A stretch of DNA of 64,000 bases from Axinella damicornis. Taxonomy: Eukaryota; Porifera; Demospongiae; Axinellida; Axinellidae. This document shows positions 1 through 64,000 of the stretch, in pieces. The position numbers were made by a program, and so were the translations under genes. Position 1 is the stretch's first letter, and each line of letters starts with the position of its first letter. The notes under the pieces are model-generated. The model was given only the letters and a program-made list of their open reading frames with translations, ran no database searches and was not told the origin of the DNA. The stretch lies in contig OZ007514.1 in NCBI GenBank assembly GCA_963931865.1, positions 496,001 to 560,000 on the forward strand, read 5' to 3'.

Positions 1-710
1 CCCTAGAGAGGGTGTACTCCTACAAGTATCTTGGAATACTGATAACATCTGACTTGTCCTGGTCTGCACATGTCGCTACAATCTGCTCCAAAGCCCGACA
101 ACAGATTGGCCTGCTCTATCGCAGGTTTTATAAATATTCCAATATGGATACACTGAAACAACTGTATACAGCATTTGTGCGTCCTCATCTGGAATATGCT
201 GTCCCTGTCTGGGACCCTCACCTCACCAAGGACATAAATGCTCTCGAGGCTGTACAGAGATTTGCCTGCAGAGTCTGCACAAAAAGCTGGGACATGAGCT
301 ACAGTGACATGTTGCAAACTATGAACATTCCCCGGCTCTCAGAAAGGAGACGACTACTGAAAATGTGTCATTTGTATAAGATTGTCCACGGGCTTGTTGA
401 CTTTCCTAATGCACCCCTATTGTTTAAACCTTGTACCAATTACTACACAAGACATGCACACCACCTCACCCTTTTGCAACCTCAGACTCACACTAATGCT
501 TTTTATTTCTCTTTTTTCTCACATGCTGTATCCATTTGGAATAGTCTGCCATATATCATTCTTACTTCACCTAGTATTTTTACCTTTAAGAGAAATTTTA
601 TGATACATTGTAATATATAGTCCTGTATAACAGGGTTCATGTTCACGTTAGCACCTTGCTATTTCATGTACCCTTTGCAAAATGCATAAAATTGTTATAG
701 AAAAAAAAAG
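1..710 (+). mobile_element. 3' end of a non-LTR (LINE) retrotransposon
   Basis: The reading frame is open at the left window edge and ends at 620. An AT-rich 3' tail follows, with a run of A at about 701-708. The end coincides with the point (about 712) where homology to the second copy of the locus begins (37,463), so the LINE marks one duplication boundary. The 5' part lies outside the window. Confidence 0.8.
3..620 (+). CDS. Reverse transcriptase C-terminal part, LINE (partial)
   Basis: The frame runs into the window from the left with no start codon (codons from base 3 read LERVYSYKYLG). It carries the typical C-terminal end of jockey/CR1-type LINE polymerases: a YLGILITSDLSW motif, then ARQQIGLLYRRFY, then FVRPHLEYAVPVWDP, then LEAVQRFACRVC and a helical tail. 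These follow the catalytic palm and thumb, which are off the window. About 205 residues are visible. The stop is TAG at 618-620. The protein would copy LINE RNA into DNA at a nicked target; this copy can only be judged from its intact 3' end. The family assignment below LINE level is uncertain. Confidence 0.8.
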   Translation, partial: LERVYSYKYLGILITSDLSWSAHVATICSKARQQIGLLYRRFYKYSNMDTLKQLYTAFVRPHLEYAVPVWDPHLTKDINALEAVQRFACRVCTKSWDMSYSDMLQTMNIPRLSERRRLLKMCHLYKIVHGLVDFPNAPLLFKPCTNYYTRHAHHLTLLQPQTHTNAFYFSFFSHAVSIWNSLPYIILTSPSIFTFKRNFMIHCNI

Positions 711-840
711 GTGAAGGAAAGTACACATGCACATCACTGGTAGAGATGGGCAGTAATCAATTGTACCATTTTTTCAGTTTTAGCTCCCACTATTACACAG
801 CAAAGGATATTTGGTTCAAAACAACACTACCGGAGATGTA

Positions 841-1222
841 CCGTAGTTGCAGTTAATTTCGCAGTGGGGAAATTTTCGCGGTATTCGCGGATGAACTAAG
901 ACCGCGAATATTAAACCCGCGAAATATATTTCCACAGCTAGCGCTAGGCATAACAGTTACTGTCCTTCGTGTTCCTGGGCTGACGCTCACACAGTAGCTC
1001 TTCCCCGGCAGTTGCTTCGCTGTAGACGTGGTAGCCACGCGTACATGTATACACAGTTCCATCAGCATGATCGCACGTGTCAATAGTGAGTTATTACGAG
1101 CGGATTTTTTTTCGCGGAAGTAATCAGCGAAAATTTCCCACCGCAAAATATTTGTGTGTACGTGTCACGTTTAGTGGCTAGACCGCGAAATTTTTGGCAC
1201 GCGAAATAATCGGCAACTACGG
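841..1222. mobile_element. MITE, CCGTAGTTGC termini, TA target duplication (locus copy 1)
   Basis: This 382-bp element is flanked by TA. It starts CCGTAGTTGC and ends with the inverse GCAACTACGG. The interior has many short CGCGAAA/TTTCGCG motifs. It sits in the WDR70 intron just after exon 7. The same insertion is present in locus copy 2 (37,592-37,974), so it predates the duplication. The TA duplication suggests mobilisation by a Tc1/mariner-type transposase (inference). Confidence 0.75.
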
Positions 1223-1340
1223 TACACACCTGTGCATTCCCAGCAGCTACTAGAATGGCATCTCCAGTGGTGCTGTACTGCAGAGAGCAGATCTGGTGGC
1301 TGCAGAGAATACACTCTCTGCACACACTCATTGGATAGGA

Positions 1341-1421
1341 GAGATTACTAGAGATTACTAGAGTTTACTAGAGATTACTAGAGATTACTAGAGTTTACTA
1401 GAGATTACTAGAGTTTACTAG
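1341..1421. repeat. 10-bp tandem repeat (TTACTAGAGA type)
   Basis: About eight tandem copies of a 10-bp unit of the form TTACTAGAGA/TTACTAGAGT lie in the intron between WDR70 exons 6 and 7. Related arrays occur at 37,217-37,345 and 38,085-38,250 around the second WDR70 copy. Confidence 0.85.
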
Positions 1422-2657
1422 GGACTACTGTAGAGTAGTCCTAACAGACTTCATCCTTTATCGCAAGTCTTACAATCCACCACTGTGAAATGAACCACGA
1501 CTTGACTACCACGGCCATCCCTGCCAACTGCAGGCTGTGACTGTGTGGACCTACCTGGCACACGGCCGGATGGTCCTAAGAGTGGAGTCCATTCCTGCCA
1601 AGTCCCACAACCTCACATCATAGTCATATCCTCCAGTCACCACCCTCGTTCCTGAGGGATCCATGGCTACAGCTGACACCTGCAATAGATATTCCTCCAC
1701 ACATAACTTTCCAGTAGAGAGTTGATGTACAAAACTCACAGGCTTACTTCCGTGTTCAAGAATCACCTCATGAGAGACTGGGAAATTCTTGTAAAACTAC
1801 ACAATTATATCGTCTCGAATTAGCTCTCATTTCATTGCGTGTCTAGACCACCCAGGGCTCCTCCCTTCTCCATTGCCTCTCTCATCCCCAACCCCCACTT
1901 ACCTCTCCTTCCTCTCCCTCCTCCTCCTCCTCCTCCTCTTCGTCAATTTGAGTCCTGATAGAAGAATCCTATGAAGACAGGAATCAAAGAGAAGTTGCTC
2001 TGTCTCCCACTTCTGCCCAACACCATACTGCTCACTTGCCATTAGTACGTACCTTGTATCCAGGTGGGAGGGGTGGACCAACCACCTCACTGTCACTGCT
2101 GTCACTGTCAGCATCTCCACCCTCTCCTCCTCCTCCTCCTCCTCCTCCCTCACTTCCTCCACCCTCCACACCAACCTCTGCCCCCATCACTTTGCTGAGG
2201 AAATGGTGACACAAGATACAAAAAGAGAGCAACTTCAAACTGTGAATGAAGTGAGTGACCCCGCCCACTCCACAAGAGGTGCTGAGAGGAACTATGGACC
2301 TCCTCCCACCTGAGGTTTGCTGGGAGTACTCTCTGGCAGTCCTCGTATCCTGGAAGATCTTCTCCACATCAAACTTCATCGCTGTCTTCCTACCTGGTGG
2401 GGGAGGACACCTCATGAAGGAACAGCTACACCACTTCAAGCATACAACTGCACTGACAAGATTTACACGTTCACAATGGACTTTTAGCAGCTAGTCAACG
2501 ATTAAGCATTTCCAGTTTTAAACATGATTCTGTTTCTCAATATTAGGTGATGTCATTGTGTATGTATAGGGATATCCAGTGCACTGTGTGTCTGTATATT
2601 GAGTGGTAGAAACGTTGCAGCTGCCTGGATACTGTATATATGTACACAGCATACAGC

Positions 2658-3080
2658 TAGTCTCGTTCCCAGACGATTTTTTGCACGTGGGGGATAAATA
2701 CATCTGGTGATCCGCCTATTCCACTTTGATTCTGGTGTGCCGGAATGCTGGCGCATTGTTCTATTTCAATTTAACTTGTGACGTAACGTAGGATTACATT
2801 CCCAAAATCCACAATGCGCAAGCTGTCGAAGAACATGGATGTTGATCGGGCAATCGACGCCGCTTGTTTGAGACTAGACTAGTCAAGCCTTCGAAAAGAG
2901 CAGGAGGTAGCCGTGAAGAACTTTGCTAGTGTTTTGAACATGACGGCATAAAACAAGTAAGCATTCCGTTTACGTGACACGCAATAATTTCGAATTCCGT
3001 GAACCAAAATGGAATAGGCAGGTTCCCAGACTTAATTCCCCTCTCGGCAGAATGTAAAGTCTGGCCCGCGAGACTAGCTA
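2658..3080. mobile_element. Foldback element with TAGTCTCG termini, near-perfect 9-bp target duplication
   Basis: The element opens TAGTCTCGTTCCCAGAC and closes with GTCTGGCCCGCGAGACTAGC. Inner arms around 2,715 and 3,010 are also inverted. Flanks are GCATACAGC (2,649-2,657) and GCGTACAGC (3,081-3,089), eight of nine matching. It lies in the WDR70 first intron of copy 1 and is absent from the equivalent place in copy 2. Confidence 0.6.
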
Positions 3081-3233
3081 GCGTACAGCCATAGATAATT
3101 ACGCTCTATTATCTATGGTACAGCAATGACTGATGCTCAGAATGTAGCCCTCAGTCATGACTCTACTGCCACCTCAAGATGACATGCAGTTCAAATCCAG
3201 AGCCATGACAGCTGCAACATCCTCTTCACTCAT

Positions 3234-3448
3234 ATCATCTGAGAGCACAACCTCCACTCCCGTTCCCGTTCTCCGGATCCAGGCTGAGCTCACAGCATGC
3301 AGGGCGAGGCTCGGCTACAAAGATGTGAGTAGACCCTGCTCGTTAAGTGACATGCCCCCATCTTTGTTGAAAACAGCGTGATGACTTGATGAAGCGAACT
3401 TGAACTTGAGTGAGACTACCTGCTCGTCCGTGACCCCAAACGAGTGAA
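3234..3448. promoter_or_regulatory. Putative bidirectional promoter between WDR70 (-) and Death domain/ROC-COR gene 1 (+)
   Basis: The start codons of the two divergent genes are only about 215 bp apart here, and about 207 bp apart in the second locus copy (40,106-40,312). The segment is well conserved between copies and has no obvious TATA box. GC-rich short motifs (CCCGTTCCCGTTCTCCGG) lie near the WDR70 side. Transcription start sites cannot be seen. Confidence 0.5.
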
Positions 3449-3470
3449 ATGGCTGAGAAGACGAGCCCAG
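3449..3470 (+). CDS. Gene 1 exon 1 (start codon, MAEKTSP)
   Basis: ATG at 3,449 begins a 22-nt coding stretch ending at a strong donor (CCAG|GTGAGT) in phase 1. The same exon with donor is conserved at 40,313-40,334 in locus copy 2. The phase matches the Death domain exon at 6,737. No other ATG exon of compatible phase is apparent nearby. Confidence 0.6.
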
Positions 3471-6400
3471 GTGAGTAGGAGACTTGTCTCTTGATCCGTG
3501 AAGTTATTAGTTAATCAGCCTGTCATGCAGCAGTCCCGCCCAAAGAGGTCCTGAGGGCTAGTCTCGTTCCAAAACAATATTTCGCCTTTCATGCCCATTT
3601 TTTGAGCCCCCGTGTGTATGTTCATGACAGAACTTTCAACTAGTACCTGTGGTGCAACAACTGTGGAGCCTCTGCCTGGATCACTAGCAAGTGTGTACCC
3701 AGCTGCTGAACAGTCTTGTGACGAGGCAGCTGTGAAAATGCTAGTATCGTGTGGCAAGATCTCGAGGGAAATTGTCTGCAACATGGCCGTAGAGCAGTTT
3801 GTTGTTTGCACCGTGGAGTGCATGAAGCCTCGTTCCCAGGCCCCATACAAATTTCGGATGGGGCCTGGGAACGAGGCTAGAGTGCATGCTGATCATAGCA
3901 CACATGCTACCTGATTGATTAACGGGAACATTCATATTTTGAGTGTGAGTGGAGAGTAGATGTGAAGCATGTGAGCGTGAAGTGTCTTGACTCGACCTCA
4001 ACACAGTAGAAAGTGAAACTACGAGTGCAGCAAGGTTGCAGGTCTTACTTTGGTGATCGCCTTGCTGACATTGCAGGATTACATAGCTAATTAAATTCCT
4101 GAGCAACAAGCCTCTCTATGGCCATGTCCCAGACCCCTTCCCTCAGTCTGGAACAGGGTCTGGCTACACGAGACTACGAATGCATGCAAACTTCACATTA
4201 TCAAAGGAGGTTGGACACATTTCTGTGCACGTGACTATGCACTGCTCTTGAGCAGAAATAATTACATTCCTAACCCTAACCTCAACAACCTCACCTCGTT
4301 CCCACATCAACATGGCCTGGGACCGGAAGTGGAGTTTGAAAGGTAGGAGCTAGTGCCTTGAAGACACTTCAGGTTGGGCCGGCTTCCAGTTGGAGTACCA
4401 GGAGTGCCTGGTAGCACTGGCTTCTCTGCCATTCCATGCAGCCGCTCCTTCAAGAGGCCCTACCGTCTAAGTGACCCACGGGTAGAAAAGGGGTGATGGC
4501 AATCATGGCACATATTGGAATCTACTCCGCTAGAGCTTTCGAATGATATCGAATTGTTTGTAAAGACTACCTGAACACTTCAGTACAGAACCCCCCGTAT
4601 AAATTCGCCCACACACATATGCCACATGACCGTGTCCAACCTCCTCTGGTGAGTTACCTGGAGCTCTAGCTCTGTCACACCACTGAAATATCCAGATGAA
4701 GGTGGTCTCAAACGATGGCAGGTTGGAAACTACATGTAGGTACGCACAAGGTATATAGAAGTTTGTGCTACCTGATAACAAGAGTTGACTCTGCTGTTCC
4801 TGGTACTGAGGACACAGAGCCCGAGGCTGATTCTCCAAGCTCTGAACTCTCGGGTACGGATGAACCTTCTGACAGTGACTCCATGGTTGAGAACGACTTG
4901 GATCAACTCTGCACTGCTAAATCTACCGAGTTTAAAATGAGGAATAACATCCCAGGTTTCGATTACATCTCCAATACTGGTCATCATGGTTGGACTCCCG
5001 TAAGAGTGCAAAGATTGGGTGCTAAGGGATCGGAGTTTGATGCTACCTTTCTAGAAGAATGTGATGAAGTTTCTTTCCTGAATGTTGGCGGTTGTCTGAG
5101 AGCAAAAGTGCGTAGTAGCCAGACCACATTCCTCACCCCAATTTCTGCAAGAACTCGCTCAAAGACTGACAACAAACCTCCCTAGCTTGATCTTGGCAAT
5201 TGCTGTATACATGTACATTAATCTGGTGTACCCCTTGTATTAGCCGTCTGGCTACTGGGTACCCCTGTAGCTGAATGCTACCATAGATAATAGAACTACG
5301 TAGAAGGGATTGGAAACGCGCAAAAATTTTACGGGTAACCCCTGTCCTATGCTCGTTTCGGTTTGTGATGGCTTCGCGCGCGAGCGTGATAATGGCAACT
5401 AACCTTTTTGGGCAAAATGCCCCACCCAGTGTCAAAGTTCAGAGGAAACAGCGGTCACCACAGACAGCCTACTTGTAGTAGCAGCTGTCCAAGTGTCTGG
5501 GGCTTCAAAGAGCGGATGTGCGGAGTTGTGAATACGGGTTTTTATGGGATGAATACGTTTTACTGAGGTGAGTTGTGTTTGTGTAGTTTTTTAAGACTTC
5601 GTGTAAGTGCACCACTAATGGATTCGGTGGGGATAGGCTTGGCCTTAATGTTTACATGCCCTTATGGCATAAATTAGGTTCATGTCACTGGGATTATTAG
5701 GCTATTGATTAAAATGTCATGTAATTTCCCTTGGAAATCACAACTGTTTCCGTAGTTTTTTCCACAAACTGCTTCACTGTTTGTTAAATATTCTGCATTG
5801 AGTAGGTCAGGTACTGTTTACCATGCGCCCTTAACCACATGATTTGTAGAAATAGGTTCAAGAAGATTGCGACGTAGGGCTTATAAAATTATGCAGGACA
5901 TCATTACATGTATGACTGAACCAATAGCTGCATCTGATTGCTGAGTGTACTAAACTTTGCAGGTTGTACCTTGAGATTCACAAAATCTTTAATGCATGCA
6001 CAATTTTATATTTGAGCTTCTGAATAAGACTGAGGTTTATGGCCACGGCATAAGTGCCAGTAGAACCACAGGAACCAAGGAAACCAAGGGAACCAAAGGA
6101 ACCACGGGAACCACAGGAACCCAGGGAACCAAGGGAACCACAGGAACCAAGGGAACCATGGGAACCATAGGAACTAAGGGAACCACAGGAACCCAGGGAA
6201 ACACAGGAACCAAGGGAACCAAGGGAACCAAGGGAACCAAGGGAACCACAGGAACCATGATATGATACTGTCTATTGCAGAAGTCTTGCAACACGCTGGG
6301 CCACAGAGGAAAACCACAGTTTACTTAGCACATAATGAAATGAGATTCATTATGTGCTAAGTAAACTGTGGTTTTCCTATGTTGGCCTGCCGTGTTGCAA

Positions 6401-9400
6401 GACTTCTGCAATAGACAGTACACTATAGCTCTATACGTGTCATAGTGCACACTCAGCATATTTTGTGATTCTTATATGAAGAACTAACCCTAATTGCTAC
6501 CTTGTGCATACTACACTAATTACTAGCTTCCAACCTCCTCTGATGTCACACTAGTGTAGTTGACTGCCATGTTTCCAGTCACCCTGTGAGTTACAGGCTC
6601 TCCCACCGCCTCCGACAGCTCAATATGCCCTTGACGCCACTTGATTATGGTTTACTGATAACAGCCCTTACTGGTACATCTTGTATTAGCTAGTGATCAT
6701 CTGTTGAGGTGTGTTCCCCCTCCCTCTCCACTTCAGCCCCACCCCTCACAGTGGACACTGTCCTGACTGCTGTGCAGGGAGTGAACTGGAGGACACTTGG
6801 GAAGAAGCTTCTTCTATTGGACTCCACACTGGATAAGATAGAAAAAGTACACAAATCTGATGATGGTCGTCTTCGTGATGTACTAGAGCACTGGATGCAT
6901 GGAATTTGGTGTAGGCATGAGGAACCATCTTGGAGGAGTATCATTTGGGGATTAGATGGTGCAAATGAGACGAGAACTGCTGACAGCATTCGACACTTTG
7001 CCGAACCTGTCCAAGGTAAGTCATATCACTCCATCAGTGTATCCACATTCTTGTACAGTGTGTGAGTCCTGCCTGACATTAGGGAGTGGGAAACACTGGA
7101 CCAAGGGACACTCCGCCACTGGCAGCTGCACTAGATGGCCATCACACAAACACGGCCCATATCAACATGTGCATGACCACACAACATAAGATCTACTCTC
7201 ATTTCATCTACTCCCACTTTGTCTACTACTAGTTTATTGACGTAAGCTGCAGTACTGACAGAAATATCTTACCACTTTTGAAGTACTGTCAGTATACAAT
7301 ACACACTGGCTGATGTTGATTATGCTCATCCAGGCAATAATCTGCACAAACGTCTCTACTACCCTTGACAGGTAATATTCCAGCCACCAGTTTAGTTTGT
7401 CGTGCCATCCTCAGCGCCGGCGCGAGCTATTTTGGAATGGTCCGGCCGCTGCCAAAGGTAGTGAATAGAGGCGCACCTTCGTGCTTTGCACTGCACTGTA
7501 ACTGCTTTCTGCTTTCCGTGCCATCCGTGACCGTCGACGTGGAATGGAGATGTCCCCGACGTCCAGATAATGCGCGCTTTGCGCGCATAACTTTTAGGAC
7601 GCGGAAGGTACGGTAGGCCTATACCGGTAGCCCACGCCTACTAATTAGTGAGACGAGTTTTGCTGCGAATTTTCGTTTATAGACTAGAGCGAACTATAAA
7701 CAGTCTAATTCAACAAGACCACAACGACTTGGATCTGGAGACTGTCTGACTAAGACACGTACCTCAACAAGGCGTGACTGAGACATGACTCAGTCCGTCA
7801 CGAGCTATGAACAGTCCACCAGAGCCGTACCTACATGCCTAGGCGACTAAAAAGTGGTACGGCCAAAACCGTACCGGCCGTACCGGCCGCGCCGGCCCTG
7901 ATCCTTGCACACGGTTGTGTGGGTGTGTACCCTCAACTTTGTGGTAGTTCTGAATGTTGAATGGATATCACCAGTTGAGTCAGGTGACTTGAACATTTAG
8001 TGTGTTCGGACATGTCCGTAGTTTGGTGTGAATGTTACCATGAATAGAATTGGAAATGAGCGTATCATATTTCAACAAGGGAGTAGATGAAGTGGAAGTA
8101 GATGAAATGGGAGAGAGGAACTGAGAAGAGATGAATGAGATCAGACAAACTGGGAGTAGAGGAAATGGGAAGATCACTACACAATTGCACACCCACAAGT
8201 AGCCTCGTTCCCAGGCCGCGTGGGAGGAGAGAAAGCACGTGACCTGGGAACGAGGCTAACCAACAAGCTGCAAATCTTGGACCTTTCCGTGCTATCATGG
8301 CAGCCAACATTATATTTACTCTAGCAGGACCCGCCCTATGGGCAGCATCTGGCTTGTGCAGGAATGGGAACGTAAACGACATGGTCAATAAAATATAACT
8401 GTTCATGTGCATTTACGGACATTCATTGTATCAATAATGTGAAGGGCATGATCAGTAGAAGGTTCCTGCACATTGTGAGCTTGAGAGTGAAGTGGTTGAC
8501 GTATCAGCCTTCAAAGGCAGGGAACGTACTAACCTTGACCAAGCTGGTATCCACAGCAGTGTCCATAGCAGTTGTGGTTATCGTAGAGGACTGGTAAGTA
8601 CCGTATAGCGGGAAATTTTCGTACGGTGCTAATTTTCATATATTTCGTATGAAGCCTCGAGATACGAAAATAAAAACTGCAAAAATTTTAACCATCGAAA
8701 TTTTAACGTCAAATTTTGAACGGGCAATTGAACACGTGGAAGCGGCGAGCAAGCGGTGGGGTTTTATAACGGTATTTCTAGCCTTCGGACGGCCTTCCAG
8801 ACTCCAGTGGACCGTGTACACCCGTTAGCCTGCTACGATAACGAGACTCAGCGTGGGAAGTGCGACAAATGAAAGTAAGTCAGTTCACTCAGCAGCAACG
8901 ATCTCGTCTCGCGGGGTCTGGCCCCGCGAGACTAGCAACGACGGTGACGGCGAGTATGCCGCCAACCAGGCGGCTATTCCGAAATTCTTGCCTACAACAG
9001 AGGCCCAGATATCAGCATTGTAGACGTACCCTCTCACCATTGTGCATTGCATGCCTCAACCGAAAACAGAAATATTTGCGTACGCGTATGCTAGGGGGCG
9101 TGGCAATGCGCAGGCGCATACGAAAATTAAAATACGAAAATTTCTGCTGAGGGGCTTATGGCCATTTATACGAAATTTTGCACCTACGAAAATATCCCGC
9201 TATACGGTATAGTATATCTCAGTACACACAGACACACAGTGCTGGGCCAATATTGATGCACAAGGCAGTAGTAGGGATAGTCACTGTAGTACCCAAGTAT
9301 ATATCTGCTGTGCTGAGTATTGTGACTTAGCATGGAGTGGATTAACTGATGGACTGGAATGACCAAAACATTGTTTATTTGCTGTTCTCTAGCTCTCACT

Positions 9401-12400
9401 GTCCTCCCCTTCTGCTTGTGTCTCTCCCTCAGACCCCACCCTCACTGTGGAGAAGATGACGGAGGTGATGGGGGAGGTGGGAGACAGGGAGGGGGTGTGG
9501 GTTGGGCTAGGTGTCCCAGACTCTAAGCGAGCTGAAATCAAGCAGCAGTCATCCACTGAGGGGGAGAAGAGTCGTGCACTGTCACAGTATTGGTTCAACT
9601 GTTTCCCTGATGCCTCCTGGAAGAGACTTGCCTGGACACTTTACTATCAGGGAGAGGAGAGAGCAGCAGCGATGGCCAAACAATACTTGCCCATGAAAGG
9701 TACGTGCATTTCTTGACCACCTGAAATAGGACTTGTGTGCTGTGGTGTTTGCATTCTAATGGATGCCCACCAGTACTCACTGTCCTGCTTGTGTACTACT
9801 CCAATGTGCCTAGCGTAGGCTCACCTATTATCGCCGCTTTTGGTCCATCAGTCTCACTGTGCATCCGTAATGCTGTAAATAGTCTAAACCGCGAGCTATC
9901 ATTAGGGAAATCCCCTGCAACTGTACCACAGCGTAATCTTTAACCTAGCTCCTCCCCAGTAGGAAGTGGCAGAGCCAGATTGGGCCCCAGTAGCTATGGC
10001 GATAAAGAGGGAAATCACCGCATTATCGCCACTACTCAAAACCGCCAAAAATGTATACATAAAGTACACTGAAGCAAAACAAGGAAACTTGGCTACATGC
10101 ACTGAGAGACTGAAATGTATGCTGCATGAAGTTGCACAAGTCAGCTGAATTGGCATGCAAGAAGGAAGTTAAATACATACACATGAAAAATCACTGAGCC
10201 GATACACCTGAGATCCGAGTCCGGCAAGTACATGCATGAAAGTCACTGAGAGGCTGAAATATATGCTGCATGAAGTTCCACAAGTGGCATGCATGAACAG
10301 AAATACATACACATGAAAAATCACTGAGCCGATACACCTGAGATACATATGCAAGTGGATGGTGGGACAGTTTGGAATGAGGGTACCATATTTACACACC
10401 ATGAATGGACCATCTAATAAGGCAAGTGGGGGGAGGATAATCAACATGTCCTGCCGGCAGCAATTAGCAGGTGTGAGTAAATGGCATGAAAGTCACTGAG
10501 AGGCTGAAATATATGAAGTTCCACAAGTGGCATGCATGAAGCTAAATACGTACACATGAAAATTACTGAGCCGATACACCTGTGATCTGTGTTCGCCGAG
10601 TACATATGCATGAAAGTCACTGAGAAGCCAAACACAGATCACAGGTGTATCGGCGTGAAACACTGTTGCTTTGGAAGGCACAGTAGCTGTGCACCCATGC
10701 ACCACACATGTCGCAGTCAACCCAGAAGACAGTCTTTACGGCGCAAGCTGGCTCCCTAGCATGGCAGATAGTGCACAGCACGGCATCGTCATCATCACTT
10801 GAACTATCCGAATCATTTCGAAATCGAGCGGGCAACTGGCGTTGTCGTTTGGGACGGGAGAAACTTGGTTCACTGCTTGAGTCCTGCTCTCCAGAGGAAC
10901 GTGCAGAGTCTGAGCTCGAGTCAGTCGGGAGTTCAAGTCTTGGGCGAGCAATCGGCTTAGCTGCAGAACCTTTCTTGAGCTTCCTGGTTTTCTCTTTCTC
11001 CCTCTCCTTGCGCTTCTTGACTTCCTCTTTCTCCACTGCTTTCTTCTTCCTGGCTTCTTCCCTCTCTGCCTTCTTACGTCTATTAGCTTCCTCTTTCTCT
11101 TCCCTCTTACGCTTTCGCTCTTCCTTTTCCCTTTCTTTTTCTTCAGCCACTTCTTTCTTCTTCCTTTCCTCCTGTTTAAGCCGTGCAGTATACTCATTTG
11201 CTGTGAGTTCCCTTGCTCCAGTGATACGCTTAGTACGCTTCTTTGAAGCTGCAGCGCCTTCTGACGGAGGTGCAAGGATATCAGCAAGATTAACTGGAAC
11301 CAATCCGGCTGCAACAAGAGGATTTACAATTAGGGATGAAGACTGTGGAGGATTTACAATAAAGGATGAAGACTGTGGTGTAGAGGTGGCTGTAGGGCAC
11401 ACTTGATCAGGTGGTCCTACATGACTGTCATCTTTCTGAGACGACTGAGAACACCACGGAGAAACTGTAGGGGAGGGAGAGACAGCAGAGAAGGTACTGT
11501 CACTATCTTCAGTAGATGTATTCGAGGTATTTGAGGCACTGGACTGTGGACAAGAAGGTCCACTGGACTGAGGACTGTAGAGGGCGGAGGGCAATGTTTT
11601 GGCTACGGCAATGGCATCGGGATTAAATGGAAATATTCCAGATTTCGCAAAACCTGCCTTGACATTGGTGATTGAGAAGGCACGCTCGAATGGGCCTTTG
11701 AAAACCTTGGCAAAGTCCCGCTTCGAAACAACAAAATTTGGCTTTGAGAAAGCTAAAGCCCGCACAGACTTGCTAAAATGGTCCTTAAGGGATTTAAATA
11801 CAGCTACATCGAGAGGCTGGAGGGCATGTGTAGTATGAGGGGGCAAGCAGAATAGAATTATCTCATTCTCACGGCACAAATCAATAACATCCAACGTCAT
11901 GTGCGTCTCGTGCCCATCGATAAACAGGACCACAGGACGTTGTGCTGCAACGTGCTTCAAAAAGATCTTCTTCAGCCAGGCCATGAACAGCTCCGAATCA
12001 ATCCACCCCGATTTGCTCTTTCCATAAAGAGCATCGTCTGGGCCATCGAATCTGTATTGACCACCCGGGAAAGACTTGGGGTAGATGATGAAAGGGGGGA
12101 GTGGGAGTCCTGCAGCAGATGCAGCACAAAGGACAGTGATATGATCTGTAGTTCCGTGAGCTTGCGCATACACGTATTTCGTGTTCTTCAATGTCACAGC
12201 CTTCTCTCGTGTAAAATTGAGGGGAAGAAAGGTCTCATCACAATTATACAGCTGTCGAGGCAAATTCAGGAGGTTGTTATGTTCCAGTATCGGCTTCAAG
12301 GTTTCAAAGTACTCCTTGACTCTCTCAGGACTCAAAGCTTCTGCACGGCTACGCTCAAGCTTGTCAGTAGTTCTAAGAGTCAGCCTCCGAAAGTTCACCC

Positions 12401-15400
12401 ACCAGTGTTCACTAGGGCTGTACTCAGGATTGAAGTGATCAGCCTTCCCAGAGCGTTTAGCAATAACCCAGGCAAATGCTTTCATCATTGTACGTGTGAG
12501 AGGGAACCCACGCTGTGCCATGTAGATGAGGGACGACTGAAGGGCATCCTCCTCCTCAGCTGTCAGAACTGTGCTAGGACCAGGCGTTGTACCATGCTGT
12601 ACCCTCCCTTTGATGCGGTCATCCAACGTCTTACGCGGGACATTGAACCGAGTTGCAGCAGCGCTGATGGTCAGTTCCTTCTTATCTACAGCCCGCATCG
12701 CTTCCACCATGTCATCATCATTCCACTGTTTACGCAGCTTACCAAGAGACATGGCAACCACAACCGCCAGGACAATAGCACCAAGTCCAAGAGCCCCCCA
12801 AACGTTGAACATCCCCTGTTAGAAACCGCCAGGACAATAGCACCAAGTCCAATCCCCTGTTAGAAACCGCCAGGACAATAGCACCAAGTCCAATCCCCTG
12901 TTAGAAACCGCCAGGACAATAGCACCAAGTCCAATCCCCTGTTAGAAACCGCCAGGACAATAGCACCAAGTCCAATCCCCTGTTAGAAACCGCCAGGACA
13001 ATAGCACCAAGTCCAATCCCCTGTTAGAAATCGCCAGGACAATAGCACCAAGTCCAATCCCCTGTTAGAAACCGCCAGGACAATAGCACCAAGTCCAATC
13101 CCCTGTTAGAAACCGCCAGGACAATAGCACCAAGTCCAATCCCCTGTTAGAAACCGCCAGGACAATAGCACCAAGTCCAATCCCCTGTTAGAAACCGCCA
13201 GGACAATAGCACCAAGTCCAATCCCCTGTTAGAAACCGCCAGGACAATAGCACCAAGTCCAATCCCCTGTTAGAAATCGCCAGGACAATAGCACCAAGTC
13301 CAATCCCCTGTTAGAAACCACCAGGACAATAGCACCAAGTCCAATCCCCTGTTAGAAACCGCCAGGACAATAGCACCAAGTCCAATCCCCTGTTAGAAAC
13401 CGCCAGGACAATAGCACCAAGTCCAATCCCCTGTTAGAAACCGCCAGGACAATAGCACCAAGTCCAATCCCCTGTTAGAGTCAACAGAAATTCAGAGGTA
13501 ATCATCAACCCAGAAAAACAAAAAAGCAAGCTACTGACAAATCCAAAGTGAGTTTAGCTAGTCTGCCTGCTCCCTACAAATCTCTCCTCCCAACTGCCCT
13601 TGGCCAGAAAGCTCACCTAAGACAGTCGTAGTAGGCCTGTACTCACGTCGCCTTGCTCCGGAAAGAAGAAGAAAACCACCCTCCAAATTCAGACCTGAAA
13701 CTAACTACTGCAATTTAACTAAGTCACGGGAAAACCACCAGAAAATGACCGCACGTGCAGAAAATGACCGACCGTAGTAGGCCTGTACTCACGTCGCCTT
13801 GCTCCGGAAAGAAGAAGAAAACCACCCTCCAAATTCAGACCTGAAACTAACTACTGCAATTTAACTAAGTCACGGGAAAACCACCAGAAAATGACCGCAC
13901 GTGCAAGCTCTACTACTGAGCATGCGCAAGAGTAAGTATAACCCTTCAGTTTAGCATAACGATGAGACGGCGATAATAGGTATGGGGCGGGGGTTGGCGA
14001 TAATAGGAGAGCCTACGCTAGTGTACATCGTGTAATAGTTGTTTTTCCTGTTTTTGGGTATCATAGGTTTAGCCGAAAGTGAGTACATTATCCTCCCGAG
14101 ACCTTTGCTGCATGTATATTGCCCGAGTGCACTAACCCAGTAATGCCCAATTACGGTAAATAACTATTACACAATGTAAACTTAGAGTAATACACAAGCA
14201 GGACAGTTTGCAAGAACTGGAATATAAAGTAGTTACCTGTTGGTCATTATCTAGATATGCTGCATGTAAGTGTGCATTTAGGTAAAGGTTCAGGAACACT
14301 GTTCCTGCTGACTCAGCATGGAGTGGATGAACTGATGGACTGGAATGACCATTCTAATGAATGCATGCCCACCAGTATTACTAGTTACCCCGTGCACACA
14401 TGCACAGCAAGGGGTATAGAGTGAGTGCACTGTCTGTCGGTGTGTGTGCGTGTGGACACAAAATGAGCAAATGGTTGCAGCCTTTCTTGCAACATATCAG
14501 ACACAAATGCATAAATAGTAACGTATATATGCACCTCACAAACAACAGTCATAGAAGGCCTGGGCTGTCGCTCTCCAAATAAAATCACACAGTTTACGGT
14601 AGGCAGAATGATGTCACACGTTTAGAGCACAGTGTGCATTCGGCACAAGGTGGGGTATCTGGGCATGAGACTAGAACATCACTTGGGGTGAGTACTCTAC
14701 AGGGCACTTCTTGTTTCACTGAGTATCTTACACTTTGTGCTCTTACATTCTAATAGCTGCCCACCAGCCATACTCGTACAGTAGTTGCACACTCATGTAT
14801 GGCTGCTGTACCACAGTGTGCATGTACATATTGACCACAATGACATCATTATGATGTCATCCACGATTCATGGTTGACAACCACATGGTTGTGATCCTGA
14901 CCATCAGATGTCACTGAACATTGTACACAGACCATATATGGTATGTTTCATGCCCAAAGGCAATACTGTCAGTGTACTCCTAATACACGATTGCCTTTCG
15001 TTACCAGCCCTTTTGTTTTCCCAGTGTGTGGATCCATCATTATAGTCTTGACTGTGGATACTTGGTCAGACTATCACCAGTAGAGTTGTACATTACTGCT
15101 TGAAGAAGACTATAGCAAAGAGTGGTTGAAACGTTGCAATTTCAGATTTGAAATTCTCTACTGGTGATAGTCCGACCAAGAATTGATAGTATGGTTATAA
15201 CACACTGGTACCATATGACTCTCTCCATGCACTGCACTAATACAAGGGACTTACTCATTGCAACAATTCAGAGTGCTATCCTTGACAAGTAATATTCCAG
15301 CCACCAGTTTAGTTTGTTGTGCCATCCTTTCACACGGTTGTGTGGGTGGGTACCCTCAACTTTGTGGTAGTTCTGAATGTTGAATGGATATCACCAGTTG

Positions 15401-18400
15401 AGTCGGTGACTTTGAACATTTAGTGTGTTCGTGAAGTAGATGAAATGGGAGAGAGGAACTGAGAAGAGATGAATGAGATCAGACAAACTGGGAGTAGAGG
15501 AAATGGGAAGATCACTACACAATTGCACAAGCTGGGCCTTTCCATGCTACCGTAGTCACGCGTTATTAGGCGCATGCGCCTTTAACTCCACAGGAAGGAA
15601 ATATGCGCCTAATAACGAGATGCGCTTAATATCGAATGACATTCCTTGAATGAGAAGTGCACTTCAATTTGATTATTTACAAAATGGCAGACATTTCGGA
15701 AGAAGTCTTCAGTGCTTAACAGCGAGTAGTTGGGAAAAGAGTCGAACCTGCACCTAACAGTGAATATGTGCCTATAAGTGAGCTGTGCCTAATAACGCGT
15801 GATTACGTTATTACATTTACACTAGCAGAACCTGCATCTAGCAACAGAAACATAAGCGACGTGGTCGATAAAACGGAAACTCATGTACATTGTGAGCTTG
15901 AGAGTGAAGTGGTAGTCGTATCAGCATTAAACGGCAGGTAAACGTACTAACCTTGACCAAGCTGGTATCCACAGCAGTGTCCATAGCAGTTGTGGTTATC
16001 GTAGAGGACTGGTAAGTATATAGTAAATCTCAGTACACACAGACACACAGTGCTGGGCCAATATTGGTAATGCACAAGGCAGTATCTGTGTTTGTAGGGA
16101 TAGTCACTGTAATACCCAAGTATATATCTGCTGTCCTGAGTATTGTGACTTAGCATATAGTGAATTAACTGATGGACTGGAATGACCACAACATTGTTTA
16201 TTTGCTGTTCTCCTCACTGTCCTCCCCTTCTGCTTGTGTCTCTCCCTCAGACCCCACCCTCACTGTGGAGAAGGTGACGGAGGTGATGGGGGAGGTGGGA
16301 GACAGGGAGCGGGTGTGGATTAGGCTTGGTGTCCGAAACTCCAAGCGAGCTGAAATCAAGCAGCAGTCATCCACTGAGGGGGAGAAGAGTCGTGCACTGT
16401 CACAGTATTGGGTCAACTGTCACCCTAATGCCTCCTGGCAGGGACTTGCCGATGCACTTTACTATTGGGGAGAGGAGAGAGCGGTAGCGATGGCCAAACA
16501 ATACTTGCCCATGAAAGGTACGTGCATTTCTTGACCACCTGAAATAGGACTTGTGTGCTGTGGTGTTTGCATTCTAATGGATGCCCACCAGTACTCACTG
16601 TCCTGCTTGTGTAGCCTCATTCCCAGGCCTTCTCACCCAGCGATTGTCGCTTTAGTACTGTAAGCGACAAACGCTGGAGTGAGAAGGCCTGAGAACGAGG
16701 CTACGCTTGTCTACTCCAATGTGCCTAGTGTACATCGTGTGATAGTTGTTTACCAGTGTTGTGCATTACTGGGTTTTAGTGCACTGAGGGCAATGTAGTA
16801 ACGGTTTAGGGTGGGATAATGCATGAGCCGATCAGTACATATACACATTATCCGCCTGAGACCGTTAATGCATTGCCCGAGGTCCAATAATGCCCAAAAA
16901 CTGGTAAATAGCTATTACACGATGTACACTTACAGTAATACACAAGCAGGACAGTGCACAAAAACTGGTAATTACTCACCCAAAACAGTCGTTGGTCATT
17001 ATCTGGATAGGTGTGCATTATCTAGATAATTCTGATTCATTGAGGGTCACATGAGTAACTCTAAAATCAGTGATTCAGGATTTACCGTCACACTTCCTGC
17101 ATGTACATATGTTACACATGATCACAATGACATCATTATGATGTCATGCATGATGCATAGTTGACAACCACATGGTTGTGATCCTGACCATCAGATGTCA
17201 CTGAACGTTGTACACAGACCATATATGGTACGTTTCATGCCCAAAGGCAATACTGTAGGTGTACTCCTCCTAATACAGGATTGTCTTCCGTTACCAGCCC
17301 TTTTGCTTTCCCAGTGTGTGGATCCATCATCATAGTCTAGACTCTGGATACTTGGTCAGACTGTCACCAGTAGAGTTGTACATTACTGCTTGGAGAAGAC
17401 TAGCAAAGTGTGGTTGAAACATTGTAATTTCAGATTTGAAATTCTCTACTGGTGATAGTCCGACCAAAGAATGGATTATAGCATACTGGTACCACATGAC
17501 TCTCTCCATGCACTGCACTAATACAAGGGACATGCCCAATGCAACTATTCAGAGTGCTATCCTTGACAGGTAATATTCCAGCCACCAGTTTAGTTTGTTG
17601 TGCCATCCTTTCACACGGTTGTGTGGGTGGGTGCCCTCAACTTTGTGGCAGTTCTGAATGTTGAATGGATATCACCAGTTGAGTCAGGTGACTTTGAACA
17701 TTTAGTGTGTTCGTGAATTCGAAGTAGATGAAATGGGAGAGAGGAACTGAGAAGAGATGAATGAGATCAGACAAATTGGGAGTAGAGGAAATGGGAAGAT
17801 CACTACACAATTGCACAAGCTGGGCCTTTCCATGCTACTGTAATATTCCGCTCGGCTACTGCGCAGCTCAGGACAATTAAGTGACTCAATGGCGGATGGC
17901 AGAATAAGTGACTGACCATCTTGTGTACAAAGATCAAGCCTTATATAGCTGAGTATATAGAATCAGGGCACCAGATAAAGATAACTCAGGTGCATGTTAC
18001 AAGACAATAGCTATAAATTATCATTGTCCAGTTTGCACAATGTCATGTTCAGCGTCAGGTCGCTACATCACTCCCTTCATTAGAGAAGTGTGTCCTCACA
18101 CTTAAATCTGAAACTCGGAATCAGAGTCTCGGAAGCTAACAACTGTACCATATCGATCTGGAGGCCTCCTTGATCGTGTGGACCGCCTTAGGGCAGGTTG
18201 ATTGGGACTTGGTTGGGGAGGAGCGGATGAATGTGTCGGTTGTGATTCCACTTCATGTTCCGATGATATTTCCTCCCGAGCAGTTCGTAATGGAGAAACC
18301 GTTTCTTGTGGCCTTGTTTCCTCCTGGCTGGGTAGGATGACCCAATTCTCCTCTTGAACACTCTCATCCTCTCTCTGAGGACGGTATCTCTTGAGTCTGT

Positions 18401-21400
18401 TTGAATGTACGACAAGTCGTTTCCTAGGGTTTTGCAAGTGTTGAATGCGGTATACCACACTTCCAATCTTCTTGACCACTTTGAAGGGACCCTGCCAAGG
18501 CCGATAGAACTTTCGACTCTTCCCACGAGGGACAGCCGGACAGTGAAGCAAAACAAGGCTGCCTGTCTCAAATGTATCTGCCCGAGAAAACCGGTCATAG
18601 TTGGCCTTCTGCTTCTGTTGTTCAACAGCAGAGTGGTCCCTCACTCTTTGATAAGCATGTTGCATGTGTTCCTTTAGGGCATCCACATAACCATGGTTAG
18701 TAGCCACTTCAGCAGAAGGCAAGTTGAACAGAATGTCCTCTGGCAGCTTTGCTTCTCGACCATAAACTAGGCTGAAAGGGGTAGCCCCTGTGGTGTCATG
18801 ATGACTGGTGCGGTAGGCCAGCATCAGTGTAGGGAGTTGCAGGTCCCAGTCGTGTTCATCATCCAAGACAGCTGTACTCAACATGTTGAGAACGGTACGA
18901 TTAAACCTCTCTATCATTCCGTCAGATTGAGGGTGGTACGGAGTCGTACGGGTCTTGACAATTCCCAACATCCTGCAAATCTCTTTGATCAATGTTGACT
19001 CAAAGTTCTTCCCTTGGTCAGTGTGAAGCTGTTCTGGGACCCCGAAGCGGCAAACAAACTCATTCACAAAGATTCTCGCTACTGTGATTGCTTCCATGTT
19101 TGGCATCCCATGAGCTTCTTTCCATTTGGTGAAATAGTCTCCAATCACCAAGATGTATTTATTGCCACGTGCAGTTTCTGGCAGGGGTCCCAGGATGTCC
19201 ATCGCCACACGCTGCATAGGATGCTCAGCTGGCTGTAACTGGAGTGGTGCACAGGGCTTAGGGACAGGTGTCTTCCTGGAGCTGCACATTACACACCTGC
19301 TGCACCAGTCTTCAATGTCACACCTTTGGCGGGGCCAGTAAAACCTTGTGCGGGCTTTCTCAAGCGTCTTAATGCCCAGATGCCCCCCAGTTGGAGAACT
19401 GTGAAGTCCTTGAAGCACCTCTGGTATCATTGTTGGAGGGAGAACGAGTTGAAGGCGGGGTTGGGCACCACCTCCCGGGACATCTTCCCAACGTCGGTAT
19501 AGAACACCATCACGTAGAGTGAGGTAGGCTCGCTGGTGCCACAAGGTTCTGAGGTATGCGCTTCCCTGTGGTATTCTCATTGGAATGGAATGCAAGCGCA
19601 ACCACTGGGCAGCTTGCTGGAGGTCAGGATTCTGCTGTTGCATTGCACATATCTCCTCGCTTGACCACTGAGGCAACAAGGAAGACTGGGTGGCTGCAGC
19701 AACATTGGTTGCCACTTCCGACACATGGGTATGGCCACACTGCTTGCAAGGGCTGCGAGAAAGTGCATCAGCATTCTTGTGCTGCACACCTGGGCAATGG
19801 AGAACTTCAAAGTTGTATTCTGACAAGATCTCTAGCCACCTGGCCACCTGCCCCTCTGGCTCACGGAAGTTGTGCAACCATCTCAGAGAGTTGTGATCAG
19901 TTCTTGCCTGAAATGCTCGTCCATAGAGGTAGGAACGAAACTGACGTGTACCCCAGACCAGAGCCAACATTTCTCTTCTGGTAGTGCAGTACTGACGTTC
20001 TGCTTTCGTCAGGGTTCGACTGGCATAAGCAATCACCTTCTCACCATCTGCGAACTGCTGAGAGAGAACAGCCCCAAGGCCATATGTATTGTATTGTATT
20101 GTATAAATGTTCTTTTAACAGGGTTGCTACATCAGCGAGCTGGTTTTCAGCAGCGCCCTATGTGCTTGCATCCGTGTCCAAGATGAAATCATGGTCAAAA
20201 TTGGGAAAAGCAAGTATGGGGGCAGAGACTAGAGCTTGTTTTAATGTGACAAAAGCCTCACCACATTCAGGGGTCCAACTCCATGTGCGCCCTTTCTCTG
20301 TGAGCCGATATAGCGGCTTGGCCTTGTGGGCAAAATTCTTGACAAACCGGCGATAGTAGGAGGATAATCCCAGAAATTGCTGGAGCTCTTTGGCATCCGT
20401 AGGAACTGGCCATTCTCGGACACAGCTTACTTTTGTGGGGTCTGTTTTTACTCCTTCTGCCGACACCACGTGCCCAAGGTAGTGGACACTTCTTTGCATC
20501 AGAAAGCACTTGATGGGCTTGATTTTCAGGCCTGCTTCCTGAAGTCGCGTCAATACTTCTCGGAGCTTCTGCAGGTGGTCAGAAATATTCCGGCTAAAGA
20601 CAATGATGTCATCCAGGTAAACTAGACATGAAGTCCAGTGTAGACCAGCTAGGACATGTTCCATGAGTCGTTGGAATGTTCCAGGGGCGTTGCAAAGCCC
20701 GAATGGCATGACACGGAACTGATACAGTCCATGTGAGGTGGTAAAGGCGGTCTTCTCCCGGTCATCTGGTTCAACTTCCACCTGCCAGTATCCACTGGCT
20801 AGATCAAGTGTTGAGAACCATTGAGCTGTTCCCAGGGCATCAAGGGTGTCGTCTATTCTTGGAAGAGGCTGAGCATCCTTCTTTGTCACCTGGTTCACTT
20901 TCCGAAAATCAACACAAAATCGCGTTGATCTGTCTTTCTTCTTCACTAATACCACTGGTGATGCCCAGGGACCTTGAGCTGGTTCAATGATGTCCCTGGA
21001 CAGCATCTGGTCAACAAGGTGTTGTATTTCGCCTCTCTGGTGGAAGGGAAGTTTTCTGGCTCGTTGACGGATTGGTTCAGCATTTCCAGTGTCAATGTGA
21101 TGTTTTACCACATCTGTACACCCAAGGTCACCACCTCCCAAGGATATCGCCCTTCCAAACTCGAACAGGAGGGATTGGAGGCTCTCCCTCTCTGCACTTG
21201 ACAGGTCCTCGGCTCGGGACGTCATCAATTTTACTGTATCCTCCAGGGTGCCTTGGTCTTTTCTACCTTCGCTGTTACCTCCTCCGAGGGCACAAACTTC
21301 CTCAACTCTGGACAATGGCTGGAGGATCCCAACCTTTTGGTTGTGGTAGACTGTGACTGGAGCTGGAGAAGGATTGAGAATCTGGATGACACTGCCTCCC

Positions 21401-24400
21401 TTTTCCATGGAGCAGACAGATCGGGCAATGAGGAGACCTTGTTGCTCCATGATGCTGACCACAGGTTCTAGAACACCTGAACCCCTCATCTGCTTAGAGT
21501 GTGAAACTGGAACATGCATCTGGCAGTGGCCTGGGATTACAACATCTGCAGAAAAAGAACATGGCACACCGACATAATTTCAGGGCTCTCTTGGGATTGA
21601 CACACCACCTGTTTTCCTCCAGCTACCAAGGTTCTTTCTCTCATGTTAATCACACAGTCGTGTTGCTTGAGAAAGTCTGCACCTAGGAGGCATTCTTGGG
21701 TCAATTCTCTGGCAATGAAGACCGGGAACTGAACGTGTATATCTCCCACTTGTAGCTGGAGTTCGCCCTGTCCCAGGAGGTCCAGCTCTCCACCATTGGC
21801 AGCTACAATTGACCGCGTTGGTCGCGTCAGATGTTCCATGGGAAGGTCTGCAGCCTCTCTCCAGACATCCTCTCGAACTAAGGAGACTGCTGAACCAGTA
21901 TCGATGAGCATCCGTGTATAGCGGTCCCCCAGTTTCCCTACCACCACCAGAGCAGCTGCAGAATTTGTAACAATATTAGACAAAGAAGCTTGGGTCTTAA
22001 AAGTTCCAGCCGGCGGTTGACCCGCGCCACCGGCTGAGCCTAGTTTAAAGGCTGATTACGGCCCTGTTGCCTCCGCTGCTTCGGGCAATTTCGTCTGAGG
22101 TGGCCACGTTCCCTGCACCCCCAACAAACTGGTCCACGTTGCCCCCCAGCTTGGTCCCCACGGAGTCGAGCTACCTCTTGCGTGAGGTACCTCACTTGAG
22201 TCGTTAGTTCTGCAATCTCGGAGGGTCCGCTAGGTCGGGTGGCGTTCGTGGATGTCTGAGCGGCAACTGCTGTTTGAAGGTTTTCCGCACTGTCAGTCTC
22301 CAGGGCTAGGGTCTCTGAGGGCAGCTGCTTCTCTTTGTGGAGCCGCTTTTGAGCTCTCTCCACCGTCTCTTGTTGATTTGCAATGCGCAGGGCTGCGTCC
22401 ATGGTTCCAGGCATTTCTCGCATCAACCAAAGCTGAACGGACGAGGAACGAATCCCTTGGACAAAATGACCTCTTAGAATTTCTTGTCGCTGTTCAACTG
22501 ACCACGTAGGATAGGCCTTGTCAGCAAGCACACGCAGGGCTCCAGCAAAGTCAGCCAACTGTTCTCCTGGCTTCTGAACTCTGGTCTGTAACTTGTACTG
22601 CCATTCCAGTTCGTTTCCGTCTGGTGCGTAGTATTGCCGCAGGCAGTCCGCCACTGTACGATATTCAACTGTCTCCAGTAGCCCACGTTGTGAAACAACT
22701 CGGAAAGGCTCGTCCTCGAGGAGGGAAAGAAGTTCTTTCACCCGCTGGTTTTCAGCAATGTCCGCCTGCCGTATGTACATCTCAAATCTTGTCAGCCACA
22801 ATGTAAAATCAGCACCCGCCGCAAATCTTGCCGGTGGACGCAAACTCATCCTGACAAACCGAGTCATGTCTGGACGCTCAGGGCGGGCTGGTGTATCTTC
22901 GTCGGCCATAATCCCACTTCTGACACCAATGTAATATTCCACTCGGCTACTGCGCAGCTCAGGACAAGTGACTCAATGGCGGATGGCAGAATAAGTGACT
23001 GACAGTCTTGTGTACAAAGATCAAGCCTTATATAGCTGAGTATATAGAATCAGGGCACCAGATAAAGATAACTCAGGTGCATGTTACAAGACAATAGCTA
23101 TAAATTATCATTGTCCAGTTTGCACAATGTCATGTTCAGCGTCAGGTCGCTACACTACCATAGTCCGCGTTATTAGGCGCATGCGCCTATAACTCCACAG
23201 GAAGGAAATATGCGCCTAATAACGAGATGCGCTTAATATCGAATGACATTCCTTGAATAGGAAGTGCACTTCAATTTGATTATTTACAAAATGGCAGACA
23301 TTTCGGAAGAAGACTTCAGTGCTTAACAGCGAGTAGCTGGGACAAGAGTCGAACGTGCTCCTAACAGCAAATATGTGCCTATAAGTGAGCTGTGCCTAAT
23401 AACGAGTGATTACGTTATTACATTTGCACTAGCAGAACTTGCATCTAGCAACAGAAACAAACGACGTGGTCGATGAAATATGGCTGCTAATGTATGCTTA
23501 CGGAAACTCGTGTATTACAGCAGTGGCAACATTGTGAGCTTGAGAGTGAAGTGGTAGCCGTATCAGCATTTACGTAACTGCAGGGAACGTACTAACCTTG
23601 ACCAAGCTGGTATCCACAGCAGTGTCCATAGCAGTTGTGGTTATCGTAGAGGACTGGTAAGTATAGTAAATCTCAGTACACACAGACACACAGTGCTGGG
23701 CCAATATTGGTAATGCGCAAGGCAATATCTGTGTTTGTAGGGATAGTCACTGTAAGACTCAAGTATATATCTACTGTACTGACTATTGTGACTTAGCATG
23801 GAGTGGATTAACTGATGGACTGGAATGACCACAACATTGTTTATTTGCTGTTCTCCTCATTGTCCTCCCCTTCTGCTTGTGTCTCTCCCTCAGACCCCAC
23901 CCTCACTGTGGAAAAGGTGACGGAGGTCATGGGGGAGGTGAGAGACGGGGAGTGGGTGTGGGATAGGCTTCATGTCCCAGCCTCCAAGCAAGCTGAAATC
24001 AAGCAGCAGTCATCCACTGAGGGGGAGAAGAGTCGTGCACTGTCACAGTATTGGATCAACTGTGCCCCTCATGCCTCCTGGAGGGGACTTGCCAGGACAC
24101 TTTACCTGAGAGGAGAGGAGAGAGCAACAGCGATGGCCAAACAATACTTGCCCAAAGGTACGTGCATTTCTTGACCACCTGAAATAGGACTTTGTGTGCT
24201 GTGGTGTTTGCATTCTAATGGATGCCCACCAGTACTCACTGTCCTGCTTGTGTAGCCTCATTCCCAAGCCTTCTCACCCATGCAGCGATTGTCGCTTTAG
24301 TACTGTAAGCGACAAACGCTGGAGTGAGAAGGCCTGAGAACGAGGCTACGCTTGTCTACTCCAATGTGCCTAGTGTACATCGTGTAATAGTTGTTTACCA

Positions 24401-27400
24401 GTGTTGTGCATTACTGGGTTATAGTGCACTGAGGGCAATGTAGTAACGGTTTAGGGTGGGATAATGCATGAGCCGATCAGTACGTATACACATTATCCGC
24501 CTGAGACCGTTAATGCATTGCCCGAGGTCCAATAATGCCCAAAAACTGGTAAATAGCTATTACACGATGTACACTTACAGTAATACACAAGCAGGACAGT
24601 GCACAAAAACTGGTAATTACTCACCCAAAACAGTCGTTGGTCATTATCTGGATAGGTGTGCATTATCTAGATAATTCTGATTCATTGAGGGTCACATGAG
24701 TAACTCTAAAATCAGTGATTCAGGATTTACCGTCACACTTCCTGCATGTACATATTGTTACACATGATCACAATGACATCATTATGATGTCATGCATGAT
24801 GCATGGTTGACAACCACATGGTCGTGATCCTGACCATCAGATGTCACTGAACATTGTACACAGACCATATATGGTACGTTTCATGCCCAAAGGCAATACT
24901 GTCAGTGTACTCCTAATACAGGATTGCCTTCCGTTACCAGCCCTTTTGTTTTCCCAGTGTGTGGATCCATCATTATAGTCTAGACTCTGGATACTTGGTC
25001 AGACTGTCACCAGTAGAGTTGTACATTACTGCTTGAAGAAGACTAGCAAAGTGTGGTTGAAACATTGCAATTTCAGATTTGAAATTCTCTACTGGTGATA
25101 GTCCGACCAAAGAATGGATTATAGCGCATAATACAACAATTCAGTGCTATCCTTGACAGGTAATATTCCAGCCACCAGTTTAGTTTGTTGTGCCATCCTT
25201 TCACACGGTTGTGTGGGTGGGTACCCTCAACTTTGTGGTAGTTCTGAATGTTGAATGGATGTCACCAGTTGAGTCAGGTGACTTTGAACATTTAGTGTGG
25301 TCGTGAAGTAGATGAAATGGGAGAGAGGAACTGAGAAGAGATGAATGAGATCAGACAAACTGGGAGTAGAGGAAATGGGAAGATCACTACACAATTGCAC
25401 AAGCTTGGCCTTTCCATGCTACCGTAGTCACGCGTTATTAGGCGCATGCACCTATAACTCCACAGGAAGGAAATATGCGCCTAATAACGAGATGCGCTTA
25501 ATATCGAATGACATTCCTTGAATAGGAAGTGCACTTCAATTTGATTAATTACAAAATGGCAGACATTTCGGAAGAAGACCTCAGTGCTTAACAGCGAGTA
25601 GCTGGGACAAGAGTCGAACGTGCTCCTAACAGCAAATATGTGCCTATAAGTGAGCTATGCCTAATAACGAGTGATTACGTTATTACATTTGCACTAGCAG
25701 AACCTGCATCTAGCAACAGAAACAAATGACATGGTCGATGAAATATGGCTGCTAATGTATGCTTACGGAGACTCGTGTATCACAGCAGTGGCAACATTGT
25801 GAGCTTGAGGGTGTAGTGGTAGCCGTATCAGCATTAAACTGCAGGGAACGTACTAACCTTGACCAAGCTGGTATCCACAGCAGTGTCCATAGCAGTTGTG
25901 GTTATCGTAGAGGACTGGTAAGTATAGTAAATCTCAGTACACACAGACACACAGTGCTGGGCCAATATTGGTAATGCACAAGGCAGTATCTGTGTTTGTA
26001 GGGATAGTCACTGTAATACCCAAGTATATATCTACTGTGCTTGAGTATTGTGACTTAGCATATAGTGGATTAACTGATGGACTGGAATGACCACAACATT
26101 GTTTATTTGCTGTTCTCCTCACTGTCCTCCCCTTCTGCTTGTGTCTCTCCCTCAGACCCCACCCTCACTGTGGAGAAGGTGACGGAGGTGATGGGGGAGG
26201 TGGGAGACAGGGAGGGGGTGAGGAGTTGGCTTGGTGTCCCAAGGTCCAATCAAGCTGAAATCAAGCAGCAGTCATCCACTGAGTGGGAGAAGAGTCGTGC
26301 ACTGTCACAGTATTGGGTCAACTGTTCCCCTGATGCCTCGTGGGAGAAACTTGCCATTGCACTTTACAATAGTGGAGAGGAGAGAGCAGCAGTGATGGCC
26401 AAACAATACTTGCCCAAAGGTACGTGCATTTCTTGACCACCTGAAATCGGACTGGTGTTCTATGGTGTTTGCATTCTAATGGATGCCCACCAGTACTCAC
26501 TGTCCTGCTTGTGTAGCCTCATTCCCAGGCCTTCTCACCCCAGCGATTATCGCTTTAGTACTGTAAGCGACAAACGCTGGAGTGAGAAGGCCTGAGAACG
26601 AGGCTACTGCTTGTCTACTGCTCCAATTTGCCTAGTGTACATCATGTAATAGTTGTTTACCAGTTTTTCAGATTTTATTGCACCGAGGGCAGTGTTGTAA
26701 CGGTTGAGGGTGGGATAATGCACGAGCTGAGGGTGTGTACATTATCCGCTTGAGACCATGTATATTGCCCAAGTGCACTAATATAACCCAGTAACACCCA
26801 AAAACTGGTAAATAACTATTACACGATGTACACTTACAGTAATACACAAGCAGGACAGGACTCAAAAACTCACCCAAAACAGCCGTTGGTCATTATAGCT
26901 AGATATGGTGTACATTATGTATCTAGATAGTTTTCCCAGTGTGTGGATCCATCATTATAATCTAGACTGTGTATACTTGGTCAGACTGTCACCAGTAGAG
27001 TTGTACAGCACTGCTTGAAGAAGACTATAGCAAAGAGTGGTTCAAAACATTGCAATTTCAGACTTGAAATTCTCTACTGGTGATACTCCGACCAAAGAAT
27101 CGATTATAGCAGACTGGTACCATATGACTCTCTCCATGCACTGCACTAATACAAGGGGCATACTCAATGCAACAATTCAGAGTGCTATCCTTGACAGGTA
27201 ATATTCCAACCACCAGTTTAGTTTGTTGTGCCATCCTTTCACACGGTTGTGTGGGTGGGTACCCTCAACTTTGAGGTAGTTCTGAATGTTGAATGGATAT
27301 CACCAGTTGAGTCAGGTGACTTTGAACATTTAGTGTGTTCTTGAAGTAGATGAAATGGGAGAGAGGAACTGAGAAGAGATGAATGAGATCAGACAAACTG

Positions 27401-30400
27401 GGAGTAGAGGAAATGGGAAGATCACTACACAATTGCACAAGCTGGGCCTTTCCATGCTACCGTAGTCACGCGTTATTAGGCGCATGCGCCTATAACTCCA
27501 CAGGAAGGAAATATGCGCCTAATAACGAGATGCGCTTAATATCGAATGACATTCCTTGAATAGGAAGTGCACTTCAATTTGATTATTTACAAAATGGCAG
27601 ACATTTCGGAAGAAGACTTCAGTGCTTAACAGCGAGTAGTTGGGACAAGAGTCGAACCTAACAGCAAATATGTGTCTATAAGTGAGCTGTGCCTAATAAC
27701 GCATGATTACGTTATTACATTTGCACTAGCAGAACCTGCATCTAGCAACAGAAACAAATGACGTGGTCGATGAAACATGGCTGCTAATGTATGCTTACGG
27801 AAACTCGTGTATTACAGCAGTGGCAACATTGTGGGCTTGAGGTCCATATCAGCATTACGTACCTGCAGGGAACGTACTAACCTTGACCAAGCTGGTATCC
27901 ACAGCAGTGTCCATAGCAGTTGTGGTTATCGTAGAGGACTGGTAAGTATAGTAAATCTCAGTACACACAGACACACAGTGCTGGGCCAATATTGGTAATG
28001 CACAAGGCAGTATCTGTGTTTGTAGGGATAGTCACTGTAATACCCATGGTATATATCTACTGTGCTGAGTATTGTGACTTAGCATGGAGTGGATTAACTG
28101 ATGGACTGGAATGACCACAACATTGTTTATTTGCTGTTCTCCTCACTGTCCTCCCCTTCTGCTTGTGTCTCTCCCTCAGACCCCACCCTCACTGTGGAGA
28201 AGGTGACGGAGGTGATGGGGGAGGTGGGAGACAGGGAGCGGGTGTGGATTAGGCTTGGTGTCCGAAACTCCAAGCGAGCTGAAATCAAGCAGCAGTCATC
28301 CACTGAGGGGGAGAAGAGTCGTGCACTGTCACAGTATTGGGTCAACTGTCACCCTAATGCCTTCTGGGAGAGACTTGCCATTGCACTTTACCATCAGGGA
28401 GAGGAGAGAGCAGCAGCGATGGCCAAACAATACTTGCCCATGAAAGGTACGTGCATTTCTTGACCACCTGAAATAGGACTTGTGTGCTGTGGTGTTTGCA
28501 TTCTAATGGATGCCCACCAGTACTCACTGTCCTGCTTGTGTAGCCTCATTCCCAGGCCTTCTCACCCAGCAGCGATTGTCGCTTTAGTACTGTAAGCGAC
28601 AAACGCTGGAGTGAGAAGGCCTGAGAACGAGGCTACGCTTGTCTACTCCAATGTGCCTAGTGTACATCGTGTGATAGTTGTTTACCAGTGTTGGGCATTA
28701 CTGGGTTTTAGTGCACTGAGGGCAATGTAGTAACGGTTTAGGGTGGGATAATTATCCGCCTGAGACCGTTAATGCAATGGCAATGGTCTCGGGCGGCTAA
28801 TGTACATTATGTACATTATCCACCCGAGACCATTGCTACATGTACATTGCCACTAACCCAGTAATGCCCAAAAACTGGTAAATAACTATTACACGATGTA
28901 CACTTACAGTAATACACAAGCAGGACAGTGCACAAAAATTCACCCAAAACAGCCGTTGGTTATTTTCTAGATAGGTGTGCATTATCTAGATAGTTTTCCC
29001 AGTGTGTGGATCCATCATTATAGTCTAGACTGTGGATACTTGGTCAGACTGTCACCAGTAGAGTTGTAGCCTCGTTCCCAGTCCCACGCCCAGCTTTCCG
29101 TCGCTGCTTAATACGGTAAAGCGGGGAGGGTTACGGAAAGCTGGGCGTGGGACTGGGAACGAGGCTAGTAGAGTTGTACAGTACCGCTTGAAGAAGACTA
29201 CCAAAGTATTGCAATTTCGGATTTGAATTCTCTACTGGTGATCGATAGTCCGACCAAAGAATGGATCATAGCACACTGGTACCATATGACTCTCTCCATT
29301 CACTGCATTAATACAAGGGACATACTCAGTGCAACAATTCAGAGTGCTATCCTTGACAGGTAATATTCCAGCCACCAGTTTAGTATTTAGTGTTACCCGA
29401 TACTTACCCAAAACAGCCATTGGTCATTATCTAGATAAAGCACACTAAAATGTGCATTATCCAGCTAATTCTGTTTGTTGAGGGCCACGTGAGCAACTAA
29501 AATTAGTTATGATTGTGATTCAAGAATTCCCGCCACACTTCCTTGCCTTTTACTGTTTAGCTACCTGATGTCAATCACTGGACCATCAAGAGTGCATGAT
29601 GACATCATTGTCGTTGCCGCTGAAATGACAATGATGTCAAATTCTCTACTGGTGATAGTCCGACCAAGAATTGATAGTATGGTTATAGCACACTGGTACC
29701 ATATGACTCTCTCCATGCACATCACTATAGTGCACTGCACTAATACAAGGGACTTACTCATTGCAACAATTCAGAGTCACCAGTAATAATTGCTGTGCCC
29801 CCTCAAACCACCTGCCCCCCTCAGTCACTGTATAGGTACCCATGCATTGTGTTGCTTGTACTGGTATTGTGGACGTGAACATCACACTTCCTGAACTGAC
29901 TTTGTTTATGGAACTGGAGAGCCATGGCAGGGCTTTGTTGAGTAGCTAAGACACGTACATTATATCTTCCCCTTGTTGTCTCCCCACCCAGCAGACCCCA
30001 CCCTCACCACTGACAACCTCATGGAGGTGCTGAAGGAGGTAGAGCACCGCTGGGAGGAGTTAGGTGACAAGTTTAGTGTGCTACTGTCTAAGCGTCGGAA
30101 CATCAATCGTCTCTACCAGACTGACCATCTGCGGATGGAGGCTGTGGTGGACTACTACGTGAAATACAACCCAACCTCCTCTTGGAAGGAGGTTGGTACA
30201 GTACTACAGAAGATGGGGCTACACCAGCTGGCAAACAACATTACTACAAACTATGTCAGAGGTACGGATGCTAATCATGTAACAATTAACTAGTTGATTG
30301 TCAACCACCTAACTTTATTAATCAGGTCCAATTTCATCTTCACAAACAAGTCCCTGAGCATTAAATTCACCGCTCCTGTCATGTAACGTACTCGCATTAT

Positions 30401-33400
30401 GAATACCGTATAGCGCCAAATTTTCGAGGGACAAAATTTTCGCGGATTGGCCTTTTACAAAATTCGCGGAAATAATTTTCGCGGATAGAGGATTCTGGAT
30501 AGCCACGCCCAGTCTGATGCGGCCGCCGCCGCGCGCGCACAGTAGTATAGTGCGGGCCGACGTGCACACTCGATCGTTCGTGACACGATCTCACCACTGC
30601 CACAGCGAAGGGTTCCTTGCTATTCCCAGGCTCTCTCGTACAAGGCAACTGTTCACCGATACGCGATAGCTGCATCCCGATCCCAGCTGTCTTGTTGGCA
30701 AGTTGGTATAACTTACACGCGAACCGTCGCCTCTCTCATGCTAAATGCCGAACGTTTCGGTGGCCACAGTTCTCAGACCAGCTAGTTTCAACACGGACAC
30801 GTCGGTCATGTGCCAAAGAGTGTGTGCTCCACGTTTGCGTGGCGGTACAATTCACTGTCGAGTGATAGCCTCTGGGCGCTAGCTACTAGCTAGTATAAGT
30901 CTTATTGAAAAAGTTCGCGAGCTTAATTTTCACGGTCCGAGACCAATCCGCGAAAACCGCGAAAATTATTCGCCTCGAAAATTTGGCGCTATACGGTATA
31001 TCTCCACAGGAAGGAAATATGCACCTAATAATGAGATGTGCTTCATTTCGGATGACATTACTTGATTAGGTAGTGCACTTCATTTGGAATTAAGCAGCAG
31101 CTTTAGTATGGAAGTGCAGTGCTGCAACTGTCGTTCCAAACCAGCAGCACAGAGACTGTGTGTGTATCAGTCATGAACAGCTAGCTACAGTGCTAGTACG
31201 GCACAGCGACTAGTGCCACCGTTTCTGTGACATCACTTTCGCAACACTTTCATTCGGTATTCTGCAAGGGTACAGTAAACAGTCTAGTAGTAAACAATGG
31301 GAATGCTCACACAGCAGCCATTTTCAACCGTTGCTGATGAAAACGAGCATGACACGGACGCTCGTTACTAGGGTGGAGCTTGACCTGATTGGTTGATGCA
31401 TGCCACGGTCGCTCAGTAAGTCTGCAACTGTAAGTATTGGTGATCAGGAGGTCATAAATTTGAGTCCCAATCGAGTTCAATTTTTCTGCAGGTCACTGTT
31501 CTCAGGGACAGGAAGTATTGTAGTTGATGTACTAGTTGTTCTGTTAGTGTCTGGTAGCATCCCAGTGGACACTGCAGTTCATAAAGCTACTATTTGCTTG
31601 GTGTGAGATCGTTGAGCTGGAGGTTAAGGTGGTGAGTGGTAGGGACACACACATTGTATGTATGTAATCGTAGTGTCCCTGCCCTGCTTTGTTAACATTA
31701 GTAGCCTGGGCACAGTTGTATCTTGTTTCCAACCTCCTCTTTCAACACACCACCTGGTAATACGTCAGAAATAGTATGTTTCAGAGGAAGTCATCAGTTG
31801 CATTGTTTTGGTTTATTGCTGGTAGGGAAGTTCCCTGCATCCATTCTTCATGCCCTCACCAGTTGCTCCTCCCTCTGCTTGATTAATCAGCTCTGTTAGC
31901 ATTCCAGCACCTTGTTCAAATATGAATATTAGTTGCTTATCTGTGGCTTGTAATTCAAGTCAAGAGGGTATCCTAGCAACTGAGTGCTCTAGCATATGCC
32001 CACCTGTGGTTTGTATAGTGACCTGTAGAGGAGGGTGCGTTATTGAGGTGCCCCTGAGAGAGCCCCACATGGTCGTGATCCTCATCCCGGCATCACGGTG
32101 TCTAGTGTGTGCTGTATATGACGTGCAAAATTTTAATGATGTGCCATTCACATCCTAGCTAGTCAAACTGGCACCGATATTTAAGTAATGCTGCAACACT
32201 CACATCCATCCCTACACTGTTGCTACAATGTTTGGTTCATTGGTGTTCCTGTGTGGGATTGCATGTCCCAACAGATGTCTACTGTATGGTACATGTATAT
32301 CTGTATACCAGTTGTGGGAAGTTGACTGTTGGACACTGAAAGCGATCTACAGTTGAGTGTCTCAGGTGGTGATTCTCAAGTCCACTATCTTTCCTCCCTA
32401 CAGCGAGTGAGAAGTCTAAGGAGCTGTTTGATGAGGCAATGACACACGGATACGTGGAGGCAAGGGACATTAAAACGCTCATTCTAGGTGCAGCAGGAAC
32501 GGGAAAGAGTCACACGATCGCGTTGATAATGGATGAAGATCCACCCGCTATCCGCCGTAGCACACCGTGTGCCACAAGACCAGTTAGAGCAGTGTCGAGG
32601 ACTAGGGCTGAAAAGAGAGGTAATAAGTTTGTGCGAGTAACCCACGATCAACTTGCACAGACTATTGCCGACACATCCACAATGCTTCCATCGAAACCCT
32701 CACCTCCTGTGAATGCTGACCCCCCAGCTGGTTCTTCCAGCTCACCCACAGTAGCAGGTACCTCAAAGCCACAAACCGGCCCTCCAGAGCACACAATAGC
32801 ACACCCACCTTCCACTAAAGAGAGTTTGAGTACAACCCATGAAAAATTGTCTACTGTTGCAGAAGATGAACTACTTCGACGCATTGAGATGTCACCACGT
32901 TCCCACGATGCGAAGAAGGCTTTCAAACGAGATCGTATAAGTCTGATCGACACCGGTGGACAGCCTCAGTTTCATGAGGTGCTCCCCATATTCATGAGAG
33001 GCACTTCAGCCACTATGTTTGCAATCAGGCTCGATGAGAGTCTTAGCACCCACCCGCTGATTGAGTACTTCGACGACAATGGCCATCGTGTTGGTGTCCC
33101 TTATCGCTCAGCTTTCACCAACGAACAAATTCTGAGATACTGCATGCGAGTGACACAGTCCCAGGCATCCCAGTCTGAGGAAGGCCTCTGTCCCAATGCA
33201 ATCTTCATAGGGACCCACATGGATCTGGAGGACGAGTGCCCTGAAACAAGGGAAGAGAAGAATCGGAAGATTCATGATATAACTGATATGCTCCTTCCTG
33301 AAGTTCAGAAGGATGTCATCTACTGTGGGGAAGGTTTGAAGGAGCTCATTTTCCCGTTGAATGCCAAACACCCCGGGCCTGAGGAGCGAGAGTTTGCTGC

Positions 33401-35444
33401 AGAGATACGGAGAGTGATAGTCGATAGATCACGTGTGAAACCAAAGCAAATCCCACTGCGATGGTACGCCCTTGAGCTTGCACTTGAGAAGCGGATGCTG
33501 GAACTAGGGCGAGGTGTGCTCAGCAAAGCTGAGTGCTTTGCAGTAGCTCAAAGATATCACTTCGATGAGGAGTCATTTGAGGAAGCTTTGAAGTACCTTG
33601 ACAGTCTTAACATTCTGTTCTACTACAAGGACGTGCTTCCCGACATCATCTTTTGTGATTCCCAGGTGCTCCTTGACAAGATAACAGAATTAGTAGAGCA
33701 CATCCACAGGTTGAAGACAGATCCAAGTCAACACAGAGCAGCCGAACGCAACCTCCGTCAGTTTCGTGATCAGGGAATCGTGACCCTAGAACTCCTCAGC
33801 AAGCCGGAGTTTTCAAGACATTACGTTCCAGGTCTCTTTGGTCCTGTCCAGCTGCTGAAGCTTTTCACAAAGCTGCTCATAGTGTCCCAGATCAGTGAGG
33901 AAGAGTACCTGATGCCTTGTCTTCTACCAGCAACAGAGGAGCCCTCTGTTCTCTCTCCAAGCAGCAGTGTCCCTTCCCTGCTGTTTTACTTTCCCCACAG
34001 TCCTCCAGTTGGAGTATACTGTGGTCTTGTAGCGTACCTCCTTTCTCGTGCCAAATGGAAGCTGCTCTTTGATCCTCACACTAAATCTCCAGCCAAAGTT
34101 AACCGAAACACCATCGAGTTGGAAGTCCCCGGAGATCTTCCTGGAAGTATCACTCTCACTGATTCCTTCTCAAGCCACTTTCAAGTGAGCATTCAACTTC
34201 CACCAACTGTCGCTTCAGAGCTGTGCCGAGAAGTATGTCCAGAAATTCGGGAATCAATCATTGCCGGATTACGCAGTGCATCGAGCACACTACACTACAA
34301 TAATTCCGTGCCACAGGAAGCCTTCTTCTGTTCAGGTAAACACAGTTCTACTGATTCTGCTACCACACGCATGCACGTCGCCACAGTTGAACGCAAACGT
34401 AGGTGGACGACATGCACCGTGAATCGAAGGATCTGCAGCAGACTGACACAGGATCACATGGTCTGGTTCCCTCAGACTTCTACCACAAGTGGTACGTGTT
34501 ATAGTGATGAGATCTGAGTGCGTGGTGATTTTCCAGACTTGGATAGTGTGGTTTGTGTTTTAGGCTCATTTAGCCGTCTCGTTGGAACGCACTTCTCATC
34601 TCTTCACCTTTACAGAAAAACTGTCTGAGCTGAAGCTTTCACCACCTGCTGTGAAGGACACGACTGGCATCCTCGGTGTGTTGTATATTAGAATGGTATA
34701 CCTACAGTTTGATGTGCAGTGACACTAACAGCAGCTGCGTCAGTCTGGATGTGGGAGTGATGGTGTATTGTTATTAAATATTCCACAGGTACACCTCCTC
34801 CCTCTGAAGTAGCAAGCCAAGCGACTCCCACAGTCTGCAGTCCCAAAGGATCTGGAGCCATCACCACTGGTACGTATGATACATGTCTTGACAGTATCAG
34901 ATATGCTCTTTAGTTTCTGCTAGGATGTTTCATGCATGCCTGCTGGAAGTTAGTGGAATGGCTGATATCACTAGGGGTAGTATTATGGAATCCACAGCAC
35001 AAACGGACAGTCAGTACGAAAACAAACGGATGTGAGGCATTAGGAACAATGTCTACGGAAAGGAGTTCCACAAATTAGCAGAACTGTTGAGAAATGGAAA
35101 CTGATATTTCATTCCTTATTGCTGATTGTGTTTCAGATACGAAGCCCAGGATGGCCCAACTGATGAGGCTAAAAACCACGAAGGGAGAGAGGGTGAACAT
35201 CATTGAATCAGTCGCTGCAGTTTGGAAGGACGTTGGGTTCCTCATGGACCTCGACCCAGAGGGACGAAAAGTTGAGCACATTGAAGCCGAACACAGACAG
35301 AACGGTCTACACGTCTGCTGCCGGGAGATGTTCAAGCTATGGCTGGACAGTCCAGATGCCACCTGGGGAAATCTCATCGAACTGTTGGTCGACTCAGAAC
35401 GAAAACAACTTGCTGAACAGGTTAAAGATGCACTCGGTTTGTAA
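3449..35444 (+). CDS. Gene 1: multi-Death-domain ROC-COR GTPase (12-exon model)
   Basis: Proposed exons: 3,449-3,470; 6,737-7,015; 9,433-9,699; 16,251-16,517; 23,894-24,157; 26,156-26,419; 28,180-28,446; 29,995-30,261; 32,404-34,491; 34,616-34,675; 34,789-34,869; 35,137-35,444. All junctions are GT-AG and phase 1, and the lengths sum to 4,434 nt, exactly 1,478 codons including the stop. Protein order: MAEKTSP leader, Death domain type 1, five type-A Death domains, one type-B Death domain, ROC-COR GTPase (696-codon exon), short Pro/Ser/Thr linker exons, C-terminal Death domain. Death domains pair with other Death domains in signalling complexes; ROC-COR modules are GTPase switches (DAPK1 also combines ROC-COR with a Death domain). 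No signal peptide or membrane segment is seen, so it is probably cytoplasmic. Some type-A exons may be alternatively spliced, and an undetected exon between 3,470 and 6,737 is possible. Confidence 0.75.
3825..3879. mobile_element. 55-bp foldback element with perfect 9-bp target duplication
   Basis: A hairpin with arms CCTCGTTCCCAGGCCCCAT and its inverse is flanked on both sides by GAGTGCATG (3,816-3,824 and 3,880-3,888). Locus copy 2 has the empty site with a single GAGTGCATG near 40,687. This is a clean insertion polymorphism between the two locus copies. Confidence 0.85.
4783..5185 (+). CDS. Unidentified ORF fragment, acidic N-terminal part, in copy-1-specific insertion
   Basis: From about 4,783 the sequence has no counterpart in locus copy 2 until about 6,498. 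Inside it an open frame of about 130 codons runs to TAG at 5,183-5,185. It starts with an acidic Ser/Glu/Asp-rich stretch (TEDTEPEADSPSSELSGTDE), then a more ordered part (GFDYISNTGHHGW, FLNVGGCLRAKV), and ends with a basic Ser/Thr tail. I do not recognise the family. It could be the C-terminal end of a retroelement polyprotein or an exon of a captured gene. No clear splice acceptor was fixed. Confidence 0.3.
5186..5995. other. Intronic/insert sequence without recognised gene
   Basis: This AT-rich stretch of the copy-1-specific insertion has no convincing open frame, repeat array or RNA gene on either strand. Confidence 0.5.
6061..6257. repeat. 9-bp minisatellite (GGAACCAAG type)
   Basis: About 21 tandem copies of a 9-bp unit GGAACCAMR. 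Because the unit is a multiple of three it is open in several frames, reading as TKG/TTG repeats on plus and VPL/VPV repeats on minus. These are most likely not coding. Confidence 0.9.
6266..6420. repeat. 155-bp near-perfect palindrome (foldback)
   Basis: Arms of about 70 bp start TACTGTCTATTGCAGAAGTC and return as the exact inverse ending at 6,420, with a small centre near 6,343. It directly abuts the 9-bp minisatellite and lies within sequence absent from locus copy 2. No clear target duplication was found. Confidence 0.8.
6737..7015 (+). CDS. Gene 1 exon 2: Death domain, type 1
   Basis: A 279-nt exon between CTTCAG and CCAAG|GTAAGT, phase 1 at both ends. Encodes APPLTVDTVLTAVQGVNWRT, a KIEKVHKSDDGRLRDVLEHW middle with the acidic/His-Trp pattern of Death domain helices 3-4, then PSWRSIIWGLDGA with the conserved Trp of helix 5. 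The paralogue at 42,067-42,339 is two codons shorter. Differences between them cluster around the LLLLDST/HGIWCRH segments. Confidence 0.75.
7412..7900. mobile_element. hAT-like MITE, CAGCGCCGGCGCG / CGCGCCGGCCCTG termini
   Basis: A 489-bp GC-rich insertion with short inverted termini (CAGSGCCGGCGCG) and ATCCT on both sides. Locus copy 2 and all other unit copies show the uninterrupted CCATCCTTTCACACGG. The CAG...CTG termini resemble hAT elements, but the visible flanking repeat is only 5 bp, so the superfamily is uncertain. Confidence 0.6.
8210..8258. mobile_element. 49-bp foldback element, TAGCCTCG termini, 9-bp duplication
   Basis: Begins TAGCCTCGTTCCCAGG and ends with the inverse. Flanks are ACCCACAAG and ACCAACAAG (eight of nine). 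It is shared with 43,699-43,757 and 45,680-45,738, so the insertion predates the unit duplications. Confidence 0.8.
8601..9207. mobile_element. 607-bp MITE, CCGTATAGCGGG termini, TA target duplication
   Basis: Termini CCGTATAGCGGGAAATTTTC and its inverse (one mismatch) are flanked by TA. Seven paralogous introns have the uninterrupted site (GTAAGTATAGTAAATCTCAG), showing a precise insertion after the unit duplications. The interior has TACGAAAA/TTTTCGTA motifs. A 31-bp foldback (8,904-8,934) is nested inside. Confidence 0.85.
8904..8934. mobile_element. 31-bp micro foldback nested in a MITE
   Basis: A near-perfect hairpin (TCTCGCGGGG..CCCCGCGAGA) flanked by GCAACGATC (8,895-8,903) and GCAACGACG (8,935-8,943), seven of nine matching. 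It resembles the 46-bp element at 39,915-39,960, which has a perfect 9-bp duplication. At 31 bp it would be an extremely small mobile unit; degeneration of a longer one is possible. Confidence 0.5.
9433..9699 (+). CDS. Gene 1 exon 3: Death domain type A (copy A1)
   Basis: A 267-nt phase 1-1 exon between CCCTCAG and AAAG|GTACGT. Encodes an 89-residue Death domain: DPTLTVEKMTEVMGEV, variable patch 1 (GVWVGLGVPDS), constant core (AEIKQQSSTEGEKSRALSQY), variable patch 2 (WKRLAWTLYYQGEE), and AMAKQYLPMK. Core Trp and Leu positions of helices 2, 4 and 5 are kept. Its downstream intron lacks the foldback found after most other type-A exons. Confidence 0.85.
10095..10650. repeat. Subterminal repeats of the pogo-like element
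   Basis: Three to four imperfect copies of a module of about 125 bp (AGTCACTGAGAGGCTGAAAT, then CACTGAGCCGATACACCTG) lie between the left end of the element and the transposase stop. Such repeats often serve as transposase-binding sites, but that is inference here. Confidence 0.75.
10617..12752 (-). CDS. Pogo/Tigger-type DDE transposase with C-terminal PHD-like finger
   Basis: Cut-and-paste transposase of the 9,813-14,018 element, 711 aa from the internal ATG at 12,752. Order: psq-type helix-turn-helix DNA-binding region (KLRKQWNDDDMVEAM ... ISAAATRFNVPRKTLDDRIKG, first 60 residues), a CENP-B-like second DNA-binding part (MAQRGFPLTRTMMKAFA), then the DDE_1 catalytic domain with NCDET (first Asp), LFIDGHETH (second Asp) and LQPLDVAVFKSLK (third Asp). 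A long Ser/Pro and Lys/Glu-rich coiled-coil-prone linker follows (RKKKEVAEEKEREKEERK). It ends in a Cys4-His-Cys3 PHD-like finger (CTICHA, CDMCGAWVHSYC, CDLC). The frame is open 20 codons upstream to 12,812, but that extension is repeat-derived and hydrophobic, so I prefer MSLGKL as the start. No stop or frameshift is seen. Confidence 0.9.
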   Translation of the reverse strand: MSLGKLRKQWNDDDMVEAMRAVDKKELTISAAATRFNVPRKTLDDRIKGRVQHGTTPGPSTVLTAEEEDALQSSLIYMAQRGFPLTRTMMKAFAWVIAKRSGKADHFNPEYSPSEHWWVNFRRLTLRTTDKLERSRAEALSPERVKEYFETLKPILEHNNLLNLPRQLYNCDETFLPLNFTREKAVTLKNTKYVYAQAHGTTDHITVLCAASAAGLPLPPFIIYPKSFPGGQYRFDGPDDALYGKSKSGWIDSELFMAWLKKIFLKHVAAQRPVVLFIDGHETHMTLDVIDLCRENEIILFCLPPHTTHALQPLDVAVFKSLKDHFSKSVRALAFSKPNFVVSKRDFAKVFKGPFERAFSITNVKAGFAKSGIFPFNPDAIAVAKTLPSALYSPQSSGPSCPQSSASNTSNTSTEDSDSTFSAVSPSPTVSPWCSQSSQKDDSHVGPPDQVCPTATSTPQSSSFIVNPPQSSSLIVNPLVAAGLVPVNLADILAPPSEGAAASKKRTKRITGARELTANEYTARLKQEERKKKEVAEEKEREKEERKRKREEKEEANRRKKAEREEARKKKAVEKEEVKKRKEREKEKTRKLKKGSAAKPIARPRLELPTDSSSDSARSSGEQDSSSEPSFSRPKRQRQLPARFRNDSDSSSDDDDAVLCTICHAREPACAVKTVFWVDCDMCGAWVHSYCAFQSNSVSRRYTCDLCLASQ
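12823..13478. repeat. 41-bp minisatellite, about 16 units, derived from the transposase 5' region
   Basis: The unit includes CCGCCAGGACAATAGCACCA and CCCCTGTTAGAAA. The first partial unit overlaps the transposase 5' end at 12,760-12,822, so the array grew from that coding/leader sequence. On the minus strand each unit presents TTTCTAACAG, a splice-acceptor-like sequence. Units are nearly identical, implying recent expansion. Confidence 0.95.
13627..13910. repeat. 146-bp direct tandem duplication in the pogo element
   Basis: The segment beginning CGTAGTAGGCCTGTACTCAC at 13,627 recurs at 13,773 almost without change. It is located between the minisatellite and the right end, possibly in the transposase promoter or leader. 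Confidence 0.9.
14021..15050. other. Intron segment shared with copy 2 (47,560-48,290), no gene seen
   Basis: Contains sequence conserved at 47,600-48,290 in gene 2's intron and otherwise no convincing coding frame. A palindromic ATGACATCATTATGATGTCAT lies near 14,841-14,861. Confidence 0.6.
15061..15181. repeat. Conserved intronic stem-loop of the type-A unit
   Basis: Arms CTTGGTCAGACTATCACCAG and the inverse (CTGGTGATAGTCCGACCAAG) are separated by about 75 bp. The hairpin recurs in each unit: about 17,351-17,468, 24,990-25,108, 26,976-27,096, 29,039-29,253 (split by a foldback insertion), 45,129-45,248 and 55,680-55,798. It may be an old MITE or an RNA structure affecting splicing; the sequence alone does not decide. 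Confidence 0.75.
15550..15808. mobile_element. MITE, CCGTAGTCACGCGTTATTAG termini
   Basis: About 259 bp, flanked by TA, with inverted ends CGTAGTCACGCGTTATTAGG / CCTAATAACGCGTGATTACG. One copy lies upstream of most type-A exons and duplicated together with the unit. Confidence 0.75.
16251..16517 (+). CDS. Gene 1 exon 4: Death domain type A (copy A2)
   Basis: A 267-nt phase 1-1 exon with acceptor CCCTCAG and donor AAAG|GTACGT. Patch 1 reads RVWIRLGVRNS, identical to copy A5 (28,180). Patch 2 reads WQGLADALYYWGEE and is unique. Constant core and C-terminal AMAKQYLPMK as in the other copies. The half-shared, half-different pattern with A5 indicates recombination or conversion within the exon. 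Confidence 0.85.
16612..16703. mobile_element. 92-bp foldback element, TAGCCTCATTCCCAGG termini
   Basis: A hairpin with a smaller inner hairpin (AGCGATTGTCGCTT). Paralogous copies lie at 24,253-24,348, 26,514-26,606, 28,541-28,635 and 44,682-44,773. The empty site (CTGCTTGTGTACTACTCC) is seen at about 9,785 and 57,165. The duplication is CTGCTTGTG/CTGCTTGTC, best preserved around 26,514-26,606. Confidence 0.85.
17839..18067 (-). repeat. LTR of the Gypsy element (3' LTR in element orientation)
   Basis: 229 bp, close to identical with the other LTR apart from a few substitutions and a 4-bp indel near 17,877, implying fairly recent insertion. Contains a TATATAGCTGAG stretch compatible with a promoter. 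Confidence 0.9.
18102..20080 (-). CDS. Gypsy RNase H C-terminal part and integrase
   Basis: The frame starts after a short insertion and runs to TAA-type termination at 18,102. It begins with the end of RNase H (IAYASRTLTKAERQY, then TDHNSLRWL and LSRSP). The integrase zinc region follows with H-H-C-C spacing (HSSPTGGHLGIKT, CSRCVMC), then the DDE core (DILGPLPETARG; HTDQGKNFES; HPQSDGMIERFNR), then a chromodomain-less basic tail (NRLKRYRPQ) and a Ser/Pro/Arg-rich end. This enzyme inserts element DNA into the genome. The open part is about 640 aa. It is separated from the RT frame by the insertion at about 20,083-20,158. Confidence 0.9.
20083..20158. mobile_element. Short retroposed insertion with (TATTG)n tail inside Gypsy pol
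   Basis: About 76 bp interrupts the RNase H coding region exactly between the codons for DAST and YGLGAVL. It ends in repeated TATTG/CAATA units and resembles the 3' tip of a LINE or SINE. It introduces stops and shifts the frame. Confidence 0.7.
20158..21567 (-). CDS. Gypsy reverse transcriptase and start of RNase H
   Basis: Frame of about 470 codons. RT motifs in order: LVKKKDRSTRFCVDFRKVN, QPLPRIDDTL, FSTLDLASGYWQ (first catalytic Asp), FRVMPFGLCNAPGTFQRLM, and YLDDIIVFS (catalytic Asp pair). Then connection sequence and the first RNase H strand (ILDTDAST), where the insertion ends the frame. It is in a different frame from the protease upstream, so a frameshift lies near 21,540-21,590. 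It copies element RNA to DNA; here it is inactive as part of a broken polyprotein. Confidence 0.9.
   Translation of the reverse strand: MPCSFSADVVIPGHCQMHVPVSHSKQMRGSGVLEPVVSIMEQQGLLIARSVCSMEKGGSVIQILNPSPAPVTVYHNQKVGILQPLSRVEEVCALGGGNSEGRKDQGTLEDTVKLMTSRAEDLSSAERESLQSLLFEFGRAISLGGGDLGCTDVVKHHIDTGNAEPIRQRARKLPFHQRGEIQHLVDQMLSRDIIEPAQGPWASPVVLVKKKDRSTRFCVDFRKVNQVTKKDAQPLPRIDDTLDALGTAQWFSTLDLASGYWQVEVEPDDREKTAFTTSHGLYQFRVMPFGLCNAPGTFQRLMEHVLAGLHWTSCLVYLDDIIVFSRNISDHLQKLREVLTRLQEAGLKIKPIKCFLMQRSVHYLGHVVSAEGVKTDPTKVSCVREWPVPTDAKELQQFLGLSSYYRRFVKNFAHKAKPLYRLTEKGRTWSWTPECGEAFVTLKQALVSAPILAFPNFDHDFILDTDAST
21537..21983 (-). CDS. Gypsy aspartic protease
   Basis: Contains the retropepsin active site LIDTGSAVSLV near its N-terminal third and the ECLLGADFL flap-distal motif. 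About 149 codons. It follows gag with a frame change, as expected for frameshift expression or decay. It would cleave the element polyprotein. Confidence 0.85.
   Translation of the reverse strand: MSNIVTNSAAALVVVGKLGDRYTRMLIDTGSAVSLVREDVWREAADLPMEHLTRPTRSIVAANGGELDLLGQGELQLQVGDIHVQFPVFIARELTQECLLGADFLKQHDCVINMRERTLVAGGKQVVCQSQESPEIMSVCHVLFLQML
22040..22909 (-). CDS. Gypsy gag with CCHC zinc knuckle
   Basis: 289 aa from ATG at 22,909 (MADEDTPARPERPDM), about 20 bp inside the LTR. Capsid-like helical part (FTLWLTRFEMYIRQADI ... LADFAGALRVLADKAYP ... FVQGIRS) followed by a coiled-coil-prone segment and one CCHC knuckle (CWGCRERGHLRRNC) before a basic tail. Forms the particle shell and binds RNA. 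No internal stop is seen. Confidence 0.9.
   Translation of the reverse strand: MADEDTPARPERPDMTRFVRMSLRPPARFAAGADFTLWLTRFEMYIRQADIAENQRVKELLSLLEDEPFRVVSQRGLLETVEYRTVADCLRQYYAPDGNELEWQYKLQTRVQKPGEQLADFAGALRVLADKAYPTWSVEQRQEILRGHFVQGIRSSSVQLWLMREMPGTMDAALRIANQQETVERAQKRLHKEKQLPSETLALETDSAENLQTAVAAQTSTNATRPSGPSEIAELTTQVRYLTQEVARLRGDQAGGQRGPVCWGCRERGHLRRNCPKQRRQQGRNQPLN
22912..22929 (-). other. Primer-binding site of the Gypsy element
   Basis: Directly next to the right LTR, minus strand reads TTGGTGTCAGAAGTGGGA. It begins with TGG, as expected for pairing with a tRNA 3' CCA end. The tRNA identity was not determined. Confidence 0.7.
22930..23154 (-). repeat. LTR of the Gypsy element (5' LTR in element orientation)
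   Basis: 225 bp; matches 17,839-18,067 with few differences. In element orientation it is the promoter-bearing LTR. Confidence 0.9.
23157..23415. mobile_element. MITE, CCRTAGTC.CGCGTTATTAGG termini (unit copy)
   Basis: Same family and position as 15,550-15,808, immediately right of the Gypsy insertion. Its left tip is altered (CCATAGTCCGCG). Confidence 0.7.
23894..24157 (+). CDS. Gene 1 exon 5: Death domain type A (copy A3)
   Basis: A 264-nt phase 1-1 exon. Patch 1 WVWDRLHVPAS, patch 2 WRGLARTLYLRGEE, both unique to this copy. Lacks the Met codon before the final Lys seen in other copies (ends QYLPK). Core AEIKQQSSTEGEKSRALSQY unchanged. Confidence 0.85.
24253..24348. mobile_element. Foldback element, TAGCCTCATTCCCA termini (unit copy)
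   Basis: Paralogue of 16,612-16,703, same intron position after a type-A exon. Confidence 0.8.
25422..25680. mobile_element. MITE, CCGTAGTCACGCGTTATTAG termini (unit copy)
   Basis: Paralogue of 15,550-15,808 at the same place in the next unit, flanked by TA on the left. Confidence 0.75.
26156..26419 (+). CDS. Gene 1 exon 6: Death domain type A (copy A4)
   Basis: A 264-nt phase 1-1 exon. Patch 1 GVRSWLGVPRS with the Trp displaced by two residues, patch 2 WEKLAIALYNSGEE. The core has one change (STEWEKS instead of STEGEKS). Ends QYLPK. Patch 2 resembles copy A5 while patch 1 does not. Confidence 0.85.
26514..26606. mobile_element. Foldback element, best-preserved 9-bp duplication of its set
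   Basis: Paralogue of 16,612-16,703. Flanks CTGCTTGTG and CTGCTTGTC agree at eight of nine positions. Confidence 0.8.
27460..27712. mobile_element. MITE, CCGTAGTCACGCGTTATTAG termini (unit copy)
   Basis: Paralogue of 15,550-15,808, flanked by TA on the left, upstream of exon A5. Confidence 0.75.
28180..28446 (+). CDS. Gene 1 exon 7: Death domain type A (copy A5)
   Basis: A 267-nt phase 1-1 exon. Patch 1 RVWIRLGVRNS and the following core through YWVNCHPNA are identical to copy A2, then patch 2 switches to FWERLAIALYHQGEE, close to copy A4. A Phe replaces the usual Ser before the helix-5 Trp. Confidence 0.85.
28541..28635. mobile_element. Foldback element, TAGCCTCATTCCCAGG termini (unit copy)
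   Basis: Paralogue of 16,612-16,703 after exon A5. Confidence 0.8.
29067..29167. mobile_element. 101-bp foldback with perfect 9-bp target duplication
   Basis: Begins TAGCCTCGTTCCCAGTCCCA and ends with the exact inverse. Flanked on both sides by GTAGAGTTG (29,058-29,066 and 29,168-29,176). It splits the conserved intronic stem-loop; all other unit copies have the empty site CAGTAGAGTTGTAC. Confidence 0.92.
29995..30261 (+). CDS. Gene 1 exon 8: Death domain type B
   Basis: A 267-nt phase 1-1 exon between CCAGCAG and AGAG|GTACGG. Encodes DPTLTTDNLMEVLKEVEHRW, a variable stretch (DKFSVLLSKRRNINR), YQTDHLRMEAVVDYYVK, SSWKEVGTVLQKMGLHQLAN and a C-terminal YVRG. A Death domain fold is supported by the Trp of helix 5 and the Leu spacing. 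The paralogue 57,943-58,209 differs most in the same variable stretch. Confidence 0.8.
30406..30996. mobile_element. 591-bp MITE, CCGTATAGCGCC termini, TA duplication, nested
   Basis: Termini CCGTATAGCGCCAAATTTTC and the inverse, flanked by TA. It is inserted into the left part of an older MITE whose uninterrupted paralogue is at 58,347-58,569. Related to but distinct from the element at 8,601-9,207. Confidence 0.85.
30997..32403. other. Intron before the ROC-COR exon, no gene seen
   Basis: Remnants of the older MITE (to about 31,100), then sequence conserved at 58,380-60,818 in gene 2. No open frame shows exon-like conservation. The 3' end is a pyrimidine tract and CCCTACAG acceptor at 32,403. 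Confidence 0.6.
32404..34491 (+). CDS. Gene 1 exon 9: ROC-COR GTPase module
   Basis: A single 2,088-nt exon (696 codons), phase 1-1, acceptor CCCTACAG, donor AGTG|GTACGT. P-loop GAAGTGKS lies about 28 residues in. After it comes a motif region (RAVSRTRAEKRGNKFVRV), then a Pro/Ser/Thr-rich insert of about 90 residues, then G3 LIDTGGQPQFHEVLP and G4-like FIGTHMDLED. The ROC domain is followed by a COR-like region starting PLRWYALELALEKRML and including LNILFYYKDVLPDIIFCD, typical of COR N-terminal winged-helix parts. The C-terminal part ends with a Cys/His-containing stretch (WTTCTVNRRICSRLTQDHM). ROC-COR proteins hydrolyse GTP and use COR to dimerise. The frame reads six codons past the donor to a stop, so the splice is preferred. 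Confidence 0.88.
34616..34675 (+). CDS. Gene 1 exon 10: short linker
   Basis: 60 nt, phase 1-1, TTTACAG acceptor and CTCG|GTGTGT donor. Encodes KLSELKLSPPAVKDTTGIL after the split first codon. The counterpart at 63,050-63,109 is the same length, supporting a real exon. Confidence 0.7.
34789..34869 (+). CDS. Gene 1 exon 11: Pro/Ser/Thr-rich linker
   Basis: 81 nt, phase 1-1, TTCCACAG acceptor and ACTG|GTACGT donor. Encodes TPPPSEVASQATPTVCS and KGSGAITT. Conserved in length and sequence at 63,208-63,288. Confidence 0.7.
35137..35444 (+). CDS. Gene 1 exon 12: C-terminal Death domain and stop
   Basis: The terminal exon starts in phase 1 after TTTCAG and ends at TAA (35,442-35,444), 308 nt. Encodes a Death domain of about 100 residues: IIESVAAVWKDVGFLMDL (helices 1-2), VEHIEAEHRQ, CCREMFKLWLDSPDATW (helices 4-5 with Trp), NLIELLVDSERKQLAEQV. 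It is not the equivalent of the terminal exon of gene 2 (63,644-63,927). No AATAAA was found in the following 500 bp. Confidence 0.8.
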
Positions 35445-36599
35445 CTTTGTAGATACATGCTATTGAGCTCTTCTTCCTATTGTATCAGTATCATTAAGTT
35501 TGTCAGTTGTTAAGCTTTTCAATTTGTGTACCACTTGTTGTCACAACTTCAATGCACTGTAAACATCTCATTTTGAAACAAGAATTTTGAACCAAGAATC
35601 ACTTCCTGTGTCGTACACAGTATAGTGCATGGGATTGTTGCAAAGCCAATATGAAAAACAACAAAGTAAGACAGTTATTACTGTAATGGTCCAGAGGAAT
35701 AATTCTAGCTGACAGGAGGGGTAAGCAGAGGAGTATCCTGGGGACGTCCTCACACCCAGTGCCATGCCACATGCTGTGTACGGGAAGGAGGGAACATCAT
35801 TACACACACGGAGTGGCACACAGGACTAGTGAACAGCTGATATACACAACAGGAGGGAGTGTAGAACTACTGACCATTCTCATCTCCCTCCCAGTCAGGA
35901 GTCTGATCCTGTGCACTATATGACTTGTGCTCTACTCTCTGGGCGCAGTCAATAACTTCCGCATCACGCCACCTTGCATGTGCATATATATGCCTCCCGT
36001 GCCAAGAGAGTTACAGCTATAACATTGTTAGCATTCCCCACAGCCTGCCCCTGCCCCACGTAGATTGGAGGTCAACAAGCTTGTTCATATTTGAACCAAA
36101 TGCCACGGCTACTATTTTTACTGCACGATTGACTGTGGCTACTATTCAAGAGTTGCCATTAAACGCAACAAAATCTTCTGTGTGAAAATAAAGGCATTGA
36201 GAAAAGCCAGTGAAACGGCTACGGTTGTGGATCATGATGTTGGGACACTGAGGACTGAAGGAAGCCATTGCTTTAATTGCTACAAGCAGTACAAACACAC
36301 TTCCAATCCATTTCCACATTCTCAGTCACTCGCCCAAAATGCCAAACTTTGCTGGACAGTTCATGGGGTACCTAACCAACAATCTCTTCTCCACTCTTCA
36401 CACCTGCAGCACAACATTCCTGTCACGAGGTTGTTCACGTGCTACTGGAATACTAGCCGCGACCACTGAACAAAGGCAGCATGTGATCACGGAAGTACAG
36501 CAGTTCTTGCAACAAGTATGCTGCCGTTGTTGTGGAGGGTGTCCTGAAGGACATGCAGCTAGCCACGTATGTACTATGCTAGGTATCTTGGGCTAGGAA
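35445..36599. other. Intergenic region after gene 1, no convincing gene
   Basis: 3' flank of gene 1 and start of the second locus copy. Open frames here are short and lack splice-site support or recognisable domains on either strand. Confidence 0.5.
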
Positions 36600-36805
36600 G
36601 GAGATATGAAGCTGGGATTTGCACCATTGTGATCAGCATGACCGGAGCATTCCAATGATGTCAATTTTGCCATAGGTTGAATTTTGACCCAAAATCATAA
36701 AAAACCATGTATTATAGCCTTTGGTCGAGTGCGATTTTTAGGACATCATTTGAAAGCTCTTTTTATGCTGACCACAATGACACAATCCCCAGCTTCACAT
36801 CTCAT
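36600..36805. repeat. Inverted repeat element, about 40-bp arms
   Basis: Left arm includes GAAGCTGGGATTTG and TGATCAGCAT. The right arm is its imperfect inverse ending in CCCAGCTTCACATCTC. A MITE-like foldback; no clear target duplication. Confidence 0.6.
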
Positions 36806-36914
36806 CCACACACTTACATAAAATGTCAGATAATGGGTAGGAATTAGCCCAATATTTGAGCAATGGAGCCTTCAAATGCTGTCCACATTGTTATAAGTGT
36901 CATTTTCAACTCCA

Positions 36915-36943
<29 letters not shown>
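36915..36943. repeat. Poly-C tract
   Basis: An uninterrupted C run of about 27 bases next to the WDR70 C-terminal scrap. Its length is likely unreliable in the assembly. Similar G runs lie at about 54,468-54,486 and 60,713-60,734. Confidence 0.9.
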
Positions 36944-36944
<1 letters not shown>

Positions 36945-36945
<1 letters not shown>

Positions 36946-37117
36946 GATATGAAACTCCGATGTCAACCTGGACAAACGAAGGATGAGAAATCCATCTCAC
37001 TTGCTGTACGTCACTGACCTTGGTGTACTATTTGAGCAGAGCTTCTCTTGGATCTTGGTCCACGTCCACTTGCTCCAGTGCAGCAATCTTTCTGACGTAC
37101 ACCCCCAGGGAGCTGCC
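36945..37117 (-). pseudogene. WDR70: WDR70 C-terminal exon fragment with premature stop
   Basis: The minus-strand frame from 37,117 reads GSSLGVYVRKIAALEQVDVD, then QDPREALLK, an in-frame TAG (37,028-37,030), and continues YTKVSDVQQVRWISHPSF. This order matches my recollection of the WDR70 C-terminal tail (a Gly-Ser, Y-V-K-IA, PREA-L, W-SP pattern). Only about 500 bp separate it from the exon at 37,982, too little for the missing WD repeats, so copy 2 looks internally deleted. The stop supports pseudogene status. Family call moderate. Confidence 0.55.
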
Positions 37118-37216
37118 AGTACTAGCAACATGGAAGAGTGTGTGCTGTGTATGTATTTGTGTGTGTTGAGTGTATAATTATAGACATACTACTACATTAG
37201 TAAATTTGTGTGAGCA

Positions 37217-37345
37217 ACGGTAAGAGAATACTAGAGATTACTAGAGAATACAAGAGATTACTAGACAATACTAGAGTTCTCTACGATTTTAGAGATCACT
37301 AGAGACTGGAGATTACAAGAGATTACTGGAGATTACAAGAGATCA
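37217..37345. repeat. Degenerate 10-bp tandem repeat (ACTAGAGATT type)
   Basis: Interrupted copies of the same unit as at 1,341-1,421. Confidence 0.75.
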
Positions 37346-37591
37346 CTGGATAAAACTTACCAATCATATGAGCCTGTTTATCCTGAGGCGCCAGCAAGCA
37401 GAGAAATGTGATCCCTGTCAAAGATACATGTACAACTTATGACTTCATGCAGCCTTGTAAGTTGAAGGAAAGTACACATGCACATCACTGGTAGAGATGG
37501 GCAGTAATCAATTGTACCATTTTTTCAGTTTTAGCTCCCACTTTTACACAGCAAAGGATATTTGGTTCAAAACAACACTACTGGAGATGTA

Positions 37592-37974
37592 CCGTAGTTG
37601 CAGTTAATTTCGCGGTGGGGAAATTTTCACGGTATTCGCGGATGAACTAAGACCGCGAATATTAAACCCGCGAAACATATTTCCACAGCTAGCGCTAGGC
37701 ATAACAGTAACTGTCCTTCGTGTTCCTGGGCTCACGCTCACACAGTAGCTCTTCCCCGGCAGTTGCTTCGCTGTAGACGTGGTAGCCACGCGTACATGTA
37801 TACACAGTTCCATCAGCATGATCGCACATGTCAATAGTGAGTTATTACGAGCGGATTTTTTTTTCGCGGAAGTAATCAGCGAAAATTTCCCACCGTGAAA
37901 TATTTGTGTGTACGTGTCACGTTTAGTGGCTAGACTGCGAAATTTTTGGCACGCGAAATAATCGGCAACTACAG
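37592..37974. mobile_element. MITE, CCGTAGTTGC termini (locus copy 2)
   Basis: Paralogue of 841-1,222 at the same intron position, TA-flanked. Confidence 0.75.
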
Positions 37975-38084
37975 TACACACCTGTGCATTCCCAGCAGCT
38001 ACTAGAATGGCATCTCCAGTGGTGCTGTACCGAAGAGCGCAGATCTGGTCGCTGCAGAGAGAATACACTCGGCACACACACTCA

Positions 38085-38250
38085 TGATTACTGGAGATTT
38101 CTAGAGTTTACTGGAGTTACTATAGTTTACTAGAGATTACTAGAGATTACTAGAGTTTACTAGAGATTACTAGAGTTTACTAGAGATTACTAGAGTTTAC
38201 TAGAGATTACTTTACTAGAGATTGCTAGAGTTTACTAGAGATTACTGTAG
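38085..38250. repeat. 10-bp tandem repeat (TTACTAGAGA type), copy 2
   Basis: About 16 unit copies in the WDR70 intron, longer than the array at 1,341-1,421. Confidence 0.85.
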
Positions 38251-39439
38251 AGTAGTCCTAACAGCTGATGATCCCACACCACATCCCTTGATGCACATTA
38301 GTCTTACAATCCACCAATGTGGTATGGACAGGAGTGCATGAGCCGCCGAAGGTGGTGAAGGAGCGTCACCCACTGTGAGTGATATGGACTAGACCACCAT
38401 GGCCATCCTTGCCAACTGAAGGCTGTGACTACGTGTGCACTTACCTGGCACACGGCCGGATGGTCCTGAAGGACTGGAGAGAGGAGTCCATTCCTGCAAA
38501 GTCTAACATCATAGTCATATCCTCCAGTCACCACCCTCGCTCCTGAGGGATCCATGGCTAGCGCTGACACCTGCAATAGACATTACAATGCCAGCTAACT
38601 TTCCAGCAGAGAGTTGATGTACAAAGGTTTGAACACTCACAGGCTTACTTCCGTGTTCAAGAGTCACCTCGTGAGAGACTGGGAACTTCTTGTAAAACTC
38701 CTGAGAACACAATAATAACGTCTCATTGCGTGTCTAGACCACCCAGGGCTCCCCCCCACTTACCTCTCCTTCCTCCCCCTCCTCCTCCCCCTCCTCCTCC
38801 TCCTCCTCTTCGTCAATTTCATGTGATTGGGTCCTGACAGAAGAATCCTATGAAGACAGGATTCAAAGAGAAGTTGCTCTGTCTCCCACTTCTGCCCAAC
38901 ACCATACTGCTCACTCGCCATTAGTACGTACCTTGTATCCAGGAGGGAGGGGTGGACCAACCACCTCACTGTCACTGCTATCACTGTCAACATCTCCACC
39001 CTCTCCTCCTCCTCCTCCTCCTCCTCCTCCTCCTCCTCCTCCTCCACTTCCTCCACCCTCCACACCAACCTCTGCCCCCTCTACTTTCTGCTTCGCTGAG
39101 GACAAAAGAAGATACAAATGGTACTAAAGAGAGCAACTTCAGAAACTGTGAATGAAGTGAGTGACCCCGCCCACTCCAAGAGAGGTGCTGAGAGGAAGAT
39201 GGACCTCCTCCCACCTGAGGTTTGCTGTGAGTACTCTCTGGCAGTCCTTCTCGTCTCCTGGAAGATCTTCTCCACATCAAACTTCATCGCGTCTTCCTAC
39301 CTGGTTGGGGAGGCACCTCATGAGGGAACAGCTACACCACTTCAAGCACACAACCATGCAGCTTAACCCCCAACCTTAACATAGACTTATCATTCTCAAC
39401 TTGCCCTCTACACAGAGGGTGTGATGGGGAGAGGGGGGT

Positions 39440-39810
39440 AGTCTCGCATGCCAGACATTCGCGGCACGCGCAGAGAGGGAAAAAGAACGTCTGGTCATTT
39501 AGACAGGTTTCCGTAGACGTCATCGGAATGTTGGTGGCACCAATCAGATTGGAGAGCGTTCACCTTCTGTATTGGTCACATGATCCGTACAGATTCAAAC
39601 GAGAGCAAGAACAGATTTGCGAGTTAGATGTCCTTTACAGTTGCAAGTGAACGGCACGAATACCACACCCATTTATCGCTGATCACCGACATCGCAGAAC
39701 AGCGGTGCAGACACTACCTTCCTGTGACATTAATTTTGATATGATGTCACATTTTTTAATTCCTCCGTGCCACGGAAACCTGTCTATAGTGACCAGACGG
39801 GATCCAGCTG
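39440..39810. mobile_element. Inverted-repeat insertion specific to locus copy 2
   Basis: Starts near a TAGTCTCGC motif. Arms about 39,486-39,516 (CGTCTGGTCATTTAGACAGG) and 39,766-39,803 are inverse of each other. No counterpart in copy 1. Exact ends not fixed. Confidence 0.5.
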
Positions 39811-39914
39811 CTGATCCTGATCGTGATGATAGTTGTTACTCTACATGCGGTCATAACTGATGCTTAGAATCTAACCAGATAGTCTCACGGTTGCGTGGCC
39901 AGACCACCTGGAAG

Positions 39915-39960
39915 TAGTCTCGCGGGCCAGACTGTGGCGAGAGGCTGGCCCGCGAGACTA
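39915..39960. mobile_element. 46-bp foldback with perfect 9-bp target duplication
   Basis: TAGTCTCGCGGGCCAGAC ... and the matching inverse ending CGCGAGACTA, flanked on both sides by ACCTGGAAG (39,906-39,914 and 39,961-39,969). It is itself nested in a larger foldback (about 39,881-39,993) with the same TAGTCTC/GAGACTA termini. Confidence 0.88.
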
Positions 39961-40105
39961 ACCTGGAAGTACTAGGTCTAGCCACGCGAGACTAGTCATG
40001 ACTCTAAAGCCACCTCAAGATGACATGCAGTTCAGATCTATCCTTGCAGGTCTTACCAAAGCCAGAGAACCCCATGACAGCTGCAATATCCTCCTCTTCA
40101 CTCAT

Positions 40106-40312
40106 CTCAGACTTACAGAGGACAACCTCCACTCCCGTTCCCGTTCTCCGGATCCAGGGTGAGCTCACAGCATGCAGGGCGAGGCTGCAAAGTTGTGAGT
40201 AGACCCCTGCTCGTTAAGTGACACGCCCCCATCTTTGAAAAACAGCGTGATGACTTGATGAAGCGAAGAGCGAGTGAGACTACCTGCTTCTCCGTGACCC
40301 CAAACGAGTGAA
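40106..40312. promoter_or_regulatory. Putative bidirectional promoter, locus copy 2
   Basis: Equivalent of 3,234-3,448, between WDR70 exon 1 (-) and gene 2 exon 1 (+). Conservation between copies supports function or recency. Confidence 0.5.
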
Positions 40313-40334
40313 ATGGCTGAGAAGACGAGCACAG
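40313..40334 (+). CDS. Gene 2 exon 1 (start codon, MAEKTST)
   Basis: 22 nt, donor ACAG|GTGAGT, phase 1; conserved with 3,449-3,470 apart from one substitution changing Pro to Thr. Confidence 0.6.
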
Positions 40335-43300
40335 GTGAGTAGGAGACTTGTCTCTTTATCCATGAAGTTTAAATCAGCCTGTCATGCAGCAGTCCCGCCC
40401 AAAGAGGTCCTGAGGGCTAGTCTCGTTCCCAAACAATATTTCGCCTTTCATGCCCATTTTTTGAGCCCCCGCGAGTATGTTCATGACAGAACTTTCAACT
40501 AGTACCTGTGGTGCAGCAACTGTGGAGCCTCTGCCTGGATCGCTAGCAAGTGTGCACCCAGCCGCTGAACAGTCTTGTGACCAGTAGCTCTGGGCACGAG
40601 GCAGCTGTGAAAATGCTAGTATTGTGTGGCAAGATCCTGAGGGAAAGGGTCTGCAACATGGCCGTAGAGCAGTTTGTTGTTAATTTGCACCGTGGAGTGC
40701 ATGCTGATCACAGCGCACCTGCTACCTGAATAATTTATGTGATTAACGGGAACATTCATATTTTGAGAGTGAGTGGAGAGTAGATGTGAAGCATGTGAGC
40801 GTGAAGTGTCTTGACTCGACCTCAACACAGTAGAAAGTGAAACTACGAGTGCAGCAAGGTTGCAGGTCTTACTTTGGTGATCGCTTTGCTGACACGGCTG
40901 GATTACATAGCTAATTAAATTCCTGAGCAACAAGCCTCTCTATGGCCGTGTCCCAGACCCTTTCCCTCGGTATGGAACAGGGTCGGCTACGCGAGACTAC
41001 GAAATGCATGCGAACTTCACATTATCAAAGGAGGTTGGACACATTTTTCTGTGCACGTGACTGCACTGCTCTCGAGCAGAAATAATTTACATTCCTAACC
41101 CTAACCTCAACAACCTCACCTCGTTCCCACATCAACATGGCCTGGGACCGGAAGTGGAGTTTGAAATTCAAGGTAGGAGTGCCTTGAAGACGCTTCAGGT
41201 TGGACCGGCTTCCAGTTGGAGTATCTGCTATAGCTAGAGGCCCAAATGTCTAAGTGACCCAGGGATGATGGCACATATTGGAATCTACTCCACTAGAGCT
41301 TTCGAATGATATCGACTTGTTTGTAAAGACTACCTGAGCACTTCAGTACAGAACCCCCCGTATAAAGTCGCCCACACACAGATGCCACATGACCGTGTCC
41401 CAACCTCCAGTGGTGAGTTACCTGGAGCTCTAGCTCTGTCACACCACTAAAATATCCAGGTGAAGGTGGTCTCAAACGACGGCAGGTTGGAAACTAGGTG
41501 CACACAAGGTATATAGAAGTTTGTACTACCTGATAACAAGACTGCCATAGTGGCCCATAGTGAAAGTGAAATTGATTTACCAAAGCAGCCCTCATTTCTG
41601 TGGAACAAACATCACTCTTAGGCTACGGCTATTTTCAATGTGCTGAATTTTTTACCGGGATTCTCAATGATCCGCTCAAATCCTTTGCAAATAAAGAAGA
41701 CCTATTCCATCTCAAACTCACCTGACAGTATCCGCTAAGCTAATTTTTTTCAAAACACAGCTGAGACTGTTTTTGCAGAACGATTTCACCTGTCGTTATG
41801 GGCTATGTGGATGATAATCATATATTGACTACCTTGTGCATACCACTAATTACTAGCTTCCAACCTCCTCTGATGTCACACTAGTGCAGTTGACTGCCAT
41901 GTTTCCAGTCACCCTGTGAGTTACAGACTCTCCCACCACCTCCGACAGCTCAATATGCCCTTGACACCACTTGATTATGGTTTACTGATAACAGCCCTTA
42001 CAGGTACATCTTGTATTAGCTAGTGATCATCTGTTGAGGTGTGTTCCCCCTCCCTCTCCACTTCAGCTCCACCCCTCACAGTGGACACCGTCCTGACTGC
42101 TGTGCAGGGAGTGAACTGGAGGACACTTGGGAAGAAGCTTCTGTTCAACGTTGATGTGGATAAGATAGAAAAACTACACCAATCTGACGATGGTCGTCTT
42201 CGTGATGTACTAGAGCACTGGATGCAGGATGGTGGGAGGCATAAGGAACCATCTTGGAGGAGTATCATTTGGGGATTGGATGGAGCTAATGAGACGAGAA
42301 TGGCTGACAACTTCCGAAACTTTGCCGAACCTGTCCAAGGTAAGTCATATCACTCTATAAGTGTATCCAAATTCTTGTACAGTGTGTGAGTCCTGCCTGA
42401 CATTAGGGAGTGTGAAACACTGGACCAAGGGACACTCCGCCACTGGCAGCTGCACTAGATGGCAATCGCACAAACATGGCCCATATCAACACGTACATGA
42501 CCACACATCATAAGATCTATTTCATCTACTCCCACTTTGTCTACTACTAGTTTATTGACCTGAGCTGCAGTTCTGACAGAATGAAAAGCACTAAAGTGCA
42601 AACCCTCGGCGTTTGGTAGCTTTCTTAGGCTCGCAATCATCACTGCAACGTGCCCTCCTTTTACACGCAAAGGCATGGCCACAATCACAAACCGCCCTCT
42701 TCGCATGCACTGTACTACTGCACCACACTTTGGACATGTCTTTCTCAGACGCATAGACCATACAGACTCCATTGTCAGTCACCAGTGGCCAACCAACAGG
42801 GTTCTCGCCAGAAATCTACATCCAAATGGTGCATGATGTAATCATTATGAACTACATGTAGTGCATACGTGAATACACGCAGAAGAGCCTCACGCGAAGC
42901 GAGTGGGCATTGTCGTATTCACAGCCTGGTAAAGATATTCATGTAGCTCACTCTGACTAGTAAGTATATTCATGAAGCAACCAGGAAACCCATAATCATT
43001 TGCAAGTACGCCTGGAAAATTGCATGTTGGACAAAATGGCGGACATTATCGCGGTAAGCAAGAAGCGCTCTAGCTTCCTAACTAAGTATTTTTAGGAAAA
43101 ACGCCAGTTTAAAATCCATGTATGTATCCCGCTTGTACCGCTAGTGCCTTTAGTTCTACGTTTACTAGCACCAGTTGGCAGATAAGTTTCTTGGACAAAC
43201 AGACAGACACACAAAACGACTACAGTAACCCTGTGCGCATGCGCGCCGAGGGTTAAATATCTTACCACTTTAGTATCAGTGAAGTACTGTCAGTGTACAA

Positions 43301-46300
43301 TATACACTGGCTGATGTTGATATGCTCATCCAGGCAATAGTCTGCACAAACGTCTCTACTGTCCTTGACAGGTAATATTCCAGCCACCAGTTTAGTTTGT
43401 TGTGCCATCCTTTCACACGGTTGTGTGGGAGGGTACCCTCAACTTTGTGGTAGTTCTGAATGTTGAATGGATATCACCAGTTGAGTCAGGTGACTTTGAA
43501 CATTTAGTGTGTTCAGACATGTCCGTAGTTTGGTGTGAATGAATAGAGTAGGAAATGAGCGTATCATATTTCAACGAGGGAGTAGATGAAGTGGAAGTAG
43601 ATGAAATGGGAGAGAGGAACTGAGAAGGGATGAATGAGATCAGACAAACTGGGAGTAGAGGAAATGGGAAGATCACTACACAATTGCACACCCACAAGTA
43701 GCCTCGTTCCCAGGCTGTGTGGGAGGAGAGAAAGCACGCAGCCTGGGAATGAGGCTAACCCACAAGCTGCAAATCTTGGACCTCTCTGTACTATCATGGC
43801 AGCCAACATTATATTTACTCTAGCAGGACCCGCCCTATGGCAGCATCTGGTTTGTGCAGAAACAGGAACGTAAACGACGTGGTGAATAAAATATAACTGT
43901 TCATGTGCATTTACGTTCATGTGTTAGTATGTGAAGGGCATGATCAGTAGAAGGTTCCTGCACATTGTGAGCTTGAGGCTGAAGTGGTAGCCGTATCAAC
44001 ATTAAACGGCAGGGAACGTACTAACCTTGACCAAGCTGGTATCCACAGCAGTGTCCATAGCAGTTGTGGTTATCGTAGAGGATTGGTAAGTATAGTAAAT
44101 CTCAGTACACACAGACACACAGTGCTGGGCCAATATTGGTAATGCACAAGGCAGTATCTGTGTTTGTAGGGATAGTCACTGTAATACCCAAGTATATATC
44201 TGAGTATTGTGACTTAGCATGGAGTGGATTAACTGATGGACTGGAATGACCACAACATTGTTTATTTGCTGTTCTCCTCACTGTCCTCCCCTTCTGCTTG
44301 TGTCTCTCCCTCAGACCCTACCCTCACTGTGGAGAAGGTGATGGAGGTGATGGGGGAGGTGGCAGACTGGGAGACGGTGTGGAGATCTATGTTGCTTGGT
44401 GTCCCAGACTGTAAGCTAGCTGAAATCAAGCAGCAGTCATCCACTGAGGGGGAGAAGAGTCGTGCACTGTCACAGTATTGGGTCAACTGTGCCCCTGATG
44501 CCTCCTGGGAGGGACTTGCCGGTGCACTTTACTTAGTGGGAGAGGAGAGAGCAGCAGCGATGGCCAAACATTACTTGCCCATGAAAGGTACGTGCATTTC
44601 TTGACCACCTGAAATAGGACTTGTGTGCTATGGTGTTTGCATTCTAATGGATGCCCACCAGTACTCACTGTCCTGCTTGTGTAGCCTCATTCCCAGGCCT
44701 TCTCACCCAGCGACTGTCTCTTTAGTACTGTAAGCGACAAACACTGGAGTGAGAAGGCCTGAGAATGAGGCTACTGCTTGTCTGCTACTCCAATGTGCCT
44801 GGTGTACATCGTGTAATAGTTGTTTACCAGTTTTCAGGTTTTAGTGCACTGAGGGCAATGTTGTAAGGTTGAGGGCAGGATAATGCACGAGCCGAAAGTG
44901 AGTACATTATCCGCCCGAGACCGTTGCTACATGTATATTGCCCGAGTGCACTAACCCAGTAATGCCCAAAAACTGGTAAATAGCTATTACACAATGTACA
45001 CTTACAGTAATACACAAGCAGGACAGTGCACAAAAATTCACCCAAAACAGCCGTTGGTTATTTTCTAGACAGTTATCTAGATAGTTTTCCCAGTGTGTGG
45101 ATCCATCATCATAGTCTTGACTGTGGATACTTGGTCAGACTGTCACCAGTAGAGTTGTACATTACTGCTTGAAGAAGACTATAGCAAAGAGTGGTTGCAA
45201 CGTTGCAATTTCAGATTTGAAATTCTCTACTGGTGATAGTCCGACCAAGAATTGATAGTATGGTTATAGCACACTGGTACCATATGACTCTCTCCATGCA
45301 CTGCACTAATACAAGGGACATACTCAATGCAACAATTCAGAGTGCTATCCTTGACAGGTAATATTCCAGCCACCAGTTTAGTTTGTTGTGCCATCCTTTC
45401 ACACGGTTGTGTGGGTGGGTCCCCTCAACTTTGTGGTAGTTCTGAATGTTGAGTCAGGTGACTTTGAACATTTAGTGTGTTCGGACATGTCTGTAGTTTG
45501 GTGTGAATGTTACCATGAATAGAGTAGGAAATGAGCGTCTCATGTTTCAACGAGGGAGTAGATGAAGTGGAAGTAGATGAAATGGGAGAGAGGAACTGAG
45601 AAGAGATGAATGCCAATGGGATCAGATAACTGGGAGTAGAGGAAATGGGAAGAGCACTACACAATTGCACACTAACTAGTAGCCTCGTTCCCAGGCCGCG
45701 TGGGAGGAGAGAAAGCATGCGGCCTGGGAACGAGGCTAACCCACAAGCTGCAAATCTTGGACCTTTCTGTACCAGCCAACGTTATCTTTACTCCAGCTGC
45801 ACTATGGGCAGCATTTGGTTTGTGCAGAAACGGGAATGTAAACGACATGGTCAATAAAATATAACAGTTCATATTTATGGAAATTCTGTATTAGTGATGT
45901 GAAGGGCATGATCAGTAGAAGGTTCCTGCACATTGTGAGCTTGAGAGTGAAGTGGTAGCCGTATCAGCATTAAACGGCAGGGAACGTACTAACCTTGACC
46001 AAGCTGGTATCCACAGCAGTGTCCATAGCAGTTGTGGTTATCGTAGAGGACTGGTTAGTATAGTAAATCTCAGTACACACAGACACACAGTGCTGGGCCA
46101 ATATTGGTAATGCACAAGGCAGTATCTGTGTTTGTAGGGATAGTCACTGTAATACCCAAGTATATATCTACTGTGCTGAGTATTGTGACTTAGCATGGAG
46201 TGGATTAACTGATGGACTGGAATGACCACAACATTGTTTATTTGCTGTTCTCCTCACTGTCCTCCCCTTCTGCTTGTGTCTCTCCCTCAGACCCTACCCT

Positions 46301-49300
46301 CACTGTGGAGAAGGTGATGGAGGTGATGGGGGAGGTGGCAGACTGGGAGACGGTGTGGAGATCTATGTTGCTTGGTGTCCCAGACTGTAAGCTAGCTGAA
46401 ATCAAGCAGCAGTCATCCACTGAGGGGGAGAAGAGTCGTGCACTGTCACAGTATTGGGTCAACTGTGCCCCTGATGCCTCCTGGGACTCGGGACTTGCCG
46501 GTGCACTTTACTGGAGTGGAGAGGAGAGAGCAGCAGCGATGGCCAGACAATACTTGCCCATGAAAGGTACGTGCATTTCTTGACCACTTGAAATAGGACT
46601 TGTGCGCTATGGTGTTTGCATTCTAATGGATGCCCACCAGTACTCACTGTCCTGCTTGTGTATGCCTTATTCCCAGGCCTTCTCACCCAGCGATTGTCAC
46701 TTTAGTTATGTAAGCGACAAACGCTGGAGTGAGAAGGCCGGCTACTGCTTGTCTGCTACTCCATTGTGCCTAGTGTACATCGTGTAATAGTTTTTTACCA
46801 GTTTTTCAGGTTTTAGTGCACTGAGGGCAGTGTAGTAAGGTTGAGGGTGGGATAATGCACGAGCCGAAGGTGAGTACATTATCCGCCCGAGACCTTTGCT
46901 ACATATATATTGCCCGAGTGCACTAACCCAGTAATGCCCAATTACGGTAAATAACTAGTACACTTACAGTACACAAGCAGGACAGCACACAAAATCTAGT
47001 ATGTTACACTCCTGGTATGGGAAAAATTGTACCGCGTAATGTAACTAATCTAAATAATTAATTAAATAATCAAACCTCACAGCTCGCAGGAAAGGTCTAC
47101 AGAGATTCTGACTACACCATCGTGATCGCTATCATGCAGTGACACTACCACACAATAATTGTGGCGAAACTCACCTTGGTGATGGAGATACAAGCGCTTT
47201 TGTCGTGCCGTCGGCCGCTATTGCTCGATCGCTCTCTTCGACGTTGGTTGCCAGTACAGTCATACGAAGGGCCCACAAAGATTCTGACCACACAGCCATA
47301 ATCGCTGTTGTTCACTGACGGTTACATACCGAAACTCACCGTGCTGGCAAGGTTGTACATTGTAAGTGCTGTTATAATTTCGTGTCTTCCTTTTGGTCGC
47401 CATTGCTTGCTTTCGACTGAGCGTGGTTGCCACGTGGCATGTGCGTTAATTGGGAATAACTGCGATACTTAGCTTTCGCTACGGCGAGTCGCAGCCGGCG
47501 TTGCAACGGCTACCAGGAGTGCGGTTGCCCCTCGTAAAGTATTTAGTGTTAATTACTACAGTCGTTGGTCATTATCTAGATACACACTGCACTATACGTG
47601 TGCATTTAGGTAAAGGTTCAGGAACACTGTTCCTGCTGACTCAGCATGGAGTGGATGAACTGATGGACTGGAATGACCATTCTAATGAATGCTCACCAGT
47701 ATTACTAGTTACCCCGTGCACACATTCACAGCAAGGGGTATAGAGTGAGTGCTCTGTCTGTCAGTGTGTGTGTGTGTGGACACAAAATAAGCAGTTTGAG
47801 CAAATGGTTGCAGCCTTTCTTGCAACACATCAGATGCAAATGCATAAATAGTAACGTATATATGCACCTCACAAACAACGGTCATAGAAGGCCTGGGCTG
47901 TCACTCTCCAAATATTGAGCAAAATCACACAGTTTACGGTAGGCAGAATGATGTCACACGTTTAGAGCGCAGTGTACATTCGGCATAAGGTGGGGTATTG
48001 GGGCATGAGACTAGAACATCGCACGGGGTGAGTGCTCTACAGGGCACTTCTTGTTTCACTGAGTATCTTACACTTTGTGCTGTTACATTCTAATAGCTGC
48101 CCACCAGCCATACTCGTATAGTAGTTGCACACTCATGTATGGCTGCTGTACCACAGTGTGTATGTACATATTGTTACACATGACCACAATGACATCATTA
48201 TGATGTCATGCATGATGCATGGTTGACAACCACATGGTTGTGATCCTGACCATCAGATGTCACTGAACGTTGTACACAGACCAAATTTGGCATCCCTAAT
48301 TATTCGGCATCCCTTCACGCAAATGGGAAAAATTGTCTCTAATTTCGGCAAGGGAATTCCCAAATATTTCCGAATTTAATCTCTAATTGTAGTACGTTTT
48401 CGGCAACTTGCCGTCCTGTCCGAGAGGCTTATACAAGGGAGAGATCGGTGAGTTCGGTGCTGTTTAAAGCCCCAAGTGATGAAAGCTCCAAGCTGTCGCC
48501 AATGCACACGGGCCCCTGGAAGTTAACTGATTGCTTCGACATATTCTCGTTCCCAGACCCCAACCCGCGAGAAAAGGGATCTGGGGACAATGCTACAGTC
48601 AGCTCGACCCTATGACGTTGATTTCTGGAATGTGGGATGGCCAATCCGCGTTAAGCTAGAGCAATAATTACCTCGTAGTTGTATCGGTGAAGTAGGTGCG
48701 AACGTATTATGGCCGCTAGTGCGTTGTTTGTTCCAAGACTGAACGAGATGTTCCTAAAAGCGACCGTTGACAGAGCAATCACCAAAGCCGTTGGAACACT
48801 TGGCTATAGTAGGGCGACAGATGATCAAGCAAATGCCATCCGAGAGTTTGTGACTGGGAGAGACGTGTTTGTAACATTACCCACAGGCAGTGGCAAATCG
48901 TTGTGCTATGCTGCACTGCCCTTGGTATTCGACTTCTTGAGAGCACCGGCAGAGTCTCCCTCGATCGTTGTAGTAGTTTGCCCTCTGCAGTCCATAATGG
49001 AAGACCAAGTAAGCAAATACAAGGCAAGGGGACTGGAGGCGGCTTTAATTGGGAAAGCCCAGAAGGACGAAGCTGTGAGGGAAGCAGTAGCTCACGGCAA
49101 GTGTCAACTAGTATACATGAGTCCTGAAGCAATGCTACTGAATTTGAGATGGCGAGAGATGTTTCGGTCTGATGTCTACCAAAACAACCTTGTGTGCCTT
49201 GCTGTCGACGAAGCCCACTGTGTGGAGAAGTGGTTAAGTTCCACATTGTAAGCTAGGTTTGCATTAGCGAGTATAAAATGTAGTGATATGTTCAGATTTA

Positions 49301-52300
49301 GTGATTCCAGCAGAATCAGAATGCATTAGTATAATGATATTGTTCCTTCTATAGGGGTGATAAATTTCGTCAAGAATTCTCCAACGTTGCCGAGATTCGT
49401 TCACTTCTTCCTCATGGAACAAACGTTATGGCATTGACTGCCACGGCAAATGCGAAGACACGTGGGAACGTGATGAAGAGCCTTGAAATGACAAACACTT
49501 TCATAATCTCCAAGGTACCAAACAACCCCAATCTCTTCCTTTCAGTTCTCCCTAAACCTGCTGATTGTGATCCAGCAGTGATTGTGGAACCAATTGTGAA
49601 AGGCATCAGTAAAAGTGGGGTTTCTTCAGACAGATTCATCGTATTTTGCCGCACTTACTCAGAAACGCTTGAATTTTATCAGGAAGCTGTATTACAACTA
49701 CATGACGAAGATGCTCTGTATGTGAATGCCGCATCGTCCGAACCACAGTCACATCGCAGAACATGTGAGAAGTATGATGCCTGTACAGCCGAGAGCATTA
49801 AAAAGCACATAGTATCGTCCTTTACAGAGCCGGATGGAACTGTTCGGGTAGTTTTTGCAACGATAGCCTTCGCTATGGGGTTAGATTCTCCCAACATACG
49901 CCACATCGTGCACTGGGATCCCCCAGCCGACATTGAGACGTACCTACAAGAAGTTGGTCGAAGCGGTCGTGATGGAAGATCTGCTACTGCGATACTTTTT
50001 TATCAACCTACTGATTTTCGAGGGAGGCCAGGTGTGTCAGAGTCGATGAGGGATTACTGCATTAATACACATGAGTGCAGAAGAAAAGAACTAATGAAAC
50101 AATTCGGTTTGACAAGTGGTATCAATTACCCCACAACAAAGTGCTTGTGTTGTGATGTGTGCCTCGCAACATGCCCATGTCAGTCCTGCCAACTGCCAGA
50201 CTCGTATGTCTACTTCAGGGAACTCACACGTAAAACTGCAGATAACACTCAATGCAGTGTACTACCAAGCTGTATGCTAACTGGTAAACAATGTGCTATC
50301 AAGGCTCAGTTGTTGGAGTATAGAAGGCAGTTGTGTGAAAGAGCCTCAGTTCCGAGTGCATCACTGATGGTGGGAATCGAAATCTCAACTGGCATCCCCG
50401 ACAGCTTAATAGACCGAGTAGTTCAAGACTACACACAAGTGCAGTGTACAGATGACCTTATCAAGTTAGGTGTTACTTCAAGTGAGCATGCAGATGTTTT
50501 TTTTTGATATTATAATGTCATAAATGTCCACTTTTGAATTTGAGTTAATTCATAATGAATGAATACACACACGTGACACATTACAAATATTAGTGCCCAA
50601 GTATCTTGCGCAACTGCATTCTCTTGGCCAGTCTCTTCTTGTGCCCATCAAACCACTTAAAAAGGGCAGTTGCATCGATTGATTGGGCAACATTTGGGGA
50701 TAGTGCGCTGAACAATTTCGTATGAGGTTGTCGGCCAGGTATATAGTCAAACACATGCGATTTTGACGTTAGCTCCTCAAGTACTATGTCACGATCTTTC
50801 AGGGATGCCTTAGTCGTGTGGTGAATCGATTCTGGAGTCACTCTGTAAACTTGGTCAAAGTGAGAGCAGACGTCAACAATTCCTTTTAGAGATTTTGAGC
50901 TCTGAACGACGAGGCTTTCACTGATGTTGGCTCCAAGACCGAGTATATTCTCTTAGAGGCACCGATTGAGGTGTTCCATCTGCAAGTCAACAGGAATATT
51001 CTGACCTTGATGCCCCCGGGTATTCACAGTCCGGCTCCACATTATTTGGTGTGCAAGTCTTGGTGATGCTGCTGCATGAACATGAGCCAACAAATGGAAT
51101 GCCTCAAGAGCATATTTCGTGTGGCCAGTAGCATAAAAGTACGGAAGCATGAACTTCCAGCACCTCAGAATCCGCTCACCGTCTCCCTCATGAATGGCGT
51201 CCCGAAATTCCATCAAAAGAAGCCCATCATTTAGCCCAGCACTCGCATAGTTGAATATGCCATCTGGTGATGCCTGCATGACTTCTTGCGAGGTTTCAGG
51301 ACGATCAGACCGGGTCCGGAGCCACATCGGTAGAGATCGTTTCCTTGAAATGTTCCTCACTGGCAAGCTGCTTGCATAACCATGTTCCATGGAGATGCGG
51401 AAGGCATGTGGATTGTTGTGGAGGGTATCCATCAATGAAGACATTACTGGTCTCGGAATTTGTGGTTGGGGGTGTAAGTCAGCAAACTTCTTGACAATGA
51501 CGTAGCGGTCGATCAGCTTGCCTAAAGTGTGTGAGAAAATTTTCCACTGCTTCTCAGTAGGCCACTTTGACATATGGGAAGGAAGTGCATTGAACGTCGG
51601 TGAATTGTCAATTCCTTTCATCCCAAAGAAGTGAAGTGCAGCAGCAATGATGTGGCAATGGACAATCAGCTCGAAAAAGTCGATAGTCGCATTGAAGCGG
51701 CCAGTTACATCCTTTGCGACGTTTCGGCGATTCAACTGGTTACGAAGCTGCAAAAGACTCCCCCCATCTAGATTCGAACCACCATGGTAGAGCCTCTGAA
51801 AGAATGCCTAAAAGGGTGTTTGTTCATTAGCAGAGTGAATGGCATGAAAATGGGTATGTAATGCTGGATCACCAGGATGTGCAAAATGCACGCTCTAAAA
51901 ATAGGCAATTACATGTTGAATGCAGTTCCTTTCTTGAACATCTGACTAATAAGGCACTATGGTAGCTGGTCGCCCACCCTAGCCCCATTACAGGCCATGT
52001 GGTATGGGAACGAGGCTAATCCCACCCCCAAAATTTGTGGAGACTGCATTTACTGTCTTAAACGTAACCTAACCTGGAGTAGAATCACTTCAGCATGCCA
52101 GTCTGATGTGAATGGATGAAGGCCATCCAAGGCATCAATCTGATCACCTGAGTTCAATCTTGCACCCTGGATTCCTCTGCATCTCTCGACTGTAAGCTGA
52201 TCGCCTCCAAATGCCACTGTATGTACCCGATTCTCTTCATCTGTGGGAGCATACCGCTGCAAAATCTCTGTTATCTCCACCATCTCTTCATTCACATTCT

Positions 52301-55300
52301 CATTCTTTGGGATCACTCCGAGTGGCACCTACAAGTGTATTTCATACAAAGTAAGACAAGATGCATATAGACACCTTCAATTAAGATGTGATCCTACTGT
52401 CAATGAACAAAATAATACTTACAATCACAGACTTCTTTGCAGTCTCCTTCGAGAATTTGTGTGGAATGTGCTGCATCACACAGCTCTGCAAGAAGGCAAA
52501 CTGGGAGAGGTTGGTGACAATCACCCTTGCTGCCAAGATAACATAGTTGTTGCGAATGCGAACACAATCGTCAACTGTTGGCAACACAGCAGATGCAGCG
52601 AGCGCCTTGATATCACTGACGTGACCATCCCCAGAAAGACTGCCGGCACCAAGGCTGGCTCGATCCTGTACTGCATAGGCATGAAAGTAATGCATGGATT
52701 TAACCTGGTGGCCTACTCTCATATCTCGGGGCGTCACATTTTTGTCCACATTGTCGCCAACAACGATGTAGTCTGGCTCTGGGACACATTCCTCCTTCCA
52801 GGACACAACGTCGGCGTCGTGATTGATGCCTAGCTTCTTTATGGCTCGCATGACTGTCTTGTTGGTAGAGCAAATCCCCAGCTTGTGTAGATGGTTATAC
52901 ACCTGAAAGGACAATAATTATGTAACAATAAATTTGCAGATGTCAAAATATAGGTACTAAATTATTGTTTGTTATTGCATGCAAGTGTGTAAATTACCTT
53001 CTTTGAAGCATGGCCAGCATAGAGCAGAATGCCCACAATGGTCTGCAGTTTGCACATGTGTTGAATTCTCTCCTTTAGAAGAACGGCAGCTGCCATCCCA
53101 ACCACATTCTCTCTTGCCTGGTGAATGTGTTTTGATCGATTTCCTCCCCTGGCCGCTATTCTTGGCCGATTTGACTGTGCTGCTGCTTGCAAAATTGCTA
53201 GGAATGTTGGTGCCTTTCGTTTCAGCTCCCGTATCACTCCTTTCCAGCTAAAGTACTTGAGCACATCTACTGATCGGACACGTAAAACTGATGGCCTTGG
53301 CTTGACTTGACAAAGGTGTCTGCATTCCAGCTTCACTGAAGTAATCACTTGCTTCAGGGCTTCCGCTTTAACTCCGGGTAGTGCCAGACAGGTTCGTGCT
53401 GTATACGATGACTTTTTGTATCGCAGCGACTTTCCGATCCTCTTAAAAGAGGAATCCCGTACAATGTACTTTTTCACTGTCTTACCACGCCGAACGTGAG
53501 TAACCTAGAAAAATTACAATCATAGATAATAAATTTGAAGTAGAATAGTGGTCAAGGTATAACCAAATGCTCACCTTCAGTACACTTGATGGAGTTGGAA
53601 GTTGGTGGCGTTGCCCTGGGGATGTTGTGCTAGTTCCAGTTAACAAAGGGGACCTTGGAACAACAATCTCCCTTTCTCTCACTCCCATTGAGTCGTGCTG
53701 CTGCTGCAGACCTTGCTGTCTCCCTCCTCCATCTGAAGCAAGTCTAGGCCTTTTGGGAGTGGAGTCCACATCATAACCCCTCGAGGCCTCTTCCGAGCTT
53801 CTTGTGGTTTGCCTGAGTCTGTCTGTGTACCACGGCTATCTCGAGCAACAGGCGAGAACGGGTCACTCACAGAAACTGCAATCGGCCTTCCGGCAGCCCG
53901 CACGGCGATCCTTAGTTCGCTGATGAGCGAAACAGTAGTACTGTACTGCCTACTTCCCCTCTCGAGCTTCGCAAAGCATGGCTTACACGTGTACTGAGGG
54001 CGAGATCCGTCTTGATAAATTTCGCCACGTGGCACGTTAACAACAAACTTCAGAAAGAATCGTCCAGCGTCCTCGTTTGCCACACCAGAAGGATACAGAA
54101 TTCTTCGCTTCGATGGCTGCGGTAGATCTGCCCCACAAACTACGCACAGAGGAGTGCCACCGTCCATTGTGCAGCCATCATTTCTTCTCACTATGTAAGA
54201 TTCTCACACAGTCACTAGCAATTACTTCTAAAGTCACGTGGCCGCGCCCCTCAAGGGTCGAGCTGACTGTAGCATTGTCCCCAGACCCCTTTTTCGCGCG
54301 TGCGCGTTCGGGGTCTGGGAACGACACTAGCTTCGACATAGATAGCTACGTGCTACGTGTCACGTTGACCAGTTCATCCAAAAGCCCTACGCTGAAGCAC
54401 ACTCGCAAACCTCCGAGTCTTGCCCTGACCCTGAGGGTGAACATAGAACGACACTGGGTGAGTACCGGGGGGGGGGGGGGGGGGGTATCGATCGCACGGT
54501 AAGCCTGCGGCACAGTTCAAGATTGTTTGCTTCGTACACCGACAATTCGGGCCGACGCAGGTGCTAGTCGAAAGTATGGAGTGTGCACAGTCTGTACCAA
54601 GAGGAAAGACTACGTACCTCGCCCTGCCGGTATAGCTGCTCGATCCTAAGACTTGAATCTCGAGTGGAAAAAAACCGACCGACCGACCGCGGGTAGCACT
54701 TCTAATTATTCGGCACTTCTGCATTTTGATACTAATCACATACTTATATAGTTGCCATACATTTACTCCCATAGAAAAGCGTGCAATTTTTTCCCAAATT
54801 GCACGGTTATTGTAGCCCGAGGGCTGTCAGAAATTGCACGGTTACGAAGTGGCCGCGGCGCGCGCTAACCAATCAGGTGAAGCTCCGCCCTAGCAACGAA
54901 CGTCCGCGTCATGGCTACGCCTCGTTTTCATTAGCAACAGTTGAAAATGGCTGTACTAGTGTACTGTGTGAGCGCTCGCGTTGTTTAAGCTTTCTGTACC
55001 TGAGCTGAAGAAACGCTGTGAGAACCGAACGATGGCGTGGCGAAAGTGTTGTCACAGAAACGGTGTCGCTAGTAGCGCTGCAGCCGTACTGGTCGTGGCT
55101 GTTATGCGCACACAGGCTCTGTGCTGCTGTTTTGGGACCCTGGAGGTGTCAGTTGCAACACCGCGCTTCCAGCTTCACTACACAACTGAAGAACAGGTCA
55201 GTACTCTGACGGTACTAGTAGCGTGTAGTTCGCTCGCGCTTCGAGCGCTTTTGTGGCTGGGGCGTGGCTTTAATCGCTAAAGCCGCTTGCTTTCGACCAT

Positions 55301-58300
55301 GCCATGCCTGGAAGTACATGATTAGTACTTAATCACATGTATTCTCGTGCCATTTGGGAATAATTGCACTCACAACAGTCATAAATTGCACTCGCTATCG
55401 CTCGTGCAATTACTTTGCCTGTTGCTCGTGCAATTATTTCCCAAATTGCACTCGAAACCCATGTGATTACCTATACAAATTTAGCGATTTTTCTTCTAAT
55501 TCTTTCGGCAAAACGTATGAATAATTAATAAAAACCTGCCGAATTTTTAGAAGATATACGGTATGGTACGTTTCATGGCCAATGGCAATACTGTCAGTGT
55601 ACTCCTAATGCAGGATTGTCTTCCGTTACCAGCCCTTTTGTTTTCCGTGTGTGGATCCATCATCATAGTCGACTGTGGATACTTGGTCAGACTGTCACCA
55701 GTAGAGTTGTCCATTACTGCTTGAAGAAGACTAGCAAAGAGTGGTTGAAGCATTACGATTTCAGATTTGAAATTCTCTACTGGTGATAGTCCGACCAAAG
55801 AAAGGATTATAGCACACTGGTACCATATGACTCTCTCCATGCACTGCACTAATACAAGGGACGTACTCATTGCAACAATTCAGAGTGCTATCCTTGACAG
55901 GTAATATTCCAGCCACCAGTTTAGTTTGTTGTGCCATCCTTTCACACGGTTGTGTGGGTGGGTCCCCTCAACTTTGTGGTAGTTCTGAATGTTGAATGGA
56001 TATCACCAGTTGAGTCAGGTGACTTTGAACATTTAGTGTGTTCCTGAAGTAGATGAAATGGGAGAGAGGAACTGAGAAGAGATGAATGAGATCAGACAAA
56101 CTGGGAGTAGAGGAAATGGGAAGATCACTACACAATTGCACAAGCTGGACCTTTCCATGCTACCGTAGTCTCCACAGGAAGGAAATATGCGCCTAATAAC
56201 GAGATGCGCTTAATATCGAATGACATTTCTCAAATAGGAAGTGCACTTCAATTTGATAAAAATGACAGATTTCGGAAGACGACTACAGCGCTTAACAGAA
56301 CAAGAGTCGAACCTGCACCTAACAGTGAATACGTGCCTATAAGTGAGCTGCGCCTGATAATGTGCGATTACGTTATTACATTTGCACTAGCAGAACCTGC
56401 ATGTTGGAACAGAAACATAAGCGACGTGGTCGATAAAACGGAAACTCATGTACATTGTGAGCTTGAGAGTGAAGTGGTAGTCGTATCAGCATTAAACGGC
56501 AGGGAATTAACGTACTAACCTTGACCAAGCTGGTATCCACAGCAGTGTCCATAGCAGTTGTGGTTATCGTAGAGGACTGGTAAGTATAGTATATCTCTGT
56601 ACACACAGACACACAGTGCTGGGCCAATATTGGTAATGCACAAGGCAGTATCTGTGTTTGTAGGGATAGTCACTGTAATATCTACTGTGCTGAGTATTGT
56701 CACTTAGCATGGAGTGCATTAACTGATGGTCTGGAATGACCACAACATATTGTTTATTTGCTGTTCTCCTCACTGTCCTCCCCTTCTGCTTGTGTCTCTC
56801 CCTCAGACCCCACCTTCACTGTGGAGAAGGTGATGGAGGTGATGGGGGTGGTGGGAGACAGGGAGGAGGTGTGGGGTGTTTTTGGGCTTGATGTCCCAGA
56901 GTCCAAGCGAGCTGAAATCAAGCAGCAGTCATCCACTGAGGGGGAGAAGAGTCGTGCACTGTCACAGTATTGGGTCAACTGTGCCCCTGATGCCTCCTGG
57001 AAGGGACTTGCCTGGAGACTTTACAGGATTGGAGAGGAGAAAGCAGCAGCGATGGCCAGACAATACTTGCCCAAAGGTACGTGCATTTCTTGACCACCTG
57101 AAATAGGACTTGTGTGCTGTGGTGTTTGCATTCTAATGGATGCCCACCAGTACTCACTGTCCTGCTTGTGTACTACTCCAATGTGCCTAGTGTACATCGT
57201 GTAATAGTGGCATTATGGGGTTTAGTGCTCCGAGGGTGATGTAGTGAGGTTGTGGGCAGGATAATCCACCCGAGACTAGCTATACACTGCCCCAGTGTAC
57301 TAAGTTAGCCCCGTAATGCACAAAAATAAGTATTGATATATAGTGTTACCCGGTACTCACCCAAAACAGCCATTGGTCATTATCTAGATAATTAATGCGC
57401 ACTAAAATGTGCATTATCTAGTTAATTCTGTTTGTTGAGGGCCACGCGAGTAACTAAAATCAGTTATGATTGTGATTCAAGAATTACCGCCACACTTCCT
57501 TGCCTTCTACTGTTTAGCTACCTGATGTCAATCACTGGACCATCACGAGTGCATGATGACATCATTGTCGTTGCCGCTGAAATGACAATGATGTCAAATT
57601 CTCTACTGGTGGTAGTCCGACCAAGAATTGATAGTATGGTTATAGCACACTGGTGCCATACGACTCTCTTCATGCATATCACTATAGTGCACTGCACTAA
57701 TACAAGGGACTTACTCAATGCAAGTCACCAGTAATAATTGCTGTGCCCCCTCAAACCACCTGCCCCCCTTAGTCACTGTATAGGTACCCATGCATTGTGT
57801 TGCTTGTACTGGTATTGTGGACGTGAACATGACACTTCCTGAACTGACTTTGTTTATGGAACAGGAGAGCCATAGCAGGGCTTTGTTGAGTAGCTAGGAC
57901 ACGTACATTATATCTTCCCCATGTTGTCTCCCCACCCAGCAGACCCCACCCTTACCACTGACAACCTCATGGAGGTGGTGAAGGAGGTAGAGCACCGCTG
58001 GGAGGAGTTAGGTGGCAAGCTTTATATGCAACGCTCTAAGCTGGAGAATATCAAAGGTCTCTACCAGACTGATCATCTGCAGATGGAGGCTATGGTGGAC
58101 TACTACGTGAAATGCCACCCTTTATCCTCTTGGAAGCACTTTGGTACAGCACTACAGGAGATGGAGCTACACCAGCTGGCGAACAACGTTACTACAAGCT
58201 ATGTCAGAGGTATGGGATGTTAATTGTGTAGCAAGTACGTACCTAGTTGATGGTCAACCGCCGAACTTTTTTAATCGGGTCCAATTTCATCAAGTCCCAG

Positions 58301-61300
58301 AGCATTTAATTCTCCACTCGTGTTATGCAGCAAAATTCAACTGATACCGTACTCACACGTTATTAAGTGTGTGCGCCTATATCTCCACAGGAAGGAAATA
58401 TGCACCTAATAACGAGATGTGCTTCATTTCTGATGTGCGCTTCATTCGGAATTAAATGACAGAGTTTCTGGAAGAAGACTTCGACACTTAGCAGCGATGA
58501 GAGTTGAACCTGCACCTAACAGCAAATATGGGCTTATAATTGAGCTGTGCACAGTAACACGTGACTGTAATGTTGAAGGTAGTTCCACTTGTCGTGATGA
58601 TCACAGCATAATGACCGGCAGTGTTACTTGGTTCCCTCAGCCATTCTGCCAGTAGTGACTCCCAGCTCTCTGATATGCCAGCCACGAATGCACCACTCTC
58701 TGTGTCTAGTGCACATGTACTGGCTATAATCACCTGGTGCCAGCTGACACACCCTCCGCTAGGTTACTGTAGTCTCATCTTTCTCTCCACTGCCAAGGGG
58801 CTGTATAGCTCCGTGGTAAGAGTATTTGTATAAGTTCGATTAGGGAATTATTGCACTAGCAACAGGCTTATAGTAATTGCACGAGCGATTGTGAGTGCAA
58901 TTTATGCCTGTTGTTAGTGCAATTATTCCCAATGGCACGAGAAAACATACTAATCATATACTTGAGGTCGAAAGGAAGCGACTTGAGCGATAAGCCACAC
59001 CCCAGCCACAAAGCGAGTGTTGCCATTTGTTTATGTCCCTAGTGACATCACTTTCGCCACACTTTCATTCAGTATTCTGCAAGGGTACAGAAAACAGTCT
59101 AGTAGTAAACAATGGGACAGCAGCCATTTTCAACCATTGTTGATGAAAACGAGGCATAGCCATGACGCGGATGCTCGTTACTAGGGTGGAGCTTGACCTG
59201 ATTGGTTGGTGTATGCCGCAGCCGCTCAGTGAGTCTGCAACTCAGTAAGTACCGTAGTCGTGCGTTATTAGGCGCAGGTTCAACTCCCATCCCAGGTACT
59301 CGCTGTTAAGTGCTGCAGTCTTCTTTCAGAAACTCTGCCATTTTCGATCCTACGGAGTGCTACAAGTTATAGTTAGACTATGGCCTTGAGTGGTTTATGG
59401 GAAATAACCACGAGAGGCTGTTTATTTAGACCACGAGGCGCAGCCGAGTGGTCTAAATGAACAGCCTCGAGTGGTTATTTCCCATAAACCACGAAAGGGC
59501 ATAGTCTAACTGGCTTAGACTATAGCTACCTGAATTAGAGATCCTTGCACGCTCCAACACTCCAGAATGCGCTGAGCCATGGTCTAATTTCCATAAACGC
59601 TGAGTCATCATGCTCCAATTTCTATAAACCCATAGCTGTTGCACGGCTGCATGGCTTCGCAATATAAACCACAGGCGGTGCCTTTGATTTGTATGGCTGC
59701 TATAGTCTAATTGGAATCGGAGCGCACTTCCTATTCGAAGATGTCATTCATTATTAGGCGCATCTCGCTTATAGGCGCATATATCCTTCCTGTGCAGTTA
59801 TAGGCGCAGGCGCCTAATAACGTGCGACTACAGTGTATGATTAAATTGGTGATCAGGAGGTCACACGTTTGTGTCCCAGTTGAGTTCAAATTTTCTGCTG
59901 GTGAATTTATTCTCTCTCAGGGACAGGAAGGATTGTAGTTGCTGTACTAGTTGTTCTGTTAGTGTCTGGTAGCATCCAGTGGACACTGCAGTTCATAAAA
60001 CTACTATTGGCTTGGTGTGAGATAGTTGAGCCGGAGGTTAAGGTGGTGAGTGGTAGGGACACACACATTGTATGTATGTAATCGTAGTGTCCCTGCCCTG
60101 CTTTGTTGACATTAGTAGCCTGGGCACGTTGTATCTTGTTCCAACCCCCTCTTTCAACACGCCACCTGGTTAAAAGTCAGAAATAGTATGTTTCAGAGGA
60201 AGTCCATCAGTTGCATTGTTTCAGTTTATTGCTGGTAGGGAAGTTCCCTATGTCTATTGTCCATGCCCTCGCCAGTTGCTCCTCCCTCTGCTTGATTAAT
60301 CAGCTCTGTTAGCATTCCAGCCTCTTGTTCAAATATGAATATTAGTTGCTTATCTGTGGCTTGTAATTCAAGTCAAGAGGCTTATACTGGGTATCCTAGC
60401 AACTGAGTGCTCTAGCATATGCCCACCTGTGGTTTGTATAGTGACCTCTAGAGGAGGGTGCGTTATTGGGGTGCCCCTGGGAGAGCCCCACATAATCGTG
60501 ATCCTCTTCCTGGCATCATGATGTCTGGTGTGTGCCATCTAGTGTATGATGTGCAAAATTTTAATGCGCACATCCTAATCATACTGGCACTAGTATATCT
60601 TCTAAGTAATGCTGCGACACACACATCCACCCCTACACTGTTGCTACAAAGTTTGGTTCATTGATGTTCCCTGCGTGGGTTTGCATGCGAGTATGTGCTT
60701 GCCCCAACAGAGGGGGGGGGGGGGGGGGGGGGGGTGAGATACATCATGAGCTTGTAAGTGTACTACATGTATATATCTGATGTTGGATGAAGTTGGCACC
60801 AACACATCCACCCTACAGCGAGTGAGAAGTCTAAGGAGCTGTTTGATGAGGCAATGACACACGGATACGTGGAGGCAAGAGACATTAAAACGCTCATTCT
60901 AGGTGCAGCAGGAACGGGAAAGAGTCACACGATCGCGTTAATCATGGATGAAGATCCACCCGCTATCCGCCGTAGCACACCGTGCGCCACAAGACCAGTT
61001 AGAGCAGTGTCGAGGACTAGGGCTGAAAAGAGAGGTAATAAGTTTGTCCGAGTAACCCACGATCAACTTGCACAGACTATTGCCGACACATCCACAATGC
61101 TTCCATCAAAGCCTTCCCCTGCTACGAATGCTAAAACCCCAGCTGGTTCTTCCAGCTCACCCACAGTAGCAGGTACCTCAATACCACAAACTGGCCCTCC
61201 AGAGCACACAATAGCACACCCACCTTCCACTAAAGAGAGTTCTTCCATCACCCATGAAAAATTGTCCTCAGTCTCATCTGTTGCAGAAGATGAACTACTT

Positions 61301-63927
61301 CGACGCATCGAGATGTCACCACGTTTCCACTATGCAAAGAAGGCCTTCAAACGGGATCGTATAAGTCTGATCGACACCGGTGGACAGCCTCAGTTTCATG
61401 AGGTGCTCCCCATATTCATGAGAGGCACTTCAGCCACTATGTTTGCGATCAGGCTCGATGAGAGTCTTAGCACCCACCCACTGATTGAGTACTTCGACGA
61501 CAATGGCCATCGTGTTGGTGTCCCTTATCGCTCAGCTTTCACCAACGAACAAATTCTGAGATACTGCATGCGAGTGACACAGTCCCAGGCATCCCAGTCT
61601 GAGGAAGGCCTCTGTCCCAACGCAATCTTCATAGGGACCCACAAGGATCTGGAGGACCAGTGCCCTGAATCAAGGGAAGAGAAGAATCGGAAGATTCATG
61701 ATATCACTGATATGCTCCTTCCTGAAGTTCAGAAGGATGTCATCTACTGTGGGGAAGGTTTGAAGGAGCTCATTTTCCCGTTGAATGCCAAACACCCCGG
61801 GCCTCAGGAGCAAGAGTTTGCTGCAGAGATACGGAGAGTGATAGTGGATAGATCACGTGTGAAACCAAAGCAAATCCCACTGCGATGGTATGCCCTTGAG
61901 CTTGCACTTGAGAAGCGGATGCTGGAACTAGGGCGAGGTGTGCTCAGCAAAGCTGAGTGCTTTGCAGTAGCTCAAAGATATCACTCCGATGAGGAGTCAT
62001 TTGAGGAAGCTTTGAAGTACCTTGACCGTCTTAACATTCTGTTCTACTACAAGGACGTGCTTCCCGACATCATCTTTTGTGATTCCCAGGTGCTCCTTGA
62101 CAAGATAACAGAATTAGTAGAGCACATCCACAGGTTGAAGACAGATCCAAGTCAACACAGAGCAGCCGAAGGCAACCTCCGTCAGTTTCGTGATCAGGGA
62201 ATCGTGACCCTAGAACTCCTCAGCAAGCCGGAGTTTTCAAGACATTACGTTCCAGGTCTCTTTGGTCCTGTCCAGCTGCTGAAGCTTTTCACGAAGCTGC
62301 TCATAGTGTCCCAGATCGGTGAGGAGGAGTACCTGATGCCTTGTCTTCTACCAGCAACAGAGGAGCCCTCTGTCCTCTCTCCAAGCAGCAGTGTCCCTTC
62401 CCTGCTGTTTTACTTTCCCCACAGTCCTCCAGTTGGAGTGTACTGTGGTCTTGTAGCGTACCTCCTTTCTCGTGCCAAATGGAAGCTGCTCTTTGATCCT
62501 CACACTAAATCTCCAGCCAAAGTAAACCGAAACACCGTCGAGTTTGAAGTCCCCGGAGATCTTCCTGGAAGTATCACTCTCACTGATTCCTTCTCAAGCC
62601 ACTTTCAAGTGAGCATTGAACTTCCACCAACTGTCGCTTCAGAGCTGTGCCGAGAAGTGTGTCCACAAATTCGGGAATCGATCATTGCCGGATTACGCAG
62701 TGCATCGAGCACACTACACTACAATAATTCCGTGCCGCAGGAAGCCTTCTTCTGTTCAGGTGAACACAGTTCTACTGATTCTGCTACCGCACGCATGCAC
62801 GTCGCCACAGTTGAACGCAAACGTAGGTGGACGACATGCACCGTGAATCGAAGGGTCTGCAGCAGACTGACACAGGATCACATGGTCTGGTTCCCTCAGA
62901 CTTCTACTGCAAGTGGTACGTGTTATAGTGATGAGATCTGAGTGTATGGTTGTAAGTGAGCTACTAGGAAGAATGGTTGTGTGAGTAGCCTCATTTTGCC
63001 TGTAGGTCATGATCAGAATACAATATCATCTCTTTGTTCACCTTTACAGAGAACCTGACTCAGTTGCAGCAATCCTCGCCTGCTGTGAAGGACACGATTG
63101 GCATCCTCGGTATGTTATGTGTTGGTGTGTTATACGTTCATCTTGATTTGCAGTAACGATAGGTATTAACTGGCTGTAAAGTAATTATGTGTAGTGTTAT
63201 TTCACAGGAACACCACCTCCCTCTGATGTAGCAAGTCAACCGACTCCCACAGTCTGCAGTCCCAGTGCGTCTGGAGCCATCACCACTGGTATGCTGATCA
63301 GATGCCCTAGGATATGCTCTTGTATGTTCTGATTGGTATTGCTTGTTTTTTTGTTTTTTTTCGCGCCCACGATCTGTATTCAGGCTCTGGAAATCAACAG
63401 TTTATCTTACAAATGGTCCTCTCGGCCCTCTAATTCTCCTGGGATGGAGGGAAATGAGTGTACACAAAAAGATTGTGGAGCTCCAAATGCATGTGACTGT
63501 CCATGTCTATTGTGACTGTGAAACCACTTCCTGGTATGGTATCACAACAGACCCTTTAATCATGGGGACAGCTGCAAATACAGACAGCTTCAATGATCAA
63601 TGACACCTGTCTAGCACGTATCTCTGGGTACTCTCCCATCCAGATATCGATGATCTGATAGACATCGGCGACTACCTAGTGAACCTGAAGAAGGATCAGA
63701 TCTTCAGACTAGGACTGGTGTTGGGACTCCGTGCGGTTCCCACTCTGGATATCATCAAAGACTCACCGACCTTCCTCTACGACATGCTGACTGGATGGCT
63801 GCAAGGGCAGGACAATGTTGGCAGGAGGGGAGGCCACACGTGGGGAGCTTTGGTGAAAGGACTCAGGCACCCGTCAGTGGCCCAGAATGAGACTGCGGAC
63901 AGAATTCAGAGTGAGAAGATGCACTGA
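40313..63927 (+). CDS. Gene 2: multi-Death-domain ROC-COR GTPase (10-exon model)
   Basis: Proposed exons: 40,313-40,334; 42,067-42,339; 44,315-44,587; 46,291-46,566; 56,807-57,076; 57,943-58,209; 60,819-62,915; 63,050-63,109; 63,208-63,288; 63,644-63,927. All junctions are GT-AG, phase 1; lengths sum to 3,903 nt, exactly 1,301 codons with stop. Order: MAEKTST leader, Death domain type 1, three type-A, one type-B, ROC-COR, two linkers, C-terminal Death domain. Paralogue of gene 1 with two fewer type-A exons and a different terminal exon. The transposon of 48,542-54,329 lies in the long intron between the second and third type-A exons. Function as for gene 1: probable cytoplasmic Death-domain scaffold with a GTPase switch. 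Confidence 0.75.
41540..41822. other. Copy-2-specific intron segment, nothing recognised
   Basis: Occupies the place of the 4,783-6,498 insertion of copy 1 but is unrelated to it. AT-rich, no open frame of interest. Confidence 0.5.
42067..42339 (+). CDS. Gene 2 exon 2: Death domain, type 1
   Basis: 273 nt, phase 1-1, acceptor CTTCAG, donor CCAAG|GTAAGT. Same architecture as 6,737-7,015; two codons shorter, with changes clustered at LLFNVDVD and WMQDGGRHKE while RLRDVLEHW and PSWRSIIWGLDGANETR are kept. Confidence 0.75.
42583..43254. mobile_element. Copy-2-specific insertion of about 670 bp
   Basis: Copy 1 reads CTGACAGAAATATCTTACC at about 7,256 without it. The insertion carries a small Cys-rich frame on the minus strand (42,591-42,782) and ends in a GC-rich stretch (GTGCGCATGCGCGCC). 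The termini show no clear inverted repeat, so the mechanism is unknown. Confidence 0.5.
42591..42782 (-). CDS. Small Cys-rich ORF, possible UPF0547-like zinc motif
   Basis: 63 codons. Contains KVWCSSTVHAKRAVCDCGHAF followed by ACKRRARCSDDCEPKKATKR. The CDCGHAF-x-K-R pattern resembles the UPF0547-type Cys motif, which I recall in many invertebrate repeat-associated proteins. The first Cys pair is imperfect (CSS instead of CxxC), and an alternative frame reads CPKCGAVV at the same place, hinting at a frameshift. Probably an exon fragment of a repeat; weak. Confidence 0.35.
   Translation of the reverse strand: MTDNGVCMVYASEKDMSKVWCSSTVHAKRAVCDCGHAFACKRRARCSDDCEPKKATKRRGFAL
43699..43757. mobile_element. 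59-bp foldback with perfect 9-bp target duplication
   Basis: TAGCCTCGTTCCCAGGCTG start and inverse end, flanked by ACCCACAAG on both sides (43,690-43,698 and 43,758-43,766). Orthologous in position to 8,210-8,258. Confidence 0.9.
44315..44587 (+). CDS. Gene 2 exon 3: Death domain type A (copy A6)
   Basis: 273 nt, phase 1-1. Patch 1 ETVWRSMLLGVPDC is two codons longer than in gene 1 copies; patch 2 WEGLAGALYLVGEE. Patch 1 is identical to the neighbouring copy A7 while patch 2 differs. Confidence 0.85.
44682..44773. mobile_element. Foldback element, TAGCCTCATTCCCAGG termini (unit copy)
   Basis: Paralogue of 16,612-16,703. A degenerate copy with a broken right end lies at about 46,662-46,742. 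Confidence 0.8.
45680..45738. mobile_element. 59-bp foldback, TAGCCTCG termini (unit copy)
   Basis: Paralogue of 43,699-43,757; left flank now ACTAACTAG, right flank ACCCACAAG. Confidence 0.8.
46291..46566 (+). CDS. Gene 2 exon 4: Death domain type A (copy A7)
   Basis: 276 nt, phase 1-1. Patch 1 as in copy A6; patch 2 WDSGLAGALYWSGEE with one extra codon. Rest of the exon nearly identical to A6. Confidence 0.85.
46985..47555. other. Copy-2-specific intron insertion, nothing recognised
   Basis: Interrupts intron sequence that is continuous at 14,150-14,250 in copy 1. Two GAAACTCACC-containing halves (near 47,165 and 47,333) suggest an internal duplication. No gene seen. Confidence 0.45.
48709..50507 (+). 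CDS. RecQ-family helicase encoded by the transposon (2 exons)
   Basis: Exon 1 48,709-49,232, intron 49,233-49,354 (GT-AG), exon 2 49,355-50,507; together 558 aa in frame. Start ATG at 48,709 (MAASALFVPRL). Motifs: RATDDQANAIREFVTGRDVF (Q-motif-like and motif 0), LPTGSGKSLCY (Walker A), VVVVCPLQSIMEDQV (Ia), VDEAHCV (DEAH), MALTATA (III), then the second RecA lobe with FIVFCRTYSETLEFY, VVFATIAFAMGLDSP, IVHWDPPADIETYLQEVGRSGRDG (motif VI). A Cys-rich zinc-binding part (CLCCDVCLATCPCQSC) follows. A DNA-unwinding ATPase. Being inside the inverted repeats, it is probably an accessory transposition factor (inference). No stop or frameshift seen. Confidence 0.9.
50590..54191 (-). CDS. DUF6589 protein, probable transposase of the RecQ element (multi-exon, damaged)
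   Basis: Exons on minus: about 54,191-53,571 (N-terminal C2-C2 finger, CVVCGADL ... CKPCFAKLERG, ZAD-like), 53,505-52,996 (VRRGKTVKKYIVRD ... basic region), 52,902-52,421 (VVGDNVDKNVTPRDMR, HYFHAYAVQDR), 52,328-52,073 (VHTVAFGGDQLTVERCRG, FTSDWHAE), and 51,808 to the C terminus (FFELIVHCHIIAAALHFFGM, MEHLNR). The Asp-containing GDNVDK, GGDQLTVER and DWHAE motifs are typical of DUF6589 proteins and could be acidic catalytic residues (inference). Two lesions: a frame change near 53,775 and an in-frame TAA at 50,953-50,955 just after MEHLNRCL, beyond which the same frame continues to 50,590 (FDYIPGRQPHTKLF). So this copy may be inactive. Confidence 0.78.
54340..55560. other. Sequence flanking the RecQ element, MITE-like inverted repeats, no gene
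   Basis: Not present in copy 1. Contains repeated AAATTGCAC/GTGCAATT motifs (54,780-54,835 and 55,370-55,455), a G run at 54,468-54,486, and CTAATTNTTCGGCA motifs shared with 48,290-48,400 left of the RecQ element. This suggests the RecQ element landed inside an older insertion spanning about 48,290-55,560. The open frame at 54,981-55,280 has no recognisable domain. Confidence 0.5.
56163..56372. mobile_element. MITE, CCGTAGTC termini, internally shortened
   Basis: Paralogue of 15,550-15,808 with about 45 bp missing just inside the left end; TA on the left flank. Confidence 0.65.
56807..57076 (+). CDS. Gene 2 exon 5: Death domain type A (copy A8)
   Basis: 270 nt, phase 1-1. Patch 1 EVWGVFGLDVPES (one codon longer than most), patch 2 WKGLAWRLYRIGEE, ends RQYLPK. 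Downstream intron lacks the foldback, as after copy A1. Confidence 0.85.
57943..58209 (+). CDS. Gene 2 exon 6: Death domain type B
   Basis: 267 nt, phase 1-1; paralogue of 29,995-30,261. N-terminal DPTLTTDNLMEVVKEVEHRW and C-terminal LHQLANN kept; the variable stretch reads GKLYMQRSKLENIKG instead of DKFSVLLSKRRNINR, and PLSSWKHFG instead of PTSSWKEVG. Confidence 0.8.
58347..58569. mobile_element. MITE related to the CCGTAGTCACG family
   Basis: TA-flanked left end CCGTACTCACACGTTATTAA and right end GTAACACGTGACTGTA. Intact counterpart of the element split by the MITE at 30,406-30,996. Confidence 0.6.
59252..59833. mobile_element. 582-bp MITE, CCGTAGTCGTGCGTTATTAG termini
   Basis: Ends CCGTAGTCGTGCGTTATTAG and GCCTAATAACGTGCGACTAC; absent from the equivalent place in copy 1 (about 31,434). 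Contains a nested hairpin at 59,372-59,510. Confidence 0.75.
59372..59510. repeat. 139-bp hairpin nested in a MITE
   Basis: Arms of about 65 bp starting GTTAGACTATG and returning as the near-exact inverse CATAGTCTAAC, including TGGTTTATGGGAAATAACCA on one arm. Very stable predicted foldback. Confidence 0.75.
60713..60734. repeat. Poly-G tract
   Basis: An uninterrupted run of about 22 G about 85 bp upstream of the ROC-COR exon acceptor of gene 2; absent from gene 1. Confidence 0.9.
60819..62915 (+). CDS. Gene 2 exon 7: ROC-COR GTPase module
   Basis: 2,097 nt (699 codons), phase 1-1, acceptor CCCTACAG, donor AGTG|GTACGT. Same motifs as gene 1: GAAGTGKS, LIDTGGQPQFHEVLP, FIGTHKDLED, PLRWYALELALEKRML and the C-terminal Cys/His stretch. 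Differences from gene 1 are few and concentrated in the Pro/Ser/Thr insert between G1 and G3 (three extra codons, SVS), while the catalytic parts are almost identical at DNA level, so the duplication is recent or homogenised. Confidence 0.88.
63050..63109 (+). CDS. Gene 2 exon 8: short linker
   Basis: 60 nt, phase 1-1; ENLTQLQQSSPAVKDTIGIL. More diverged from gene 1 at its N-terminal half than flanking exons. Confidence 0.7.
63208..63288 (+). CDS. Gene 2 exon 9: Pro/Ser/Thr-rich linker
   Basis: 81 nt, phase 1-1; TPPPSDVASQPTPTVCS and SASGAITT, same length as in gene 1. Confidence 0.7.
63289..63643. other. Intron before the last exon of gene 2
   Basis: A 355-bp intron unrelated to the corresponding 267-bp intron of gene 1. 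Open frames inside have no domain or consistent splice signals. Confidence 0.5.
63644..63927 (+). CDS. Gene 2 exon 10: C-terminal Death domain and stop (different from gene 1)
   Basis: Starts in phase 1 after CCATCCAG and ends TGA at 63,925-63,927, 284 nt. Encodes DIDDLIDIGDYLVNLKKDQI, FRLGLVLGLRAVPTLDIIKD, LYDMLTGWLQGQD and HTWGALVKGLRHPSVAQNE: a Death domain with classical helix-5 Trp and helix-6 pattern. It is not similar to the terminal Death domain of gene 1 beyond the fold, so the 3' end was exchanged after or during duplication. Confidence 0.8.
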
Positions 63928-64000
63928 TTCTGTGATTTAATTTGTGCTAGAAATATCCATCTCACTTATGACTTCATGATTTTGCATATTCGTCACTTTC

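Follow-up and report, generated by a model that had tools for sequence, protein, structure and literature searches.

Tandem Death-domain exons in two genes of a sponge array

The window, meaning the whole stretch of 64,000 nucleotides analysed here, covers genes 8 and 9 of a 420 kb array in Axinella damicornis, whose gene models were inferred (15 genes) and which carries one to five copies per gene of a near-identical exon, type A, encoding a predicted Death domain. Type-A exons number 35 in the array, with one further copy at 1.19 Mb (36 in total). A sequence-only reading of this DNA had described eight of them, all of which were found where it had placed them; this set is real, but it represents the eight copies inside the window, whereas the genome holds at least 36 such close copies. 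The exons of the two genes are listed below.

6737..7015, + strand: type-C Death-like exon, gene 8 upstream; phase 1-1, AG/GT ends, open; Pfam Death 16.6 bits, below 22.6
9433..9699, + strand: type-A Death exon 1, gene 8; AG/GT ends, open frame, phase 1-1
16251..16517, + strand: type-A Death exon 2, gene 8; AG/GT, open; the row folded by AlphaFold2
23894..24157, + strand: type-A Death exon 3, gene 8; AG/GT, open
26156..26419, + strand: type-A Death exon 4, gene 8; AG/GT, open; STEWEKS in core
28180..28446, + strand: type-A Death exon 5, gene 8; patch 1 as in exon 2, patch 2 different
29992..30261, + strand: type-B Death-like exon, gene 8; phase 1-1; variable sites match type A; alone without a Pfam match
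32404..34335, + strand: ROCO-like GTPase exon, gene 8; P-loop GAAGTGKS, DTGGQ, THxD; phase 1-1; AG/GT
35137..35444, + strand: C-terminal Death exon, gene 8; acceptor AG, terminal stop codon; Pfam Death 32.9 bits, above 22.6
42067..42339, + strand: type-C Death exon, gene 9 upstream; phase 1-1, AG/GT, open; Pfam Death 23.2 bits, above 22.6
44315..44587, + strand: type-A Death exon 6, gene 9; patch 1 longer by a two-residue insertion
46291..46566, + strand: type-A Death exon 7, gene 9; patch 1 as in exon 6, patch 2 longer by one codon
56807..57076, + strand: type-A Death exon 8, gene 9; AG/GT, open
57940..58209, + strand: type-B Death-like exon, gene 9; phase 1-1
60819..62759, + strand: ROCO-like GTPase exon, gene 9; phase 1-1; AG/GT, stop-free
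63644..63927, + strand: probable C-terminal exon, gene 9; acceptor AG, terminal stop codon; without a Pfam match

Because all 36 type-A copies have an open reading frame and AG and GT ends, a pseudogene reading was dropped. The exons are 264–276 bp long and their ends in the window are symmetrical (phase 1-1), which is compatible with single, multiple or no inclusion of type-A exons in a transcript. Genes 8 and 9 have long stretches in common at 84–98% identity. The related type-B exons (15 in the array) vary at the same sites as type A (9/12).

In the large exon assigned to a ROCO-like GTPase, DTGGQ and T-H-x-D are invariant across 43 rows and most of GAAGTGKS is invariant or nearly so. In gene 8 this exon scored below the Pfam cut-offs for both COR-A (20.1 bits, cut-off 35.3) and Roc (19.1 bits, cut-off 27). 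Its predicted structure had a pLDDT of 53.5 overall, with low values in the Roc-motif part, and a Foldseek search with this low-confidence model returned Roco COR/RocCOR structures as the best four matches (E 2e-8 to 7e-8), followed by LRRK2, at a TM score of about 0.2. Sequence searches with the exon gave no PDB match below E 0.08 and no informative NCBIfam match, and neither NACHT nor LRR had a Pfam match in the nine segments scanned. Between genes 9 and 8 the exon has a pN/pS of 0.28 (one pair), indicating purifying selection. No spliced A+B proteins were seen among the 120 listed out of 412; three longer proteins, P0171, P0193 and P0194, turned out to be single-domain frames continuing beyond the exon.

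Variable codons are interleaved with fixed ones

The core AEIKQQSSTEGEKSRALSQY claimed to be common to the window exons is exact in seven of the eight, the fourth exon carrying a single G to W change, which had been flagged as the one exception. About 16 codons of the type-A exon are sharply variable among the 36 copies. We defined patch 1 as aligned codons 17–36 (helix 2, the helix 2-3 loop and the start of helix 3) and patch 2 as aligned codons 61–78 (the helix 4-5 loop, helix 5 and the helix 5-6 loop), which fall in the window as follows.

9480..9530, + strand: patch 1, exon 1
9603..9653, + strand: patch 2, exon 1
16298..16348, + strand: patch 1, exon 2
16421..16471, + strand: patch 2, exon 2
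23941..23991, + strand: patch 1, exon 3
24064..24114, + strand: patch 2, exon 3
26203..26253, + strand: patch 1, exon 4
26326..26376, + strand: patch 2, exon 4
28227..28277, + strand: patch 1, exon 5
28350..28400, + strand: patch 2, exon 5
44362..44418, + strand: patch 1, exon 6
44491..44541, + strand: patch 2, exon 6
46338..46394, + strand: patch 1, exon 7
46467..46520, + strand: patch 2, exon 7
56854..56910, + strand: patch 1, exon 8
56983..57033, + strand: patch 2, exon 8

Two variable stretches are present as proposed, but not as solid blocks: single variable codons are scattered among codons that are fixed or nearly so, namely V22 (36/36), W23 (34/36), L29 (35/36) and V31 (34/36) inside patch 1, and P62, W66, L70, L74 and Y75 (each 36/36) inside patch 2.

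AlphaFold2 predicted a six-helix Death fold for exon 2, and searches with structure matched the Death domains of FADD, RAIDD, TNFR1 and RIPK1 in the PDB, to which type A is 13–21% identical. At the sequence level, 45 of the 75 members of family A1 matched Pfam Death at E ≤ 0.1 (best 1.4e-6) and a type-A row from the window scored 18.8 bits against a cut-off of 22.6, while the type-A profile, searched against PDB sequences, found nothing significant (best E 0.12; FADD E 0.78). In the model, variability is concentrated in helices 2, 3 and 5 together with their adjoining loops, and helices 1 and 4 are conserved. Mapped on this predicted structure, the patches gave no sign of burial, although helical-wheel analysis made their outward facing statistically clear for helix 5 only. 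The suggestion that the patches set partner specificity is retained as a perhaps, based on the predicted fold and on where the variable sites fall in it.

Replacement diversity exceeds intron and silent divergence

A central claim of the sequence-only reading was that coding change in these exons exceeds intron change, as under diversifying selection or directed variation. When the exons were aligned with their introns, the 28 pairs of window exons differed by 0.9–7.3% in the flanking intron (250 bp upstream, 80 bp downstream) and by 1.3–5.9% in the exon outside the patches, compared with 0–28% in patch 1 and 4–33% in patch 2. The sharpest pair, exons 5 and 6, differed at 3/321 intron positions and 24/111 patch positions (Fisher p = 1.3e-12). 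Intron and silent differences are less dense than the patch changes, and the claim holds.

For the 35 array copies (the copy at 1.19 Mb was excluded from the piN/piS, four-fold-site, intron-pi and patch-linkage analyses), piN at 15 hypervariable codons was 0.451, while pi in the nearest intron was 0.035 (100 columns upstream) and 0.036 (80 columns downstream) and piS outside the patches was 0.037. This places piN at the variable codons at ~12 times both intron divergence and silent divergence elsewhere. Silent diversity at the variable codons themselves was also raised (piS 0.154, so that piN is 2.9 times piS there), whereas four-fold sites of the conserved codons within the patches were not (0.041 vs 0.034 outside, p = 0.74). 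Within the variable codons, position 3 showed lower diversity than positions 1 and 2, and all four bases were present at many variable positions. FEL found beta > alpha at 12 of the 62 tested sites (p < 0.05, uncorrected); silent change was raised at codons 72, 76 and 77, of which 76 and 77 change silently as fast as by replacement.

Given the excess piN and the unraised four-fold sites within the patches, diversifying selection on chosen codons is favoured over a regional mutator. The selection proposed earlier is accordingly supported by the piN excess and the FEL sites; its companion, directed variation, is disfavoured by the four-fold sites between the variable codons, although the piS at those codons speaks in its favour. 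As the DNA around the sharply variable codons is almost unchanged, evolution has probably diversified one likely binding face.

A variable recognition module as the favoured explanation

The histories of patch 1 and patch 2 are unlinked, the two assorting independently among the 35 array copies, and one patch 1 is common to genes 3 and 9, where it stands beside different patch 2 sequences. Patch combinations have apparently been reshuffled between copies, to judge from these sequence patterns.

Death domains are usually regarded as conserved adaptors that relay signals rather than as readers of a variable target. Our main reading, to which we give roughly two chances in three, is that near-identical tandem exons encode predicted Death domains in genes that likely include a ROCO-like GTPase, and that ~16 of their codons have been diversified by selection and reshuffled, likely for copy-specific partners. 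Helices 1 and 4 would keep a common contact, e.g. for oligomerisation, and the face formed by helices 2, 3 and 5 would meet rapidly changing or copy-specific partners, e.g. foreign proteins, with the signal passed on by the GTPase. Short-tract gene conversion or unequal crossing-over could supply new patch combinations, of which selection would keep the useful ones. A bolder version, which we hold as tentative and on balance doubtful, would make this a sponge intracellular antibody-like repertoire, in which Death cassettes whose two hypervariable patches shuffle independently are the recognition part of ROCO receptors and, where a gene has several, are chosen by alternative splicing, yielding in a single animal large combinatorial specificities against microbes or non-self cells.

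The alternative that survives best, albeit an unlikely one, is insulation between paralogues, whereby the variable face binds other Death domains, either in its own protein or in a sister protein, and selection prevents cross-talk between a copy's assembly and its many paralogues, with no foreign ligand involved. Death domains usually bind one another, in the parts of the source drawn on here (PMC4739766), one array houses many paralogues, and A and B domains are variable at the same sites. The conserved helices 1 and 4 would, however, need to sit outside the specificity-setting contact, yet helix 4 of RAIDD belongs to the type I contact as described in the relevant part of PMC6169973. The present data in no way separate insulation from foreign recognition.

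We consider it improbable that the patches owe their differences to great age and not to fast change, i.e. that they are old alleles kept while gene conversion homogenised the rest. The unlinked segments within one exon, the long similar stretches of the two window genes and the raised silent change at the variable codons speak for this, but the silent sites of the conserved codons between the variable ones should then be old as well, and instead their age matches that of the introns. Directed or targeted mutation (diversity-generating retroelement- or deaminase-like) or one-step codon replacement, with selection mainly clearing broken folds, seems more improbable still. Its changes would be tightly clustered, as observed in two short stretches, and the piS of the variable codons fits it; the finding that codons 76 and 77 change silently as fast as by replacement adds weight both to it and to old patch alleles, at the expense of the main reading. 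Hypermutation would nevertheless raise all sites in its target stretch, whereas the silent rise is found only at the variable codons themselves, and regional hypermutation is disfavoured because silent sites of the conserved codons in the patches are not raised; the lower diversity at position 3 and the presence of all four bases likewise argue against directed mutation. Relaxed constraint, in which surface and loops drift neutrally and the core is held, would suit the location of the variable residues, most of which sit in loops or on the outward side of helix 5, but was rejected because piN lies far above intron divergence, which neutral drift should not exceed, and above piS at the same codons.

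Returning to selection for copy-specific partners, the type-A Death domain is likely to act as a variable recognition module, by analogy with HNWD repeats and LRR-ROCO exons. In the HNWD (het-d/het-e) WD-repeat NLR-like genes of Podospora anserina, as set out in the parts of that study drawn on here, near-identical units are exchanged within and between genes, and FEL detected positive selection at four protein-contact-surface codons, in pairs flanking a codon under purifying selection, with the rest homogenised (PMC1805685). The type-A exons resemble them in the concentration of positive selection in few surface codons of near-identical units, the surface being predicted here and clear for helix 5. 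They differ in that the fungal WD repeats have a known allorecognition function, whereas ours are predicted sponge Death domains with a ROCO-like GTPase, and unit exchange here is read from sequence pattern alone (the unlinked patches and the patch 1 of genes 3 and 9).

The LRR-ROCO genes of brown algae have, in the portions of the paper used, tandem in-phase exons that each encode a single recognition unit and precede or follow in the same gene a ROC-COR GTPase to which they are joined; positive selection there acts on residues of the presumed ligand face, and the genes were proposed as immune receptors (PMC11378527). Their variable part is an LRR, in 72-bp exons of phase 2, in contrast to Death exons of 264–276 bp and phase 1 in the window. 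The Dscam tandem exon arrays of arthropods yielded no evidence of positive selection (at low power), and their paralogous exons gave no indication of gene conversion, in the sections of that study used (PMC3236188), whereas both kinds of signal are present in type-A exons. Alternative splicing is backed by transcripts for LRR-ROCO and known to be mutually exclusive for Dscam, while the exons here are known from the genome sequence only. Sponge NLR genes, e.g. of Dysidea avara, form expanded families with N-terminal Death domains and differ in their NACHT plus LRR architecture; the main text of that paper, as drawn on here, lacks the terms positive selection, hypervariable, tandem and ROCO (PMC12909245). 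A literature search of titles and abstract openings (few subscription journals, no bioRxiv) found no description of a hypervariable surface-codon Death-domain paralogue or exon array.

If the main reading is true, this would be an animal family in which it is the Death domain, encoded by a tandem-exon cassette and joined to a ROCO-like GTPase, that bears an antigen-binding-site pattern, and the strategy of fungal WD repeats and brown-algal LRR exons would extend to sponges, a candidate means for animals without adaptive immunity to keep a large, renewable recognition repertoire. The ~16 residues form a directly testable list for binding and swap experiments, and the same variable sites are also found in two other gene clusters.

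Type-A exons in the window and across the genome

All eight type-A Death domain exons described in the sequence-only reading were located in the window (exons 1–5 in gene 8, exons 6–8 in gene 9). Each has AG before it, GT after it, phase 1 at both ends and an open frame, so that copies can be added or skipped with the frame kept. The claim that coding change exceeds intron change was upheld: over the 28 pairs of window exons, flanking introns differ by 0.9–7.3% and the exon outside the patches by 1.3–5.9%, against 0–28% in patch 1 (aligned codons 17–36) and 4–33% in patch 2 (aligned codons 61–78). Between exons 5 and 6, 3/321 intron bases differ, compared with 24/111 patch bases (p = 1.3e-12).

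The window (C10:496001–560000, C10 being contig OZ007514.1) lies within a 226 Mb genome of 120 contigs. A genome search with exon 2, in which the best 150 of 331 candidates were scored, gave at least 147 matches, the top 36 by score forming the close family; all 36 have an open frame and AG/GT ends. Thirty-five are arrayed on the plus strand of C10 (297.8–717.8 kb) and one is at 1.194 Mb on the minus strand. The array also contains 15 type-B exons (a second Death-like type), preceded in turn by 1, 3, 4, 2, 2, 1, 1, 5, 3, 1, 4, 1, 3, 3 and 1 type-A exons, a grouping that we read as 15 genes. The exon ends fit a gene of the form C–A(n)–B–GTPase–C-terminal exon (C being a third Death-like type), with every join in phase 1. 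Beyond these 36, 111 matches remain; the next 40 lie on C8 (23), C10 beyond 5 Mb (15) and C12 (2); 21 of the 23 type-B exons on C8 have one or two type-A exons at most 20 kb away, and two are without any. Array genes 4 and 13 (C10:416592 and C10:658477, ~242 kb apart) encode identical type-A and identical type-B proteins, while the type-A exons immediately upstream of the identical ones are not alike; a recent segmental copy is likely.

A profile search of public assemblies found 780 related proteins, of which the 120 best were listed and 48 of these compared: 40 match one of our 76 collected exons and eight match none. Six of the eight (P0005, P0016, P0025, P0026, P0048, P0070) are on public contigs of 117,701 and 18,597 bases, and their type-A reading frames (77–83% identity to exon 2), possibly from the other haplotype or another individual, carry patch combinations absent from the 36 copies of the assembly studied (G000), so the type-A repertoire may exceed what this assembly shows.

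In the GTPase exon (43 rows), DTGGQ and T-H-x-D are invariant and most of GAAGTGKS is invariant or nearly so. Its Pfam Roc and COR-A scores fall below threshold; the top ten Foldseek hits of its low-confidence model (pLDDT 53.5) are all Roco or LRRK2, the first seven with E between 2e-8 and 5e-4. We call the exon ROCO-like, short of a proven ROCO.

Replacement, silent and intron change

Across the 35 array copies, patch 1 has πN 0.215 and πS 0.067, patch 2 has 0.243 and 0.114, and the exon outside the patches has 0.027 and 0.037. The excess is concentrated in 15 hypervariable codons (πN 0.451, πS 0.154), the remaining patch codons giving 0.047 and 0.048. Silent and intron change is not as dense as patch change, nearest intron π being 0.035 over 100 columns upstream and 0.036 over 80 downstream. 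By codon position, π at 16 variable codons is 0.45, 0.44 and 0.22 at positions 1, 2 and 3, and outside the patches 0.016, 0.034 and 0.027.

Replacement of single whole codons in one step at the variable positions is an unlikely account, though one that the elevated silent change at the variable codons themselves would fit. Four-fold sites of conserved codons bear on two further accounts, being 0.041 within the patches (n = 10) and 0.034 outside (n = 21; Mann–Whitney p = 0.74). Balancing selection keeping old haplotypes of the patches should have raised these sites within patches and, as they are not raised, is improbable. A mutator acting across the whole patch stretch is disfavoured by the same sites, which it too should have elevated.

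FEL with a single tree for the exon (62 codons tested across 35 distinct rows out of 36, p uncorrected) gave β > α at p < 0.05 for aligned codons 21, 24, 25, 28, 30, 33, 36, 61, 69, 73, 83 and 87, and β < α for codons 2 and 46. With a tree from each half, codon 25 rose to p = 0.06, the remaining eleven staying below 0.05. Codons 19, 63, 67, 72, 76 and 77 were non-significant (p = 0.07, 0.06, 0.30, 0.42, 0.95 and 0.91). For codons 76 and 77 the fitted silent and replacement rates are equal, which may stem from saturation, multi-base changes or targeted change. Third positions and fitted silent rates are very high at codons 72, 76 and 77, a feature that the intervening conserved codons 74 and 75 lack and that may reflect whole-codon replacement or saturation. 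A single tree would not hold under recombination, and the 5′ fit hardly left its starting point; our case for diversifying selection therefore rests on the π and four-fold-site analysis, with FEL supportive. In a control comparison of one pair, the ROCO-like GTPase exon of gene 8 against that of gene 9, pN/pS was 0.28.

Other clusters and type-B exons

Per-site entropy over 87 columns correlates with that of the array in two other clusters of 12 and 21 exons (Spearman 0.44 and 0.57; 7/76 rows ungrouped). Patch 1 differs in length as well within the C8 cluster, where as many as seven residues are inserted. Type B has 28% identity to type A, and nine of its 12 sites of at least 1.2 bits (15 copies) coincide with variable type-A residues, 17 in all, against 2.3 expected (P = 7e-6, both thresholds set after the data were seen). 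Its variable codons have πN 0.42 and πS 0.17.

Proposed exchange between copies

Distances in patch 1 do not correlate with those in patch 2 (Mantel r = −0.06, p = 0.74), and 4/21 segment pairs reach p < 0.05 (r 0.20–0.29). By variable residues, the 35 copies fall into 31 types at patch 1 and 34 at patch 2, in 34 combinations; exons 2 and 5 agree in patch 1 and differ in patch 2, and the same holds for exons 6 and 7 and one gene 3 copy. Such unlinked patches within 270 bp suggest frequent short-tract exchange between copies.

About 85 bp into the intron after type-A exons, π averaged over 35 copies climbs from 0.05 to over 0.4 within ~40 bp, as if at the edge of a copied cassette; in window exons 2–7 similarity extends past this point. 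Between the C10 array and the C8 cluster (loci among L043–L082: L044, L049, L052–L055, L057, L058 and others), divergence is only 5% over the 95 bp preceding the exon, against 30% at four-fold exon sites, which would reflect either inter-chromosomal exchange or a constrained intron element. The far C10 cluster has the opposite pattern relative to the array (17% upstream, 7% at four-fold sites).

Comparison with known systems

In the type-A pattern, many tandem copies in matching phase share a scaffold that stays fixed, their hypervariable codons are few and sit on predicted surface elements, the two patches are unlinked, and a conserved signalling exon accompanies them. Fungal HNWD repeats (PMC1805685) and brown-algal LRR-ROCO exons (PMC11378527) display much of it. 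The type-A family would work like these systems but is a member of neither, because its variable unit is a Death domain. We infer that this domain is a recognition module; foreign targets and paralogue-specific homotypic partners are both compatible with the data.

Other features

Further elements were noted by eye:
10617–12818, minus strand, between exons 1 and 2: 733-residue open frame, pogo/Tigger-type DDE transposase-like
18102–22972, minus strand, between exons 2 and 3: adjoining frames resembling gypsy-type retroelement gag, protease, reverse transcriptase and integrase
48691–50507, plus strand, inside gene 9: RecQ-like helicase frames
50590–54203, minus strand, inside gene 9: opposite-strand frames, with the RecQ-like frames another mobile element by look

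A likely demosponge source is indicated by a silicatein-like exon at C2:12.077 Mb (L111), which contains GQCGASYAFSAMGALEG, with serine replacing the catalytic cysteine of cysteine proteases, the silicatein signature of siliceous demosponges.
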